Of a stretch of DNA of 64,000 nucleotides, positions 1 to 64,000 are shown one piece after another. Source of the stretch: Prevotella melaninogenica (GTDB taxonomy: Bacteria; Bacteroidota; Bacteroidia; Bacteroidales; Bacteroidaceae); contig NZ_CP072360.1 in assembly GCF_018128065.1 (NCBI RefSeq), forward strand, positions 1,182,501 to 1,246,500, given 5' to 3'. The notes beneath the pieces are model-generated. The model made no database searches. It saw only the letters and a list, made by a program, of their open reading frames with translations, and was not told the DNA's origin. The first letter of the stretch is position 1; every line of letters starts with the position of its first letter. The translations under genes and the position numbers were made by a program.

Positions 1-1043
1 TGTTTCATAGTTTCTTTTAACTTCATAAGAAAACGCTGAGACAAGCCATCAAGCCTTGCCTCCTGCTTTGTACGAACAACGGAAAACAACACAGGAATAT
101 GTATGCCAATATGCTGGACACGCATTTTCTCTACTTCCAATGCTCGTCTAACGCTGTCAACAATTTGAGTTTGTGCATTCTCAACTCTCATAAGCGTTGA
201 TGCAAGATGGTCAATGAGATAAGCTGCTGCTGCCGTCGGCGTTTTCACACGTTGAAACGACACCATATCCAAAACACTTTCATCACGTTCATGCCCAATA
301 CCTGTTACGATTGGAAGTGGGAAGTTTGCCACATTCTCTGCAAGGCTTAAAGTATCAAAGCCACTGAGGTCGGCTGTTGCACCGCCCCCTCGGATGATAA
401 CAACACAGTCGAAATCATCTTCACGACTGTTGATTTGGTTCAAAGCATTGATAATACTCTGCTCAACATGATCACCTTGCATGACTGCAGAAAATAACTC
501 TACATGGAAGTAGAGTTCATACTCATTTGTTTCTAACTGATTGCAGAAGTCTCCATAACCAGCAGCTGTTTCAGAAGAAATTACAGCTATGCGTTGAGCA
601 AAAATCGGAAAGTGAAGTTCTTTTTGTAATTCAAAAACTCCTTCAGCCTTCAACTGGCGGATAATCTCCTGACGCTTACGCATCATATCCCCCATTGTGT
701 ACTCAGGATTAATATCATCAACGATCCAAGAGAAACCATACTGAGGGTGGAACTGAGCATGAACTTGCAACATTACCTTCATTCCAGTCCGCACTTCCTG
801 TCCTGTCATGCGTATAAAAGCAGGCTTAATAAGCATCCAAACATTACTCCAACACTTAGCTGAAGCACGTGCTATAGGTATATTGCTACCTTCGTTTTTC
901 TCTATCAACTCCATATAGCAGTGTCCACGATTTTCTCGAGCTTCAGACAATTCTGCTTGAACCCAATAAGAACGTGACATTGTGCTATCTATAACATCTG
1001 CGACAAGACTGTTCAATTCAAAAAGTGAAAGTGCTTTTATCAT
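1..1043 (-). CDS. xseA: Exodeoxyribonuclease VII large subunit, 3' part cut by window edge
   Basis: Large subunit of the nuclease that degrades single-stranded DNA to oligonucleotides in both directions during repair. About 347 codons are visible, beginning MIKALSLFELNSLV. The N-terminal OB-fold (roughly residues 1-100) carries the WVQAELSE and CYMELIEK segments expected of the family. The catalytic domain then follows, with AVISSETAAGYGDF and the glycine-rich RGGGATADLSGFD near residue 217, then GIGHERDESVLD. The C-terminal coiled region and stop lie outside the window. The ATG at 1041-1043 is 28 bp downstream of the S8 protease stop, so the two are probably co-transcribed. xseB would be expected further downstream but is not visible. 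Confidence 0.95.
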   Translation of the reverse strand, partial: MIKALSLFELNSLVADVIDSTMSRSYWVQAELSEARENRGHCYMELIEKNEGSNIPIARASAKCWSNVWMLIKPAFIRMTGQEVRTGMKVMLQVHAQFHPQYGFSWIVDDINPEYTMGDMMRKRQEIIRQLKAEGVFELQKELHFPIFAQRIAVISSETAAGYGDFCNQLETNEYELYFHVELFSAVMQGDHVEQSIINALNQINSREDDFDCVVIIRGGGATADLSGFDTLSLAENVANFPLPIVTGIGHERDESVLDMVSFQRVKTPTAAAAYLIDHLASTLMRVENAQTQIVDSVRRALEVEKMRVQHIGIHIPVLFSVVRTKQEARLDGLSQRFLMKLKETMK

Positions 1044-1071
1044 CTTTCAATAATTTTTATAGAACAATTAA

Positions 1072-2493
1072 CTACTGATTAAAGCAAGTAGCTGACTGAT
1101 AAGCTGACCAAAAGTCAGGGATACCATAACCCATGATATTGTCTGGATATTGATAGTTATTTCCTGATTGGCGCACAAGGTCTATTATCTCTTTGGCTGG
1201 CTTGTTTGGAAATGCCTGCCATAAACAAGCAACCATACCAGCAATTAGCGGACAAGCAAATGAAGTCCCATTATCAGGAACAATATATCCCCTACCCGAC
1301 ACAACGTTCGTAGGACAACCATAAGCCATTACATCAGGTTTTACTCGATCATCAGCGGTAGGTCCAATTGATGAGAATGGAGCATTAACCCTATCGAGAG
1401 AAACTGCCCCAACAGTAAGAATATCATGAGCATCAGCAGGAACATTAATCTTCTTCCAAGTACCCATACCATCATTACCAGCACTATTAATAAGTATCAT
1501 TCCCTTACTTGCTAAACGAGAAGCAACTTTTGAGATAGCAGCTGTCTGACCATCTAAATCTGCATATCGATAGTTCATTGATTTATCATCGAAACCATGA
1601 TAACCCAAAGATGAACTAATAACATCTACACCAACAGAATCTGAGAACTCAACAGCAGCTATCCAGAAATCTTCTTCTGCAGAACTCTCTGTCAAATAAT
1701 CTTCCGTCCGAAGTAGCCAGAAATCAGCTTTAGGAGCTGTACCTACAAAAAATGTAGGTTGATTCATTGCTATTGTGGATAATGTCTTGGTGCCATGATC
1801 CATCTCTTTATAGACATCATTGTCATAACCCGCAACAAAATTATGCGTACCTTTTATATTTATTTTTTTAAAAGCTGGGATTTTATCAACATTCATAAAA
1901 CCTGCATCCAATATGGCTATTGTCATTCCTTGTCCCATAAAACCAAGGTCATGCAGTTTTCTGCCATTCAAGCTCTCAATCTGTCCCTTACCCATACCAT
2001 AATAATCATGAATGGTTGAATCAAGAGATTGAAGTTCAGAATTATAACGTACTCTCTGAGAGAGTGGGCGAATAGAGTCTGGTGAGACAAAAACCAACTT
2101 ACTATCTTTTACAAAAGACAACACTTTTAGGTCTTCCAATGTTTGTCGGTTGTCGCCACGCACAAGTACAGAGTTATTCCACTTACTTACGGCAACAACC
2201 TCTCCCCCATTCTTCTTAATTTGTTGAATATAATTAGGTGACACAGGAAGGTCTGTGGAATCAAGCTTCAACCCCTGACGTTCACGCCGCTGAAGAGAAG
2301 CTTTAGAAAGGAATTTCTCAGGCTTATCCAAGGAATATGGTGTTCCACTTTTATCCTTCAATGTAACACGGAACATATAGCATTTTCCTCCTGGATAAGC
2401 TATTCGCCCATCACTCTTTGTAGATGCACATAGACCAGTGCAGGACAAAATGAGTAGAAATATGATGTAACTTCTGAGATGAATTTGTTTCAT
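1072..2493 (-). CDS. Secreted subtilisin-like serine peptidase (S8)
   Basis: Exported endopeptidase of about 473 residues. The N-terminus has a signal-like segment (YIIFLLILSCTGLCAS). A propeptide-like region of about 150 residues follows, then the subtilase fold. The triad is visible: Asp in TIAILDAGF (about 194), His in DHGTKT (about 232) and Ser in NGTSFACPL (about 410), with the oxyanion Asn in NSAGNDG (about 339). No long C-terminal sorting domain is seen. The upstream in-frame TTG at 2502 is less likely than the ATG at 2493, which begins MKQIHLRS. It lies directly upstream of xseA; no functional link is obvious. Substrate unknown. Confidence 0.9.
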   Translation of the reverse strand: MKQIHLRSYIIFLLILSCTGLCASTKSDGRIAYPGGKCYMFRVTLKDKSGTPYSLDKPEKFLSKASLQRRERQGLKLDSTDLPVSPNYIQQIKKNGGEVVAVSKWNNSVLVRGDNRQTLEDLKVLSFVKDSKLVFVSPDSIRPLSQRVRYNSELQSLDSTIHDYYGMGKGQIESLNGRKLHDLGFMGQGMTIAILDAGFMNVDKIPAFKKINIKGTHNFVAGYDNDVYKEMDHGTKTLSTIAMNQPTFFVGTAPKADFWLLRTEDYLTESSAEEDFWIAAVEFSDSVGVDVISSSLGYHGFDDKSMNYRYADLDGQTAAISKVASRLASKGMILINSAGNDGMGTWKKINVPADAHDILTVGAVSLDRVNAPFSSIGPTADDRVKPDVMAYGCPTNVVSGRGYIVPDNGTSFACPLIAGMVACLWQAFPNKPAKEIIDLVRQSGNNYQYPDNIMGYGIPDFWSAYQSATCFNQ

Positions 2494-2589
2494 AATCTGC
2501 AAACTTACACAAAATAATCGAATAACACCACCGAGATGAAAAGAAAATAAAGAAAAAAAAGGATTTCCTATCTCAGGAAATCCTATTTG

Positions 2590-2662
2590 TACACCCTTAG
2601 GGATTCGAACCCTAGACCCACTGATTAAGAGTCAGTTGCTCTACCAACTGAGCTAAGGGTGC
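2590..2662 (-). tRNA. tRNA-Lys (CTT), copy 2 of a tandem pair
   Basis: A 73-nt cloverleaf without encoded CCA. The acceptor stem GCACCCT pairs with AGGGTGT, the D-arm is TAGCTCAGTTGGTAGAGCA, the anticodon loop CTCTTAA gives CTT, and the T-loop is GGTTCGAATCC. It is identical to the upstream copy, from which 39 bp separate it. Confidence 0.97.
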
Positions 2663-2701
2663 ATATTAAACGAAATGATCAGGGTTATAAAGCAATCTTT
2701 G

Positions 2702-2774
2702 TACACCCTTAGGGATTCGAACCCTAGACCCACTGATTAAGAGTCAGTTGCTCTACCAACTGAGCTAAGGGTGC
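2702..2774 (-). tRNA. tRNA-Lys (CTT), copy 1 of a tandem pair
   Basis: Same 73-nt sequence as the gene at 2590-2662, with anticodon CTT in loop CTCTTAA. It lies about 20 bp downstream of a strong Bacteroidota-type promoter, so both copies are probably made from one precursor. Confidence 0.97.
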
Positions 2775-2794
2775 TCATTTCGTTTTTGCGAGTG

Positions 2795-2826
2795 CAAAGG
2801 TATTACTTTTTTGCGAATTAACCAAA
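2795..2826 (-). promoter_or_regulatory. Promoter of the tRNA-Lys pair
   Basis: On the minus strand, TTTG (2823-2826) is followed after exactly 20 bp by TACCTTTG (2795-2802). This is the primary sigma factor pattern known for Bacteroidota. Transcription should begin just before the first tRNA. Confidence 0.8.
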
Positions 2827-3491
2827 CTTTTTTTCTTTTTTTATTCACAAATAGGTTTGCTATTTACGGTATAATTATAAATGTTTAATATAACTATATG
2901 ATAATATGATGATTACAAACGACATAACTTTATGAGGATACTATCTTTTTTATGTATTCATAAATATCTTTCTCTCTCAAGATGTAAGAACTTACTTTTC
3001 TGATATACTTTATTTGGGGATTTACATTTACTGAGCAGAAGAACAGGAAAAGAATGCGATACCCTATCTATTCATATTTTTTTTACCGCTATCTAAATCA
3101 TAATACTCCCTTGTTATTCCATAACTATGTAAAAGATTTTCGTCATCTTGAAATCAATATATGGTCATTTGGCTTCGAAGAGATGCCCACTTGGCTTGCA
3201 AAAGGTGCCCTTTAAAGCTCTTACTAACGCCCTTTTAGACCCCAATTAAGCACCTTTTGAAAACAGATTTGTAACTAATTGATTTTATGTTTGTTACAAA
3301 GCCACATTTTCTTTCTATTTTTGATTACAAGTATAGGTTCTTTTGCCGACCTCATGTAAAGTTATTTCATATTGCGCCAATCATCGTTCGCAATATAGAA
3401 AAAGACAAATCGTCAACAATACAATATGCAAAAAGCATCTACGCCTTTAACGAAAGATCCTTATTTTGCTCTTAAAACATTGATTATTTCA
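2827..3491. other. Gene-free stretch between tRNA-Lys and the exporter gene
   Basis: AT-rich, with no supportable gene. Short reading frames here have no recognisable features. It contains one copy of a dispersed repeat at 3206-3258, annotated separately. Confidence 0.6.
3206..3258 (-). repeat. Dispersed intergenic repeat, copy 1
   Basis: Read on the minus strand, this shares AAAGGTGCTTA, AAAAGGGCGTTA and an AAAGGGCA-like block, in the same order and spacing, with 39894-39945. The two copies lie in opposite orientation, 36 kb apart, both in gene-free DNA. GGGC/GCCC blocks repeat within each copy. No coding content. Confidence 0.6.
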
Positions 3492-3526
3492 TTAAAAAAG
3501 GATGAAACCTGCAATAGTTTCATCCT
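3492..3526 (-). terminator. Rho-independent terminator of the ThrE-like gene
   Basis: The 10-bp stem AGGATGAAAC (3499-3508) pairs with GTTTCATCCT (3517-3526) around an 8-nt loop. On the minus strand the stem is followed by TTTTTT. It lies about 30 bp past the exporter stop. Confidence 0.8.
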
Positions 3527-3554
3527 CATACCATTCTTATATAAAAATCTTCTA

Positions 3555-4970
3555 TTATACATTATATTGATGCAAATCAACAAACTTTCCACGCTCACGA
3601 CGCTCGTCTATCAGACGCTGTAACTTTGCGTTACGATGAGGTGCTATCCATTTTCTCGCAAAAATATTAGGTATAGCAACACCCAAAGCGATGCAAAGTA
3701 ACACCAAAGAACCATTGATCGTAAACGTCATAGCATGTGTTACCTCCCCAACAACACCATGCATTCCCATAAAACCATAAAGTGCACGATACATAAGTAC
3801 ACCAGGTACAATAGGGATAACAGCAGGAATAGTGATACACTGGTGTGGTGTATGGAGGAAATGAACAGCTTTAATATTAATTATTGATATCAATGCTGAG
3901 CCACAAAGCGAACCAACAACAATACCTAATCCAAGTCCTACACTCCCTGATGAAGGCTCAAGGAATACGAAGTTTCGGGTACAAACACAAATAATACCAC
4001 CCACAGCAATCCAAGGCATTAAACGATATGGAATGTTATAAATTGTTGCAAAACCCATAGCTGAGATTGCAGCTGCAATAGCATAAACATAGAAGGAGTG
4101 ATGTGGGATTGTAGATAGATTTTTTACGAAGCCATCAAAGCAACCGCATTTAATTGCCAACATAATACCAAACGACATTGAGACAACTATAAGCATTGTG
4201 TTCATTGATCGGATTAGTCCAGTATTTATATAATTGTCTAACAAGTCATTAACTGCATTTATTAAAGGAACACCTGGCACAATGTAAAGTGCACAAGCCA
4301 AGAGTGGATGCCATGGAGTATGCGTAAACAGAATTGGACGTAGAAATTCAGGAAGTACCGCTTGAACACTTGGTGTTGAAATGAAAGATGATAACCAAGC
4401 GAGTACTGTACTTACGAAGGCTGCTACAGCAAAGTTTGCATAGATGTTTGAACCAGAATGATTCAAAAACATACGCAAACGATTACCCAGAATAGCAGCA
4501 ATTGAAGCATAGCAAAAGGCAGTCCAGTCACAACCGAATTGAATACAGAAACCACCGCAGGCAAGTCCTGCACCAATAGCGATCATCCAGTCTGTATAAT
4601 AGTGTTTACCATGGGCAATCTTCTCAAGTTCTTCTTCGTACTTATCCAATGAATAATCCTTTTGGATAGCACGCCATGAGAGTTTTGAGACTTCTTGAAT
4701 AGCAAGCATATTAATTACATGCTTATCACAACGCTGCATCTTAGAGAAGCTATGAAATTCGTCACTCACATTTACCTGCAACATATAATAATCAATATTC
4801 ATGTGTAGGTTCTCCTTTGGCAGTCCCAAATAAGCTGCGGTACGCTCCATGTTTCTTTTAACACGACTCGTATCTGCTGAACTTTCCATGAGGATTTGTC
4901 CGGTGCGAAGAAGCAAATCAAGTTTTCTACGAAGGGTTTTCTTGGAACAATCCATCTGTTTTTCGTCCAT
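3555..4970 (-). CDS. ThrE-family threonine/serine exporter
   Basis: Inner-membrane exporter of about 471 residues. The N-terminal cytosolic part (roughly 1-130) contains LLLRTGQILMESSADTSRV and YYMLQVNVSDEF, typical of the ThrE N-terminal domain (DUF1212). About ten hydrophobic segments follow, including GAGLACGGFCIQFGCDW, HPLLACALYIVPGVPLINAV and ITIPAVIPIVPGVLMYRAL. Both halves (ThrE and ThrE_2/DUF3815 types) are in one chain, whereas some bacteria split them. ATG at 4970 is preferred over an upstream in-frame TTG. It is monocistronic, ending at a clear terminator. The exported substrate is inferred from the family only. Confidence 0.88.
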   Translation of the reverse strand: MDEKQMDCSKKTLRRKLDLLLRTGQILMESSADTSRVKRNMERTAAYLGLPKENLHMNIDYYMLQVNVSDEFHSFSKMQRCDKHVINMLAIQEVSKLSWRAIQKDYSLDKYEEELEKIAHGKHYYTDWMIAIGAGLACGGFCIQFGCDWTAFCYASIAAILGNRLRMFLNHSGSNIYANFAVAAFVSTVLAWLSSFISTPSVQAVLPEFLRPILFTHTPWHPLLACALYIVPGVPLINAVNDLLDNYINTGLIRSMNTMLIVVSMSFGIMLAIKCGCFDGFVKNLSTIPHHSFYVYAIAAAISAMGFATIYNIPYRLMPWIAVGGIICVCTRNFVFLEPSSGSVGLGLGIVVGSLCGSALISIINIKAVHFLHTPHQCITIPAVIPIVPGVLMYRALYGFMGMHGVVGEVTHAMTFTINGSLVLLCIALGVAIPNIFARKWIAPHRNAKLQRLIDERRERGKFVDLHQYNV

Positions 4971-5586
4971 ACAAAACAATCTTTTAATATTAAAAACTGT
5001 TGCAAAGGTACAACTTATTATTCATATTGGAAAATTACACTACTAAAAATCAAATCTTTAGCTTAATTATGATAGCAAAATATGCAAACAAGTATAATAC
5101 CTGATAACGACAAACAAATAGACTTTATTTGTTCTAAAGCCACTCAAATGCTTTCTTTTTGAATTGAATCTTACACTCTTTTCACTCAGCCTTGACATCC
5201 TCTTTGCTCCCTTTTCACGATGCATAGACAAACTGCAAGTGTGCCGTCAATAATATACGTTGATTACCCAATGTTCTTTCTGCATTATACTTACGGACTA
5301 TGAAAACGACAAGCCATACTTAGTAGGACGACACGCCAGTTCGTTTCACAGCGATGCATGAAACAATAAACTCAGGTCTTCTTCTTTCAGGCAAATCATG
5401 ATAGCGAATATTATACATCCTCTCAATTATATATTTGTACTCATAGTAGAAATATTATTGTATTGTATATCAAATAATTACAAATTTGAATGTACAAATA
5501 CAACCAATATTAATTCTATTTCACTTCTCCTTCTCAGAGACTTAGGAAGACATTTCAAACAAGTGAGAAACTTTAGTAACTTTATT
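4971..5586. other. Gene-free stretch upstream of the exporter gene
   Basis: No supportable gene, RNA or array. It ends at the left terminal repeat of the MITE at 5587. Confidence 0.5.
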
Positions 5587-5783
5587 TAAGGTGGGTTCTA
5601 TTAATTAACTTTGTCATATTTCAGATTCTCTTCGAGAGCAAATTGATAGGGAACAACGAAGTTATGCGGACATAAAGACTGCGTAAACTGGCAATTTGCT
5701 CTCGAAGAGAATCTGAAATATGACAAAATGTAACCCAGGATTTAATCATTTAATTTCAGTGGGGATTGATAGAACCCACCTTA
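5587..5783. mobile_element. MITE-like element, intact copy (197 bp)
   Basis: A 15-bp terminal inverted repeat is perfect: TAAGGTGGGTTCTAT at 5587-5601 and its reverse complement at 5769-5783. Inside, a second perfect inverted repeat of 36 bp (5610-5645 and 5692-5727) forms a long stem with a 46-nt loop. There is no coding capacity. A decayed relative lies at 36210-36395. The right end runs into the adjacent minus-strand gene and supplies its last codons and stop. No clear target-site duplication is visible. The mobilising transposase is not in this window. Confidence 0.85.
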
Positions 5784-7459
5784 TACTTCTGCAGGAAAGT
5801 ATCTGCTTGCGTATTGCCGAGTTCCTTAGCCTTTTGAATATTTTTCAGACCTTCTTCTTTCTGTTTACTCTCACATTGCGCAATACCAAGAATAAGATAG
5901 GCATCAGGCAAAGAAGCATCAAGTTGGATTGCTTGCTGAGCAGCACTAATAGCAGCATCTATTTTATTCAGACGTAACAGGAGACTTCCTGCCTCTGTTG
6001 GATACAAGGCTTCCTTTGGGTCAAGTCGTGAGGCAATAAGAATATCCTGCAATGCTTGCTGCCACATACGAGCTTTCACTTCACACTGTTCGCGCATGTA
6101 ATAAAAAGCGGCTCCAAGACGTCCCTGATTAAAATATTCATAGGTATAATAATCCTGCACAGCCTTGCGAAACTCTCCCATCTTCTCTAACTGCTGACCA
6201 CGTGTATAAAAATATGGTGCAGAAGTAGAAACGTATGGTGTATCGCATAGTTCGATACTCTTATTAAGTAAGTCGAGAATCTCTTGGTCAGTAGCCCCCA
6301 AATGCTGACGACTCTGTGCCATCTCCAAGTAAAGTTCTGGATTATTAAACTTAGTCTTTGTTAGTGCTTCAAACTCTGTATATGCCTTTGCATAATCACC
6401 TTTTGCAAAGATAATCTGTGCCTGAAGATGTCTATATGCATCATTAGCTTTAGTTGATTGAGCTTTTTGAATCTCGTCTAAAGCTTTGTCAAGTGTCCAA
6501 CCAACTGACTTTGTTTTTTCTTCAGAGTCCTGAGCAAGTGTACCACGATAAATAAGACGAGCATAGTTATAATGTGCTTCATCCTTTGCTGTCACCTTTC
6601 TAACAGCAGTTTGCATCGTCTTATCAGCATTAGCAATCTCACCCTTAGCTATCTGAATGTTCGCTAAAGCATAATAACCATCATTTGACTGTGGGAACTT
6701 TGCTATAAAATCATTGACAACAGCTTCATGTATGTTGGAAGGTTTTTCTGAGGAAAGCATCAATGCGACAACAGCCTCTTCTATCTTATTGGGTAAACCT
6801 ATACAGATTCCACTTTGTCGAAGGGTGATATCGTTCTGTGATAGTCCGTTAACAGTAAAGTCATTCGCATAGTTTACATCTGTGGAACTCTGTGAATCAC
6901 CTGATATATTGAACAAACCGATAACCTGTCCTTTCGTATTAAAGACTGGGGCACCATTCAACTTATCAGTAGCCGTAGACTTCAGAATAGCATAATTATA
7001 CTTATCCATAAACTTTTCAACGTTTACCACATCAGCCTTCTCTGCATTGCCACTCTTTGGCATAGGCGTAATCCAGACTTCATCATTAGCCGAAACAGTT
7101 GTTGTCAAAGGAGCAGCAATAGTCTTACCATTCACTTGGAATTTAACAATATCATAAATCTCATTGGCACCAAGCAGACACTCCACTTCGTGTTTCTGTC
7201 CTTTAGCATCAATAATGACAGCCTTATCTGCCCCAATAAAGGGTTTCCAAGGGCTAATAGCAATACCGTCCGTACTGATACATACGCCATTAGATGTTGC
7301 CAAAATACTACCATCTGCTTTAAAAGTGGTCAATATAAAGGCCGCATCTGCAGCTTTCTTCACGGCACCAGGCTGAGCAGAAATGTTTGTAGAGATACCC
7401 AAGACGAGGGCAATGGTCAAAATTAAAGTTCTTAGTTTCATGTTCATTCTTTCTTTCAT
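5756..7459 (-). CDS. Exported TPR protein with degenerate trypsin-like domain
   Basis: A protein of 567 residues with an N-terminal signal peptide (MKLRTLILT to NISAQ). Residues about 30-200 resemble a trypsin/DegP-type domain: VCISTDGIAISPW is where such proteins usually have a GxGxxI...HVV block, and DKLNGAPVFNTKGQVIGL is where they have GxSGGP. The catalytic His and Ser are absent (WKP and GAP instead), so it is probably not a protease. The rest is a run of TPR-like repeats with Ala/Tyr spacing, such as AYRHLQAQIIFAKGDYAKAY. The C-terminal tail VGSINPH and the stop come from the overlapping MITE. Alternative ATG starts exist at 7447 and 7441. Role unknown; a periplasmic scaffold is a guess. 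Confidence 0.85.
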   Translation of the reverse strand: MKERMNMKLRTLILTIALVLGISTNISAQPGAVKKAADAAFILTTFKADGSILATSNGVCISTDGIAISPWKPFIGADKAVIIDAKGQKHEVECLLGANEIYDIVKFQVNGKTIAAPLTTTVSANDEVWITPMPKSGNAEKADVVNVEKFMDKYNYAILKSTATDKLNGAPVFNTKGQVIGLFNISGDSQSSTDVNYANDFTVNGLSQNDITLRQSGICIGLPNKIEEAVVALMLSSEKPSNIHEAVVNDFIAKFPQSNDGYYALANIQIAKGEIANADKTMQTAVRKVTAKDEAHYNYARLIYRGTLAQDSEEKTKSVGWTLDKALDEIQKAQSTKANDAYRHLQAQIIFAKGDYAKAYTEFEALTKTKFNNPELYLEMAQSRQHLGATDQEILDLLNKSIELCDTPYVSTSAPYFYTRGQQLEKMGEFRKAVQDYYTYEYFNQGRLGAAFYYMREQCEVKARMWQQALQDILIASRLDPKEALYPTEAGSLLLRLNKIDAAISAAQQAIQLDASLPDAYLILGIAQCESKQKEEGLKNIQKAKELGNTQADTFLQKYKVGSINPH

Positions 7460-7479
7460 TGTATATTTTTAGCAAGGTG

Positions 7480-9153
7480 TTATTTTTTTCTCTTACTCAA
7501 TTCTAACAATTCACGAGCATTCTGTAAAGCTGCATCAGAAACATCAGCGCCAGAAAGCATCTGTGCAATCTCATTCACGCGCTGCTCTCCAGTTAATTCA
7601 CGCATGTGACTGTGCGTTCCTTCTGCGGTTTCTTTCTTCTCTACTTTATAGTGCGAACTACCCAAAGCCGCAATCTGTGGAAGGTGAGTAATGGAAATTA
7701 CCTGACGGTTGTTGTCTCCCATTTCCTGCATGATAAGTGCCATCTTCTGCGCAATCTTACCACTTACACCTGTGTCAATCTCATCAAAAATAATGGTTGG
7801 TAACTTAACTGCCCCACTTACCATTGCCTTCAATGACAACATTACACGAGCAATCTCACCACCAGAAGCTACCTGTGCAACAGGTTCCATAGCCGTACTT
7901 GTGTTGGCAGAGAAGAGGAATTGGACCTTGTCACCACCATCCATTGCCAAAGGCTTAGGCAACAACTCTACCTTAAACCTGACATTCGGTATTCCAAGCG
8001 GAATAAGACGACTACTCATTTGTTCCTCAACCGTCTTGATTGCCTCACGCCTGAGTGCAGTCAACTTCTCTGCATGCTTCTCACATGCTGCACGCTTTGA
8101 TTTCACTTCTTGCTCAAGCAACTCCAATTCTTCATCGCTGTTGTCAATATTCTTTAGTTGTTCAGCAATGTTATCACGAATCTCTATGAGTTCTTTCTCT
8201 GTAGAAACGTGAAACTTCTGTTCAAGTGTATTCAATAAATCAAGCTGCTGGTTTATGCTATCTAAACGAGAAGGATCAAAATCAATATTCTCAACTTCAC
8301 TCCCAATCTCACCTGCAATATCCTTCAGTTCTATATGTACTGATGATAAACGCTGTTCAAGTTCTTGTGCCTTAGGATAAACCTTCTCAACATTTCCAAG
8401 ATTATCAAGACTCTGTCCTAATTTGCGAAGGATTCCGTTATCATCGTCATTCAAAAGATTATCCGCCTCATAGAAAGCCGTTTTGATATCTTCTGAGTGT
8501 GAGAGAGTTTCACTTTCTTGTTCAAGTTCTTCTTGTCTGCCTTCTATCAAGCCTGCACTCTCCAACTCACTGAACTGAAAACGCATGAATTCTTCATTTT
8601 CCTGAGCTTGTGAAATATGCTCTTTAACATCAGAAAGACGGTGTTCTGCTTCTTTATAATCTTCATAAGCTGAACGATAAGCAGCCAATTCCTTACCATC
8701 TTGAGCAATAATATCCACAACATTCAGTTGGAAGTCATCTTTTTGCAACAAAAGATTCTGATGTTGTGAATGAATATCTATCAACTGTTCACCCAATGCA
8801 CGCATCATCTGCAATGACACTGGAGTATCATTGATGAAGGCACGTGACTTGCCGGTAGATGTCAGTTCGCGACGAACAATGGTATCTTCTAGTTCAAAAT
8901 CAATATCATGCTCTTCAAAGAAGGATTCAAAGCCATAGTTAGAGAGGTCGAAATGTGCCTCAATCGTACATTTCTTTTCTCCTTGCTTTATCTGTTTACT
9001 ATCAGCTCTATTGCCCAATAATAAACCGATCGCCCCCAAGATAATACTCTTTCCCGCACCAGTTTCACCCGTAATAACAGAGAAACCCGAGTGGAAAGTA
9101 ATATCCAACTGATCAATCAATGTGTAGTTTTTTATATATAGATGTTTCAGCAT
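7480..9153 (-). CDS. recN: DNA repair protein RecN
   Basis: SMC-like ATPase acting early in double-strand break repair. Its 557 residues match the family length. The ATPase head is split: Walker A GETGAGKS at about 29-36 and, after a long Glu/Leu-rich coiled coil (about 150-370), the signature VASGGEIARVMLS near 431 and Walker B IIFDEIDTGVSG near 455. A DNA end-binding-type ISITHLPQIAAL follows. It is followed in the same direction, after 20 bp, by the TPR protein, and is preceded by DUF4835 and coaBC; the order recN-DUF4835-coaBC-exonuclease recurs across Bacteroidota from my knowledge of the group. Confidence 0.97.
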   Translation of the reverse strand: MLKHLYIKNYTLIDQLDITFHSGFSVITGETGAGKSIILGAIGLLLGNRADSKQIKQGEKKCTIEAHFDLSNYGFESFFEEHDIDFELEDTIVRRELTSTGKSRAFINDTPVSLQMMRALGEQLIDIHSQHQNLLLQKDDFQLNVVDIIAQDGKELAAYRSAYEDYKEAEHRLSDVKEHISQAQENEEFMRFQFSELESAGLIEGRQEELEQESETLSHSEDIKTAFYEADNLLNDDDNGILRKLGQSLDNLGNVEKVYPKAQELEQRLSSVHIELKDIAGEIGSEVENIDFDPSRLDSINQQLDLLNTLEQKFHVSTEKELIEIRDNIAEQLKNIDNSDEELELLEQEVKSKRAACEKHAEKLTALRREAIKTVEEQMSSRLIPLGIPNVRFKVELLPKPLAMDGGDKVQFLFSANTSTAMEPVAQVASGGEIARVMLSLKAMVSGAVKLPTIIFDEIDTGVSGKIAQKMALIMQEMGDNNRQVISITHLPQIAALGSSHYKVEKKETAEGTHSHMRELTGEQRVNEIAQMLSGADVSDAALQNARELLELSKRKK

Positions 9154-9216
9154 ATATTTGCTAATTATAATAATTGAAGTTAAAGAATAGGATTCTTTCG
9201 CTTTACTATGAAGCTG

Positions 9217-10143
9217 CTATTGCTTTATTTTATCCCATGTAATATTCTGACTGGCATTAATACCAAATAGAATATCGTAGACCAACTCCTTTTCTTTTTG
9301 TGTTCCTTTGCCTTTGTATATATTAGCTAATTCATCCTTCTTATAGTCTGTCCATATTTGTGGCAACATACTTATTGGACGATTCTCATGTGCTTTCTTT
9401 AACCCATTCTCCAAGGCTGATGTAATATTTGTACGTCCACGTTCAACATTATTAGCCATCTCGTCCAATCCAGTCCTATAATAATCATACTGCAATTGAC
9501 GGAAAGGCTTCATCGCACCATCAAGATAATCGTTAATGATAGCAAATCGGTTACGGGAATTATCAAAGGCTTTCCATCCTGTAAAATTAAGATTCTGTGC
9601 ATTATTCGTAAGAATCATACAACGTTGTAGGATATCTTCTCCACCCATAGGAGAGAATGAATCCAAATTTAATCCTATAATAAGGTAAGCATAATAAGCT
9701 ATCAGAGCCGTCAGCTGATTATCGACATTCTCCTCATTAAACTCAATTTGATCAAACTGAGCAAAGGTGAAATTAAAATCACCATCTTGATTATTATAGA
9801 GCGTAGAACTATAGGCAGCATTATAAACAGGGCGGTTTGCTTGTATCAAAGCAGAACAAGTAAAGAGGTTGCTACCTGGATCATACTTACTAACAGTAAT
9901 ATTAAAGTTACAGTTTATACGTTCATTTCTTTGAAACTGGTAATGAGTCCATTGACGTGTATTAATAAACTGTTCCAAAGTCTGTTGCAGATTCTCAAAG
10001 ACAGAAGCATCCGTGCCCTGAATCTGATTATGATTCACGGTTACTTTTGCATTTAGCTCTTGAGCTGCTAACTCTCCTTTAGAGAATAGAAACAAGCTCG
10101 TCAATAATATCACGAGCCACTTCAGTCTTTGGTTTCTTGGCAT
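9217..10143 (-). CDS. DUF4835 family exported protein
   Basis: A protein of 308 residues with a signal peptide (LKWLVILLTSLFLFSKGELAAQ) and a mature start ELNAKVTVNHNQIQGTD. The conserved segments LINTNARxWT-like (FINTRQWTHYQF), YDPGSNLFTCSALIQANRPV and DSFSPMGGEDILQR are those of the DUF4835 family. No catalytic motif is known for it. It is placed in the envelope by its signal. Its first 65 nt, which encode the signal peptide, overlap the end of coaBC in another frame, so translation is probably coupled. No alternative ATG lies between the overlap and the mature region. Function unknown. Confidence 0.9.
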   Translation of the reverse strand: MPRNQRLKWLVILLTSLFLFSKGELAAQELNAKVTVNHNQIQGTDASVFENLQQTLEQFINTRQWTHYQFQRNERINCNFNITVSKYDPGSNLFTCSALIQANRPVYNAAYSSTLYNNQDGDFNFTFAQFDQIEFNEENVDNQLTALIAYYAYLIIGLNLDSFSPMGGEDILQRCMILTNNAQNLNFTGWKAFDNSRNRFAIINDYLDGAMKPFRQLQYDYYRTGLDEMANNVERGRTNITSALENGLKKAHENRPISMLPQIWTDYKKDELANIYKGKGTQKEKELVYDILFGINASQNITWDKIKQ

Positions 10144-11290
10144 AACTCTTCTTACCTTCTTTGTTGATAATCATTATTTGGTTATCATCTGTTTGGAAAG
10201 TTGTCCCTGGAATCCTCGTAGAATTCAAAACAATGAAGTCAGCATTCTTCTTTTCCAACTTTCTTTGGGCATTACTCTCTTCTTCATTCGTTTCCAAAGC
10301 GAAAGCAACAATACGTTGCTTTTCTCCTTTCATACTACCGATAGCTGCAGCAATATCCTGCGTAGGCTTCAGTCTTAACAGCAAGTCGTCACCCTCACGT
10401 TTAATCTTTTGCTCCGCAACCTCCTCTGGTCGGAAGTCGGCAACCGCAGCACAAAGTATTGCTGCATCACATCTTGGAAATTCTCTTACTGCAACATCAT
10501 ACATTTCCTTGCAGCTTTCAACATCAACTCGTTGAATACCATCAGAGCAAGTAAGACTTACAGGTCCTGCAACGAGCACAACCTTTGCTCCACGTCGGAA
10601 ACATTCTTCTGCTAAGGCAAAGCCCATTTTGCCAGAAGAATAGTTGCCTATAAAACGTACAGGATCAATTTTTTCGTATGTAGGACCAGCTGTAATAAGA
10701 ATCTTTTTATCTTTTAAATCTTCTGTATAAGATTGATTTTCGACAGAATCTGAGAAGAAGTTGTCCAAAGCTTTAACAATATTCTCAGGCTCTTCCATTC
10801 TTCCTTTTCCTTCAAGACCACTGGCAAGATATCCACTACCTGGCTCAATAATATGATTGCCAAAGCTACGCAGGGTTTCTATGTTCCTTAGTGTTGAAGG
10901 ATGCTTATACATATCCAAGTCCATCGCAGGTGCAATGAAGACTGGTGCTTTCATTGAAAGATAAGTAGTAATTAGCATATTGTCAGCAACACCATTAGCC
11001 ATCTTTCCCAACGTTGCAGCAGTACAAGGAGCAATAACCATTACATCTGCCCATAATCCAAGGTCTACATGAGAATTCCACGTACCATCTTTCTGCGAGA
11101 AAAACTCACTTATAGCGGGCTTATGGGTCAATGCTGACAACGTGATTGGAGTGATGAATTCTTTGCCAGCAGGTGTGATAACTACCTGCACCTCTGCCCC
11201 ACTCTTTATCAGTTCACGGATAATAAGACAACTTTTATATGCAGCAATAGAGCCAGTTATACCTAATACTATTTTCTTCCCTTTCAGCAT
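10079..11290 (-). CDS. coaBC: Bifunctional phosphopantothenoylcysteine decarboxylase/phosphopantothenate-cysteine ligase
   Basis: Catalyses the second and third steps of coenzyme A synthesis from phosphopantothenate and cysteine. The 403 residues show a CoaC flavoprotein half (GITGSIAAYKS at about 9-19, the active-site His in NSHVDLGLWAD, and APAMDLDMYKHP near 120). The CoaB half follows, with ITAGPTYEKIDPVRFIGNYS from about 199 and the dimer/CTP region KIKREGDDLLLRLKPTQDI near 300. The exonuclease gene stop lies 4 bp upstream of its start, which fits one operon. Its 3' end overlaps the DUF4835 start by 65 nt. Confidence 0.97.
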   Translation of the reverse strand: MLKGKKIVLGITGSIAAYKSCLIIRELIKSGAEVQVVITPAGKEFITPITLSALTHKPAISEFFSQKDGTWNSHVDLGLWADVMVIAPCTAATLGKMANGVADNMLITTYLSMKAPVFIAPAMDLDMYKHPSTLRNIETLRSFGNHIIEPGSGYLASGLEGKGRMEEPENIVKALDNFFSDSVENQSYTEDLKDKKILITAGPTYEKIDPVRFIGNYSSGKMGFALAEECFRRGAKVVLVAGPVSLTCSDGIQRVDVESCKEMYDVAVREFPRCDAAILCAAVADFRPEEVAEQKIKREGDDLLLRLKPTQDIAAAIGSMKGEKQRIVAFALETNEEESNAQRKLEKKNADFIVLNSTRIPGTTFQTDDNQIMIINKEGKKSYAKKPKTEVARDIIDELVSIL

Positions 11291-11294
11291 TACC

Positions 11295-12149
11295 TTACTT
11301 ATTATTAAACTCTCTTAGGCGAATACGTGTCAAAATCTGCTTTGTATTATAAGTAAAATCACTTGCAAGCATCCAACTATAATAACCTGGGTCTTTGTGT
11401 AATACCTCTGCAACATCCCAGCCTTTGTACTTACCAAAGTTAAATACCTCATGACGACGTGGCTTTCCCGAAGCATCTAAAATCTGATTACCATCCTTAT
11501 CCGTCATATCACACCATATTATACGACCCGCAAAGTCAACAAAGTCATTCATGCGTGAGAACTCTGCAAGCTCATCCATGTCGTTATTCAACATACGGTC
11601 TGCTTCCTCCTGCTTGCCAGGTGCATACATCTCAAGTTCACCCTGCAACACACGCCATGTAGCCTCAGTATCCTGATCAGCCTTATGTGCTTCAAAATCA
11701 TCTTCCATCTTCTTACCACAATAGAATTTATAGGCGGCAGCAAGATTACGACGTTCCATCTTATGATAGATATTCTGTGCATCAATCAGTCGACTTTTTG
11801 AGAAATCAAAGTCAACACCTGCACGCAGAAATTCCTCGGCCAACATTGGTACATCAAAACGATTAGAATTAAATCCTGCAAAATCACATCCAAGAAACTT
11901 TTCAGCTAATTCCTTTGCTTTCTGCTTAAAGGTTGGTGCATCAGCCACATCAGCTTCAGAAATACCCGTCAACAAAGTTACCTCTGCAGGTATAGGCTTC
12001 TCGGGATTGATAAAAATATTCTCTCTTTCTTCCTTTCCATCAGGATAAACCTTGATGAAAGAAATCTGGATAATACGATCGTTTACAAGGTCAAGTCCTG
12101 TCGTTTCCAAATCGAAAACTATCAAAGGCTTTGTCAAATTCAGTTTCAT
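11295..12149 (-). CDS. DEDDh 3'-5' exonuclease (DNA polymerase III epsilon-like)
   Basis: Cytosolic 3'-5' exonuclease of 284 residues. The DEDDh motifs are visible: VFDLETTGL (Asp13, Glu15), GFNSNRFDVPML and the HKADQDTEAT block with the final His and Asp. The C-terminal 60 residues (EVFNFGKYKGWDV, DPGYYSWMLASDF) form a DUF3820-like module seen in this lineage, absent from E. coli DnaQ. It may act as a proofreading or repair exonuclease. It lies between dnaN and coaBC on the same strand, 96 bp after the dnaN stop with a terminator-like hairpin between them. Confidence 0.9.
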   Translation of the reverse strand: MKLNLTKPLIVFDLETTGLDLVNDRIIQISFIKVYPDGKEERENIFINPEKPIPAEVTLLTGISEADVADAPTFKQKAKELAEKFLGCDFAGFNSNRFDVPMLAEEFLRAGVDFDFSKSRLIDAQNIYHKMERRNLAAAYKFYCGKKMEDDFEAHKADQDTEATWRVLQGELEMYAPGKQEEADRMLNNDMDELAEFSRMNDFVDFAGRIIWCDMTDKDGNQILDASGKPRRHEVFNFGKYKGWDVAEVLHKDPGYYSWMLASDFTYNTKQILTRIRLREFNNK

Positions 12150-12182
12150 ACGTCTGTATATAGCCCTATATATAATTAGAAA

Positions 12183-12219
12183 GGAGAATGGCTATATAGA
12201 AGATACACAGCCATCCTCC
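12183..12219 (-). terminator. Hairpin downstream of dnaN
   Basis: GGAGGATGGCT and AGCCATTCTCC (read on the minus strand) pair with one mismatch around a 15-nt loop and are followed by TTTCT. It sits between dnaN and the exonuclease gene and may act as a partial terminator. Confidence 0.55.
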
Positions 12220-12244
12220 CGATAAAATCTATTTAACTTTTTTC

Positions 12245-13369
12245 TTAATCGTTCAACAGCATCGGCATAATAAGCATGAGAATATCCTCATTCTCTGGCT
12301 GAATACCTGGTACGATAACACCAGCACGTGATGGGTCGGCCAATTGGATAACGACATCATCACACTCAAGGTTGTTCAAGATATCAAGCATACTTGAACC
12401 CTTGAAGCCAATGCTCATAGGATTGCCACCATACTCGCAGGTAACGTTCTCCTTAGCACTTGTTGCGAAGTCAATATCTTCTGCATTCAACTCCAACAAA
12501 CCTGCTGACACGTGAAAACGAATCAGCTGCGAAGAATCACTTGCAAAAGGTAAAACACGGCGCAATGCACCAATCAATGACTTACGATCAATAGTAAGTT
12601 GATGAGGATTATCCTGTGGGATTACGCTATTATAATTAGGATACTTACCCTCTATCAAACGACAAGCAAGATTTCCTTCAGCAAAAGAAACCTCCGCTGA
12701 ACGCTCATCAAAATGGATGACAACGTCACCACCATCCTTTGAAAGAACATTCTTCAACAATGAAGCTGGCTTCTTAGGAAGAACAAATGATGCAGGGATA
12801 TCACTCTTAATAGAAAAAATCTTATTTCTGACAAGCTTATGACCATCGCTGGCTACAACAACCAAACCATCTTCCTTCAAGTCGAAATAAACACCATTCA
12901 TTACAGGGCGAAGCTCGTCCTGCGCTGTTGCAAATAGTGAACGTGTCAAACTATCAGATAATTTATCAGCCTGAAGTGTAATGGTTGTGGCATTATCCGA
13001 TACAGGCTGAGCTTTTGGATATTCATCAGCACCAAGAATTGGGAACGAGTATGAACCATTCTGATAGGTAACATAAATATTCATCTCATCCAAATTTGCA
13101 TCCAGTATCAAAGGCTGTTCTGGGAGTTCCTTCACAGCATCAAGAATTGTATGATGATTTACAACAAAATCACCTTCGCCTTCACAACTCTCAAGATTCA
13201 ATGTTCCGCGCATGACATTCTCACTATCTGATGCGGTAATAGTAAGCTGACCACCATGAACTTCAAACAAGAAGCAATCCAAGATGGGCAGAGAATTCTT
13301 GCTATTAATTACTCGAGAGAGAGTCAACAACCGGCTGCTCAATGCAGTGCTTGAAAGGTTAAATCTCAT
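12245..13369 (-). CDS. dnaN: DNA polymerase III beta sliding clamp
   Basis: Ring-shaped processivity factor that holds DNA polymerase III on DNA. Its 374 residues match the family. It starts MRFNLSSTALSSRLLTLSRV and contains NSLPILDCFLFEV, FATAQDELRPVMNGVYFDL, VASDGHKLVR and a C-terminal LIMPMLLND tail, with three clamp repeats of about 120 residues each. It is not next to dnaA or recF here, unlike the order in many other phyla. Transcription should start from the promoter at 13459-13490, giving a leader of about 80 nt. Confidence 0.98.
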   Translation of the reverse strand: MRFNLSSTALSSRLLTLSRVINSKNSLPILDCFLFEVHGGQLTITASDSENVMRGTLNLESCEGEGDFVVNHHTILDAVKELPEQPLILDANLDEMNIYVTYQNGSYSFPILGADEYPKAQPVSDNATTITLQADKLSDSLTRSLFATAQDELRPVMNGVYFDLKEDGLVVVASDGHKLVRNKIFSIKSDIPASFVLPKKPASLLKNVLSKDGGDVVIHFDERSAEVSFAEGNLACRLIEGKYPNYNSVIPQDNPHQLTIDRKSLIGALRRVLPFASDSSQLIRFHVSAGLLELNAEDIDFATSAKENVTCEYGGNPMSIGFKGSSMLDILNNLECDDVVIQLADPSRAGVIVPGIQPENEDILMLIMPMLLND

Positions 13370-13458
13370 TAGTATCTATTTTAGTTAATATTCTGTTACA
13401 CTTATTAGATATCCAGACGGCCGAAACAAGTCCACTACCATCTTTCAACTTCATCGTA

Positions 13459-13490
13459 CAAAAATACAAAAAAGGGACGTGAAAAACAAA
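13459..13490 (-). promoter_or_regulatory. Promoter of dnaN
   Basis: On the minus strand, TTTG (13487-13490) is followed after exactly 20 bp by TATTTTTG (13459-13466), matching the TTTG-TAnnTTTG pattern. Confidence 0.7.
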
Positions 13491-13514
13491 AATTAAGTAT
13501 AAAAGTTTCGGTTT

Positions 13515-13547
13515 TTAGAACTATTTTAGTAATTTCGCAAACAGAAT
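13515..13547 (+). promoter_or_regulatory. Likely promoter of the DUF3127 gene
   Basis: TTAG (13515-13518), then 21 bp, then TAATTTCG (13540-13547). Each box has one mismatch to the consensus. It is divergent from the dnaN promoter, about 25 bp away. Confidence 0.5.
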
Positions 13548-13580
13548 AAAGTAATAAAATAACCAAAACAAGTAAAATAA

Positions 13581-13982
13581 ATGGATATACAAGGAAAAGT
13601 AATCGCTGTTCTTCCTGCACGTGAAGGAACTTCAGCACGAGGACCATGGAAGTCACAGGAGTATGTGATTGAGACACACGACCAGTATCCTAAGAAGATG
13701 GTTTTCAACGTCTTTGGTGCTGATAGAATTGAGCAGTTTGCTATCAAGGCTGGCGACGAACTCAATGTTAGCTTTGACATTGATGCACATGAATACAATG
13801 GTCGTTGGTTCAACAATATTCGTGCATGGAACATTCAGCGCGTTGATGCTACGGCAGCTATGGCTGGTGCACCTGTTGCTGCTGCGCCTGTTACACCACA
13901 GCCAGATTCTGCTGCGCCACAGGCAACTCCATTCCCTCCTGCACAGCCTGAAGAGAACTCTACAGATGACTTACCATTCTAA
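13581..13982 (+). CDS. DUF3127 protein with SSB-like C-terminal tip
   Basis: A protein of 133 residues. Residues 1-88 form a single beta-rich domain matching DUF3127 (MDIQGKVIAVLP, KSQEYVIETHDQYPKKMVF, WFNNIRAWNIQRV), probably an OB fold. About 35 residues of Ala/Pro/Gln low complexity follow, and the chain ends in NSTDDLPF. That architecture, an OB domain, a flexible linker and a D-D-x-P-F tip, is that of single-stranded DNA-binding protein. Its nucleic-acid binding is inference; the family is formally of unknown function. It is divergently placed from dnaN and ends at a strong terminator. Confidence 0.88.
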   Translation: MDIQGKVIAVLPAREGTSARGPWKSQEYVIETHDQYPKKMVFNVFGADRIEQFAIKAGDELNVSFDIDAHEYNGRWFNNIRAWNIQRVDATAAMAGAPVAAAPVTPQPDSAAPQATPFPPAQPEENSTDDLPF

Positions 13983-14009
13983 TAGAATTGTGATTTTTCA
14001 ATATAAATT

Positions 14010-14050
14010 GACAGACTCTCTAATTTAGCGAGTCTGTCTTTTTGTTTTAT
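14010..14050 (+). terminator. Rho-independent terminator of the DUF3127 gene
   Basis: GACAGACTC (14010-14018) pairs with GAGTCTGTC (14030-14038) around an 11-nt loop, followed by TTTTTGTTTT. Confidence 0.9.
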
Positions 14051-14566
14051 GAGACTTTGCCTTAGGAGGAAAAGGTTGGGAAATAGGTACACAAAAACTA
14101 ATAATAAAACTCTTTCCAAACATTGGAAAAAAGTAATACCTAATAAGAAATATCTTTTACCTAAAATACAATATTAGTTTTGTTTTAAGTTGCTGTCACT
14201 TTTAACATTTCATATATCTTGCTGTAATATAACAAGGTAAGTGTCTATTAGAAATGATAGGAATGACAGAAAATTAAGTTTATGGATTGTCGGTAATACG
14301 AATTCGGCTAATTGATATAGATACTTTGCTGGTTCTTCAGAAATACGGAATGATGAAGTAAGTTACCCGATATAATAGGACACACAGAGAAAAGGAGAGT
14401 ATGGAGGAAAACATTATCATCCAACATTCAACACTAAACATTCAACACCCATCACTCTTAATACTTGAAGTCCCATTCTTCTACCATGATACAAATGAAC
14501 TAATCTTTTCACCTGGATAAGGCTATGTTATAGAGAAAGCTTGTGGATTGTCCCTAATTTGATAAG
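14051..14566. other. Gene-free stretch between the DUF3127 and MscS genes
   Basis: No supportable gene. It has a short internal repetition (AACATTCAACAC twice near 14430-14452), too small to call an array. Otherwise nothing recognised. Confidence 0.5.
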
Positions 14567-16939
14567 TTAATCCGTTAAGGCTTCGTTCTGATGTTTGATT
14601 GTAATCTCACGCTGTGGGAATGGTATTTCAATACCATTGTTGTTCAGCGTTTCATAGATACATTCCATGATAATGGCAATATCATTTGCTTGGGTGAATA
14701 CGTTTAGCCAAACAATAATCTTAAGAGTAATACAGCTATCATCAAAGCTATTAAGTCTGATTATAGCATCTTGCCCCTTCTTTGTAACACCGAGTTTGTT
14801 AATTGCATCAATGAGTAATTCTCTAACTTCTTTTATGTTAGTTCCGTAAGCTACTCCAACTTCAAGTACTCCCACCTCATAACCATTGTTTTTGGTCATA
14901 TTCTTATAATTCTTGGTGAATAGTTGTGAATTTTGGAAAGCGATAACAGAACCATCAAGGGCATCAATCATTGTTGAAGTATAGTTGATTGAACTTACCT
15001 TACCACGTATGCCATCGCAGATGATATAGTCACCAATTTTGATTCGCCCAGCCATCAATGATATACCATAATAGATATTCTCAAGAATATCTTTCATGGC
15101 GAAACCGATACCTGTTGATAGACCACCAGTCACTACTACCAACCATGTACTGCTGACTTTGAAGATGCCGAGTGTAATCAAGAGCCAAGCACCCCAAACC
15201 ACAACTTGCAGGACATTGATATACATCGTTGCACGTGCTTCAGCCGTAGAGGGGTCATTATGTTGCAAGTATAACTTTATAGCGTCGCGAATAGTTTGGT
15301 TCAGATAATTAAAGATGAACCATAAGATAGCTACAATCGCTATCGAATAGACACTAATCTGTATCTTGTCAGAATCGATAAAGTTCGTGCGGAACAAGTC
15401 CCAAGTTAGCCCACTAAGATTAAATACATCCGTAGCCCAATAAATGGCAATAATAACAGAAATTACTAAAGCTGTCGGTATGAGGACAATATCAATAAGG
15501 CGAATAAGCCAAATTTTTGTTGATGATAGATTCTTAATTGGATGCTTCTCTCTGTACTGGTTCAGATAATCTTTAAAGAAAGCAATCGTAAGGATACAAG
15601 CTAACTGCATAGACCACCAGATTATTACCTGCACAGCTAACATTGTATATCCAATCCATGCACTTATAAGTGAGAAGATGAACACAAATTGAGAAATATA
15701 GGCAAAGTTCAAGTCGTAACGTGGTACCAGTCTATGGTACTTGTAAATCATTCTCGCCTGCCATAATGCATCAATGAATAATAGTGGCGTGAACAGTAAC
15801 GTTACAACAGAGCTTGGAAGCATCACGATACGAAAAGCAATGACACAGAAGCCTATCATAATGAGTGGATAGTAAATGCGGTAAGCATTATGGGTTTGTG
15901 AACCATCTACACGTAGGAGCAAGGAAGCAAAGATGACGGACAGCATCCATGTATATTCTAATAAGAGGCTGCATGCCATGTGCACGAAGTTAGAGGGCGA
16001 GAACAATCGTATGATAACAAGGACAATGCTAAATGTGACGACAGAAGCAAGCATGATAATACAAGTACGCTTGGCAAGGAAGGCTTGACTTTTCTGTCCG
16101 AATCGATTGGTCTTCATTACTCTTGTTACAAGGAAACGGATACTCAGATAGTTGATGAGAATGGCTATCAACCCATAGAGAAGAATCATACTAAAGAGAG
16201 TAATAATCCATCTCACATCCCATTGTGATACTACGAGATTGTTTGGAGTGTATTTCTCAGAGAGCGTAGTGTTCATCTGACTAATATGGAAACCTGCCGT
16301 CTTGAGGAGTTTAAAATAATTGTCTTCAGCGTTTGTGAATATGCCAGATTGAATTTCATTATATCGTTTTTGTGCGTATGCATCAAGTGCCTGCAACTGC
16401 TGCTGACTATATTTGTAGTATTGGATGAATTCTTGATAAGAGTCATTGCGCTCCTTTAACATTCTTCGGATACTTACAGCAAGGGTAAGACATACATTGC
16501 GGTCAACTTTCATCTTAGTACTTAAACCGAAAGTGTACATCGTACTAAGTACGTTGACAAGCGAATCGTAACGTGCAATTTCTTCATTACTTTCCGTAAT
16601 AAGGTCATGGAAAGGTCGAGTCTTTGTTTGGAAGTCTTTCCAAAGCTCTGTTGCCTGTTGGCAAGCATAGGTAAGGTCAAAAATGTTGTCAGTCTTCTGT
16701 GAATAGAGCATCAATGACACTTGAGCAGATTTTTCTCCAATTTCCTTCAGCTGATTTGCCACCTGTTCGGTAACATATCTTGAATTATTCAGCTGTTTCG
16801 TCTGTTCAAGATGCTGTGCTATCAATTCTTGACGTAGCACTTGAAGCGAACTTTTTAGAGAATCCTCTTGTAGTACAGCACTTGCTGGAAGTATGAGGGT
16901 ATATAGGAATATGGTGATGAAGAATAGCTTTTTTCGCAT
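14567..16939 (-). CDS. Large MscS-family mechanosensitive channel
   Basis: Inner-membrane channel of 790 residues that should open on osmotic downshock. There is a signal-like N-terminus (LFFITIFLYTLILPASAVLQ), then a helical periplasmic region (about 25-220). Multiple membrane segments follow (about 225-560), and then the MscS core. The pore helix region reads STWLVVVTGGLSTGIGFAM and is followed by KDILENIYYGISLM, and the beta domain by GRIKIGDYIICDGIRGKVSS. The size and periplasmic domain resemble MscK/YbiO-type proteins more than the small MscS. The start MRKKLFF fits the signal peptide. A TACCTTTG box at 16987-16994 on the minus strand may be its promoter. Confidence 0.92.
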   Translation of the reverse strand: MRKKLFFITIFLYTLILPASAVLQEDSLKSSLQVLRQELIAQHLEQTKQLNNSRYVTEQVANQLKEIGEKSAQVSLMLYSQKTDNIFDLTYACQQATELWKDFQTKTRPFHDLITESNEEIARYDSLVNVLSTMYTFGLSTKMKVDRNVCLTLAVSIRRMLKERNDSYQEFIQYYKYSQQQLQALDAYAQKRYNEIQSGIFTNAEDNYFKLLKTAGFHISQMNTTLSEKYTPNNLVVSQWDVRWIITLFSMILLYGLIAILINYLSIRFLVTRVMKTNRFGQKSQAFLAKRTCIIMLASVVTFSIVLVIIRLFSPSNFVHMACSLLLEYTWMLSVIFASLLLRVDGSQTHNAYRIYYPLIMIGFCVIAFRIVMLPSSVVTLLFTPLLFIDALWQARMIYKYHRLVPRYDLNFAYISQFVFIFSLISAWIGYTMLAVQVIIWWSMQLACILTIAFFKDYLNQYREKHPIKNLSSTKIWLIRLIDIVLIPTALVISVIIAIYWATDVFNLSGLTWDLFRTNFIDSDKIQISVYSIAIVAILWFIFNYLNQTIRDAIKLYLQHNDPSTAEARATMYINVLQVVVWGAWLLITLGIFKVSSTWLVVVTGGLSTGIGFAMKDILENIYYGISLMAGRIKIGDYIICDGIRGKVSSINYTSTMIDALDGSVIAFQNSQLFTKNYKNMTKNNGYEVGVLEVGVAYGTNIKEVRELLIDAINKLGVTKKGQDAIIRLNSFDDSCITLKIIVWLNVFTQANDIAIIMECIYETLNNNGIEIPFPQREITIKHQNEALTD

Positions 16940-17124
16940 ATCTGTTTTGTTGTAAAGAATATTTTCTTTGATTATCTCAATGAACGCAAAGGTACGGAAA
17001 GTTTGTCATTTAGACCTATTTAATAATGTAAAATGATACTAAAGATGTATTTGTTTATGCTTTTCTTTGGTCATAAGATATATAAATGGAAAAAATAATG
17101 TAAGTTTGCAGAAAAAAACATACT

Positions 17125-18039
17125 ATGATATTGATTGCCGATAGTGGAGGCTCCAAAACTGATTGGGCATTGGTTAGCTTGCCAACAGATACCTATAAGT
17201 GCGTTCTGAAAGCTCGCACACAAGGTTTTAACCCTTTTCACCAGTCTAAGGATTTCATCTTGATGACTTTAAAGCGAGAGCTAATGCCTGAGTTGTACAA
17301 GGCAGCAAACCAAAGTAACATCTTTTGTAATCAGGCGGATATAGCCAACAAGATTACACAAGTCGTTTTTTATGGAGCAGGATGTACAAAGGCTCTATCG
17401 TCCACCGTGAGTGAAGCATTAGCTGCTGCGTTTCCTTCTGCTTTGATAAAAGTGGAGACTGATTTGTTAGGGGCAGCTCATGCTGCGTGTGGACGTGAGG
17501 CTGGTATAGCCTGCATTTTAGGTACTGGAGCTAATAGCTGTCAGTATGATGGCAAACAGATAATGGCAAATATCCCCCCATTGGGTTATATCTTAGGAGA
17601 TGAAGGAAGTGGAGCGGTACTTGGGAAGTTGTTACTAAATAGTATATTTAAAGGTGATTTATCGGAGGAGATTCGTGATTTATATTTAGAGTGGAGTGGA
17701 CTGACCTATTCTGAAATCATAGATAAGGTTTATCGTCAGCCACTTGCAAATCGTTTCTTGGCAAGCTGTTCAAGGTTTATTAAAGATAATCTACAATATA
17801 CAGAATTAGAAACCTTAGTAAAATTGAATTTTGATAATTTCTTTCAAAAGAATATACTGAAATATTCTAATACATCTCTTCGCTCAATTTCTGCAGTTGG
17901 CGGTGTTGCTGCAGCTTTTGAAGAACAATTAAGAAAAAGTGCTGGTAGGTTCAATTATCAAGTTGATAAGGTGCTTGCCTCTCCCATTGATGGATTGATA
18001 GAATATTATGGTTCTATAACGAATCGTGTGGGTAAATAG
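17125..18039 (+). CDS. BadF/BadG-type ATPase, probable N-acetylglucosamine kinase
   Basis: A protein of 304 residues of the ASKHA fold. The phosphate-1 loop is LIADSGGSKTDWALV at about 3-17, phosphate-2 is CILGTGANSCQYDG near 131, then GYILGDEGSGAVLGKLLL near 152, and the adenosine motif is SAVGGVAAAFEEQLR. In Bacteroidota such proteins are usually annotated as N-acetylglucosamine kinase-like, phosphorylating amino sugars from cell wall or glycan breakdown; the substrate here is not shown. A TAAGTTTG box lies just upstream (17101-17108) without a well-spaced TTTG. No operon partner. Confidence 0.85.
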   Translation: MILIADSGGSKTDWALVSLPTDTYKCVLKARTQGFNPFHQSKDFILMTLKRELMPELYKAANQSNIFCNQADIANKITQVVFYGAGCTKALSSTVSEALAAAFPSALIKVETDLLGAAHAACGREAGIACILGTGANSCQYDGKQIMANIPPLGYILGDEGSGAVLGKLLLNSIFKGDLSEEIRDLYLEWSGLTYSEIIDKVYRQPLANRFLASCSRFIKDNLQYTELETLVKLNFDNFFQKNILKYSNTSLRSISAVGGVAAAFEEQLRKSAGRFNYQVDKVLASPIDGLIEYYGSITNRVGK

Positions 18040-18671
18040 TTTTTTCCTTGCCAGCGTTCCTTTGTTTTATGGCTTTATGACTGAGAAGAAGAAGACGGAT
18101 TAATCTACAAATATAAAGGAGTTTGAGCTAATCAAACTTCTACACACCTCCTGTTTATTCTTAGTATTACAACATTTTGCTCACAATTCATCCCCTGTCA
18201 TCCATATATCATAGTGAATTTAACCCTCCGCACATGTGGTGTTAACCCTCCGCACCATATGTGCTAAGCACCAGCACAACATGTGCAGAGTATCAGCACC
18301 GCAGCAAATGATGGTAAACATTCACGAATATCGTATGAAATAAGACCTTAAAACATCCTTTTCCGTTGGCTAAAGTGTAAAACGCTAAAACTAAACTGAA
18401 CAAATAACTTCTTTCTATGAATACAACAGATATTATTCTAATCGGGTCAAACAACCCACACGAATCGTTATAAAGCCAATATCATTCTTAGTTCATTTAT
18501 TTTTACATCAGTTGATTGTTTGATGAACGTATAGATACACTCTGTTAGGTATCTTGCAATCAAGGGATAGTAAATGTGCTGCATAGATAAATTGTTTTTG
18601 CTGTGTTGAGACTTAATCTGCAAGGCGTTTGCAAAGTGGAGTTTGCAAAAAGTGGTATTTTTTCTACTTAT
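18040..18671. other. Gene-free stretch upstream of nuo
   Basis: No supportable gene. It holds the 22-bp palindrome array at 18230-18308 and, at its right edge, the nuo promoter. Confidence 0.6.
18230..18308. repeat. 22-bp-period palindrome array A1 (4 units)
   Basis: Units start at exactly 18230, 18252, 18274 and 18296. Three 13-bp cores are GCACATGTGGTGT, GCACCATATGTGC and GCACAACATGTGC; the fourth keeps only the left arm. Spacers of 9 bp differ between units. Same design as arrays at 29380, 36506, 46375 and 51682. Confidence 0.8.
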
Positions 18672-18705
18672 TTTGCGTACGTTCTCAAATATTTTTGTAT
18701 CTTTG
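18672..18705 (+). promoter_or_regulatory. Promoter of the nuo operon
   Basis: TTTG (18672-18675), then 22 bp, then TATCTTTG (18698-18705). A leader of about 60 nt precedes nuoA. Confidence 0.75.
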
Positions 18706-18771
18706 CACACGTTTTAAAACAAGTATACTTAGAACAAGATTGAACAATTAAATTATAGCTATATAAAGTTT

Positions 18772-19122
18772 ATGTATTTCACACTTTTTGTTACCGTTTT
18801 GATAACGGCCGCATTCTTGGTAGTAGCAGCTTATGCTATTGCTAAGTGGATTGGTCCGCGTTCATATAATCCGGCGAAGGGTGAGCCTTATGAGTGTGGT
18901 ATCCCGACTTACGGAACCTCTTGGTTGCCAGTGCATATCGGTTACTACCTCTTTGCCATTCTTTTCTTGATGTTTGACGTGGAAACCGTATTCCTCTATC
19001 CATGGGCTGTTGTTGTAAAGACATTTGGACCACTCGCACTTGCTACGATTGGGTTCTTTATGCTGGTATTAGTATTTGGTCTTGCGTATGCTTGGCGGAA
19101 AGGAGCACTTGAATGGAAATAA
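18772..19122 (+). CDS. nuoA: NADH-quinone oxidoreductase-type subunit A
   Basis: Small membrane subunit of complex I, 116 residues with three membrane helices. Family segments are seen: [12 protein letters not shown] in the loop after helix 1 and [20 protein letters not shown] covering helix 2. This subunit helps join the peripheral arm to the membrane arm at the quinone site. It is the first gene of an eleven-subunit operon without nuoE, nuoF or nuoG. Its last 10 nt overlap the nuoB start. Confidence 0.97.
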
Positions 19123-20036
19123 GAAAGCCAAAAATCAAGTCTCTTCCATACGATGAATGGAAAGACAATGACACGCTTAGCAAGATGGCAAGCGAACTGA
19201 ACGATGGTGGGACTAACCTCGTTCTCGGAAACTTGGATCAGCTTATAAACTGGGGGCGTAGCAACTCTCTTTGGTCACTCACCTTCGCTACATCATGCTG
19301 TGGTATTGAGTTTATGTCTGTAGGTTGTGCACGTTACGACTTCTCTCGTTTTGGTTTTGAGGTGACGCGTAACTCTCCACGTCAGGCAGACTTAATTATG
19401 TGTGCGGGTACCATTACAAACAAGATGGCACCAGCTTTGAAGCGTCTTTATGATCAGATGGCTGAACCAAAGTATGTAATTGCTGTTGGTGGTTGTGCTA
19501 TCTCTGGTGGTCCGTTCAAGGATAGTTATCACGTTATGCGTGGTATTGACGAGATTATACCTGTAGATGTTTATATCCCAGGTTGTCCTCCACGTCCTGA
19601 AGCTATCATTTATGGTATGATGCAGCTTCAGCGTAAGGTTAAAGTTGAAAAATTCTTTGGTGGAACCAACCATAAGCAAACTACTGAGGAGCGTGAGTTG
19701 GGTAAGAGTAATGCTGAACTTATCTTCAGTGAGAAGTTAGGTATCAGTCCTGAAGAGATTAAAGAAAAGCGTGAAGCTGCTTGGGATGAATTAAAGAAAC
19801 CTACTCCAAAGCCAGCACGTCCTGTGGTGAAGCCAACTGCTGCTGCAAAGCCTGATAATGCTCCTGCTAAACCAGCAGAGACTACAACTTCTTCTTCTGA
19901 ACCTGTTGCACCAAAGAAAGATACGATTGTCGTTAACCAACCTGTAACAAAAGAAGATGTTGAGAAGTTGGGAAAGGAAATTGATCAGATTGATGCTGCA
20001 AGCAAGACTTCGGACGAGACTTCTACTAACAAATAA
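19113..20036 (+). CDS. nuoB: Complex I subunit B with long C-terminal tail
   Basis: Carries the terminal N2 iron-sulfur cluster that passes electrons to quinone. The Cys ligands are visible in [18 protein letters not shown] (about 68-82), GGCAISGG and [13 protein letters not shown]. The core ends near residue 190. The remaining part includes about 75 residues rich in Pro, Ala, Lys and Thr ([19 protein letters not shown] and onwards), making it 307 residues against about 160-220 in most bacteria. The tail looks disordered and its role is unknown. The ATG overlaps nuoA by 10 nt. Confidence 0.96.
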
Positions 20037-20054
20037 TATATAAGGTACGCGAGA

Positions 20055-21629
20055 ATGAAATTAGAAAATAAAGAATTCGGTTTTGATAGCTTTGCTTCAG
20101 AAATGGCAAAGCTAAAGAATGAGAAGCATTTCGATTACCTTGTAACTGTTGTCGGCGAAGACTTTGGTGCAGATGAAGGTCTCGGATGTATCTATATTCT
20201 TGAGAATACAAATACGCATGAACGTTGTTCAGTCAAGCAACTTGCAAAGAAAGTCGGAGAAGAATCTGTTATTCCTTCTGTCTACAACATTTGGGCTGAT
20301 GCTGACCTGTTAGAGCGTGAGGTCTATGACTTCTATGGTGTTAAGTTCCTCGGGCATCCTGATATGCGTCGTCTCTATTTGAGAAATGACTTTCAAGGTT
20401 ACCCACTCCGCAAGGATTATGACATGAATCCTGAAAAGAACATGTATACTACGGAGGATGATATAGAACTCAATACGACCTCAGAGTGGAATCTTAATAA
20501 TATTGGTGAACTTGTTGAAACACAGCATCCGTTGTTTACTGATGATAACTTCGTTGTGAATATTGGTCCTCAGCATCCATCTACCCATGGTGTGCTTCGT
20601 TTGCAGACTGTGCTGAATGGTGAAACTGTAACCAAGATTTATCCACACTTGGGTTATATCCACCGTGGTATTGAGAAGCTTTGTGAGCAGTTTACATATC
20701 CTCAGACCTTGGCATTGACTGACCGTATGAACTATCTGTCAGCAATGATGCATCGTCATGCACTCGTTGGTGTTATTGAGGAAGGTATGGGTATTGAATT
20801 GTCGGAACGCATCCTTTACATCCGTACAATTATGGATGAGTTGCAGCGTATTGACAATCACCTACTTTACACATCTTGTTGTGCTCAGGACTTAGGTGCT
20901 CTCACAGCCTTCCTCTATGGTATGCGTGACCGTGAACATGTACTGAACGTAATGGAGGAGACAACGGGTGGTCGTCTTATCCAGAACTATTATAGAATAG
21001 GTGGTTTGCAGGCAGACATTGATCCAAACTTCGTTTCAAATGTCAAGGAACTTTGCAAATACTTACGTCCAATGGTTCAGGAGTATTTGGATGTTTTTGG
21101 TAATAATGTTATTACCCGTAAGCGTTTCCGTGATGTAGGTGTTATGGATGAGCAGGATTGTATTAATTATGGTGTAACTGGTCCTGCTGGTCGTGCAAGC
21201 GGTTGGAAGAATGATGTGCGTAAGAACCATCCATACGCAATGTATGACAAGGTTGAGTTTGAGCAAATTACCTTGACACATGGTGACTCTATGGATCGTT
21301 ACTATTGTCATATTCAGGAAATTTATCAGAGTCTTAATATCATTGAGCAGCTCATTGATAATATCCCTGAAGGTGAATTCTATATTAAACAGAAACCAAT
21401 CATCAAGGTTCCTGAGGGACAGTGGTACTTCTCTGTTGAGGGTGCAAGTGGTGAGTTTGGTGCATATTTGGATTCACATGGAGACAAAACAGCATATCGT
21501 TTGAAGTTCCGTCCTATGGGTCTAACACTTGTTGGTGCTATGGATAAAATGTTGCGTGGTCAGAAGATTGCCGATTTGGTGACAACTGGTGCTGCACTCG
21601 ACTTTGTTATTCCTGATATTGACCGCTAA
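20055..21629 (+). CDS. nuoCD: Fused complex I subunits C and D
   Basis: Peripheral-arm subunit of 524 residues that forms the quinone pocket with NuoB. The N-terminal NuoC part (about 1-140) includes ADADLLEREVYDFYGVKFLG and GHPDMRRLYL. The NuoD part begins about residue 160 with VVNIGPQHPSTHGVLRLQTV. Further motifs are PHLGYIHRGIEKLCE, DRMNYLSAMMHRHA and, at the end, GAALDFVIPDIDR. C-D fusion occurs in several phyla, including enterobacteria. It sits 18 bp after nuoB in the same operon. Confidence 0.97.
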   Translation: MKLENKEFGFDSFASEMAKLKNEKHFDYLVTVVGEDFGADEGLGCIYILENTNTHERCSVKQLAKKVGEESVIPSVYNIWADADLLEREVYDFYGVKFLGHPDMRRLYLRNDFQGYPLRKDYDMNPEKNMYTTEDDIELNTTSEWNLNNIGELVETQHPLFTDDNFVVNIGPQHPSTHGVLRLQTVLNGETVTKIYPHLGYIHRGIEKLCEQFTYPQTLALTDRMNYLSAMMHRHALVGVIEEGMGIELSERILYIRTIMDELQRIDNHLLYTSCCAQDLGALTAFLYGMRDREHVLNVMEETTGGRLIQNYYRIGGLQADIDPNFVSNVKELCKYLRPMVQEYLDVFGNNVITRKRFRDVGVMDEQDCINYGVTGPAGRASGWKNDVRKNHPYAMYDKVEFEQITLTHGDSMDRYYCHIQEIYQSLNIIEQLIDNIPEGEFYIKQKPIIKVPEGQWYFSVEGASGEFGAYLDSHGDKTAYRLKFRPMGLTLVGAMDKMLRGQKIADLVTTGAALDFVIPDIDR

Positions 21630-21673
21630 CAAGGTTATCATTAAAGTAATCAATTAAGAATTAAAATCATACT

Positions 21674-22771
21674 ATGTTCGATTTTAGAATAGTAACAACA
21701 TGGTTCGATGAGTTGCTCCGCGTCACTTGTGGCTTGAGTAACTTTTGGACCGTTCTGATTGAGTGCGTTGCGGTGGGACTGGCAATACTTCTTGCTTATG
21801 CTCTGCTTGCAATCGTGCTTATCTTTATGGAACGTAAGGTCTGCGCCTACTTCCAGTGCCGTATCGGTCCTGTCAGAGTAGGATGGTGGGGTACCTTGCA
21901 GGTCTTTGCCGATGTGTTGAAGATGTTGATTAAGGAGATTTTTGCTGTTGATAAGGCAGACAAACTGCTTTATTATTTAGCTCCTTTCTTGGTAATCATT
22001 GCATCTGTCGGTACATTCTCTTTCCTTCCTTGGAATAAGGGAGCTAATATCTTAGACTTTAATGTGGGTATATTCCTTGTAACAGCTATTAGTTCAATTG
22101 GTGTTCTTGGAATTTTCCTTGCAGGTTGGGGTAGTAATAATAAGTATTCTGTCCTTTCTGCTATGCGTGGTGGCGTACAGATGATTTCCTATGAGTTGTC
22201 TTTGGGACTTTGCCTTATTTCTGCTGTTATCCTTACCGGTAAGATGCAGATTTCTGGTATTGTTGAAGCGCAAACAGGTCCTTGGCAATGGCTGATAATA
22301 CAAGGGCATATCCCTGCCATTTTGGCTTTCCTTGTGTTCTGTATTTCTGGTAATGCAGAGGCTAACCGTGGTCCATTTGACTTGGCAGAGGCTGAGAGTG
22401 AGTTGACTGCTGGTTACCATACAGAGTATAGCGGTATGGGGTTTGGTTTCTACTATTTGGCAGAGTATCTTAATCTTTTTGTTGTATCAGGAATTGCAAC
22501 TACTGTATTTTTAGGTGGTTGGGCTCCTTTGAACATTGGTTTAGATGGCTTTGATACTGTTATGAATTATATCCCTGGTCTCGTTTGGTTCCTTGGTAAA
22601 ACATTCGTAGTAGTATTCTTGCTGATGTGGATTAAGTGGACATTTCCACGTCTCCGTGTCGATCAGATTCTGAAATTAGAGTGGAAGTATCTTATGCCAC
22701 TATCATTGGTTATCCTCGTGTTGATGACCGTGTGTGTAGCAATGGGTTGGACATTCACTATTAATGGTTAA
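21674..22771 (+). CDS. nuoH: Complex I subunit H
   Basis: Membrane subunit of 365 residues with about eight helices, at the junction with the peripheral arm. Conserved segments are FMERKVCAYFQCRIGPVRVG, GTLQVFADVLKMLIKE and NRGPFDLAEAESELTAGYHT, with the acidic loop that couples quinone reduction to proton movement. It follows nuoCD by 44 bp and is followed by nuoI after 5 bp. Confidence 0.97.
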   Translation: MFDFRIVTTWFDELLRVTCGLSNFWTVLIECVAVGLAILLAYALLAIVLIFMERKVCAYFQCRIGPVRVGWWGTLQVFADVLKMLIKEIFAVDKADKLLYYLAPFLVIIASVGTFSFLPWNKGANILDFNVGIFLVTAISSIGVLGIFLAGWGSNNKYSVLSAMRGGVQMISYELSLGLCLISAVILTGKMQISGIVEAQTGPWQWLIIQGHIPAILAFLVFCISGNAEANRGPFDLAEAESELTAGYHTEYSGMGFGFYYLAEYLNLFVVSGIATTVFLGGWAPLNIGLDGFDTVMNYIPGLVWFLGKTFVVVFLLMWIKWTFPRLRVDQILKLEWKYLMPLSLVILVLMTVCVAMGWTFTING

Positions 22772-22776
22772 AGAGA

Positions 22777-23313
22777 ATGGAAGATAAAAAACAATCATAT
22801 TTTGGTGAGGTCGGGAGCGCAATCAAGACACTTGCTACAGGTATGAAGGTGACAATGAAGGAATACTTCACACCTAAATCTACCGAGCAGTATCCTGAGA
22901 ATCGCAAAACAACCCTTCACGTCGCCAAGCGTCACCGTGGCCGTTTGGTCTTTAAGCGTGACGAGGAAGGAAATCACAAGTGTACTTCTTGTACAATGTG
23001 TGAGAAGGCTTGTCCTAATGGTACTATCAAGATTCTTTCTGAGATGGTTACCAATCCAGAGACAGGTAAGAAAAAGAAGCAGCTCGTTGATTATGAGTAT
23101 GACTTAGGTGATTGCATGTTTTGTGAGTTATGTGTGAATGCCTGCAACTTCGATGCAATTGAGTTTACGAATGACTTCGAGAATTCTGTCTTCGATCGTT
23201 CTAAGTTAGTTCTTCACCTTGATAAAGAAGTCTATGAGGGCGGTTCACTGCCAGGACTTATTGAAGGTGGTGCTGACTGGAAGGTTGGAACATTCAATAC
23301 TAAAAAGAAATAA
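22777..23313 (+). CDS. nuoI: Complex I subunit I (two 4Fe-4S ferredoxin)
   Basis: Iron-sulfur subunit of 178 residues that relays electrons to NuoB. Two cluster motifs are visible: CTSCTMCEKACPNG near residue 68 and CMFCELCVNACNFDAI near 111. The second has Asn after the last Cys, where Pro is usual. An insert GKKKKQLVDYEYDLGD lies between them. With NuoEFG absent, this end of the complex must receive electrons from a donor other than a bound NADH module, possibly ferredoxin or flavodoxin; that is inference. Confidence 0.96.
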   Translation: MEDKKQSYFGEVGSAIKTLATGMKVTMKEYFTPKSTEQYPENRKTTLHVAKRHRGRLVFKRDEEGNHKCTSCTMCEKACPNGTIKILSEMVTNPETGKKKKQLVDYEYDLGDCMFCELCVNACNFDAIEFTNDFENSVFDRSKLVLHLDKEVYEGGSLPGLIEGGADWKVGTFNTKKK

Positions 23314-23325
23314 AGGTTTAGAGAT

Positions 23326-23865
23326 ATGGCAAGATTAATTATGTTTGCGGTACTCGCCGTTATTATATTGGCTTCGGCCGTATTCTGCGTATCGACGAAA
23401 CGTATCATGCGAGCTGCGACAGCATTGCTGTTCGTACTCTTTGGCGTTGCAGGTCTCTACTTCCTGCTTGATTACACATTCCTTGGTGCTACCCAAATCA
23501 GTATTTATGCTGGTGGTATCACAATGATGTATGTTTTTGCTATCCAATTGGTAAGTAAGCGTACATTGCAGGGACTTTCTGAGCGTTGGTTAGGAAAGCG
23601 TACTTTCCTTGCAGCCTTCATAGCTTTAGTTGGATTTGGAACAGTAGTACTCGTTATGTTGAAGAATGAAGTTCTGCGTCAAACTGTTGTGAACGGTGAT
23701 TCTTTATCAAATGAGGTTACAATGGAAACCATTGGTCATAACTTGATGACAGCTGATAAATATGGTTATGTTCTCCCATTCGAGTTCATCTCTGTATTCC
23801 TTTTGGCTTGTATTATCGGTGGCTTGGTTATTTTGAATAACAAAAAGAAGGAGGAAAGCAAATGA
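23326..23865 (+). CDS. nuoJ: Complex I subunit J
   Basis: Membrane subunit of 179 residues with about five helices. Segments such as AVFCVSTKRIMRAATALLFV and ISIYAGGITMMYVFAIQLV match NuoJ. The last four nucleotides (ATGA) overlap the nuoK start, so translation is coupled. Confidence 0.94.
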   Translation: MARLIMFAVLAVIILASAVFCVSTKRIMRAATALLFVLFGVAGLYFLLDYTFLGATQISIYAGGITMMYVFAIQLVSKRTLQGLSERWLGKRTFLAAFIALVGFGTVVLVMLKNEVLRQTVVNGDSLSNEVTMETIGHNLMTADKYGYVLPFEFISVFLLACIIGGLVILNNKKKEESK

Positions 23866-24170
23866 TACCAGTAGGATATTTCTTTGTCCTTAGTGGACTC
23901 TTGTTCTTTATCGGAGTATTTGGTTTTGTAACCCGTCGCAACCTTATTGCAATGCTTATCTCCGTAGAGTTAATTCTCAATAGTGTTGATATCAACTTTG
24001 CTGCATTCAACCGTCTGCTCTTTCCTGATGGATATGAGGGTATGTTCTTCACACTCTTCTCTATCGGTGTAAGCGCTGCAGAATCAGCTGTTGCACTCGC
24101 TATTATCATCAATGTTTACCGTCTTTTCCACAGCGATCAGGTGAACAGTATTGAAAATATGAAATTATAA
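23862..24170 (+). CDS. nuoK: Complex I subunit K
   Basis: Membrane subunit of 102 residues with three helices, the normal length. It contains GVFGFVTRRNLIAMLISVEL and LNSVDINFAAFNR, with the conserved membrane Glu of the antiporter-like chain, and AAESAVALAIIINVYR with the second Glu. It overlaps nuoJ by 4 nt. Confidence 0.97.
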   Translation: MIPVGYFFVLSGLLFFIGVFGFVTRRNLIAMLISVELILNSVDINFAAFNRLLFPDGYEGMFFTLFSIGVSAAESAVALAIIINVYRLFHSDQVNSIENMKL

Positions 24171-24182
24171 AGAGAAACAAAT

Positions 24183-26237
24183 ATGTTTGATTACGCATTT
24201 TTGATACTTCTTCTACCGTTCCTAAGTGCTATTGTGCTTGGCTTGTTCGGAATGAAGATGCCTCGCAAGGTCGCTGGTATCATCGGCACTTGTATTTTGG
24301 GAACACTATTTGTGCTTAGCCTTTATACAGCTTACCATTATTTCTTCTATACTGGTGAATATACAGCTATGGGCGAGACTTTCAACGTAACTGATGGTCG
24401 TTTAGCAAATGGTACATACCCAACTGTTACAGTCTTTAATTTTACATGGTTGAAGTTTACAGAACTTCTGACATTCAACATTGGTTTACGCCTTTCTCCA
24501 ATCAGTGTAATGATGTTGATAGTCATTACTACTGTCAGCTTCATGGTTCACATCTATTCATTCGGCTATATGGCTGAGCGTGATGAGAACTACAAGTTTG
24601 AGGAGTATGAGCATGGTTTCCAGCGTTTCTACGCCTACCTGTCACTCTTCACGATGTCAATGCTTGGACTCGTCGTTTCAACAAATATCTTCCAGATGTA
24701 TCTCTTCTGGGAGTTGGTAGGTGTATGTTCATATCTATTGATAGGATTCTATTATCCAAAGCATACTGCGGTACATGCCAGCAAGAAGGCATTTATTGTA
24801 ACTCGTTTTGCAGACTTATTCTTCTTGATTGGTATTCTGTTCTTCAGCTTCTATGTAGGAACATTCAACTTTGATCTCAACGTCAATCCTGGTCTTACAG
24901 AAACATTAAAGGGTTTGGCAAGTAATCCTACATTAACTTGGGTACTTCCAACAGCACTTTTCTTGATGTTCATTGGTGGTGCTGGTAAGTCTGCTATGTT
25001 CCCATTGCATATCTGGTTGCCAGATGCTATGGAAGGACCAACACCTGTATCTGCTTTGATTCATGCAGCTACAATGGTTGTTGCTGGTGTATTCCAAGTT
25101 GCATCATTGCTGCCTATCTATGTACAGTTTGGCGCACAGGAACAACTTCATTGGATTGCTTGGATTGCAGCTTTCACTGCTTTCTATGCAGCTGCAGTAG
25201 CTTGTGCACAGCGCGATATTAAGCGTGGTTTGGCTTTCTCAACCATCTCACAGATTGCTTATATGCTTGTTGCACTCGGTGTTTGTTTCTACGACAGCAA
25301 GCATGGTTCATTTAATAGTGCTGAGTATCTCCACCACGGAGGTCTTGGTTATATGGCAGCAATGTTCCATCTCTTCACTCATGCAATGTTCAAGGCTTTG
25401 CTTTTCCTTTGCTCTGGTGCTATCATTGTTATCATTGGAAGCAACTTCAAGGATTATATGGGTGGTTTGCACAAATACATGCCAATAACAAATATCTGTT
25501 TCTTGATTGGTTGCTTGGCAATTGCAGGTATTCCTCCATTTGCAGGTTTCTTCTCAAAGGATGAGATTATCTCTGCATGTAATGCACTTCCTGGTGTAGA
25601 AGGACAAGCTTTGAAGTGGATTATGACACTCGTAGCTGGTATGACAGCATTCTATATGTTCCGTCTCTACTACGTAATCTTTTGGGGTGAGTCTTATTAC
25701 GAGCAGGACCCAGAGAATCGTCGTCGTCCACAGGAAGTTCCTTTCGTAATGTGGGGTCCATTGGTATTCCTCGCAATTATTTCTATCACTGCAGGTTGGA
25801 TTCCATTTGGTCACTTTGTTAGTGCCAATGGTCTCAGCTACGATATCCACATCGATTGGAGTATCGCTACAACCAGTATCATTGCAGCAGTCATTGGTAT
25901 AGCTCTTGCAACCTGGATGTATATGGGCAAAAAGCAGCCTGTTGCTGATGCTTTGGCGCGTACATTCCCACGTTTGCACAAAGCTGCCCTTAACAGATTC
26001 TATCTTGATAATGTATGGCAGTTCTTCACACACAAGATCGTGTTCCGTTGCTTCTCTATTCCAATAGCATGGTTTGATCGTCATGTTATTGATGGTACTT
26101 TCAACTTTATGGCTTGGGGTACACAGGAGGCTGGTGAGTCCATCCGTTCATGGCAGAGTGGCGACGTTCGTCAGTATGCCATATGGTTTATCACTGGTGC
26201 AGTAGCATTAACATTAGTATTACTTTGCTTGATTTAA
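24183..26237 (+). CDS. nuoL: Complex I subunit L
   Basis: Largest antiporter-like subunit, 684 residues. It has about fourteen core helices and a long C-terminal extension containing the lateral helix. Family segments seen are FQMYLFWELVGVCSYLLIGF, KSAMFPLHIWLPDAMEGPTP, SALIHAATMVVAGVFQVA and IAGIPPFAGFFSKDEII. The C-terminal portion RTFPRLHKAALNRFYLDNVW precedes a final helix. It forms a proton path at the far end of the membrane arm. It lies 12 bp after nuoK and 4 bp before nuoM. Confidence 0.97.
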   Translation: MFDYAFLILLLPFLSAIVLGLFGMKMPRKVAGIIGTCILGTLFVLSLYTAYHYFFYTGEYTAMGETFNVTDGRLANGTYPTVTVFNFTWLKFTELLTFNIGLRLSPISVMMLIVITTVSFMVHIYSFGYMAERDENYKFEEYEHGFQRFYAYLSLFTMSMLGLVVSTNIFQMYLFWELVGVCSYLLIGFYYPKHTAVHASKKAFIVTRFADLFFLIGILFFSFYVGTFNFDLNVNPGLTETLKGLASNPTLTWVLPTALFLMFIGGAGKSAMFPLHIWLPDAMEGPTPVSALIHAATMVVAGVFQVASLLPIYVQFGAQEQLHWIAWIAAFTAFYAAAVACAQRDIKRGLAFSTISQIAYMLVALGVCFYDSKHGSFNSAEYLHHGGLGYMAAMFHLFTHAMFKALLFLCSGAIIVIIGSNFKDYMGGLHKYMPITNICFLIGCLAIAGIPPFAGFFSKDEIISACNALPGVEGQALKWIMTLVAGMTAFYMFRLYYVIFWGESYYEQDPENRRRPQEVPFVMWGPLVFLAIISITAGWIPFGHFVSANGLSYDIHIDWSIATTSIIAAVIGIALATWMYMGKKQPVADALARTFPRLHKAALNRFYLDNVWQFFTHKIVFRCFSIPIAWFDRHVIDGTFNFMAWGTQEAGESIRSWQSGDVRQYAIWFITGAVALTLVLLCLI

Positions 26238-26241
26238 AAAA

Positions 26242-27753
26242 ATGAGTTGGATATTAACTGTATTTGTAATTATCCCCGTCCTGATGCTTTGTGGCCTTTG
26301 GGTTGCTAAGAATGATAATCAGGTACGTGGCGTGATGGTAGCCGGCTCTACGGCACTTTTGATAGGTGCTATCTGGCTGACCGTTTATTTCGTTCAGCAG
26401 CGCAACGCAGGTAATCATGATGCGATGCTGTTGGCAAATTCTGTCATGTGGTTTAAGCCTCTGAATATAGCCTTTTCTGTAGGTGTAGATGGTATCTCTG
26501 TTGTAATGATTTTGCTCTCCGCAATCATTGTCTTCACAGGTACATTTGCCAGCTGGCAGCTTGAACCAATGAAAAAGGAGTATTTCCTTTGGTTTGTACT
26601 CTTGTCTTCAGGTGTATTTGGCTTCTTTATCTCTACGGATATGTTCACTATGTTCATGTTCTACGAGGTAGCTCTTATTCCTATGTACCTCCTCATCGGT
26701 GTATGGGGTACTGGTCCAAAGGAGTATTCTGCAATGAAGCTTACTCTGATGTTGATGGGTGGTTCTGCACTTTTGGTACTTGGTATCCTCGGTATTTACT
26801 ACTTCAGTGGTGCTACCACAATGGATGTAATCGAGTTGGCACGTTTGCACGCTATGCCAAAGGATGTACAGAACATTTTCTTCCCATTGGTGTTCATTGG
26901 TTTCGGTGTACTTGGTGCATTGTTCCCATTCCACACATGGTCTCCTGACGGTCATGCTTCAGCCCCTACAGCCGTATCAATGCTCCATGCTGGTGTATTG
27001 ATGAAGCTTGGTGGTTATGGTTGCTTGCGTATCGCAATGTTCCTTATGCCTGACGCTTTAGAGATGTGGGCACCTGTATTCCTTGTGTTGACAACAATCT
27101 CTGTGGTATATGGTGCACTTTCAGCTTGTGTTCAGACCGACTTGAAGTATATCAATGCCTACTCTTCAGTTTCACACTGTGGCATGGTACTCTTCGCTTT
27201 GCTTATGACCACACAAACAGCTATCACAGGTGCTATTCTCCAGATGCTTTCACATGGTTTGATGACAGCCTTGTTCTTTGCATGTATCGGTATGATTTAC
27301 CACCGTGCAGGAACACGTGATGTACGTTACCTTGGTGGTTTGATGAAGGTTATCCCATTCTTGGCAGTTTCTTACGTAGTAGCAGGTCTTGCTAACCTTG
27401 GTTTGCCAGGCTTTTCAGGTTTCGTTGCCGAGATGACAATCTTCGTAGGTTCATTTGAGAATGCAGGAACATTCCATCGTGTAGCAACAATCATTGCTTG
27501 TACAGCGATTGTTATCACGGCTGTTTATATCTTGCGAGTAGTAGGAAAGATCCTCTTCCAGACCATTCCAAATAAGAAGTTCTATGAACTGCATGATGCA
27601 ACATGGGACGAGCGCTTCTCTATTGGTGCACTCATCTTCTGTGTAGCAGGTTTGGGTCTTTTCCCATTGTTCTTTGAGAATATGATTATGGATGCGGTTC
27701 ATCCTATCTTTGATCACATTATCACATATATACCAAATTTGGGTAATCTTTAA
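26242..27753 (+). CDS. nuoM: Complex I subunit M
   Basis: Antiporter-like subunit of 503 residues with about fourteen helices. It contains FMFYEVALIPMYLLIGVWG with the key Glu, LGALFPFHTWSPDGHASAP, AVSMLHAGVLMKLGGYGCL and AGLANLGLPGFSGFVAEM. These are the NuoM hallmark segments and distinguish it from NuoL and NuoN. It is followed by nuoN after 12 bp. Confidence 0.97.
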   Translation: MSWILTVFVIIPVLMLCGLWVAKNDNQVRGVMVAGSTALLIGAIWLTVYFVQQRNAGNHDAMLLANSVMWFKPLNIAFSVGVDGISVVMILLSAIIVFTGTFASWQLEPMKKEYFLWFVLLSSGVFGFFISTDMFTMFMFYEVALIPMYLLIGVWGTGPKEYSAMKLTLMLMGGSALLVLGILGIYYFSGATTMDVIELARLHAMPKDVQNIFFPLVFIGFGVLGALFPFHTWSPDGHASAPTAVSMLHAGVLMKLGGYGCLRIAMFLMPDALEMWAPVFLVLTTISVVYGALSACVQTDLKYINAYSSVSHCGMVLFALLMTTQTAITGAILQMLSHGLMTALFFACIGMIYHRAGTRDVRYLGGLMKVIPFLAVSYVVAGLANLGLPGFSGFVAEMTIFVGSFENAGTFHRVATIIACTAIVITAVYILRVVGKILFQTIPNKKFYELHDATWDERFSIGALIFCVAGLGLFPLFFENMIMDAVHPIFDHIITYIPNLGNL

Positions 27754-27765
27754 TAAACTGGCGAA

Positions 27766-29205
27766 ATGAATTATAGTGATTTCTTTAAGATGATTCCGGA
27801 AGCAAGTCTTATTGCTATCCTGATTGTTTTGTTCGTTGCTGACTTTGCAACGGCAAAGACTGAAGAACGCAAGTGGTTCAACCCGCTGGCTTCGGTGCTC
27901 CTTCTGGCAAATACTTTTGTTTGTTTGCTCCCTATGGAAGCACAGACAGCATTCGGTGGTATGTATGAAACAACACCTGCTGTCGACGTAATGAAGGCAA
28001 TCCTCTCAATGGGTACCTTTATCGTTGTTGTTCAGAGTCGTGTTTGGGCTGCAAAGAGCGGTAAAGAAGCTGAGTTCTATATGCTCATCGTTTCAACACT
28101 ACTCGGTATGTTCACGATGATGAGCGCAGGCAACTTCTTGATGTTCTTCCTCGGTCTTGAAATGGCATCTGTGCCTTTGGCATGTACTGTTGCCTTCGAT
28201 ATGTATCGCAAGAACTCTGCAGAGGGTGCAGCTAAGTTTATCTTGACTGCAACATTCTCAAGCGGTGTAATGCTCTATGGTATCAGCTTCCTTTATGGTC
28301 AGTTCGGTACACTTTACTTTGCTGATATTGCAACAAAGATGGAGGCAACTCCATTGGTAATCATGGGTCTCGTGTTCTTCTTCAGTGGTCTTGGTTTTAA
28401 GATTTCTCTTGTTCCATTCCACTTTTGGACAGCTGATACCTATCAGGGTGCACCAACAACCGTTACTGGATATTTGAGTGTAATCTCAAAAGGTGCAGCA
28501 GCATTCACATTATTGAGCATTCTCTTTCATGTCTTTGGTGGCATGATGGACTATTGGCATGTGTTGCTGATGATTGTTGTTGTACTCTCAATTACTATTG
28601 CTAACCTCTTTGCCGTACGTCAGAGTGAGTTGAAGCGCTTCATGGCGTTCAGTTCTATCTCTCAGGCAGGTTATATTATGTTGGCTGCAGTTGGTAATGA
28701 TTGGTCAAACTCTGTTGCTGCTCTTAGCTACTACGTTTTGATTTATGTTGTTGCTAATATGGCAGTCTTCACAATCATCTCCGTTGTAGAACAGAATAAT
28801 GGTGGTAAGACGAATATTGATGATTACAACGGTTTCTATCAGACTAACCCACGCCTGAGCTTCTTGATGACCTTAGCGATGTTCTCACTCGGTGGTATTC
28901 CTCCGTTTGCAGGTATGTTCTCTAAGTTCTTCATCTTTATGTCAGGTGTTAATGGTGCTGATATTAACACAACGATGGGCGCATGGGCATACGGTGTTGT
29001 ATTCATCGCATTGCTCAATACCGTTATCTCACTCTACTACTATCTCAAGATTGTGAAGGCAATGTATATTGTTCGCACAGACAATCCATTGCCAACCTTC
29101 AAGAGTGACTGTAACACTAAGTTTGCTTTGGCTATCTGCATGGCAGGTATCCTTCTCTTTGGTGTATGCAGCTTTGTATATGACTGGATTGCAGCCACGG
29201 TTTAA
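27766..29205 (+). CDS. nuoN: Complex I subunit N, last gene of the operon
   Basis: Antiporter-like subunit of 479 residues with about fourteen helices. It contains FFLGLEMASVPLACTVAFD with the key Glu, FKISLVPFHFWTADTYQGAP, VTGYLSVISKGAAAFTLL and LGGIPPFAGMFSKFFIFM. The operon ends here: a strong hairpin terminator lies 30 bp past the stop. No nuoE, nuoF or nuoG homologue is seen anywhere in the window. Confidence 0.97.
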   Translation: MNYSDFFKMIPEASLIAILIVLFVADFATAKTEERKWFNPLASVLLLANTFVCLLPMEAQTAFGGMYETTPAVDVMKAILSMGTFIVVVQSRVWAAKSGKEAEFYMLIVSTLLGMFTMMSAGNFLMFFLGLEMASVPLACTVAFDMYRKNSAEGAAKFILTATFSSGVMLYGISFLYGQFGTLYFADIATKMEATPLVIMGLVFFFSGLGFKISLVPFHFWTADTYQGAPTTVTGYLSVISKGAAAFTLLSILFHVFGGMMDYWHVLLMIVVVLSITIANLFAVRQSELKRFMAFSSISQAGYIMLAAVGNDWSNSVAALSYYVLIYVVANMAVFTIISVVEQNNGGKTNIDDYNGFYQTNPRLSFLMTLAMFSLGGIPPFAGMFSKFFIFMSGVNGADINTTMGAWAYGVVFIALLNTVISLYYYLKIVKAMYIVRTDNPLPTFKSDCNTKFALAICMAGILLFGVCSFVYDWIAATV

Positions 29206-29234
29206 TCGTTGCTGCATTATTAGTTAAGCAATAT

Positions 29235-29275
29235 AAATCGCCTAAGGATCTACTCAGATTCTTAGGCGATTTTAC
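29235..29275 (+). terminator. Rho-independent terminator of the nuo operon
   Basis: AAATCGCCTAAG (29235-29246) pairs with CTTAGGCGATTT (29261-29272) around a 14-nt loop, with further T at the 3' side. Confidence 0.88.
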
Positions 29276-29379
29276 TTACCAAGTATTGCTATTTCTAAAT
29301 CAGTTCAGCATTACTTCGTCTTCTAACTTTACCTTGTAGTTCATTTTCTCCTCATATATAGTTTATGTGTACATGCTCC

Positions 29380-29436
29380 GCACATGTTGTGCTAACGCTC
29401 CGCACGTGTTGTGCTGTTGGTATGCACCAATGGTGC
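29380..29436. repeat. 22-bp-period palindrome array A2 (3 units)
   Basis: Units start at 29380, 29402 and 29424, exactly 22 bp apart. Cores are GCACATGTTGTGC, GCACGTGTTGTGC and GCACCAATGGTGC. It lies 175 bp past the nuoN stop. Confidence 0.8.
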
Positions 29437-29591
29437 TGAGTACTAATAACATTGTAATGCAACGTGTGTAGGGGAGCCCCTCTTCATGTTTCTGAATTCT
29501 AAAGGACAACAGATTTGCTGTGAGGAATGCGATTAAGCGCACCCCTACAACGAACAACAGTTTGTAGATGAAGTTCCTCTTGGCTGTCAGT

Positions 29592-30180
29592 TCACTTATC
29601 TCTGCGATTAAGCATCTGTTTCTTACATCTTGTAAGTCCTTCAACCTTGGTTTCTTCGTTGGCAAGCGTAGCTGGATTGACCACTGCCTTTGCTATGGCT
29701 CCCATACTGTTCGACAAGTCTATTGTTATGTCGCTGACCTTTAGTCGGTTTTCCTCTGGCAACTGCCTTAACACAGTTATCACGTTGGATGGCTTTGTCT
29801 CTTTTACAATGGTTATTATCGTATGCTTTTTCCCATGCCTATCCTTGTTGTGGAGTATCGTGTATACCTCATGGCAGAAAGACGTCTCGCCTATGCCCAA
29901 ATGCTCTCCCATGTTCTCGGGCAATAAAACTTGTTTGGAGGCGTACTCACGCTGCTCCCATGAACTGAAGTCGTTGATCACCTCCTTGTAATTTTTGGCA
30001 AACGTGCCATCATTTATCATGTATGTATGCAATAGTGACTTCGCTGTCACTGCTTCATTGTCCATCCGCTGCCTTAAAAAAGCGCAAGCTCTTTCGAGTA
30101 TTGCGTCTTCCTGAGGGCTATGCTTCCCAACGGTACGATGTAGTTATGGTTATCTTCCGTTAGCCATCTACGGAGGCATA
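29592..30180 (-). pseudogene. Decayed ISAon1-like DDE transposase fragment
   Basis: A 157-residue open frame (29592-30065) contains MINDGTFAKNYKEVINDFSS, PENMGEHLGIGETSF, NKDRHGKKHTIITIVKETKP and LKVSDITIDLSNSM. This resembles the N-terminal half of the DDE domain of ISAon1-type (ISL3-like) transposases of Bacteroidota. Upstream codons in the same frame read PQEDAILERACAFLRQR before a stop. The piece RRWLTEDNHNYIVPLGS continues upstream in a different frame, so there is at least one frameshift. The C-terminal half with the later catalytic residues is missing. Recognition is from memory of the family; a search would settle it. Confidence 0.65.
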
Positions 30181-30195
30181 CGTGTAAAAAAGAGA

Positions 30196-30367
30196 GTGTG
30201 TCAAAATACAATTACCATTTTGATAATATTACAGTTTGACACACTTCATTAAAAAAAGACCATTTCAGTACTCGATTTTGAGTAAAGAAATGGTCTTTTC
30301 TTTGCTTTTAGAAAAAACTACTTATACTTTGAAAGTTGTCAAGTTATTAATTTACATTTTGACACAC
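30196..30367. mobile_element. Inverted-repeat bounded remnant (172 bp)
   Basis: GTGTGTCAAAAT (30196-30207) and its perfect reverse complement (30356-30367) bound the segment. A third inverted box, TTTGACACAC, lies at 30236-30245. There is no coding capacity. It abuts the transposase remnant and could be the stacked ends of a deleted insertion sequence or a small MITE. It contains a bidirectional terminator-like hairpin. Confidence 0.6.
30251..30299. terminator. Bidirectional hairpin terminator
   Basis: AAAAGACCATTTC (30254-30266) pairs with GAAATGGTCTTTT (30287-30299), with an inner ACTC/GAGT pair in the loop. Read on the minus strand it ends in TTTTTTT and would terminate the outer-membrane protein gene that stops at 30404. 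Confidence 0.75.
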
Positions 30368-30403
30368 CTTCTTCGATAACTATTGAATTTTCAAATCAAT
30401 ACC

Positions 30404-30961
30404 TTAGAAGTTGTAATATACACCGAAAGTGATATTATTACCGTTAAGAGAGGCACCCCAAACATTATTTGCCTTAGCACCACTTACATCATATTTAGCA
30501 GACTTCCATCCAACGAAACCAATGTGAGTTATAAAACTTACCTTTGGGCTAAGATTAACAGCAAGACCTGGTCTTAAACCTGCTTCCCATTCATTAATAG
30601 ACGCAGAATTTACTCCAGAATGAGCGTGGTTATAATGAGTATAACCCAAACCACCATCAACGAAAGCATTCACATACTTTGAGCGTACGAGAGTGTAACG
30701 AGCGTATGGTGCAAGTTTGAAATAGTTACGAGATTCTCCCTCATATTGAACAGGATTACCTTTACCCCAACCGATTGTGGTACCAATTGCCCAATCCTCA
30801 TTGACATTGTAACCAATCTCTGGAAGGAACTGATAAGTTGTAACAGCATCAGAACCATCAGTCTTAGAAGAAGCGATACCAACGCTACCACCAACATAAA
30901 CCTGTGCATTTGCTGCAAGTGACACGAATGCTACTGCAAGTGACAATAAAATCTTTTTCAT
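30404..30961 (-). CDS. Small outer-membrane beta-barrel protein
   Basis: A protein of 185 residues with a clear signal peptide (MKKILLSLAVAFVSLAANAQ). The mature chain has alternating beta strands (VYVGGSVGIASSKTDG, LPEIGYNVNEDWAIGTTIGW, YARYTLVRSKYVNAFVDGGL) and ends in FGVYYNF, with the terminal Phe typical of beta barrels. It resembles eight-stranded OmpX/OmpW-like porin-family proteins common in Bacteroidota. Monocistronic, with the hairpin at 30251-30299 downstream. Substrate or ligand unknown. Confidence 0.88.
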   Translation of the reverse strand: MKKILLSLAVAFVSLAANAQVYVGGSVGIASSKTDGSDAVTTYQFLPEIGYNVNEDWAIGTTIGWGKGNPVQYEGESRNYFKLAPYARYTLVRSKYVNAFVDGGLGYTHYNHAHSGVNSASINEWEAGLRPGLAVNLSPKVSFITHIGFVGWKSAKYDVSGAKANNVWGASLNGNNITFGVYYNF

Positions 30962-31125
30962 AATAGAAAACTTTTAAATTAATACTGAATTATATCTATT
31001 TTACCTTATGCCATATACCACTTTTAGCGGTAATAAGCACATTCTTTGAGTGTAAAGTGATTTAATTTAAATAACCAAATTTTATAAACAAGTTTTACCC
31101 TAATTATGTAAATGTAGGTTAAATA

Positions 31126-31157
31126 CTTGTCCGTTCACCTTATTATATATAACTTTG
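31126..31157 (+). promoter_or_regulatory. Promoter of kdsA-kdsD
   Basis: CTTG (31126-31129), then exactly 20 bp, then TAACTTTG (31150-31157). The leader before kdsA is about 65 nt. Confidence 0.6.
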
Positions 31158-31224
31158 TAGCCAATCCCGATAAGATTTTCCAATACATTCTGATGATAAC
31201 AGAAGCACATTATATTATCAAATT

Positions 31225-31983
31225 ATGATGAAAAAATCTACTTTCATTGCAGGTCCCTGCGTTATTGAAAGCTCTGAACTACTTAGCACAGTTGCTGAAG
31301 AGTTAGTTAGGCTGAATAAAAAATATGATATCAACATCATTTTTAAAGCAAGCTTTGATAAGGCTAATCGCACAAGTATAAAATCCTTTCGTGGTCCTGG
31401 ACTTGACAAAGGTCTTGCCATGTTACAAAATATCAAGGAAAAGTACGGATTAAGATTACTGACTGATATTCATGAAAGCTATCAAGCTGAGCCAGTTGGA
31501 GAAGTTGTTGATGTTATCCAGATTCCTGCTTTCCTTTGTCGTCAGACAGACCTATTGGTGGCTGCAGCAAAGACTGGTAAGATTGTAAACATTAAGAAAG
31601 CACAGTTTCTTAGTGGTAGAGATATGCGCTATCCTGTACAGAAATGTCAGGAAAGTGGGGCTAAGGAGGTATGGCTGACTGAGCGCGGAAACAGCTTTGG
31701 ATATAACAACCTCGTTGTTGACTTCCGTAATATTCCTGACATGAAAGAGATTGTACCAAATGTCATAATGGATTGTACGCATAGTGTACAGCGTCCAAGT
31801 GCTGGAGATGGGAAGACTGTTGGCGATCGAAAGTTTGTTCCTTCAATGGCATTAGCTGCCAAAGCTTTTGGAGCAACAGGCTATTTTTTTGAAGTACACC
31901 CTACCCCAGACGAAGGCTTGTCTGATGCAGCGAACATGTTAGAACTTGACAACTTAGATGAATTAATTGGAAAACTCGTATGA
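31225..31983 (+). CDS. kdsA: 3-deoxy-8-phosphooctulonate synthase
   Basis: Condenses phosphoenolpyruvate with arabinose 5-phosphate to make Kdo 8-phosphate for lipopolysaccharide. The 252 residues carry FIAGPCVIES, FKASFDKANRTS, FRGPGLDKGL, LTDIHESYQAEPVGEVVDV and IPAFLCRQTDLLVAAA. VMDCTHSVQRPSAGDGKTVG and FFEVHPTPDEGLSDA follow. It is slightly shorter than the E. coli enzyme. Two ATGs in tandem are possible starts. Its stop overlaps the start of the isomerase that makes its substrate, an ATGA coupling that fits pathway logic. Confidence 0.97.
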   Translation: MMKKSTFIAGPCVIESSELLSTVAEELVRLNKKYDINIIFKASFDKANRTSIKSFRGPGLDKGLAMLQNIKEKYGLRLLTDIHESYQAEPVGEVVDVIQIPAFLCRQTDLLVAAAKTGKIVNIKKAQFLSGRDMRYPVQKCQESGAKEVWLTERGNSFGYNNLVVDFRNIPDMKEIVPNVIMDCTHSVQRPSAGDGKTVGDRKFVPSMALAAKAFGATGYFFEVHPTPDEGLSDAANMLELDNLDELIGKLV

Positions 31984-32951
31984 ACGAAGCAGAACAAAGA
32001 TTGACACAAGTCAGAGCATATGCTACACAATGCATTAAAGAGGAAGCTGATGCAACATTGAACCTAATCAACCAGTTGGATGAAAACTTTGATAAGGCCG
32101 TTAGCCTGATGTTTCATTGCACAGGTAAGGTTATTGTTACGGGTGTTGGCAAAAGTGGAAACATTGGAGCAAAGATAGCTGCAACGCTTTCTTCTACGGG
32201 CACACCAGCTTTCTTTGTTAATCCTCTGGATGTCTATCATGGTGATTTGGGTGTAATGACAAGGGATGACGTTGTGTTAGCATTGTCTAACTCAGGACAG
32301 ACTGACGAATTACTCCGCTTTATCCCGATGGTACTTCACATGAAAATTCCAATTATCGGAATGAGTGCCAATCCTAATTCTTTGTTAGCAAAATATTCTA
32401 CGGTTCATATAAAGGTTTGGGTTGAGAAAGAAGCATGCCCACTCAATCTTGCTCCTACAAGTTCAACGACAGCAGCACTTGTTATGGGTGATTCTTTGGC
32501 GATTGCCCTTATGCGTGTCCGTAACTTTAAGCCAAAAGACTTTGCACAGTTCCATCCAGGTGGAGAATTAGGTAAACGCTTGTTGACTACAGCACAAGAC
32601 GTGATGCGCTCAGACGAGCTTCCTGTTATTCCGAAGGATATGCACTTAGGTGACGCTATCATACATGTAAGCAAGGGTAAACTTGGCTTGGGTGTATCAC
32701 TTGAAAATGGGAAAGTAATCGGACTAATAACAGATGGAGATATCCGTAGAGCTATGGAGCGTTGGCAAGCAGAATTCTTTGACCATACTGTTAATGATAT
32801 AATGACTAAAGAGCCAAAGATAGTCTTACAAACAACGAAGATAACGGAGATACAACAGATTATGCAGCAAAACAAGATACATACAGTGTTAGTATGTGAT
32901 GAGCAAAGACACTTATTAGGTGTTGTTGACCATTATAGTTGTATGTTGTAA
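31980..32951 (+). CDS. kdsD: Arabinose 5-phosphate isomerase
   Basis: Converts ribulose 5-phosphate to arabinose 5-phosphate, the sugar used by KdsA. The 323 residues have a SIS domain (VIVTGVGKSGNIGAKIAATL, SSTGTPAFFVNPLDVYHGDL, LALSNSGQTDELLRFI) followed by two CBS domains from about residue 205. The C-terminal part is GVSLENGKVIGLITDGDIRR and HTVLVCDEQRHLLGVVDHYS. KpsF/GutQ-type length. It starts inside the kdsA stop (4-nt overlap). Confidence 0.96.
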   Translation: MNEAEQRLTQVRAYATQCIKEEADATLNLINQLDENFDKAVSLMFHCTGKVIVTGVGKSGNIGAKIAATLSSTGTPAFFVNPLDVYHGDLGVMTRDDVVLALSNSGQTDELLRFIPMVLHMKIPIIGMSANPNSLLAKYSTVHIKVWVEKEACPLNLAPTSSTTAALVMGDSLAIALMRVRNFKPKDFAQFHPGGELGKRLLTTAQDVMRSDELPVIPKDMHLGDAIIHVSKGKLGLGVSLENGKVIGLITDGDIRRAMERWQAEFFDHTVNDIMTKEPKIVLQTTKITEIQQIMQQNKIHTVLVCDEQRHLLGVVDHYSCML

Positions 32952-33040
32952 AGATAGTGTATTGCGATCTTATCTGCGATAGTTATATTGAGCAAAATAG
33001 CCTTCGTTTGCTTATAGGTTATTATTGCTATTGACGGAAA

Positions 33041-34386
33041 ATGAGAGAAAGAAAAGTGAACTTAAATAGAAAAAAAGCCATCACATTGGTGATGGCATTA
33101 TCTTATTTATTATTTCCAACATGTCTTTCAGCACAAAATGTGACAAAAAAATCTTTGATGAAAAGACATGAAACGATGATGAACAGAGCTGATTCTATGA
33201 TTGTCAATCAGCTTCGTAAGAAGGGAGTACATTTCTCTCATAATAATTCTGTTACCCTTCTTACAACTGGAAAAGACAAGTTTAACGACCTTTTCAAGGC
33301 TATCGATCAAGCACGTTCAAGCATTCACTTGGAATACTTTAACTTTCGTAACGACTCTATCAACGAAGAATTGATACGACACTTAGCCGCAAAGGTAAAA
33401 GACGGAGTTGAGGTTAGAGCTGTCTTTGATGGTTTTGGTAATGCAAGTAATAACCGTCCCATGAAGAAACGCCATTTAAAATCAATTCGTGAGAAAGGGA
33501 TTGAGATTTATGAATTTAAGCCAATGGCGTTCCCTTGGCTTCATGACATCTTCAATCGTGACCATCGTAAGATAGTTATTATTGATGGTAAGGTAGCTTA
33601 TACAGGCGGAATGAATGTGGCAGACTATTATATTAATGGTACGAAAGTCGTTGGCTCATGGCACGATATGCATTGTAGAATAGAGGGAGATGAAGTTAAC
33701 ACATTACAAAACATCTTTCTTAGAATGTGGTATTTAGCATCAGGACAGAAGATACATGGTGCTAAACACTATCGTGGAATATCAAATACTGATTATATAA
33801 AAGGATTGAAACCAGACACCTGTGGGAGTGCAGGAAATAAGATGGTGGGTATTATCAATCGTGAGCCGCACATCTCAAAAGATATAATCCGCTACTTTTA
33901 TGTTAATGCTATTAATGACGCAAAAGACAGTATAAAACTTATCAATCCATATTTTACCCTGAGCAGAGCCTTGAAGAAGGCTTTGAGGAATGCCGTAAAA
34001 CGAGGCGTAAAAGTTGAGATACTGCTGAGTGTAAAGAGTGATATCCCATTAACTCCAGATTGTGGATTCTATAATGCACATCAACTAATGAAAGAAGGGT
34101 GTACGATCTGGATGTATGAAAAGGCTTTCATCATACAAAGATTATCACTGTCGATGGACAATTTTGTACGGTTGGTTCTGCCAACCTTAATGCAAGAAGT
34201 CTACGTTGGGACCGAGAAGAGAATGCCGTTATAGTTAACGCATGTACTACACATGAGTTGGATGTCCTCTTCGATACTCAAAAAAAAGATAGTTTTAAGC
34301 TTACAGAAACAAAGTGGAAACAATGGCGTACACCATGGCAGCGTTTCCGTGGATGGTTTGCCCACCTACTTTCTCCCTTTTTGTAA
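33041..34386 (+). pseudogene. Cardiolipin synthase/phospholipase D-like gene with a frameshift
   Basis: The first frame runs from 33041 and contains an exported N-terminus (AITLVMALSYLLFPTCLSAQ). The first HKD motif, HRKIVIIDGKVAYTGGMN, lies near residue 178. At about 34123-34126 the frame shifts: one T appears missing in the GCTTTCATCAT stretch. The other frame then continues with the second HKD motif, HTKIITVDGQFCTVGSANLN, and ends FRGWFAHLLSPFL at 34386. As written, the open frame stops at 34234 after a nonsense tail. Restoring one base gives about 448 residues, the usual length. It could be true inactivation, a phase switch or a sequencing error. It lies 89 bp past kdsD. Confidence 0.85.
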
Positions 34387-34411
34387 CGAATAGAAATAGA
34401 AGATTGCAGTA

Positions 34412-35026
34412 TTATATCTTATTGATATCAATATAACCATGCATCACTGCATAGATGGTCAAGGCTGATACACTCTTCATCCCAAGTTTATCCATTATAT
34501 TCTTGCGATGAGTAATTACAGTGGTCAGACTGATATTAAGTTTTTCAGCAATCTCTTTGTTTATCAATCCTTGTACTATCAAGGACAAGACCTCTATTTC
34601 ACGATTGCTAAGAATCTTGTTCTTTAACACCTGAGGAAGTTCTGGAAGATTCTTACCACCAGAATGACCATATTGTGCAATCTTTAGAATAGCTTTGACA
34701 AGTTCGTCTTCAGGAACATTAATACAGAAACTATGGAAACCTGACAGCTGAGCATTGGGATCCTTTGTAAGTGTAAGAACAATAGTCTTATGGATACATT
34801 GAGAGAAGAATTGTCTGTTCTCCAAGACAATTACTTGTGACACAAAATAATGATAATACGAATTTGGCTGTACATTCTCAAACTCTTGAAAACTTGAAAA
34901 TGAGTCGACTGTCATGATAGGTATAACATTCTGTAATATATGTTTCAATCCCAACACGACAAGCGTATTGGAATCAACTATAGCTATCTTAGGACGTCCC
35001 ATGTTCATATTAGCAGGATTTTCCAT
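34412..35026 (-). CDS. LuxR-type regulator with atypical receiver-like domain
   Basis: A protein of about 204 residues from ATG 35026; a GTG at 35062 would add twelve. The N-terminal part starts PKIAIVDSNTLVVLGLKHIL like a response-regulator receiver. At the usual phospho-acceptor position it reads YFVSQVIVLENRQFF, with no Asp. The TLTKD segment keeps the conserved Lys region. The C-terminal 60 residues are a GerE/LuxR helix-turn-helix: LSNREIEVLSLIVQGLINKE, IAEKLNISLTTVITHRKNIM. It follows the hemerythrin-LuxR gene, 54 bp after its stop, and shares its DNA-binding domain type. Confidence 0.85.
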   Translation of the reverse strand: MENPANMNMGRPKIAIVDSNTLVVLGLKHILQNVIPIMTVDSFSSFQEFENVQPNSYYHYFVSQVIVLENRQFFSQCIHKTIVLTLTKDPNAQLSGFHSFCINVPEDELVKAILKIAQYGHSGGKNLPELPQVLKNKILSNREIEVLSLIVQGLINKEIAEKLNISLTTVITHRKNIMDKLGMKSVSALTIYAVMHGYIDINKI

Positions 35027-35080
35027 CGTTTTATTTATATAGTAACAGGGTGACTCACCCACTCTATTATTTGCTTTCTA

Positions 35081-36037
35081 TTACAATTTTACACTACTTA
35101 TATCCACAAGATTATTCACAATTGCATAGATTGTTAATCCTGCTGGTGAATGTATCTGCAACTTACGAGCAATATTACGGCGGTGTGTAATCACCGTGTT
35201 TGTAGAAATACACAGATGATCTGCAATCTCCTTGTTTGTCATTCCCTGTGCAACAGCAACAATAACATCCTTTTCACGATCACTAAGAACCTCGTTTGAC
35301 ACAGGACTCTTAGTAATCATATTCGAAATCTTTACGCTTACATCATTCTGCTTACTCTTTTGTTCTAAACGTCTAATTACTGGAATAAAGATTTCTTCTT
35401 CAACCAAAGCATGCTGTTCAAGCCATGCTTCACAGTTATAGATATCATATAAAGTGGCTGTGAGGCGGTTGTTATGATGTGCATCAGAAGGGAGGTACTT
35501 GATAATAATACTCTTCAATTCGCGCAACTTCACATCCGTTTGGCTATGATGCTTAGAATAAGTTTCAATATCGTATGCATCATTCGCCTCACCTTTCAGC
35601 AGTGTATCAACGTATGGGAACACATTCTTCTCTTCATATTGCATATGATTATGAATAGAATGAGCATATTCATCATAAAGACGGAGGATAAGACGAGCAA
35701 GGTTATCCGTTTCGTCCAAAGAAGCACTCAACTCCTTACGAATAAAAGGTAACTTATACTCAAGGTAATAAGTATGACTTGCTCTAAGATATTGCATAAG
35801 GGTTGGGATTGACAATCTATCAACATCATCAAACCCCTTGTATCCATTTATCGTAAAATTGACTACCGCCAAAAATGTGAAAGTATCTACATTTTGATCA
35901 TCACAAACCTCACTCACAGTCTTATCGCCAAAGCCCAAACTGATACCAAAACTCCCTAAGCTCTGTAATAGGTCATAATTATCTCTGATAAGGTAAATCA
36001 TCTTATCATCGGGCTCATACATTTTCTGATTCTTCAT
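35081..36037 (-). CDS. Hemerythrin-domain LuxR-type regulator
   Basis: A protein of 318 residues. Residues about 90-235 form a hemerythrin-like domain with metal ligands: HNHMQYEEKNVFPYVD (His-x3-Glu), TYSKHHSQTD and LEQHALVEEEIFIPV (His-x3-Glu). The family of ScdA/YtfE-type domains binds a di-iron centre and responds to oxygen, nitric oxide or iron state. The C-terminal 65 residues are a LuxR helix-turn-helix (LSDREKDVIVAVAQGMTNKE, ITHRRNIARKLQIHSPAGL). So it should be a one-component sensor-regulator. The ligand and targets are not shown. It is the first gene of a two-regulator operon. Confidence 0.9.
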   Translation of the reverse strand: MKNQKMYEPDDKMIYLIRDNYDLLQSLGSFGISLGFGDKTVSEVCDDQNVDTFTFLAVVNFTINGYKGFDDVDRLSIPTLMQYLRASHTYYLEYKLPFIRKELSASLDETDNLARLILRLYDEYAHSIHNHMQYEEKNVFPYVDTLLKGEANDAYDIETYSKHHSQTDVKLRELKSIIIKYLPSDAHHNNRLTATLYDIYNCEAWLEQHALVEEEIFIPVIRRLEQKSKQNDVSVKISNMITKSPVSNEVLSDREKDVIVAVAQGMTNKEIADHLCISTNTVITHRRNIARKLQIHSPAGLTIYAIVNNLVDISSVKL

Positions 36038-36209
36038 CTTGTAATTTTATAACGATATCGTATGCAAATAACAAAAAAAAGTCAATAATGCAATAGTTGC
36101 AGTAAAGTATTTAGTTTTTATCATTAATTATTGCCTCCCCAAAAGCACTATGTCTTAACTACAAAACAATCAACTATTTTCATAAATCTTCTCATAAAAC
36201 ACAATTACT

Positions 36210-36395
36210 TAAGTGGGTTCTATTAATTAGCTTTGTCATATTCCGAAACTATCTTCGAGGGCAAATTGATAGTGAACAAAGAGGTTATATGAGCATAATG
36301 GCTGAATGAACTAACAATTTGAACAAAAGAGGGTTCAAAAAGTGACAAAATGCAACCATTGATATAACGGAGGTGGGAATTAATAGCCCCCCTTA
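36210..36395. mobile_element. MITE-like element, decayed copy (186 bp)
   Basis: The left end TAAGTGGGTTCTATTAATTA matches the intact copy at 5587 with one base missing. The following CTTTGTCATATT and TCTTCGAGGGCAAATTG also match. The right end TAATAGCCCCCCTTA is a degenerate terminal repeat. The inner stem is largely lost on the right side (CAATTTGAACAAAAGAG). Confidence 0.75.
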
Positions 36396-36505
36396 GTACT
36401 ATCTGTCAAACTTTACCCTTATAAATAGATTGCTTCTTAACTATATACCTATTAATGACAACGACCACCCTCTCTTCCCATCTTCTGCCAATGTGATGTA
36501 GCCCA

Positions 36506-36584
36506 TCACAGGTGGTGTTCACTGTCAACACCATTGGTGCGAAAGGCTAACACCAGTGGTGCGAAGGGTTAGCACCATACAAAC
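36506..36584. repeat. 22-bp-period palindrome array A3 (4 units)
   Basis: Units start at 36506, 36528, 36550 and 36572, exactly 22 bp apart. Cores include TCACAGGTGGTGT, ACACCATTGGTGC and ACACCAGTGGTGC; the last keeps the left arm only. It lies about 115 bp upstream of the promoter-like box of the Rep_3 gene. Confidence 0.8.
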
Positions 36585-36696
36585 TGATTATCAGAACATG
36601 TGCAACTTACTCTTAGGAAAACTCAAATTAAAACTCTTCAAATTACAAAGAAGAAACTATTTTTGTTATTTAGTGGTCAGATCCAAATAAAAGTGG

Positions 36697-36704
36697 TATC
36701 TTTG
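36697..36704 (+). promoter_or_regulatory. TATCTTTG promoter box of the Rep_3 gene
   Basis: An exact TAnnTTTG box with no well-spaced TTTG partner. It lies inside a longer in-frame extension of the gene, which argues for the ATG start at 36753. Confidence 0.5.
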
Positions 36705-36752
36705 TGGCTTATAAAGTGTTATAAAAAACATGATAAAGCTAAGATAACAGAT

Positions 36753-37901
36753 ATGACAACAGATAAAACAGCTATTAGAAAGGTTACACGTAAGCGTGGA
36801 GCGAAGGCACAGAAGGCTCCACTAAAAAGCCGTACTATCTCGAACGATCTTATCCCAATAGAAGAAGAAACTTGGCTTCTTCAGCCAATTGCTGTGACGA
36901 TGATGCGCCATGATTATTCACTTATTCAGGTGAGAATTTTGGTATCTATTGTTGAGAGTCTGCAGTCTATTTTACATGGTATTTTGAACAACAAGCGAGG
37001 TTTTCAGCTTGACTTATTCCACACTGATGAGTTGGATGAGGACGGACGTATGCCAATTAAATTACCTTTTAAGGAATTAGGTGTTGACCCCAATCACTAT
37101 CCTCAATTGCGAAACTCACTGAAGATGCTTGCCTCTATTCCTGTAGAGATTCCTTATAAGACGGCTGAAGGAAGAAAATACACAAAGGCAACCAACCTTT
37201 GTGACGTATATATACCTGAAGACCGTTCTTATAACAAATATGCAATTCTAAAGCTTGATCATAGCGTAGCAGAGCGTCTTGTATCTTTAGACTTTGGTTA
37301 TCATCGATTGGGCAAACAGATTGTTTTTGCATGTAAGAATCGTTATACCCAACGTATCTATATGTTTATTGAGTCATGGGTAGATAAAGGTCGTACTGTT
37401 ATCAAGACATTCGAGTTCCGCAAGATGCTTCGTTTGGAAAACAACTACAAGAAATTCTCTGACTTCTGTCGTCGTGTTTTAGACCCAGCTATGCAAGAAT
37501 TAAGAGAGCTTGCTGAGAAAGGCTTCTGCGATTGTCATTTTGAATATGAGAAGAAGTATGACCGTGGTCAGCGTGGTGGTGAACCAGATGAGCTTATCTT
37601 CATCATACACCGCACAAAGGATAAGATGAACGTACAGCTGCAAGAAATGACACAGAACCAGCGTCGCCAGTTCCAGCAGTATCTTGTACAATACTTTGAT
37701 TTTACACCTGTTAATGCGCAAGCCATGGCTGAGCGTATTACAGCAGAGACCTATCAAGAGGCGGTACAGAAGCTGATGAGTCTGCGCGACCGGTTTACCA
37801 AGACTTTTGTTAAAGATAAAGCGGCCTACACATTTAAGAGCCTTGATGAGATGTTGAAATCAAAGGAAGTTCCCAACACTATTGTAGAGGAAGTGGAATA
37901 A
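36753..37901 (+). CDS. Chromosomal RepB/Rep_3-type replication initiator homologue
   Basis: A protein of about 382 residues from ATG 36753. The frame opens earlier, at 36600, but the upstream part contains a promoter box and reads as noncoding. The N-terminus is basic (RKVTRKRGAKAQKAPLKS). The core LQPIAVTMMRHDYSLIQVRI, LPFKELGVDPNHYPQLRNSL and YTQRIYMFIESWVDKGRTVI, KTFEFRKML, matches two winged-helix domains of Rep_3 initiators, which bind iterons in plasmids. No plasmid partners (mobilisation, partition) are nearby. Such chromosomal copies are common in Prevotella genomes in my knowledge, with unknown role. Followed after 114 bp by a lipoprotein gene. Confidence 0.8.
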   Translation: MTTDKTAIRKVTRKRGAKAQKAPLKSRTISNDLIPIEEETWLLQPIAVTMMRHDYSLIQVRILVSIVESLQSILHGILNNKRGFQLDLFHTDELDEDGRMPIKLPFKELGVDPNHYPQLRNSLKMLASIPVEIPYKTAEGRKYTKATNLCDVYIPEDRSYNKYAILKLDHSVAERLVSLDFGYHRLGKQIVFACKNRYTQRIYMFIESWVDKGRTVIKTFEFRKMLRLENNYKKFSDFCRRVLDPAMQELRELAEKGFCDCHFEYEKKYDRGQRGGEPDELIFIIHRTKDKMNVQLQEMTQNQRRQFQQYLVQYFDFTPVNAQAMAERITAETYQEAVQKLMSLRDRFTKTFVKDKAAYTFKSLDEMLKSKEVPNTIVEEVE

Positions 37902-38015
37902 TATATAGGAGGTTTCCCTTACGGAATAGGAATTTACCTATTGGATATTTGAGACCAAAAGACTACTTTTGCAATAGAGATATAACATAAGTAGTCATTT
38001 TTAAAGGTTACAGAT

Positions 38016-38957
38016 ATGAAAAAGAATATTTTATATACATTCGCATTAGGGTGCTTAAGCCTTTCACTTTCTTCATGTGGCACATACTTCTCTGCCGGAG
38101 GTGGATATGGTGGTCCTATTTCCGTATATGATGATGGTTATAACGTTGGATACAGCAGTACATACGGCAGAATTGGATACGAAGAGGCACGACGACAAGC
38201 GCTCTTTTTATCAGACAAGATGGCCTATGAACTGGGCTTAAGTGATGCACAATATCAAGCTGTGTATGAAATAAATCTTGATTATCTCCTTAATATGCAG
38301 GGCGAACGCTCTCTTTATGGAGACTATTGGACACGTCGTAACAGCGATTTGTTCTATGTGTTGAATGCTCGCCAATATAACTATTATATAGGTGAAGATT
38401 ATTTCTACCGCCCAGTTTATTGGTACAATAATAATTATGCTTATCGGGTTTACAATCGTTACAACGACCACAACTATTACTATCGTTCACGTCCAGCAGA
38501 ATACTATACCTATCGCGGTGGACGAAACAGATATAATGAGAGTTATTATGCAGGGCGCTTTGGGGCACGCCGTAATCCACCTGCTGTAACGAATCGTACA
38601 AGAACTCCACAAGAGGTTTATCAGAATAATAGTTCGTGGAATAACCCTCAACAGAATAATGGGTATAGCAGCTTCGGCAATGCAAGAAGAGAGAATATGA
38701 ACACTGCACCAAGCAGGTCTTATAACCAGCAGTTTGGAGGGGCAAGACAACAGTCAGAAAGACAGACTTACCAACCTCAACAACAGCAGTATTCTGCTCC
38801 AATGCCACAGCCATCAGGCAGTAACAATAGTTCATCATTTGGAAATGCTTCTCGCTCATCATTCCCAAGTGCTCCAATGAATTCAAATCAGTCTTCATCG
38901 GGCTCAACTCGTTCTGATGCGCCAACGAATAATAGTAGGTTCGGTGGACATAGATAG
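38016..38957 (+). CDS. Lipoprotein of unknown function with Asn/Gln/Ser-rich C-terminus
   Basis: A protein of 313 residues. The N-terminus has a lipoprotein signal (MKKNILYTFALGCLSLSLSS then Cys21). Residues about 50-130 look ordered, with RIGYEEARRQALFLSDKMAY and ELGLSDAQYQAVYEINLDYL. A Tyr/Asn/Arg-rich stretch follows, and from about 195 the chain is low-complexity Gln/Asn/Ser (PQQQQYSAPMPQPSGSNNSS). The YELGLSDAQYQAVYEIN segment resembles helical metal-stress proteins such as Spy/CpxP only faintly. I do not recognise the family. It is 15 bp upstream of the next gene. Confidence 0.8.
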   Translation: MKKNILYTFALGCLSLSLSSCGTYFSAGGGYGGPISVYDDGYNVGYSSTYGRIGYEEARRQALFLSDKMAYELGLSDAQYQAVYEINLDYLLNMQGERSLYGDYWTRRNSDLFYVLNARQYNYYIGEDYFYRPVYWYNNNYAYRVYNRYNDHNYYYRSRPAEYYTYRGGRNRYNESYYAGRFGARRNPPAVTNRTRTPQEVYQNNSSWNNPQQNNGYSSFGNARRENMNTAPSRSYNQQFGGARQQSERQTYQPQQQQYSAPMPQPSGSNNSSSFGNASRSSFPSAPMNSNQSSSGSTRSDAPTNNSRFGGHR

Positions 38958-38972
38958 TAGAAAGATTAATAT

Positions 38973-39674
38973 ATGAAAATAACGGACATAAACCGCTCAA
39001 GAGTAGCCTCTGTAATGGTCAGAGGCTACTTTCATGCTTTCTTCTCAGGGCAAGCAGATGCCTTGTATCCTGGAAAGAAACGCTTAGAACCAAAGGAATA
39101 CAAGCAATTGTTGGTTAACAATTTTGATAACCTTTCGAGTCAATTTGTATCTGTGCTCTTCCCTGTACTTATTCGTCTGAATTACTCAAATCTTGAGACT
39201 GTAACAGAAGATATGAAACGACGACATTTCTCAGAGACAACTTCTGCAAAGATTTTATTGCGTTATGCCTGTGGGAGTAAGGAGTTATATGACCTTGTAA
39301 CAGCCGAATATCAAAAACAGATATTTGCTCTGCTTGACGGACATTTACAGTCTGCTGAAGACTATTTTGTTGATTGCCCTACTTTAGCACATGAAAACAA
39401 CGTACCTGTTTCACTGGCTATCCGCTCTATCGTTCGTGTACAAATGCAAGCCTATGCAGCTGGAGTAACACAAGCAAAGACAGAGATTAATGGATTGCAC
39501 CAGGCAACTGTATACCGTTTGATGATTGCAGGGATGATGACACTTTTGCATGAAGAGCCTGTAAAGTTTGAAGAGGAGAATTTAGAAATGATGTTCAGAA
39601 AGGTATCATTAAACTCTGATAACTTTGAACATCTCATGAATGAAATGAATCAAGCCTACGAAGACTTGGTCTAA
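38973..39674 (+). CDS. Hypothetical protein, mostly helical
   Basis: A protein of 233 residues with no signal peptide and no membrane segment. It is predicted mostly helical, with segments YFHAFFSGQADALYPGKKR, ETTSAKILLRYACGSKELYD, SLAIRSIVRVQMQAYAAGV and HQATVYRLMIAGMMTLLHEE. No catalytic motif seen. It is 15 bp past the lipoprotein gene and probably co-transcribed. A strong hairpin lies over codons 10-20. Function not recognised. Confidence 0.75.
   Translation: MKITDINRSRVASVMVRGYFHAFFSGQADALYPGKKRLEPKEYKQLLVNNFDNLSSQFVSVLFPVLIRLNYSNLETVTEDMKRRHFSETTSAKILLRYACGSKELYDLVTAEYQKQIFALLDGHLQSAEDYFVDCPTLAHENNVPVSLAIRSIVRVQMQAYAAGVTQAKTEINGLHQATVYRLMIAGMMTLLHEEPVKFEEENLEMMFRKVSLNSDNFEHLMNEMNQAYEDLV
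39002..39030 (+). promoter_or_regulatory. Hairpin inside the start of the hypothetical gene
   Basis: AGTAGCCTCTG (39002-39012) pairs perfectly with CAGAGGCTACT (39020-39030) around TAATGGT and is followed by a T-rich stretch. It could attenuate transcription out of the lipoprotein gene or hinder translation of the next one. Confidence 0.5.
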
Positions 39675-40092
39675 TACAAATTTTTCAAAACAAAGACTTT
39701 AGAGAGGTAGCACTGAAACACTTATATTATCCGTCACCATAAAGCAGCTATACAACCTCACTTTTACGGCTTTTAAGGTTAGAATTTCTTTTACATTTTA
39801 TTCTACAAAGCCTGTTAGAAGACAATATAAAACATCTTTCTTTAACGCGCATATAATCAATTGTAAATCAAGACTTTACAATATAGAATAAGGAAAGGTG
39901 CTTAGTTGGCTTTTAAAAGGGCGTTAATCAGACCTCAAAAGGGCAGAACATCTTAGTAGGCATAATGTTGATTACAGGAATCCATCAAGTGGGAAGAAAA
40001 TCAATAGAGATTAAATCAACTATTGTCAAATTCTTCATTTTTAATGATGAGCCTTTACCATAAATAGTATAGCGTATATAGAAAAATAGAAT
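39675..40092. other. Gene-free stretch upstream of the SMI1/KNR4 gene
   Basis: No supportable gene. It holds dispersed repeat copy 2 at 39894-39945. Confidence 0.5.
39894..39945 (+). repeat. Dispersed intergenic repeat, copy 2
   Basis: Reads AAAGGTGCTTAGTTGG, then AAAAGGGCGTTAATCAGA, then CAAAAGGGCA. It matches the minus strand of 3206-3258 in order and spacing. Confidence 0.6.
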
Positions 40093-40680
40093 ATGAATAA
40101 AACATATAGGGATTTAATTTATAGATTTCAGAACCTGGGTATTGAAGAATCCCAATCCACCGGTGCAATCCTTATAGGAAAAGCGCCCCATATAGCCCCC
40201 GAGGCTTGGCTAAACACCCTGTATCCTCCGCTAAGTAAGAACGATGTCCAAGCATTGGAGAAAGAATTAGGCATGGAAAATCCCATCGATTATAAAAAAT
40301 TCTTGTTAGATGTAAGCAATGGGTTAAACATATTGGTTGGAACCTTTTGTTTAGACGGGTTAAGAAGAAACTATAAAAGAAGCACTGATGAAAGCCGCCA
40401 ACCGTTTTCGATTATTACGGCAAACATTCGGGAAAGACCTAGAAATGCCGCAGACGACCATTTCTTTACAGGCGGTTATGACTGGGACGGTTCTTATCTT
40501 TATATAGATAAAAGAACAAGCACCGTGCACTATTGTGATAGAGACGATGCAACCTCCCTATTCCAATGGGAAACGTTCGAGCAAATGCTTATATCAGAGT
40601 TAAAGAGGATATACTCACTGTTTGATGAGAGGGGAAGAAAAATAGATGAAGACCTTTATACCACCCCAATTAAAAGGTAA
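40093..40680 (+). CDS. SMI1/KNR4 family protein, orphan immunity-like gene
   Basis: A soluble protein of 195 residues. LSKNDVQALEKELGMENPID followed by YKKFLLDVSNGLNILVG is the SMI1/KNR4 opening pattern. GGYDWDGSYLYIDKRTSTVH and the ending FEQMLISELKRIYSLFDERG also fit. In bacteria these domains often neutralise secreted or contact-delivered toxins, and they also occur alone. No toxin gene lies next to it. It is flanked by a dispersed repeat on the left and a 24-bp tandem repeat on the right, which suggests a mobile or recombining pocket. Function as immunity protein is inference. Confidence 0.8.
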   Translation: MNKTYRDLIYRFQNLGIEESQSTGAILIGKAPHIAPEAWLNTLYPPLSKNDVQALEKELGMENPIDYKKFLLDVSNGLNILVGTFCLDGLRRNYKRSTDESRQPFSIITANIRERPRNAADDHFFTGGYDWDGSYLYIDKRTSTVHYCDRDDATSLFQWETFEQMLISELKRIYSLFDERGRKIDEDLYTTPIKR

Positions 40681-40702
40681 TATAAAGCCTCGTGATATTA
40701 GT

Positions 40703-40798
40703 CATATAAGGGTATCAGTGAACACCCATACAAGGGTATTGACGAACACCCATATAAGGGTATTTACGAACACTCTTATAAGGGTATTAACAACAGGT
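40703..40798. repeat. 24-bp tandem repeat with palindromic core (4 units)
   Basis: Units start at 40703, 40727, 40751 and 40775. The consensus core is CACCCATATAAGGGTAT; ACCC and GGGT arms are symmetric around ATATAA. Units 2 to 4 differ by a few bases. It begins 23 bp past the SMI1/KNR4 stop. Confidence 0.85.
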
Positions 40799-40978
40799 AT
40801 ACAATAAATCCGAATCGGAAACGTTATCTTTTACAAGACAATTAGTGCTTAATCGGAATCCAATTAAGCACTCTTTTATAATAAGAATATTTTTTGACAT
40901 TATCTATAAAATCTAAAGATACAACACACTATCTTTATGTCTTATAGAAGATTGATTTTTTCACAGATTCTCATAATC

Positions 40979-41521
40979 TTAGTAGATACATTCATCTACC
41001 TTTATATCTGTCTCTTCAGTTGGTATGTTTGGAAGGAACTGAAAAGGGAAACAGATACCAACCTTATATGCCTTTGTGAGCAACAGAAGAAAACGGTCAT
41101 AATAACCTTTTCCACGTCCAAGACGATTCCGCTCCTTATCAAAAGCCATGCCTGGAATAAGCGCAAATTCTATAGAAGAGAAATCCGTAAAAGCTTCACC
41201 TATAGGCTCAAGTATTCCATAACTACTCGTTTCAAAGGAATTTGGATTACGATAGAGTCGAAGTTCCATTTCGGTATCACTGATGACAACAGGAAGAAGG
41301 ACAGTCTTTCCTTCATTATGAAGTTGCTTGATGAGGCCATGTGTATAAACCTCATCAGGCAATGAATTATACAGAAGAACTGTCTTAGCACTTTGTAGAC
41401 GTGGGTGATTGAGTACTCGCTGAATAAGTGGACTTGACTCCTTTATCAATTCTTCTGTAGAAAACTGTTTCTTACGTGCCCTAACGTCTTTCCGTAAGGA
41501 CTTTTTATCAAACTGTATCAT
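40979..41521 (-). CDS. 5-formyltetrahydrofolate cyclo-ligase
   Basis: Converts 5-formyl-tetrahydrofolate to methenyl-tetrahydrofolate with ATP, recycling a folate reserve. The 180 residues show KDVRARKKQFSTEEL near the start, the PDEVYTHGLIKQL and GKTVLLPVV segments, and the signature GRGKGYYDRFLLLLTKAYKV near the end. Family-typical length. The ATG overlaps the stop of the upstream CtpA gene by one base (TGATG), indicating coupled translation. Confidence 0.95.
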   Translation of the reverse strand: MIQFDKKSLRKDVRARKKQFSTEELIKESSPLIQRVLNHPRLQSAKTVLLYNSLPDEVYTHGLIKQLHNEGKTVLLPVVISDTEMELRLYRNPNSFETSSYGILEPIGEAFTDFSSIEFALIPGMAFDKERNRLGRGKGYYDRFLLLLTKAYKVGICFPFQFLPNIPTEETDIKVDECIY

Positions 41522-43197
41522 CAACGTAGAGGGATTGTTTTACGTAAAGAACCAGAGTACTTCAATGTTTTCTGTTTCGGTTTAAGCAACAAGATAGAAG
41601 GCATGTGGAACACTTTGATGGCTTCCTTAACTGCTGCATCATTACGGTTTATATACTCTATCCAAGCCTGTTCATCAAGGATATTATAAATGATACGGCT
41701 GTTGAGATAGTCCTCCAAAAGTGAATGAGAACGCATAATCATCAAGTTGCGTCGGCGCAATCCATTCTTTTCTGCAAAGTTAACGAAGTCACTCACAAGA
41801 TTCTGCTGCTCTAAGTAGTTAGCTAAAAGCTTCATCTCACCAAAGTTACTGAGTTTCTTTCTGTTACTATCAGTATAGTTAAAAGCATACTGAAGGATAA
41901 GTCCACTCATCACAGCCTCCTTATAATAAGAAGTTACCTTTGAAGTATCTTCTGGTACAAAGATATCTGGCGTAATACCACCGCCACCATATACGGTACG
42001 ACCATTTACTGTATGATAAGCTGGTCCCTCATGTTTGATACTATCCTGAGAGAAGAACTCACCATGCTGATAACGTGTGAGAATATCATTCTCATAGTCA
42101 GCATTATCACCAGGCTTGAATGGCTTTTGAATACAACGCCCTGAAGGAGTATAATAACGTGCTATTGTCAATCGAATCAAACTACCATCATTAAACTGAA
42201 TTTGCTGCTGTACCAATCCCTTACCAAAGGAACGACGACCAACAATCGTTGCACGGTCGTTATCTTGCATAGCACCAGCAAAAATCTCTGCAGCAGAAGC
42301 TGAACCCTCGTTGATAAGTACAACCATAGGAATATGTTGATAACTTCCCTTACCATCACTACGATAATTAACACGTGGACTCTTTCTTCCTTGTGTATAA
42401 ACAATCAGACGATTTTTTGGAAGGAACTCATTTGCCATCTGTACAGCAGACTCCAAGATACCACCTCCATTATCACGAAGGTCAATAACTAAGTGATCAG
42501 CACCCTGAATATTAAGAGTCTGTAAGGCTGCTAACATCTCTGCATAAGTTCTTTCACCGAAGTTTTTGATACGAATATAACCAGTTGTATCATTAAGCAT
42601 GTATGCTGCTGAAACGCTCTTTACAGCAATATCACCACGAGTAACAGTAAACATCTTAACACCATGTTCACCATAACGCTTCACACCGATCTTCACCTTC
42701 GAATCCTTCGGACCCTTAAGGCGGTGCATAGCTTCTTCGTTTGTTACATCTTTACCAACAAATGCTTTACCATTGATGCTAACAACCTTATCACCAGCTA
42801 ATAAACCAGCCTTATCTGCTGGTCCATCTTTAATAACGTTTTGTATACATAATGTATCTTGACGAATATTAAATTCTATCCCAACTCCAGAGAAAGAACC
42901 CTTCAAGTCATCCGTTGCTAATTGAACATCTTTTGCACTAATATATACCGAATGTGGGTCTAATTCTGACAGGATCTCAGGAATAGCCTTATCGACAAGT
43001 TCGTCAATATTGACAGAATCAACGTATTGGTCATCTATAATATGCAACAGATTACTGAGTCGACTACTACCATTATTTATGATATTCAGTCGATTACCAG
43101 AGAAATGATTGGCATAGAATGTACCAATAAGAATACCGATAACAACACACAGTGCCATCAGTAGTGGTAGAAAACGATTGTTTTTATTCTGATTCAT
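41521..43197 (-). CDS. C-terminal processing protease (S41, CtpA-like)
   Basis: Periplasmic serine protease of 558 residues anchored by an N-terminal helix (FLPLLMALCVVIGILIGTFY). A PDZ domain (about 85-175) contains GSFSGVGIEFNIRQDTLCIQ and ADKAGLLAGDKVVSINGKAF. The S41 core has LVIDLRDNGGGILESAV, the Ser in INEGSASAAEIFAGAMQDN and the Lys in RRSFGKGLVQQQIQ. A C-terminal helical extension of about 170 residues ends in basic KPKQKTLKYSGSLRKTIPLR. Such proteases trim envelope proteins and are standard in Bacteroidota. Confidence 0.95.
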   Translation of the reverse strand: MNQNKNNRFLPLLMALCVVIGILIGTFYANHFSGNRLNIINNGSSRLSNLLHIIDDQYVDSVNIDELVDKAIPEILSELDPHSVYISAKDVQLATDDLKGSFSGVGIEFNIRQDTLCIQNVIKDGPADKAGLLAGDKVVSINGKAFVGKDVTNEEAMHRLKGPKDSKVKIGVKRYGEHGVKMFTVTRGDIAVKSVSAAYMLNDTTGYIRIKNFGERTYAEMLAALQTLNIQGADHLVIDLRDNGGGILESAVQMANEFLPKNRLIVYTQGRKSPRVNYRSDGKGSYQHIPMVVLINEGSASAAEIFAGAMQDNDRATIVGRRSFGKGLVQQQIQFNDGSLIRLTIARYYTPSGRCIQKPFKPGDNADYENDILTRYQHGEFFSQDSIKHEGPAYHTVNGRTVYGGGGITPDIFVPEDTSKVTSYYKEAVMSGLILQYAFNYTDSNRKKLSNFGEMKLLANYLEQQNLVSDFVNFAEKNGLRRRNLMIMRSHSLLEDYLNSRIIYNILDEQAWIEYINRNDAAVKEAIKVFHMPSILLLKPKQKTLKYSGSLRKTIPLR

Positions 43198-43352
43198 AAA
43201 AACCTAACCCTCGCCCTTTCTTGCAAAAGGAAAAGACTTAGAGGGATTCTATAATTACTTGTTATACTTTATTTTTGATATTAAAGAAGAATCATATTAG
43301 GTGCAAAAGCTATATGATTACAGTCCTACAGCTACTCTAATTCCTCCCTTTT

Positions 43353-43856
43353 CTATATAGATTCTGAAGAAGAGCAGCAGCTATCTTCAAGGCTTATATA
43401 CTCCACTTTAACCCCTGCCCTTGTCAACAGGTCTATGCCATCTGTAAGACGATACTTCTCGGCATATACAACACGACGAATACCAGCTTGAATGATGAGT
43501 TTTGAGCATTCGATACAAGGAGATGCTGTCACATAAAGCGTTGATCCTTCGCTATTATTGCCACTTCGAGCAAGTTTCGTAATAGCATTAGCTTCAGCAT
43601 GAAGGACATAAGGCTTTGTTACGCCCAACTCATCCTCACATACATTTTCAAAACCACTTGGTGTGCCGTTATAGCCATCGCTAATAATCATCTTATCCTT
43701 CACAACCAACGCACCTACCTGACGACGTTTACAATAGGAGTTCTCAGCCCAAATACGTGCCATACGAAGATAACGATAATCAACAGCAGTTTTATTACTT
43801 CCTTCTACAGAAGCAGAAGACGTTGAAATATGTTCTATCGAATGCTCATTAATCAT
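43353..43856 (-). CDS. dCMP/cytidine deaminase family protein
   Basis: Zinc-dependent deaminase of 167 residues. The zinc and catalytic residues are in VLHAEANAITKLA (His and Glu) and ASPCIECSKLII (two Cys). The N-terminal CKRRQVGALVVKDKMIISDG and YNGTPSGF match deoxycytidylate deaminases of the ComEB type, which make dUMP for thymidylate synthesis. The upstream gene is Dcp and the downstream gene is CtpA, both on the same strand. Confidence 0.93.
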   Translation of the reverse strand: MINEHSIEHISTSSASVEGSNKTAVDYRYLRMARIWAENSYCKRRQVGALVVKDKMIISDGYNGTPSGFENVCEDELGVTKPYVLHAEANAITKLARSGNNSEGSTLYVTASPCIECSKLIIQAGIRRVVYAEKYRLTDGIDLLTRAGVKVEYISLEDSCCSSSESI

Positions 43857-43960
43857 TGTCTTGATAGTTTTTGTAAATAATCACGGAACAAAAGAAAACA
43901 GCAATTAGCCTTTCTTCTACGAAACAATATCTTTAAAGATAGTTCAACATTAAAAAGCTA

Positions 43961-46048
43961 TTACTGCCCCTTGGTAAGACCATCTCTCTCTTTCAACGCA
44001 TCAATAGTTGGCTCTCCGCCACGGAAACGCTTATAGAGTGTCATAGGATGTTCTGTTCCTCCACGTGAGAGAATATTATCTCTGAAACGCTGAGCAGTTG
44101 CCTGATTAAAGATTCCTTCTTTCTTGAATACGCTGAAAGCATCAGCATCAAGGACCTCAGCCCATTTATAACTATAATATCCAGCAGCGTAACCTCCTGC
44201 CATAATGTGAGAGAATTGCACAGTCATACATGTATCCGTACGCTGCTCTTCAATAATTGCTGGTGCCCACGCTTTCTTTTCAAATGGGATGATATCTTCT
44301 GTGAACTCGTTCTTCTGCGTGTAATAAGCCATGTCTAAAAGTCCGAAACTAACCTGTCGCAGACAAGCTGTTGCCGCACCGTAGTTACGACTCGCAATAA
44401 CCTTATCAATCAACTCATCTGGCATTGGCTCACCAGTCTGATAATGGAAAGCAAAGGTACGAAGGAAGTCTTTCTCAACCGCAAAGTTTTCCATAAATTG
44501 TGAAGGTAGCTCGACGAAGTCCCACCATACATTAGTTCCAGACAAACTCTCAAATCGTGTATTGGCAAAAATGCCATGAAGGGAATGTCCAAACTCATGT
44601 AAGAAAGTTTCAACCTCGCCTAATCTCAGTAATGCAGGCTTATCCTCCGTAGGCTTAGAGAAGTTCATCACAAGAGATACATGTGGGCGAACATTCGTAC
44701 CATCACGCTCAATCCACTGACCTTGGAACTCCGTCATCCATGCACCGTCACGCTTTCCTTTACGTGGGTGGAAGTCAACATAGAGTACAGCTAAATAACT
44801 ACCATCCTTATCGCAAACCTCATATGGTTTTACATCTGGATGATAAACTGGTATATCCTTGTTCTCTTTGAAGGTAATACCATAAAGACGTGTAGCCAAG
44901 CCAAAGACACCCTTGATAACATTGCCTAAGTCTAAGTATGGGCGAAGCATCTCGGGATCAAGGTCGTATTTCTTCTTCTTCAGCAACTGACTATAATAAG
45001 CTAAGTCCCAAGGCTCCATTTTGAAGCCTGCACTTTCTTCTTCCTTAGCAAATGCTTCTACTTCCTTACGTTCCTGAATAGCTGTTGGCTTATAAGCCTC
45101 TATAAGGTCATTGAGGAGTTTATACACATTCTCAACCTTCGTAGCCATGCGATGTTTCATCACATAGTCAGCAAAGGTATCATAACCAAGAAGTTGTGCC
45201 ATCTCTCTACGAAGATTTATCAGACGCTTACAAAGTTCAAGGTTATTTGTGTCGTTATCTTTTATACAAAGCGTATTGCGCGCCATATAGAGGTCTTTAC
45301 GCAGTTCACGCTGAGTACTATACATCATAAATGGACCATAGCTCGGGGCATCCAAAGTAAATACCCAGCCTTCTAATCCATGCTCTTTCGCAGCTTCATG
45401 TGCCGCTTCACGTGCTGAATTAGGAAGTCCATCAAGCTGTTGTTCATCAGTAATATGCAGAGTATAGGCTTTATTCTCATTCAATACATTCTGTGAAAAC
45501 TGCAGTGATAGCATTGAGGCTTCCTCAGTAAGCTTGCGCAAACGGTCCTTTCCTGCTTCATCCAACAACGCACCACTACGAACAAAGCCCTCATAACTTT
45601 TCTCTAACAAACAGTTTTCCTCTGGTGTCAACTCTCCATGATGTTCATAAACATGCTTGACACGCTCGAAAATCTTAGGATTTAAGCTAACATCATTACT
45701 ATGCTTCGTGAGAATAGGACTCATTTTCTGAGCCAAAGCATCCATTTCATCATTGGTCTCAGCACTTAGCATATTAAAGAACACACTCTCCACACGACTT
45801 AGAAGGTCATAGTAATGTTTACGCCCCTTAACCTCATCCTCTGGTATAATCGTATTTTCAAAGGTAGGTTCATCAGGGTTATTGATAATCTTCTCAATCT
45901 GCTCGTCCTCACGTCGAATACCTTCCATCATTGCTTCTTCATAATCAGCAAGTGTAATACGGTTGAAAGGTACTGTATTATGTGGTGTATCGTAAGGTCG
46001 GAAGAAAGGATTTACACGTTCTTTCTCCCCTGTTATACTGTCTGTCAT
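43961..46048 (-). CDS. dcp: Peptidyl-dipeptidase Dcp (M3 family)
   Basis: Zinc metallopeptidase of 695 residues that releases dipeptides from the C-terminus of peptides. The zinc site HEFGHSLHGIF is near residue 482, followed by the third ligand region (DFVELPSQFMENFA). A substrate-loop segment YSYKWAEVLDADAFSVFKKE is near the end. No signal peptide is seen, so it is probably cytosolic. The start MTDSITGEKER and total length match the family. Confidence 0.95.
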   Translation of the reverse strand: MTDSITGEKERVNPFFRPYDTPHNTVPFNRITLADYEEAMMEGIRREDEQIEKIINNPDEPTFENTIIPEDEVKGRKHYYDLLSRVESVFFNMLSAETNDEMDALAQKMSPILTKHSNDVSLNPKIFERVKHVYEHHGELTPEENCLLEKSYEGFVRSGALLDEAGKDRLRKLTEEASMLSLQFSQNVLNENKAYTLHITDEQQLDGLPNSAREAAHEAAKEHGLEGWVFTLDAPSYGPFMMYSTQRELRKDLYMARNTLCIKDNDTNNLELCKRLINLRREMAQLLGYDTFADYVMKHRMATKVENVYKLLNDLIEAYKPTAIQERKEVEAFAKEEESAGFKMEPWDLAYYSQLLKKKKYDLDPEMLRPYLDLGNVIKGVFGLATRLYGITFKENKDIPVYHPDVKPYEVCDKDGSYLAVLYVDFHPRKGKRDGAWMTEFQGQWIERDGTNVRPHVSLVMNFSKPTEDKPALLRLGEVETFLHEFGHSLHGIFANTRFESLSGTNVWWDFVELPSQFMENFAVEKDFLRTFAFHYQTGEPMPDELIDKVIASRNYGAATACLRQVSFGLLDMAYYTQKNEFTEDIIPFEKKAWAPAIIEEQRTDTCMTVQFSHIMAGGYAAGYYSYKWAEVLDADAFSVFKKEGIFNQATAQRFRDNILSRGGTEHPMTLYKRFRGGEPTIDALKERDGLTKGQ

Positions 46049-46483
46049 GTCTTTTCTTGCTTTCTCTTAATTTAATTTACAAAGGTAACTCAAAAAAAGG
46101 AAAATACTATATAAAGAGGTGGAATTTAACGCAATTTTGTTTCTATATTACGAGTAAAGCAATAAGTATCTGCTAATAGGAGTAAGTTTTGTTCAGACAC
46201 CACTTATGTTTAATGTTAGAAAAAATGATATTATAGTAAGAAATATTCGAGATCGAAAAATCTTTAACAACAAACTCTCCATGTAAAAACGTCTTATTAT
46301 ACCATTCAAACGAGTGGGAATCCTTTGATAGTACTATTCTTTTTTACCAATAAGTAGCCTGTTTCTCAGCAATAAATCAGATGGTGCTTACCAACAGCAC
46401 CAGTGGTGTTTACGACCAGCACCAATTGTGCTTACCAACAGCACTACATGTGATAGGTAACAACACAAAGATAAAAGTTAGTT
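46049..46483. other. Gene-free stretch upstream of dcp
   Basis: No supportable gene. A TACCTTTG box on the minus strand (46080-46087) may serve dcp. Array A4 occupies the right part. Confidence 0.5.
46375..46453. repeat. 22-bp-period palindrome array A4 (4 units)
   Basis: Units start at 46375 (right arm only, ATGGTGC), 46397, 46419 and 46441, all 22 bp apart. Cores are GCACCAGTGGTGT, GCACCAATTGTGC and GCACTACATGTGA. It begins 31 bp past the Crp-like gene stop. Confidence 0.8.
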
Positions 46484-47149
46484 CTATCCTCTTAAAGTCT
46501 CCAACTGTGGGACTATAATAATTCCCCTACTCATTGTCAATAGTCCTTCATTTTGTAAGGCATTGAGCATACGAGAGACATTAAGACGACTTTGATGTAG
46601 CTCTTTAGCAAGCTCTTCCATCCTTATTCTCAACACCTTACACCCAGCTTGTGTAAGGCAACGAAGACGCAGAAAGTTAACAAACTGCTGACGAATATCA
46701 CTGGATTGTTGTCTCCATGGGATACGACTCATTCTCTGTGCCTGCATAGAAATACTGTTGAGAAGATTAAGACGGAAAATAAGGTAAGAATCAAGTAATC
46801 GTAAAACTTCTGCTTTATCCAACGAAAGCAAACTACAATCAGTATGCGCTATAAAATCCTTTGTATAACGTTGCTGTAATCCAAAGAGGTGTTCAGGCTG
46901 AATAACAGCAGGAGCAGAAAGTTCTTCTTCTATACGATAACGATAGTTATCAGCATAGCTAACGACACGAAGCGTACCACTCATCAGAAAGAAGAGTTGT
47001 GTACATTTATCATCCGTGCTTACAAGTGGCCTGTCAACTGCCAATTTATGAAAGCCAAACTTTGTTTGCTCCACAATATCAGACAATTCATCCGTACTTA
47101 TACCGATAAAAAGTGGTAGTTCAATGAGTTTATCGTAGAGCTGAAGCAT
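46484..47149 (-). CDS. Crp/Fnr-family transcription regulator
   Basis: A protein of 221 residues. Residues about 1-130 form a cyclic-nucleotide-binding-type beta barrel (FFLMSGTLRVVSYADNYRYR, YTKDFIAHTDCSLLSLDKAE). There is no Cys cluster of the Fnr type. A helix then leads to a winged-helix domain, RMEELAKELHQSRLNVSRML and NALQNEGLLTMSRGIIIV. It probably regulates metabolic or stress genes; ligand unknown. Immediately upstream is the terminator of apbE, so it has its own promoter. Array A4 lies just downstream. Confidence 0.9.
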   Translation of the reverse strand: MLQLYDKLIELPLFIGISTDELSDIVEQTKFGFHKLAVDRPLVSTDDKCTQLFFLMSGTLRVVSYADNYRYRIEEELSAPAVIQPEHLFGLQQRYTKDFIAHTDCSLLSLDKAEVLRLLDSYLIFRLNLLNSISMQAQRMSRIPWRQQSSDIRQQFVNFLRLRCLTQAGCKVLRIRMEELAKELHQSRLNVSRMLNALQNEGLLTMSRGIIIVPQLETLRG

Positions 47150-47168
47150 AACATTAATAAGAAATTAT

Positions 47169-47198
47169 ATAGCCGCTTTCTGCTTAGAAAGCGGCTAT
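47169..47198 (-). terminator. Hairpin terminator of apbE
   Basis: ATAGCCGCTTTCT (47169-47181) pairs perfectly with AGAAAGCGGCTAT (47186-47198) around GCTT. It lies between the apbE stop and the Crp-like gene start; the trailing T-tract is weak. Confidence 0.75.
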
Positions 47199-47203
47199 CT
47201 TCA

Positions 47204-48220
47204 TTATTCTACAAACTTTCCTTTCATAGAATGGCTATACCATACCTGCAAATTACCTTTTGCATTTGAATAAATGAAATAAGCCATCAACTCTGGGTGA
47301 CGCTCAAGCAATTTGCGTGATTTTTCAATTCCCATCACCATAAAGGCAGTAGCATAAGCATCAGCAGTAGCACAGTTTTTTGCTAAAACAGTAGCCGAAA
47401 GAAGCGAATGTTGTACAGGATAACCCGTTTTAGGATCAATCGTGTGTGCATATTTCTTTCCTCCTTTATAATAGAAGTTACGATAGTTTCCACTCGTAGC
47501 CATAGCCTTGTCAGTGACATTCAATACGGTTTGAATCTCTTGATTAACCTTCGCACTATCATCTGTTGGTTTTGTAACTCCAATCTTCCATGGCAGGCGT
47601 TGCTCACTATTACCCATCGTTACAATCTCACCACCTATCTCCACCATAAAGTTTTTAATACCATTACGACGTAAGAAACGAGCTACTATGTCTGATCCAT
47701 AACCTTTAGCAATAGCAGAACAATCAAGCATTACACCTTTATTCGTCTTCTGAATGGTGTTGCTAACAAGTTTCACCTTATTATATCCAACTATTTGATG
47801 CAAACTATCAATCGCCTGCTTAGAAGGGTGTTGACCCGTCTTAAAGCCAAAGCCCCACATATTTACCATAGGAGCAACTGTAATATCAAAAGCCCCGTCT
47901 GTCTCTTTTGAAATTGACTCGGCGAGTGTAAAGACTTCTCTGAACATTTCATTTACCTTGACAGGCTTGTTCTGATTAATCTGTGATATCAGTGAATTGG
48001 TTTCAAAAGTTGAAAAGGTTTGGTTTACCTTCTTCAATTCTGCTTCTATCTGCGGTTGAAGGTCTTCATCGCTTTGGTAGGTTATATTATAAACTGTACC
48101 AAAGATAAAGCCCTTGTTATGCTGATAAGGCATTGAGTGCTGACAACGAACAATAGCTATTGAACCGATAATCAGCACAAGTAGAAAAGGTACTTGCCAA
48201 TATATTTTTTTCTTATTCAT
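47204..48220 (-). CDS. apbE: FAD:protein FMN transferase
   Basis: Attaches FMN covalently to threonine residues of flavoproteins such as Nqr and Rnf subunits on the outer face of the membrane. The 338 residues begin with a signal or membrane segment (QVPFLLVLIIGSIAIVRC). Family segments are IFGTVYNITYQSDED, GAFDITVAPMVNMWGFG, LDCSAIAKGYGSDIVARFL, VEIGGEIVTMG and KKYAHTIDPKTGYPVQHSLL. The Cys after IVR could be a lipid site but the Arg is unusual. No target protein gene is in the window. Confidence 0.95.
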   Translation of the reverse strand: MNKKKIYWQVPFLLVLIIGSIAIVRCQHSMPYQHNKGFIFGTVYNITYQSDEDLQPQIEAELKKVNQTFSTFETNSLISQINQNKPVKVNEMFREVFTLAESISKETDGAFDITVAPMVNMWGFGFKTGQHPSKQAIDSLHQIVGYNKVKLVSNTIQKTNKGVMLDCSAIAKGYGSDIVARFLRRNGIKNFMVEIGGEIVTMGNSEQRLPWKIGVTKPTDDSAKVNQEIQTVLNVTDKAMATSGNYRNFYYKGGKKYAHTIDPKTGYPVQHSLLSATVLAKNCATADAYATAFMVMGIEKSRKLLERHPELMAYFIYSNAKGNLQVWYSHSMKGKFVE

Positions 48221-48358
48221 ATAATGTTTATTAATTAAGAGTTAAAGAGTAAATTAGAATTAGAAGAAAAAAGATGAGAATTAAGAGTTAATTCTTTTCT
48301 TAGCATAACGCTTAAAGCATATACAACTATTTCCTACTTATTATAAACAACTTACTCA

Positions 48359-49051
48359 TTATAATTCAAATAATACATTAAAAGTCGCACCAAGTCGTGA
48401 TGAACCTCCACGACCATAGCCTGGGACGTACCATGCTTCGCCTATATCGCCCATCTTATGAGCAAGGCGTAGTTTATAACGAACGCTCCAACCCATACGA
48501 ATAGGACCAAAAATCTTTGCATCAACACTGCCAACAAGCTCTGCCCAGAGCTGACTTCCCTTATTACCAAGAGCACCATAAGATGATTGTGTTCCCCAAA
48601 TAGGGTCAGCAATACCTGGACTAAGAACATCATACTTGAACGAGGTATACCCCACTCTACCGCCCACTAAGAAGCGATAGTCATCATGTTTATTCTTTAG
48701 CATATTGAAATCACAGCCCACACGCCCATAGGGTGCACTGGTCTTAAAGTTCGTCCCAGTAGTCTCGTCAGTCTTATCTGCCTGCCCAATGCCCGCCTCG
48801 ATGATAGGAAAGTATCTATCCTTAATATTTACACGAAGCAAAGCCTCATACTGGCCGTATGAAGCAAGCCAGCGCATACTTGGTCCTACAAGGTCAACAC
48901 CAACTGCTACTCCCCTAAAGAATGGAATAGTATCTTCCTTAACCTTTGGGACAGACGGTCGGTGCTGTGCTTTAGCTGTTGTTGGAAACAGCAGAAGCAA
49001 AGCATTAAGGATTAGTAAAACTGATAAGTATATGCTCTTTCGTACCATCAT
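48359..49051 (-). CDS. DUF6048 family exported protein
   Basis: A protein of about 230 residues with a signal peptide (SVLLILNALLLLFPTTAKAQ). The mature part, GVAVGVDLVGPSMRWLASYG, KDRYFPIIEAGIGQADKTDE and RFLVGGRVGYTSFKYDV, looks like an outer-membrane beta barrel and ends in FNVLFEL. It matches the DUF6048 family as I know it. Start ATG 49051 lies within the last 47 nt of the upstream DUF6452 gene, so the two are coupled. Function unknown. Confidence 0.85.
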   Translation of the reverse strand: MMVRKSIYLSVLLILNALLLLFPTTAKAQHRPSVPKVKEDTIPFFRGVAVGVDLVGPSMRWLASYGQYEALLRVNIKDRYFPIIEAGIGQADKTDETTGTNFKTSAPYGRVGCDFNMLKNKHDDYRFLVGGRVGYTSFKYDVLSPGIADPIWGTQSSYGALGNKGSQLWAELVGSVDAKIFGPIRMGWSVRYKLRLAHKMGDIGEAWYVPGYGRGGSSRLGATFNVLFEL

Positions 49052-49508
49052 AATCAACGTTAGGATTACTGATTTCTATCTGACTTATACGCGTACCTTT
49101 TGCCGAAACAGCTGTAAGGGTATGGAAGAATACTGGAGGACAATCAACACTCTCAAAGTGACTTATATTCGTCTTCGATATTGTTACTGTATCTATCGTT
49201 GTCACACCTGCCTTACTCTTGAATACAAAGCGTAATTTATCGCTATCACCACTATAACTCATCGGTAAACTAAACTTCGTCGTATTGACCTGTTTGTTCA
49301 ATAGAATGGTGTCGGTCCTGTTCTTACGTATAGCTGAGATAGTAAGTGTATCATGCAAAGTATCACCCTGAACAACATAATTAGCCCGAACACCATTGGT
49401 TACAGGACAGTCTATGTCAGAACAAGAACTCAGCCAACTTAGTCCTCCAAAAAGAAGTACAAAGGTACTGATACTGCTTACTATATGTCTGATTTTTCTA
49501 TAGTTCAT
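49005..49508 (-). CDS. DUF6452 family lipoprotein
   Basis: A protein of 167 residues. The signal ends FGGLSWLSSCSDID, with the lipobox Cys near residue 29. The mature chain contains CPVTNGVRANYVV and FESVDCPPVFFHTLTAVSA, with two Cys that may pair. It is probably a periplasm-facing or surface lipoprotein. It overlaps the DUF6048 start by 47 nt, and the pair recurs together in Bacteroidota in my knowledge. Function unknown. Confidence 0.85.
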   Translation of the reverse strand: MNYRKIRHIVSSISTFVLLFGGLSWLSSCSDIDCPVTNGVRANYVVQGDTLHDTLTISAIRKNRTDTILLNKQVNTTKFSLPMSYSGDSDKLRFVFKSKAGVTTIDTVTISKTNISHFESVDCPPVFFHTLTAVSAKGTRISQIEISNPNVDYDGTKEHILISFTNP

Positions 49509-49584
49509 TATCTTTTATTGATATCTATATAAAGAGCAAACTGTACTAACCTCTCATCAGTTACCACTTCAGAAAGCTGTCACA

Positions 49585-50538
49585 TTATATTTCTTTCTCA
49601 ATCTGATAGTCATTCCGCTTTGGATTACTACGACTGATAAGGTCGCCTATAAAACCGGCAAGGAAGAGCTGTGTACCTAAAATCATCGCAACGAGTGCAA
49701 TGAAGAACGAAGCATGATTTGAAAGCAAATCTCCATAAACGCCATTCACAAGCATTACCACCTTCTCAACAATCAACCAAAGAAATGCAATAAAACCAAT
49801 GAAGAACATAAACGATCCCATCAGACCAAAGACATGCATTGGCTTCTTACCAAAGTTAGTAAGGAACCAGAGTGTCAATAAGTCCAGATAACCATTAAAG
49901 AAACGATTAATACCAAACTTTGATTTGCCATACTTACGTGCCTGATGGTGTACAACCTTCTCGCCGATACGTGCAAATCCAGCCTCTTTAGCAAGATAAG
50001 GGATATAACGGTGCATCTCTCCATACACCTCAATATTCTTTACAACATCACGACGATAACCCTTTAAACCACAGTTAAAGTCGTGCAAATTATGCACACC
50101 GCTAATCTTACGTGCCGTAGCATTGAAAAGCTTTGTAGGTATAGTCTTTGTCAATGGGTCATAACGCTTCTGCTTATAGCCACTGACAAGGTCGTATTTC
50201 TCCTCCATTATCATACGATAAAGCTCGGGTATCTCATCAGGAGAATCCTGTAAATCAGCATCCATCGTTATGACAACATCCCCTTTTGCAGCATTAAAAC
50301 CACAATAGAGTGCTGGACTCTTACCGTAGTTACGGCGGAATTTTATGGCATGAACGTGTTCTGCATCCTTATGATGCAATTCCTCAATAACATCCCAGCT
50401 CCTGTCTTTAGAGCCGTCATTGATAAATATTATTTCATACGTGAAACCGTTAGCGTTCATTACGCGCTGAATCCACGCGTATAATTCTGGTAGACTTTCT
50501 TCCTCATTATAAAGAGGAATAATTACTGATATATCCAT
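49585..50538 (-). CDS. Family 2 glycosyltransferase (DPM1/GtrB-like)
   Basis: Inner-membrane enzyme of 317 residues that probably transfers a sugar to a polyprenyl phosphate carrier. The GT-A fold starts VIIPLYNEEESLPELYAWIQ, with IIFINDGSKDRSW and the metal-binding DxD within VVITMDADLQDSPDEIPEL. The acceptor region RKYGKSKFGINRFFNGYLDL is typical. Two C-terminal membrane helices follow (FIGFIAFLWLIVEKVV and FFIALVAMILGTQLFLAGF). It lies 52 bp past DUF4199 on the same strand. Confidence 0.94.
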   Translation of the reverse strand: MDISVIIPLYNEEESLPELYAWIQRVMNANGFTYEIIFINDGSKDRSWDVIEELHHKDAEHVHAIKFRRNYGKSPALYCGFNAAKGDVVITMDADLQDSPDEIPELYRMIMEEKYDLVSGYKQKRYDPLTKTIPTKLFNATARKISGVHNLHDFNCGLKGYRRDVVKNIEVYGEMHRYIPYLAKEAGFARIGEKVVHHQARKYGKSKFGINRFFNGYLDLLTLWFLTNFGKKPMHVFGLMGSFMFFIGFIAFLWLIVEKVVMLVNGVYGDLLSNHASFFIALVAMILGTQLFLAGFIGDLISRSNPKRNDYQIEKEI

Positions 50539-50590
50539 ATTCTGAATTAGGAGTTTTCTATTAGATATGAGGAGTTAATTAAATTCTATC

Positions 50591-51130
50591 TTATGATGGT
50601 TGATTCTTTACTTTTTTAGACATAATTGCTGCAATAAATAGCGAGAAAAAACCACCCAATATCACTGCATATACAAAACTGCTGGCAGCCAAAGAGAATG
50701 GTTGGAAAGCTTCAGACAATGCCGTAATAAACTGTTTGTATGGAATACCTATAGCCGCAAGAAGACTTTTACCTTCGTTACTGGAATAGATATTAGTAAC
50801 CATCATGAGTAATTTCCCTTTGTCGAGATACTCCATATAAAGCCACTGCAACAAACTGAAGATAATTGCAGAATTAAAGAAAACACGTAAACAATAGAAC
50901 AGAGCACGACGAAAAGAGATAACTCCATTGCGTCCCTCCTCACGAAAAACCTTCAGTCGATAAGCTACAAAGAAAGGTGTCGAGAGAGAGAGTAAGAAAC
51001 TAAATTGTGCCAAAACTGGTAGAACAGTCATACCCAATAAGCACGCAAAACTTGCCACCCAAATGATAGCAAGATAAATACCATCATAACGAGCATAAGC
51101 TGTCAGTTGTTTAAAATCTTCATTAATCAT
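50591..51130 (-). CDS. DUF4199 family membrane protein
   Basis: A protein of 179 residues with four hydrophobic helices (LAIIWVASFACLLGMTVLPV, FSFLLSLSTPFFVAYRLKVF, YCLRVFFNSAIIFSLLQWLY, FVYAVILGGFFSLFIAAIMS). A charged insert follows helix 3. The architecture matches DUF4199, which commonly precedes a GT2 gene in Bacteroidota, as here. Possibly an assembly partner of the transferase; no direct evidence. A TACTTTTG box at 51135-51142 on the minus strand may be its promoter. Confidence 0.88.
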   Translation of the reverse strand: MINEDFKQLTAYARYDGIYLAIIWVASFACLLGMTVLPVLAQFSFLLSLSTPFFVAYRLKVFREEGRNGVISFRRALFYCLRVFFNSAIIFSLLQWLYMEYLDKGKLLMMVTNIYSSNEGKSLLAAIGIPYKQFITALSEAFQPFSLAASSFVYAVILGGFFSLFIAAIMSKKVKNQPS

Positions 51131-51222
51131 GCTACAAAAGTACTGATTATTTATTATAAATAATGTGGCAGTCTACCAAATTTATATTTTTTTGTTAAAA
51201 ACAGAAAAAGTTCTGTATCCTT

Positions 51223-51254
51223 TTTGCCAGTATTAAATAAAATCTGTATCTTTG
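51223..51254 (+). promoter_or_regulatory. Promoter of SRP RNA and tRNA-Thr
   Basis: TTTG (51223-51226), then exactly 20 bp, then TATCTTTG (51247-51254). Confidence 0.85.
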
Positions 51255-51288
51255 CACCCGCTTTAACAGCAATGAAAAAGCAGAAGAC

Positions 51289-51384
51289 GGACAAGTCTCT
51301 TACGACCAGCTCCCTTTGAATCCCCCAGGACGGGAACGTAGCAAGGGCAGAAGGTTGTAGCGGTGCGATAGGAATCGCTTGTCC
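51289..51384 (+). ncRNA. ffs: Signal recognition particle RNA (small bacterial type)
   Basis: RNA that joins Ffh to deliver nascent membrane proteins to FtsY. The ends GGACAAG (51289-51295) and CTTGTCC (51378-51384) pair. The apical domain carries the conserved symmetric and asymmetric loops, CCCCAGGACGGGAACGTAGC followed by AAGGGCAGAAGG, the signature of domain IV. About 96 nt, the 4.5S type without an Alu domain. It starts about 35 nt past a strong promoter, so a 5' trimming step is likely, and tRNA-Thr starts 6 nt downstream. Confidence 0.9.
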
Positions 51385-51389
51385 ACCCC

Positions 51390-51463
51390 GCCTCTTTAGC
51401 TCAGTTGGCCAGAGCACGTGATTTGTAATCTCGGGGTCGTTGGTTCGAATCCGACAAGAGGCT
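51390..51463 (+). tRNA. tRNA-Thr (TGT)
   Basis: A 74-nt cloverleaf. The acceptor stem GCCTCTT pairs with AAGAGGC, the D-arm is TAGCTCAGTTGGCCAGAGCA, the anticodon loop TTTGTAA gives TGT, and the T-loop is GGTTCGAATCC. CCA is not encoded. The anticodon stem has one T-T mismatch. No promoter lies between it and the SRP RNA. Confidence 0.95.
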
Positions 51464-51494
51464 CAAATTAATAGAATGACTAAGAACAGAGAAG

Positions 51495-51524
51495 AAGGTA
51501 TGTCGTGAGGCATACCTTTTTTTG
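51495..51524 (+). terminator. Terminator of the SRP RNA-tRNA-Thr unit
   Basis: AAGGTATG (51495-51502) pairs with CATACCTT (51511-51518) around TCGTGAGG and is followed by TTTTTG. Confidence 0.88.
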
Positions 51525-51681
51525 TATGCTCGGCATGAGCATTGCCTAACGCGTGGACCCCGAAACCCATGATTTGGGATCGCTGTAAATTAATAGAACT
51601 CTCTTTAATTGTTGTCTGGTAAATATCTTCCACACAAGTTATTCATTAGTAACTTATTACTATGGAGCTCACATGCCATGT

Positions 51682-51782
51682 TTTATCAATGTGCTGTTGC
51701 CCAACACGCATGGTGTCAGTGGTGAACACCATTGGTGCTATTGGTAAACACGCATGGTGCTAAGAGCTAAACACATTGCAAC
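51682..51782. repeat. 22-bp-period palindrome array A5 (5 units, outer ones degenerate)
   Basis: Full units start at 51704, 51726 and 51748, exactly 22 bp apart: ACACGCATGGTGT, ACACCATTGGTGC and ACACGCATGGTGC. Half units fit the same register at 51682 (right arm ATGTGC) and 51770 (left arm). It is located between the tRNA-Thr terminator and the end of the acetylesterase gene. Confidence 0.8.
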
Positions 51783-51855
51783 ATGCTATCAAAGTGAGGA
51801 CAACTTGTTGTAAAAAAGAGTCATACTGTGCCAGACAGCACTAAATGCAAAACAC

Positions 51856-53936
51856 CTATTTCCTAATCGTCCATTGGAAGGTACTGCATGGTAATCCCAC
51901 TTCATTCACAAGATTTGCACGTGTGAAAGGCTGCCAGCCATAACGGACAAAGCGAGGGCGTGTAACAGAAGACGACCTAACAAGAATCGTGTTAGGCGAT
52001 GTTATCTGTGCTTCTGCAGGATAAAAAATACCATCTGCTCCTGACACCTCGAAACCAATAATATGACTACCATTAACTGACAGCGACTGCGCATGTGTAA
52101 ATTGCAATTCAAGACCATTGTCTTTCACTAATACAAAATGGCAAACTGGTCCCTCAGACTCAATCTTATAATCATAACTATGGTGCAATGCCTGTAAGCC
52201 AAGACGATTTCCAACTGGTTTTTTATTGGTATAATGCACATCTAATGAGTCACCCACATCTGTTGTCACAACCATCCACGTGTTACGTAACGTTGATGCC
52301 ATCCGACGCTGCGAGTCACGGAAACGTGGCCATGAAGGACGATTTAGACTGGAGAGTTGTACAAATAGAATGGTAATTCTGGATTATGGAAGAAACGACG
52401 CCAACTCTTCTCTAACATTGGGAAAAGTCGTTCGTGTATCTCTATGTTGTGTGCATTTGACTCACCTTGATACCAAACAACACCCTTGATAGCATAACCT
52501 TTCAAAGGTAACATACCAGCTTCAAACATATAAGCAGGTGCATAAGGATGACGTTGCAATGGATTCTTACTCACACTGATATTTTGTAAAGCTCGCTCAC
52601 GCGCCCATTTCATTCCGTAGTCGCCATGAAACCAATCACGCAGAATAGCTGGCATACGCTGTTCTAACGTCTGGCGATCTATCCATGACTCAGTGGTCGT
52701 TCCACCAACAGCATTACAGATAATACCAACAGGGACCTGCAAGCTGTCAGCAAGTTTCTTTCCGAAATGATAAGCCACAGCCGAGAAATCACCCAAAGAC
52801 TCACAAGAGCAGTTACGCCATGGTCCAATGCGAAGATACTGATGACGATTAACAGAGTCGCAAGCACCAGCCGACCATGCCACAGCAGTCGTTGGATAAA
52901 TTGCAGACATATTAAAGAGATGTAAGCGAGTCTGACTATCAGCCTCATCTAAATCTTGCTTTCTACTCTGTACAGCATTCACAGGCAATTCCATATTCGA
53001 CTGTCCAGAACAAAGCCATACCTCTCCAACATATATATCCTTAACCGTAAGCTTTTCTTTCTTCGTACTTATCATTGCTTTATAAGGTCCACCAGCCTTC
53101 TCTGCTGGGAAAGCAACTCTCCACTTCCCTGCTCCATCAGCTACCGAAGATAGCACACGACCATTAAAATTCACCTTAACAGTTTCGCCCGTATTTGCCT
53201 TTCCACGGAATACGATTGGTCTGTTACGCTGAACAACCATACCATCTGTATACAATGGAGAAAGTGCAAGACCTCCATAATTGCCTGTCAAAGCACCATA
53301 TACGGTTTCAGCAATAATCTTAGCACCCTCAGCATTTGGATGGATAGCATCTGCAAAAAGGTCAGGACGGCTGTATAAAGGTGTATTCAAGTCAATCAAT
53401 GGTGTTCGTGTAGCAGCAGCAACTTGTCGTATATGCTTCTGAATCTGCGCATGCCAGTCACGTGTACCACTATCAAAACGAGGGTGACGATCAAAGATAG
53501 GCGTCATAAGACAAATCCAAATCTTAGCCTTGGGATTTGCCTGACGAAAACTATCAATCAACTGGATATAATCAGCATTAAAATCCTCACTATGCTCTGG
53601 CCAGTTACGTGGATCAGTATCATTGAGTCCAAGATGAATAACAACAAGGTCTGCTTTGAAATCCAAAGCCTCTTTATACTCTTTTTGGTCAACATAAGGA
53701 CGATGCCCGAGGTGAAGCAACGTAGTACCAGAGTGCCCGAAGTTTCTAACTTCATACCCTCTACCTAACATCTGCTGCAGTTGTGCTGGATAACAATTCT
53801 TTTCCCTATCGGTGATTGTCATTCCCCATGTCACACTATTTCCCACACATGCGACCTTAATCTTTCCACCTGCAACGGCAGTCAGAACCATAAGGAGTAG
53901 ACCAAACAATACAATTGTTCTTTTCTTCATAATCAT
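51856..53936 (-). pseudogene. Two-domain sialate O-acetylesterase gene with a frameshift
   Basis: Secreted esterase gene. The signal (KKRTIVLFGLLLMVLTAVAG) is followed by an SGNH domain with VACVGNSVTWGM, HLGLNDTDP and DAIHPNAEG. A second SGNH-type sialate esterase domain has LCSGQSNMELPV and VVWYQGESN. At about 52364 the frame breaks: the text reads CTATTTGTACAACTC where CTATTTGGTACAACTC would keep the frame open. The rest, GLQALHHSYDYKIESEGPV to FQWTIRK, is in the other frame and ends at 51856. The total length is one base short of a multiple of three. It normally removes O-acetyl groups from sialic acids in host glycans. True loss, phase switching or a read error are all possible. Confidence 0.87.
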
Positions 53937-54291
53937 TTATAATGTAGTAATGAAAGATTTTGCTTTTTCTTAAAAACTTAACTCATGGATAAATTCCGTA
54001 CAAAGGTAAATATAATATATGAATAAAGGATATACTCCAAATGACAAAAACGAAACTGTGGCAAATTATCATACAATAACATAAGAACATGATAAATCTT
54101 ATAGACTACCGACAATTCTTGTAACATTACAATATCTTATTTCCTGAAAAGAAAAATATCATAAATTTCTAAACCTTTAAACTATAAAAAGTCCTTTGTC
54201 AGAAGAAGACCGGGACTTATTTTCTTCAATAAAGACAAAAAAATACATGTGTTCGCACACATTTTTTCAATGAAAAATAATCTACGAAAAG
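53937..54291. other. Gene-free stretch downstream of groEL side
   Basis: AT-rich; nothing recognised. It leads into the promoter of the candidate small RNA at 54292. Confidence 0.5.
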
Positions 54292-54323
54292 TTTGCATGA
54301 AAAGTAAAAATAACATATCTTTG
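54292..54323 (+). promoter_or_regulatory. Promoter of the candidate small RNA
   Basis: TTTG (54292-54295), then exactly 20 bp, then TATCTTTG (54316-54323): the best-formed promoter in the window with no gene behind it. Confidence 0.8.
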
Positions 54324-54328
54324 TGCCT

Positions 54329-54420
54329 GTTATCCTGAAAACAATCTTTTACCTTTAAAAGACTAATACCTATTGAGTAATTAAAGCGATTCCCTGTGAA
54401 GGTCATCGCTTTTATTTTTT
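54329..54420 (+). ncRNA. Candidate small RNA, about 92 nt
   Basis: Bounded by the promoter at 54292-54323 and a terminator: AAAGCGAT (54383-54390) pairs with ATCGCTTT (54405-54412), followed by TATTTTTT. The transcript has no start codon followed by a useful frame and nothing downstream on its strand until beyond groES. The internal sequence AAAAGACTAATACC and TATTGAGTAATT is unstructured and could pair with targets. Not recognised as a known family. An antisense role to the groEL 3' region is unlikely, since the groEL terminator lies 270 bp away. Confidence 0.65.
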
Positions 54421-54686
54421 ATCCCTTTATCAAATAGTTGTAGTTGGCATTACACACAATTAGCATGTAAAGAAATCCCAACCGCTTGTGTAAAATCAAA
54501 CTTCCTGTCACTTCTATCACTTGTTGAAAACACTTAACTTATTAATTCACAGTGTAGTACACGAAATGTTAAAAGTGACAGTAAACTGAAATTAAACTTT
54601 TCTTGTAGATATGTGATAATCTCTCTCTTACTTGGGAATAGCCATATCTTCACTTAAGACCAAAGATACGATTACAATAGGTAGAA

Positions 54687-54717
54687 ATAAAAAAGAAGAC
54701 ACCTTTTGATGCCTTCC
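54687..54717 (-). terminator. Terminator of groESL
   Basis: On the minus strand GAAGGCATC pairs with GGTGTCTTC (two G-U pairs) around AAAA, followed by TTTTTTA. It lies about 35 bp past the groEL stop. Confidence 0.8.
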
Positions 54718-54750
54718 TTTTTATTTATAATGTTTTAAAGAATATGCTTA

Positions 54751-56388
<1,638 letters not shown>

Positions 56389-56516
56389 TTATTATGTTTG
56401 TTTATGTTTTGCTTTCTGTTAATCTTTTTATAGTATAGAACATCTACTATATACACTATAATTGATAAACAAAAGCAGTTTTATTTCCTTTCACCTAAAA
56501 GAGGATAGGAGAAGCC

Positions 56517-56786
56517 TTACTCAACAACTGCCAACACGTCGCTCTGGCGCATCATTAAATATTTCTCACCATCATTCTCAAGCTCAGTACCAGCATACTT
56601 ACCATAGAGGACCTCATCGCCAACCTTGAGAATCATCTCCTCATCCTTGGTACCATTACCAACGGCAACAACTTTGCCACGCTGTGGTTTTTCCTTGGCA
56701 GTATCAGGAATAATAATACCACCAACTTTTTCTTCTGCCTGTGCTGGAAGCACGAGGACTCTGTCTGCTAAAGGTTTAATTGTCAT
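56517..56786 (-). CDS. groS: Co-chaperonin GroES
   Basis: Lid of the GroEL chamber, 89 residues. It starts [20 protein letters not shown] and contains the mobile loop [20 protein letters not shown], then [20 protein letters not shown] and [20 protein letters not shown]. It is a normal single-domain protein, slightly shorter than E. coli GroES. First gene of the groESL operon. Confidence 0.98.
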
Positions 56787-56935
56787 AATTGTATATGTTT
56801 TAAGATTTTAATTTTCAATCTGTTTGCGACCTGTCAACAAGTCGTTTCGTCTTTCATTATACGAAAACTATGCCAAAAGGACTTGCTGACAACTACAAGA
56901 ATATAATCTGACAACCTGTCAGTTCTTCTTGCCAT

Positions 56936-56968
56936 TTAGACTAAAAACAAAATAAAGAATTATCTTTG
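56936..56968 (+). promoter_or_regulatory. Promoter of the AlkD-like gene
   Basis: TTAG (56936-56939), then 21 bp, then TATCTTTG (56961-56968). The leader before the ATG at 57009 is about 35 nt. Confidence 0.65.
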
Positions 56969-57008
56969 CATTAGAAAAAGAATATGGTAAAACATTAAAG
57001 AATTTATT

Positions 57009-57716
57009 ATGAAACAGATTACTAAGACTATTACAAGTGAACTTCAAGCACTGTCAAATGCTGAAAAACGAGAGATTTTCCCGAGGTTCTTTAAGACTGG
57101 CAAAGGAGAATATGGAGAAGGCGACCGCTTCTTAGGTGTCACTGTTCCCAATATCAGAGCTATTGCCAAGCAATACAAGAACATTTCCTTGAACGAAATA
57201 CGAGAACTGATACAATCAGAATGGCATGAGGTACGCCTCTGTGCTTTGCTTATTATGGTGGAGAAAAGCAAGAAAAAAGATGAGACCTTACGTCAACAGC
57301 TATTTGATCTCTACCTTTCTCAAACCGATAGAATTAACAACTGGGACCTTGTTGACCTATCTTGCCGCTTCATTGTAGGAGAATACCTACTCAACAAATC
57401 ACGTGATATTCTTTATCAGTTAGCTCAAAGTCCACTACTATGGGATAATCGCATCGCCATCGTTTCAACCTATGCTTTCATTCGTAAAGGACAGTTAGAG
57501 GATACCTATGCACTGAGCGATATAATGATGCACCACCCACACGACCTCATGCACAAAGCTATTGGCTGGATGCTTCGTGAAACAGGTAAACGTAATCCTG
57601 AGCGTCTTTATGATTACGTTATGAACCATCGAGCAGACATGCCACGCACTATGTTACGTTATGCGATAGAGAAGTTTTCACCTACAGAGCGGTCCGTTCT
57701 CATGAAGCGTGTATAA
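57009..57716 (+). CDS. AlkD-like DNA alkylation repair protein
   Basis: HEAT-repeat DNA glycosylase of 235 residues that removes bulky N3- or N7-alkylated purines. Segments LGVTVPNIRAIAKQYKNI, EVRLCALLIMVEKSKKKDET, INNWDLVDLSCRFIVGEYL, KAIGWMLRETGKRN and MPRTMLRYAIEKF match the AlkD family. The WD pair in NNWDLVD carries the catalytic Asp. Probably cytosolic and monocistronic. Confidence 0.93.
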   Translation: MKQITKTITSELQALSNAEKREIFPRFFKTGKGEYGEGDRFLGVTVPNIRAIAKQYKNISLNEIRELIQSEWHEVRLCALLIMVEKSKKKDETLRQQLFDLYLSQTDRINNWDLVDLSCRFIVGEYLLNKSRDILYQLAQSPLLWDNRIAIVSTYAFIRKGQLEDTYALSDIMMHHPHDLMHKAIGWMLRETGKRNPERLYDYVMNHRADMPRTMLRYAIEKFSPTERSVLMKRV

Positions 57717-57946
57717 TAATTTCCTTTATCAGTTTATCAAATAGACAAACAAGAGTGCTCTGATATATACACAAATATTTGCAACATAGGTATAGTTAAC
57801 TCGTGAATAAGCGATTTAGATTTTAGTTGAAGAAAAAACAACATATTTACTTCTCATAAATCATAAGACAAAATAATAATATATCCCATCTTTTTCTTAC
57901 CTTTGCAATCAGAACATAATATATAGTTTAACGATATAAAAAGAAA

Positions 57947-58858
57947 ATGAAACCTACATTATTACTCCTTGCGGCAGGTATGGGAAGCCGCTACGGCGGG
58001 CTGAAGCAGCTCGACGAATTAGGTCCTAATGGTGAGACCATTATGGACTATTCTATCTATGATGCAATTCAGGCAGGATTTGGTAAGATCGTCTTCGTTA
58101 TCCGTAAGGATTTTGAGGAGCAGTTCCGCAGCCAAGTTCTTTCAAAGTATGAGGGTCATATCCCTGCAGAACTCGTATTCCAAAGCATTGATGCACTGCC
58201 AGAAGGATTCTCTGTACCAGAAGGTCGTGAGAAGCCATGGGGTACAAACCATGCTGTTTTGATGGCAAAGGATGTTATCAAAGAGCCTTTCTGCGTTATC
58301 AACTGCGATGACTTCTACAACCGCGACTGCTTCAAGGTTATTGGTAAGTTCCTTGCTGACCTCCCAGAGGGTGCAAGAGATAAGTATGCAATGGTTGGTT
58401 TCCGCGTAGGTAACACGCTGAGCGAGAATGGTACTGTTGCTCGTGGTATCTGCTCTACAGATGCTGAAGGAAACTTGACAACAGTTGTTGAGCGTACAGA
58501 GATTGAGCGCCGTGATGGAGAAATTAAGTATAAAGACGATAACGGTGAGTGGGTTGCTGTAGATGAGAATACTCCTGTATCTATGAACGTATGGGGTTTC
58601 ACACCAGACTACTTTGATTATAGCGAGGCTTACTTCAAGGAGTTCCTCTCTGATCCAAAGAACATGGAGAATAAGAAGTCTGAATACTTCATCCCATTGA
58701 TGGTAAACAAGCTCATCAACGATGGCACATCAACAGTAAAGGTACTCGACACTACCAGCAAGTGGTTTGGCGTTACATACGCTGCTGACCGTCAGAGCGT
58801 GGTTGACAAGATTCAGTCATTGGTTGACGAGGGTGTATACCCTGCTAAATTATTCTAA
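57947..58858 (+). CDS. Sugar-phosphate nucleotidyltransferase-like protein
   Basis: A protein of 303 residues with the NTP-transferase fold. The nucleotide loop is LLLAAGMGSRYGGLKQLDEL at about 5-24, the metal site is CVINCDDFYNRD, and there is the sugar-binding region MVGFRVGNTLSENGTVARG. The C-terminus FIPLMVNKLINDGTSTVKVL is also family-like. Closest to glucose-1-phosphate thymidylyl- or uridylyltransferase-type enzymes, but the exact sugar and nucleotide cannot be told. Followed by nrnA after 159 bp, with a stem CCCCTGCTTGG/CCAGGCAGGGG between. Confidence 0.85.
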   Translation: MKPTLLLLAAGMGSRYGGLKQLDELGPNGETIMDYSIYDAIQAGFGKIVFVIRKDFEEQFRSQVLSKYEGHIPAELVFQSIDALPEGFSVPEGREKPWGTNHAVLMAKDVIKEPFCVINCDDFYNRDCFKVIGKFLADLPEGARDKYAMVGFRVGNTLSENGTVARGICSTDAEGNLTTVVERTEIERRDGEIKYKDDNGEWVAVDENTPVSMNVWGFTPDYFDYSEAYFKEFLSDPKNMENKKSEYFIPLMVNKLINDGTSTVKVLDTTSKWFGVTYAADRQSVVDKIQSLVDEGVYPAKLF

Positions 58859-59017
58859 CAGATACCCCCTGCTTGGCTACTATCACCGCAGACATCCTAC
58901 GAATTCTTTCAAGGTGCAAGACGGATATCCAGGCAGGGGACTCATTTTCTTATCTCTACACACATCGGGCATAACAGCCCAACCATCTTCAAACACACAT
59001 CAAAGCTTATAGCTATA

Positions 59018-60055
59018 ATGGAATTAAACCTACTGAATCAAGAAGAAATTGCAACATTACGCAACCTTCTATCCAATGCGACAAATATCGTAATCTGTGC
59101 TCATAAGTCGCCTGATGGTGACGCAACAGGTTCGTCGCTGGCATGGATGCACTATCTTAAACAGATTGGCAAGACCAACGTTAAGATATGTATGCCTGAC
59201 GCTACACCCGATTTCTTGCATTGGCTTCCAGGACATAATTCCGTTATTCGTTATGACAGACGACCAAAGGAGGTTGAGAAGGCGTTTAAGGAAGCTGACC
59301 TCGTTTGCTGTCTTGACTTCAACCAAAACTCACGTGTAGATGCAATGCAAGAGGTTTTGGAGTCTTCCACAGCCCCTCGCCTACTCATCGACCACCACTT
59401 AGAACCTGAAACAAACAACGCATTGACAGTCTCACATCCAGAAATGTCAAGTACATGTGAGATTGTCTTCCGTCTGATTAGTCAGTTAGATGGCTACGAG
59501 AAGATGACAACCCAATGTGCGTCCTGCATTTATTGTGGTATGATGACCGACACAGGTGGTTTCACCTATAATTCGTCACGCCCAGAGATATTCTATATTA
59601 TCGGTCAGCTTCTTGCAAAGAACATTGATAAGGACGAGATTTATAACCGTGTTTTCCATAACTACTCTACCAATGCCCTCCGCCTCCGTGCACACATCAT
59701 CCTCAACAAGATGAAGGTGATTGAGGAGTTGCACGCATCCTATTATACCGTAACAAAGGAAGAAATGGCACAATTCCATTTCATTAAGGGCGACATGGAA
59801 GGACTGGTTAACATCCCACAGCAGATAAAAGGGCTCAAACTAAGTATATCTTTGCGCGAAGACACAGAGAAGCCAAAGACCGTACTTGTGAGCCTTCGAT
59901 CCTGCAATGGCTTCCATTGTCAGCCAATGGCTACAAAGTTCTTCAATGGTGGAGGTCATGCTGATGCTTCTGGAGGAAGATTGAACTGCACCATCGAAGA
60001 AGCTGAACAGATTGCTATTAAAGCTATCTTATATTATAAAGAAGAGTTGAAATAA
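59018..60055 (+). CDS. nrnA: DHH-family oligoribonuclease/pAp phosphatase
   Basis: Phosphoesterase of 345 residues that degrades very short RNAs and 3'-phosphoadenosine 5'-phosphate. The DHH domain has HKSPDGDATGSSLAWMHYL, CCLDFNQNSRVD and LIDHHLEPETN. Next come MSSTCEIVF and MMTDTGGFTYNSSRPE. The DHHA1 domain ends in FFNGGGHADASGGRLNC. The order of metal ligands (DxD, D, DHH, D) is complete. Bacteroidota lack Orn, and NrnA covers that role. Followed after 59 bp by the nitroreductase. Confidence 0.95.
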   Translation: MELNLLNQEEIATLRNLLSNATNIVICAHKSPDGDATGSSLAWMHYLKQIGKTNVKICMPDATPDFLHWLPGHNSVIRYDRRPKEVEKAFKEADLVCCLDFNQNSRVDAMQEVLESSTAPRLLIDHHLEPETNNALTVSHPEMSSTCEIVFRLISQLDGYEKMTTQCASCIYCGMMTDTGGFTYNSSRPEIFYIIGQLLAKNIDKDEIYNRVFHNYSTNALRLRAHIILNKMKVIEELHASYYTVTKEEMAQFHFIKGDMEGLVNIPQQIKGLKLSISLREDTEKPKTVLVSLRSCNGFHCQPMATKFFNGGGHADASGGRLNCTIEEAEQIAIKAILYYKEELK

Positions 60056-60114
60056 ACAGAAACTAACATCTGTTCTACCCCACTCTCCTCATCATCTTGC
60101 TTTAATTACACATT

Positions 60115-60624
60115 ATGAATATTTTAGAACTATCCCAAAAGCGTTTTTCCGCACGTAAGTACAGCGACACACCTGTGTCAGAAGAGGACTTAAGATATAT
60201 CCTTGAGGTGACACGTATGGCACCATCATCTGTAAACAAACAGCCATGGAAGTTCGTTATCGTGAAGTCAGAAGAGGCACGAAAGAAACTACAAGAATGT
60301 TACGACCGTGAATGGTTCAAGTCGGCACCACTCTACATCATTTGTATGCGTGAGGTTGAAAAGAACTGGATACGCCAAGAGGATAACAAGCAGCATGGTG
60401 ATATCGACGTAGCCATTGCAACAGAACATCTCTGCTTAGCTGCAACAGAACGTGGTTTAGGCACTTGTTGGGTATGTAACTTCAATGTTGCCAAACTGAA
60501 AGAAACCTTCCTATATTCAGGTTATGAACCGGTTGCCATCATTCCTATCGGTCATCCTGTTGATGACTGTCCAATGAATGAGAAGAAAAGGAAGCCATTA
60601 GAAGAAATAATAGACATTATATAA
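60115..60624 (+). CDS. Nitroreductase family flavoprotein
   Basis: FMN-dependent oxidoreductase of 169 residues. It begins LELSQKRFSARKYSDTPVSE, with the FMN-binding MAPSSVNKQPWKFVIVKS. AIATEHLCLAATERGLGTCW and AIIPIGHPVDDCP follow near the C-terminus. The physiological substrate is unknown; members reduce nitroaromatics, quinones or flavins with NAD(P)H. Length is on the short side for the family. Confidence 0.93.
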   Translation: MNILELSQKRFSARKYSDTPVSEEDLRYILEVTRMAPSSVNKQPWKFVIVKSEEARKKLQECYDREWFKSAPLYIICMREVEKNWIRQEDNKQHGDIDVAIATEHLCLAATERGLGTCWVCNFNVAKLKETFLYSGYEPVAIIPIGHPVDDCPMNEKKRKPLEEIIDII

Positions 60625-60875
60625 TCTTTATCAACGATTTCTGTTGTCTATTGAACATATTCCCATTGATTCGTCATTAGCATCTTATATTTATAACGTA
60701 ACGACTATTACGAATCTATCGCCTTACCCTCAACCGATGTGCTGAGGTTTCGCACAATGACATATAACGTTAGCGTGAAAGTAAAGTGTAATTAAATTCA
60801 GATTCAAAACTAATTTTTATAAGATAAAAGCAGAGGAATAATCTGCATCTTATCATTCTAATTCAACAATTAATT

Positions 60876-61253
60876 ATGCGTATTCTTGGAAATATCATCT
60901 GGTGGATTTTTGGCGGTTTAGAGGCTGCTATCGGTTATTTTACAGGTAGCTTGGTACTCGCCATCACCATTATAGGCATACCTGCTGCAATACAAACATT
61001 CAAACTTGGACTATTATGCTTATGGCCTTTCGGGTCAGAAGTAAGACAAGGGAAAAGCCTTTCGGGTTGTATCACCATTCCACTCAATATAATTTGGATT
61101 ATTTTTGGTGGCTTATGGGCTTGGTTGACCCACATCTTCTTTGGTATTCTCCTTGGCATAACCATTATAGGAATTCCTTTTGCTAAGCAACACTTCAAAC
61201 TGGCAAGACTATCTCTAACACCATTCGGTAAGGATGTTGTACTTAACCTTTAA
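60876..61253 (+). CDS. YccF-family inner-membrane protein
   Basis: A protein of 125 residues made of two similar halves, each with a hydrophobic hairpin: NIIWWIFGGLEAAIGYFTGS and IIWIIFGGLWAWLTHIFFGI. Each half also has a repeated ITIIGIPxAxQxFKL motif (ITIIGIPAAIQTFKLGL and ITIIGIPFAKQHFKLARL) ending PFG. These are the YccF (DUF307) repeats. Function unknown. Upstream, 251 bp from the nitroreductase stop, is a gene-free gap. Confidence 0.92.
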   Translation: MRILGNIIWWIFGGLEAAIGYFTGSLVLAITIIGIPAAIQTFKLGLLCLWPFGSEVRQGKSLSGCITIPLNIIWIIFGGLWAWLTHIFFGILLGITIIGIPFAKQHFKLARLSLTPFGKDVVLNL

Positions 61254-61310
61254 GGACAACAACTAAAAAAAGACATTTGAAAATCATTTGAATAAAATTC
61301 TTTTAAATTC

Positions 61311-61341
61311 TTGGTAGAATTATCAAAAGTCAGTATCTTTG
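61311..61341 (+). promoter_or_regulatory. Promoter of the WG-repeat gene
   Basis: TTGG (61311-61314), 19 bp, then TATCTTTG (61334-61341). It overlaps an upstream in-frame TTG, ruling that start out. Confidence 0.6.
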
Positions 61342-61365
61342 GCAAAAACAAAGGAGACAAAGCCC

Positions 61366-62031
61366 ATGATTACGCAAGACAACTTCAACCAAGAATACGC
61401 TGACCCTATAGAGGAACAGCAGATTCGCCATTTCGTGTGCATAGAGATGGGACGACAGATACATAGATATATCAAAGCAATGCACGGTAGCAAACAACAG
61501 ATGCTACGTTTTGAAGAGCATCTAAAAGACCTTCCTTTGAAGGAGAAGGAGGCTGCTATTGCACGCTATATAGATTTGAATCGTAAAGCCATTAAGGGAT
61601 TAGATATGAAGATTATCTTAGCTCGTGCAATGGCAAACTACTCTGACACGTTCGAATATCTCGTTACATTGGTCAACGATAAACGAAAGATGGTGAAATA
61701 CTTGAACCTTATCCGTGAAATCTATATCCAGTATCATGAGGTTATTGAGCGGAAAGGGAAATTTGGTATTCTCGACCATAGAGGTCGTACTCTCGTTGAA
61801 CCGAAATATGAGTTCCTTCGCACTTGTTATGTCTATGTTGATGATTTGCGAACAATGCCGCTCATAGCACAATTAGATGGTAAGCTTGGTTTAATCCTTC
61901 CTGACGGGAAAAATACCATTGTAGCACCGTTCATCTATGATAGTATATCGTTGAGAGATGAACCACCTTACTTTGAAGCAAAGAAAGACAACAAGAAAGT
62001 CTTACTTAACACAGATGGTGAAGAGCAATAA
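61366..62031 (+). CDS. WG-repeat containing protein
   Basis: A protein of 221 residues from ATG 61366. The first 120 residues are helical and charged (HFVCIEMGRQIHRYIKAMHG, FEEHLKDLPLKEKEAAIARY). The last 90 contain two WG-like repeats: KGKFGILDHRGRTLVEPKYE and DGKLGLILPDGKNTIVAPF. WG repeats are of uncertain function, probably binding or structural. No signal peptide. Ends at a strong bidirectional terminator. Confidence 0.82.
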   Translation: MITQDNFNQEYADPIEEQQIRHFVCIEMGRQIHRYIKAMHGSKQQMLRFEEHLKDLPLKEKEAAIARYIDLNRKAIKGLDMKIILARAMANYSDTFEYLVTLVNDKRKMVKYLNLIREIYIQYHEVIERKGKFGILDHRGRTLVEPKYEFLRTCYVYVDDLRTMPLIAQLDGKLGLILPDGKNTIVAPFIYDSISLRDEPPYFEAKKDNKKVLLNTDGEEQ

Positions 62032-62032
62032 A

Positions 62033-62078
62033 TTTGAAAAGAGCTGTAACTGCCAATGCGGTTACAGCTCTTTTCAAA
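62033..62078. terminator. Bidirectional terminator
   Basis: TTTGAAAAGAGCTGTAAC (62033-62050) pairs perfectly over 18 bp with GTTACAGCTCTTTTCAAA (62061-62078) around TGCCAATGCG. It serves the convergent genes on both sides. Confidence 0.92.
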
Positions 62079-62095
62079 TTACAATAAAATACGAT

Positions 62096-62500
62096 TTAAA
62101 CTTTCTTCAGCAAAGCAGTCAATCCTTGAAGCTGTTCCTGCCACATGGAAATCTTGCTATTTACCTTATCAAGATCAACGCCCTGATTTAGTTCTGGTGA
62201 ATCACGTTGCTGCTGCAACAAGCTGATATACTGATTAACCAATGCAATCTTAGCTTTTATAGTCTTTTTCTTAGGGTAGCCACGCTTATCAACCTCTTTC
62301 TGATATTGTTCAGATATTGCGTTGATTCGTTGTCCACACTCTTCATACTGGCTCAACCACTGCTGGTAAGCTGCACTATTCTGCTTGTTTTCAAACTGTG
62401 TTGTGTTTGCAGATTCACCTATCTGCTTGTATGAGCTTTGTGCCATACCCATCATTGGAAGGACCAACAAAGCAATAACCAATAATTTCTTAACTCTCAT
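62096..62500 (-). CDS. Small exported protein of unknown function
   Basis: A protein of 134 residues with a signal peptide (KKLLVIALLVLPMMGMAQ). The mature part is helical and rich in Gln and Asn, with SAAYQQWLSQYEECGQRINA and YISLLQQQRDSPELNQGVD, and a coiled-coil-like spacing. One Cys (in EECGQR). Convergent with the WG-repeat gene and sharing its terminator. Family not recognised. Confidence 0.8.
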   Translation of the reverse strand: MRVKKLLVIALLVLPMMGMAQSSYKQIGESANTTQFENKQNSAAYQQWLSQYEECGQRINAISEQYQKEVDKRGYPKKKTIKAKIALVNQYISLLQQQRDSPELNQGVDLDKVNSKISMWQEQLQGLTALLKKV

Positions 62501-62532
62501 AATTGTGTTCTTTTAAAATAAAATATCAGCTG

Positions 62533-62564
62533 CAAATATAAAGTAAATATCAGAAAGAACCAAA
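62533..62564 (-). promoter_or_regulatory. Promoter of the small exported protein gene
   Basis: On the minus strand, TTTG (62561-62564) is followed after exactly 20 bp by TATATTTG (62533-62540). Confidence 0.75.
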
Positions 62565-62652
62565 GTTTTTTTGTAATTTTGCATATTACTCTCCGTCCTT
62601 TAAATCACTTTTAAGAGTTTGTAAGGATAAATATAGAATAAAGTTGAATAAT

Positions 62653-64000
62653 ATGAATAAATATATTGAGGTAAAAGGGGCTAAGGTTAACAACCTAAAA
62701 GATATAAACGTGAAAATCCCTCAAGGTCAGTTTGTTGCTATCACTGGCGTATCAGGTTCGGGCAAGTCATCGCTTGCTTTCGACACACTCTACGCTGAAG
62801 GACAACGCAGATATGTTGAGAGTCTTTCCGCTTATGCCCGTCAGTTCTTAGGTAGAATGGCCAAACCAGAGGTCGATTTCATCAAAGGACTTCCCCCTGC
62901 CATAGCCATTGAGCAAAAAGTTATCTCACGTAATCCACGTTCGACAGTGGGTACTTCTACCGAAATATACGAATATCTCCGTCTTCTCTATGCTCGCATA
63001 GGTAGAACTTTCAGTCCTGTATCGGGCGAAGAGGTAAAACATCATTCTGTTGAAGATGTCATTGAGAAAGTGATGTCCTATTCTGAAGGTACAAAGTTCT
63101 GTATTCTTTCCCCTCTCCATATCATTGAAGGGAGAAGCGTACAAGCCCAACTTGAAATGGAGATGCAGGAAGGCTATGCACGTATCTATGTGGATAATGA
63201 TTTCATTCGCATAGAAGACTGGCTTGAACAAAATCCTGCTGATGAGAGCAACAAAAGCAAAGCTAAAAACAAGGATAAAGACATCTATCTCGTTATTGAT
63301 CGACTATCGGTCGATAAGTCCAAAGATACATTGACTCGACTCACTGATTCTTGTGAGACAGCTTTCTATGAGGGCGATGGCAATATGCGGTTGATGATTC
63401 TCCCAGCTAAACTAACCTACGATTTTTCAACTCGCTTTGAAGCTGACGGTATCCGCTTTGAAGAGCCAAACGACAATATGTTTTCGTTCAATTCTCCCCT
63501 TGGTGCCTGTCCTACTTGTGAAGGATTTGGGCGAGTTATAGGAATTGATGAGAAGTTAGTCATTCCTGATTCCTCTCTTTCTGTCTATGATGGCTGCGTA
63601 CAATGTTGGCATGGTGAGAAAATGGCAACGTGGAAAGATGAATTTTGCAGACGTGCTGCAAAGGATAATTTCCCTATCTTTAAACCTTATTATGAACTAA
63701 CAAAGGCTGAGAAAGAAAGCCTTTGGAAGGGTCTTCCAAGCGAAAGGAAGAAGGATATTCACGACCGAATCTGTATTGATTCCTTCTTCCAAATGGTAAA
63801 GGAAAACCAGTATAAGATTCAATATCGTGTTTTGCTAAGTCGTTATCGTGGTAAGACTGTTTGTCCTGACTGCCATGGAACTAAACTAAAGAAAGAAGCT
63901 ACGTGGGTCAAGATAGGTGGTATGGCTATCACCGACCTTGTTGATATGTCTATTATCAACCTTAAAAAGTGGTTTGACAAGCTGGAACTAACAGAGCATG
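62653..64000 (+). CDS. uvrA: UvrABC excinuclease subunit A, 5' part
   Basis: Damage-recognising ATPase of nucleotide excision repair, cut by the window edge after about 449 codons. It starts MNKYIEVKGAKVNNLKDINV, with Walker A GVSGSGKSSLAFDTLY near residue 33, then YVESLSAYARQFLGRM and FNSPLGACPTCEGFGRVIGI (first zinc-finger Cys pair). CPDCHGTKL lies near 410. The spacing and signature suit UvrA class I. A TAATTTTG box at 62574-62581 may be its promoter. Divergent from the small exported protein gene. Confidence 0.97.
   Translation, partial: MNKYIEVKGAKVNNLKDINVKIPQGQFVAITGVSGSGKSSLAFDTLYAEGQRRYVESLSAYARQFLGRMAKPEVDFIKGLPPAIAIEQKVISRNPRSTVGTSTEIYEYLRLLYARIGRTFSPVSGEEVKHHSVEDVIEKVMSYSEGTKFCILSPLHIIEGRSVQAQLEMEMQEGYARIYVDNDFIRIEDWLEQNPADESNKSKAKNKDKDIYLVIDRLSVDKSKDTLTRLTDSCETAFYEGDGNMRLMILPAKLTYDFSTRFEADGIRFEEPNDNMFSFNSPLGACPTCEGFGRVIGIDEKLVIPDSSLSVYDGCVQCWHGEKMATWKDEFCRRAAKDNFPIFKPYYELTKAEKESLWKGLPSERKKDIHDRICIDSFFQMVKENQYKIQYRVLLSRYRGKTVCPDCHGTKLKKEATWVKIGGMAITDLVDMSIINLKKWFDKLELTEH

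Follow-up and report, generated by a model that had tools for sequence, protein, structure and literature searches.

Five separate places in a 64,000-nucleotide stretch of the Prevotella melaninogenica genome (the window) hold short rows of palindromes whose starts lie exactly 22 bp apart. These rows raise the question of what kind of element they represent, and whether they serve as phased sites for a dimeric protein, as had been proposed from the sequence alone.

The five arrays and their units

All five arrays of the sequence-only reading were borne out, each with three full units of the form CAC-n5-GTG (Table 1); its higher count of three to five palindromes per array is reached by including terminal units, whether half or degenerate. 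The four-base arms that it described (GCAC-n5-GTGC) fit 6 of the 15 units, so that the robust core is the shorter CAC-n5-GTG. The longer form occurs 6 times in the window, compared with 0.68 expected, and all 6 occurrences fall within arrays. When inner gaps of 0-12 and periods of 11-59 were tried across the window, 22-bp pairs were obtained from a gap of 5 only, and pairs were found at periods of 22 and 44 only.

Table 1. Coordinates of the arrays and associated features in the window. The first full unit named for each array gives the position of its first full CAC.
Feature	Position	Strand	Description
ISL3-like MITE	18010..18477	+	468 bp; contains array 1; 24-bp inverted ends GGTTCTATAACGAATCGTGTGGGT
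Array 1	18231..18285	.	full units 18231, 18253, 18275; degenerate unit 18297
Array 2	29367..29435	.	half unit GTG 29367; full units 29381, 29403, 29425; downstream of nuoN
Array 3	36493..36575	.	half unit GTG 36493; full units 36507, 36529, 36551; right half unit CAC 36573; upstream of Rep_3-like gene
Rep_3-type initiator-like gene	36753..37901	+	382 aa; start set from relatives; weak candidate binder
Array 4	46384..46452	.	degenerate unit GTG 46384; full units 46398, 46420, 46442; between peptidase M3 gene and Crp-like gene
Array 5	51691..51759	.	half unit GTG 51691; full units 51705, 51727, 51749
Possible decayed copy	60731..60755	.	CAACCGATGTG then CAC 22 bp on; like end class A (by eye)

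The unit is close to TYAR-CAC-CANTG-GTG-YTRA, and a core contains two to five sites exactly 22 bp apart; symmetry centres therefore recur at 11-bp intervals, along a single face of the helix. The spacers had been thought unrelated between units, which proved incorrect: the 11-bp links share a weak, often polar consensus. The outer ends of the arrays fall into two classes, and unlike ends are paired in 45 of 67 cases, compared with about 32 expected. Many arrays therefore resemble, on the evidence of their end classes, old copies of a single dispersed element with polarity, and not simply independent rows of sites. Of 13 variable pair positions, 12 showed no significant excess of Watson-Crick pairing between arms in a permutation test, and at 7 of the 13 pairing was below the permuted level (p <=0.05); a single inner pair covaries (p 0.007). 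In a separate analysis, made without a permutation test, pairing was in excess at distance 6 in the units and at distances 9 and 10 in the links.

The arrays do lie in gene-free DNA, as described, when compared with a list of window ORFs of at least 80 aa. Array 2 overlaps only a 100-aa ORF with a TTG start, and array 3 is located immediately ahead of an extension of the Rep_3-like ORF that begins with GTG; this small ORF and this extension both look spurious. Against the claim that no array coincides with a named feature, array 1 lies within a repeated MITE. A weaker two-unit relative suggested at 60730-60764 consists of one GTG half unit, at 60731, and one CAC, possibly a decayed copy.

Abundance and conservation of the arrays

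Two-unit matches number 226 in the whole genome and 0 in the reversed control. Two stretches of 400 kb contain 22 and 28 arrays, or about one per 14-18 kb, while their shuffled versions contain 0, 0, 0 and 0, 0, 1. A periodicity no more frequent than at random, which would have undone the proposal, is thus not what the genome displays, and a chance tandem repeat is ruled out by the same counts together with the results for gaps and periods. The second outcome named as fatal, that the arrays are copies of one recent element, holds only within the MITE subfamily, to which 6 of the 22 arrays in one 400-kb stretch belong; no such element was found at arrays 2-5.

Between two sister species a syntenic array is present for 26 of 28. 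Differences amount to 5/432 positions in the CAC/GTG core, 31/360 in the inner five, 44/599 in the links and 771/6583 in the flanks; the reciprocal comparison gave 6/384, 24/320, 39/550 and, outside the arrays, 498/4145. Insertions and deletions within arrays often comprise whole 22-bp units. Arrays 3 and 4 have an array at the orthologous place in genome G146, although the surrounding DNA hardly aligns. These comparisons place the CAC/GTG cores under strong constraint at the sequence level. That selection acts on phased sites of a dimeric protein is thereby supported in part, by the core constraint, the mostly absent arm covariation and the whole-unit indels; the part that does not stand is the picture of simply independent rows.

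The reading that we prefer, with a probability of about 0.55, is that the arrays are cores of an old dispersed intergenic repeat resembling the PINSR of P. intermedia, kept as cooperative sites for a putative dimeric protein, perhaps with a role at the scale of the chromosome. The dimer would bind several units cooperatively, and would act in folding the nucleoid, or in spacing or segregating the two chromosomes, instead of as a promoter switch; it is the placement of the arrays that suggests such a role. The repeat itself would have spread by past duplication or transposition, with one subfamily inside the ISL3-like MITE. The same geometry in other letters recurs in some further Prevotella, and PINSR is probably one such case. 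The polarity of the links and the pairing of end classes are what a repeat spreading as one block would leave, and we count them against this reading, together with the covarying inner pair, the pairing excess seen without a permutation test and the patchy occurrence of the arrays in the genus described below.

Mobile-element, iteron and regulatory explanations

The foremost alternative, which we regard as possible though considerably less probable, is a self-serving repeat whose arrays are sites for its own mobilisation, with no host role, and whose conserved cores were recently copied or are needed for movement. One array subfamily does sit in a MITE, the end classes and link polarity fit a mobile unit, and in Porphyromonas gingivalis tandem units form the basis of the BrickBuilt MITE (PMC4596501). 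The MITE around array 1 is flanked by 8-bp target duplications (18002-18009 and 18478-18485, with one mismatch) and has at least 24 related copies: 24 of the 30 loci listed match over at least 300 bp at 83-94%, the window copy itself aside, with sharp common ends. Matches to the MITE ends with at most 2 mismatches number 42 in the genome. Among the window arrays, terminal inverted repeats and target duplications, the hallmarks of a MITE, are however present for array 1 only, and no strong inverted repeat was found within 700 bp of window arrays 2-5. Most other arrays likewise have neither inverted ends nor common flanks, and the retention of 26 of 28 places in the sister-species comparison, where the cores are constrained at their loci while the links vary freely, also argues against mobility as the explanation. 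When the MITE's own genome was searched for an autonomous element sharing its ends, no clear partner emerged; one wide end pair, at C1:38089-40738, is really a MITE copy split by an insertion, the ORFs of which look IS66-like.

The tandem iterons bound by Rep_3 proteins measure about 22 bp, a size that fits the period of the arrays. The chromosomal Rep_3-type initiator beside array 3 might thus bind dispersed iterons, which would titrate it or couple replication of the two chromosomes. The longer form of this ORF (36600-37901) matches PF01051 (6.1e-7) and PF21205 (1.4e-9). An array lies upstream of the Rep_3 gene in G000, G146 and G132, and at 9 of the 23 Rep_3 loci examined, from 26 genomes with the gene, the best period is 22 (8 upstream, 1 downstream), compared with 3-22% of genes having such an array within 1.2 kb upstream. 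The eight upstream cases, however, represent only about four independent lineages, since three and two of them are close relatives and that of G185 is a cluster of direct, non-palindromic 14-mers; for these reasons we gave the Rep_3 binder a lower weight. Moreover, G124 has 42 matches but no array at its Rep_3 gene, no Rep_3 gene was found in the array-bearing genomes G214, G011 and G032 (G214 is 80% and G011 86% complete), and most of the 26 of 249 genomes with the gene are without these arrays. Plasmid iterons resemble the arrays in being tandem sites near 22 bp, but they form a single direct-repeat cluster at an origin, whereas the window arrays are palindromic and dispersed over the chromosomes. 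We consider the iteron explanation improbable.

Clustered palindromic sites are usual for regulators, and the genes close to arrays 2-5 include nuoN, rep3, crp-like and tRNA/SRP genes, as would be expected if a transcription factor controlled the neighbouring genes as a large regulon. Placement speaks against this. Arrays are outside called ORFs in 49 of 50 cases (calls being longest ORFs, and only an ORF containing the whole array counting as inside), and the 65 of 67 non-MITE arrays that could be placed show no bias by gap type but follow intergenic length. Convergent gaps hold 19 of the 65, and the median distance is 283 bp to gene starts versus 212 bp to stops. Flanking genes are hardly common between lineages, amounting to two orthologous loci, one further pair (71% identity) and three similarities that are weak. 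Regulon operators are accordingly very unlikely. Seven nuoN loci served as a control: none has a whole array, and the one from G124 has an array at the edge. In favour of the preferred reading, neighbouring arrays less than 4 kb apart number 4, compared with 13.1 in simulation, summed over three stretches; against its chromosome-scale role, spacing is not clearly regular, gap variation being significantly low in no stretch and above simulation in one.

The REP/BIME repeats and the S. aureus STAR are, like the arrays, numerous lineage-specific intergenic repeats. REPs, however, fold into hairpins and are accompanied by a Y1 transposase, and neither trait was encountered for the arrays. That the arrays are RNA hairpins in transcripts, or REP/BIME moved by such an enzyme, is hardly credible: units and links are palindromic and intergenic, but this reading is disfavoured by the pairing test above, by the absence of any Rfam match at the window arrays and by the absence of Y1_Tnp (PF01797) from 6 of 7 array-bearing genomes tested, the remaining one, G000, having it in two pieces.

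Related repeats in other genomes

The CAC/GTG motif described here is lacking in most of 249 genomes of the genus, and samples from G163, G195 and G024 contain few 22-bp arrays; the array system is not general in Prevotella. Some other members of the genus do carry 22-bp arrays of different sequence. In G084 a repeat that measures about 185 bp and comprises four 22-bp units, with weakly inverted ends, is present in 15 copies in 100 kb.

According to the available passages of PMC4755523, PINSR is a 188-bp intergenic, lineage-specific repeat with 177-184 copies per genome on both chromosomes of P. intermedia; about three quarters of its places are kept between two strains, and its function is reported as unknown. 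The window family shares with it high copy number, intergenic location and retention of place, here between sister species instead of strains. The G084 repeat fits the 188-bp length, and from its length and design we infer that it is PINSR. The window family differs from it in letters. The PINSR passages available describe one 188-bp repeat and do not mention 22-bp units; they describe it as having no terminal inverted repeats, while the ends in G084 are weakly inverted, and the G084 copies are denser than the 57 per 868 kb given for PINSR (PMC4755523). No earlier report of 22-bp palindrome arrays in P. melaninogenica-type genomes was found among the open-access literature matches listed.

The BrickBuilt element (PMC4596501) is also dispersed, and its tandem units lie between genes and span about two turns of the helix, but its 19 copies have 23-nt units without spacers, of unrelated sequence, and IS5-family-like ends. 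Compared by eye, its published degenerate 23-nt unit differs from the units here in both period and letters.

If our preferred reading is true, repeats of the PINSR kind, hitherto recorded as lineage markers, would consist of rows of phased protein sites under selection, and would be a case of site letters changing between lineages while the geometry stays. A bolder extension, which we hold to be rather doubtful, is that several Prevotella lineages possess chromosome-wide, satellite-like phased arrays of putative binding sites, in which the 22-bp geometry is kept while letters and cognate protein change together, and which would organise or coordinate the two chromosomes. The origin of the second chromosome is reported as unknown (PMC4755523), and on the preferred reading the arrays would provide a concrete bait for a chromosome-scale DNA-binding protein in two-chromosome Prevotella.

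A four-unit pattern scan of public genomes gave 105 stretches, of which 80 were listed and 60 of these 80 processed by script. Among the 80 listed, stretches with varied units from Prevotella histicola, UBA3294, RUG11392 and RUG030 look by eye like the same design, while many from elsewhere (Nocardioides, Treponema, other phyla) seem to be ordinary tandem repeats of 22 bp in which the pattern happens to occur. In viral contigs, scanning for three units yielded 62 stretches, as raw pattern matches.

Structure, abundance and placement of the arrays

The five arrays of the window are part of a genuine set of phased DNA sites that is scattered widely and under selection. The exact 22-bp period described in the sequence-only reading is seen in all five, each with three full CAC-n5-GTG units and half or degenerate units beyond these at the ends. 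Within the window, 5 is the sole inner gap of 0 to 12 bases that yields 22-bp pairs, and 22 and 44 are the sole periods of 11 to 59 that yield any. G000, the genome from which the window comes (3.34 Mb on two contigs), contains 226 matches to the two-unit pattern, against 0 for a reversed control. The periodicity also exceeded random rates: 400 kb each of G000 and of another Prevotella genome, G146, yielded 22 and 28 arrays, each with two to five units, compared with 0, 0, 0 and 0, 0, 1 in three Markov shuffles of each. On average a site approximates TYAR-CAC-CANTG-GTG-YTRA, and thus symmetry centres alternate every 11 bp.

Nearly all arrays (49 of 50) are not contained in a called ORF; the exception is within a 91-codon ORF of a copy of the MITE, a 468-bp ISL3-like element that holds window array 1. 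Three stretches held 67 non-MITE arrays, of which 65 were placed (31 in tandem, 19 in convergent and 15 in divergent gaps), with no gap-type bias relative to intergenic length at p 0.05. Neighbours less than 4 kb apart numbered 1, 2 and 1, versus 3.6, 5.3 and 4.2 in simulation (p 0.076, 0.062 and 0.039), but gap variation was significantly low in none of the three stretches (p 0.19, 0.075 and 0.96) and in the third exceeded the simulation, so a spacing rule is only hinted at. From their placement we infer a chromosome-scale role for the arrays.

Coordinates of arrays and associated features
Feature	Location	Description
Arrays 1-5, first full CAC	window 18231, 29381, 36507, 46398, 51705	
MITE holding array 1	window 18010-18477	468 bp; 24-bp inverted ends, AT-rich 8-bp target duplications
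Split MITE copy	G000 C1:37901-40900	interrupted by an insertion
ISAon1/ISL3-type transposase fragment	window 29595-30065 (-)	adjoins array 2
138-bp shared stretch	window about 36212-36349	left of array 3
Partner of 138-bp stretch	G000 C2 about 1059.7-1060.0 kb	right of an array
Rep_3-type gene	window 36753-37901 (+)	initiator-like
CTCCTATTTTGTCG cluster	G185 C2 about 155700-158355	20 matches, 16 on one strand; two-contig Prevotella genome
Similar cluster of 7	G195 C2:805970-807723	85 kb from the Rep_3 gene of G195
Rep_3-type relatives	G075 C1:641920-643014 and C3:3149-4270	in several pieces with stops; 0 array matches in genome
18- and 23-bp arrays	G163 C1:2120001-2220000	18-bp period (GACCAGTCGGACTTGTC-like); 23-bp period (AAACATATATGTTT and AAAGTTCAACTTT palindromes)
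CACGTG-built repeat	G089 C5:3582-3713 and 97090-97122	period about 11 bp

Constraint on the sites and their putative binding

Selection is seen between the sister species G146 and G132, whose identity over long alignment blocks is about 92-97%. For 26 of the 28 arrays in G146 C1:1-400000 a syntenic G132 array was found; one was absent and one lacked a scripted syntenic pair, although it could be aligned by eye. Changed sites numbered 5/432 in the core (the CAC and GTG bases), 31/360 in the inner five and 44/599 in the 11-bp links, 42/264 in partial units, 148/1152 at the edges and 771/6583 in the flanks. The reciprocal comparison from G132 could draw on 22 of 32 arrays (7 lacked synteny and 3 had large indels) and gave 6/384, 24/320 and 39/550 for core, inner five and links, 31/242 for partial units and 498/4145 outside. 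By our reasoning, picking the units on their core score in one species can lower the core rate by no more than about half; the deficit seen is about four- to tenfold. Unit number differed in 11 of the 26 pairs. From G132, span length was equal in 12 of 22 pairs, and six of the ten unequal spans differed by an exact multiple of 22, with one more a base away from that.

Only 6 of the 22 arrays in the G000 stretch could be judged against the portions of the more distant G146 used for comparison. Both flanking genes were adjacent there for window arrays 3 and 4, and an array was present in both cases despite surrounding DNA that hardly aligns; at the four with a single flanking gene found, there was no array. 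Cooperative binding of the units by a putative dimeric protein is the mechanism with the best support.

Array 3 lies directly upstream of the Rep_3-type gene, a weak candidate for encoding such a protein. Relatives of this gene occur in 26 genomes; 23 of the loci were scanned, of which 9 had a best period of 22, upstream of the gene in G000, G146, G132, G084, G017, G195, G185 and G050 and downstream in G108. The baseline in five stretches was 3-22% of genes preceded by such an array at 1.2 kb or less. The G185 array proved to belong to a direct 14-mer cluster; that genome aside, about four independent lineages are represented. The G124 locus had no array, and the gene was not found in G214, G011 or G032. 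The excess of 22-bp arrays at Rep_3 genes is suggestive only. The G185 CTCCTATTTTGTCG cluster, which begins about 0.6 kb upstream of its Rep_3-type gene, resembles iterons of the plasmid type and could mark the origin of the second chromosome.

Copies, mobile elements and related designs

The MITE has GG-starting ends and 8-bp duplications, features that suit the ISL3 family. It was matched over 300 bp or more by 24 loci, the window copy included, among the 30 listed from 41 matches to the array in the genome; the other copies are 83-94% identical to the window element. A MITE copy in G000 carries an insertion with ORFs of IS66-like appearance. MITE flanks are common to 6 of the 22 arrays in the 400-kb G000 stretch. 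One further pair there has 138 bp in common at 78% identity, and the flanks of the 28 G146 arrays gave a single 33-bp match.

Older copying is suggested by the array ends and links. The links are often polar (TTAA...CCG or CGG...TTAA), polarity is correlated between adjacent links (r 0.42, n 90; a value reached by 0 of 2000 permutations), and switches within arrays run 12 in one direction versus 2 in the other. A two-class model fitted to the 56 bases that flank each array resolved two end types, unlike in 45 of 67 arrays compared with ~32 calculated for independent ends. Many arrays therefore resemble divergent copies of a single polar element. When 13 variable pair positions, taken over 173 full units plus 146 links, were compared with permuted letters, one inner pair alone paired above them (0.457 vs 0.370, p 0.007) and 7 matched less often (p 0.05 or less); a count without permutation gave a pairing excess at distance 6 in the units and at distances 9 and 10 in the links.

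Among 249 genomes sampled from the genus, 75 contain at least one two-unit match, and counts of nine or more occur in seven: G132 (274), G146 (267), G000 (226), G214 (50), G124 (42), G011 (18) and G137 (9), the last being mostly plain tandem repeat among the matches listed. G214 has arrays of CACAAAGTGTGCAAGGCATCTG and similar units, and in G032 a different unit is matched 25 times over nine contigs. A motif-free period scan of intergenic DNA in several genomes ranked 22 first at 43 of 57 G000 loci, at 49 of 74 and 30 of 44 loci from two stretches of G146 and at 12 of 16 G084 loci, but at 3/20 in G195, 1/15 in G163 and 1/3 in G024. In design, the array set is probably related to PINSR, an intergenic repeat of P. 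intermedia. PINSR is described as 188 bp long, with 177 copies (120 on one chromosome, 57 on the other) of which about three quarters keep their places between two strains, and it is said to be without terminal inverted repeats (PMC4755523). The family in G084 consists of a roughly 185-bp repeat built on four 22-bp units, with 15 aligned copies in 100 kb. Its length and design resemble those of PINSR, which suggests that it may be PINSR; its copies are denser and its ends weakly inverted. The 18- and 23-bp arrays of G163, some of them palindromic, may be a variant of the 22-bp design.
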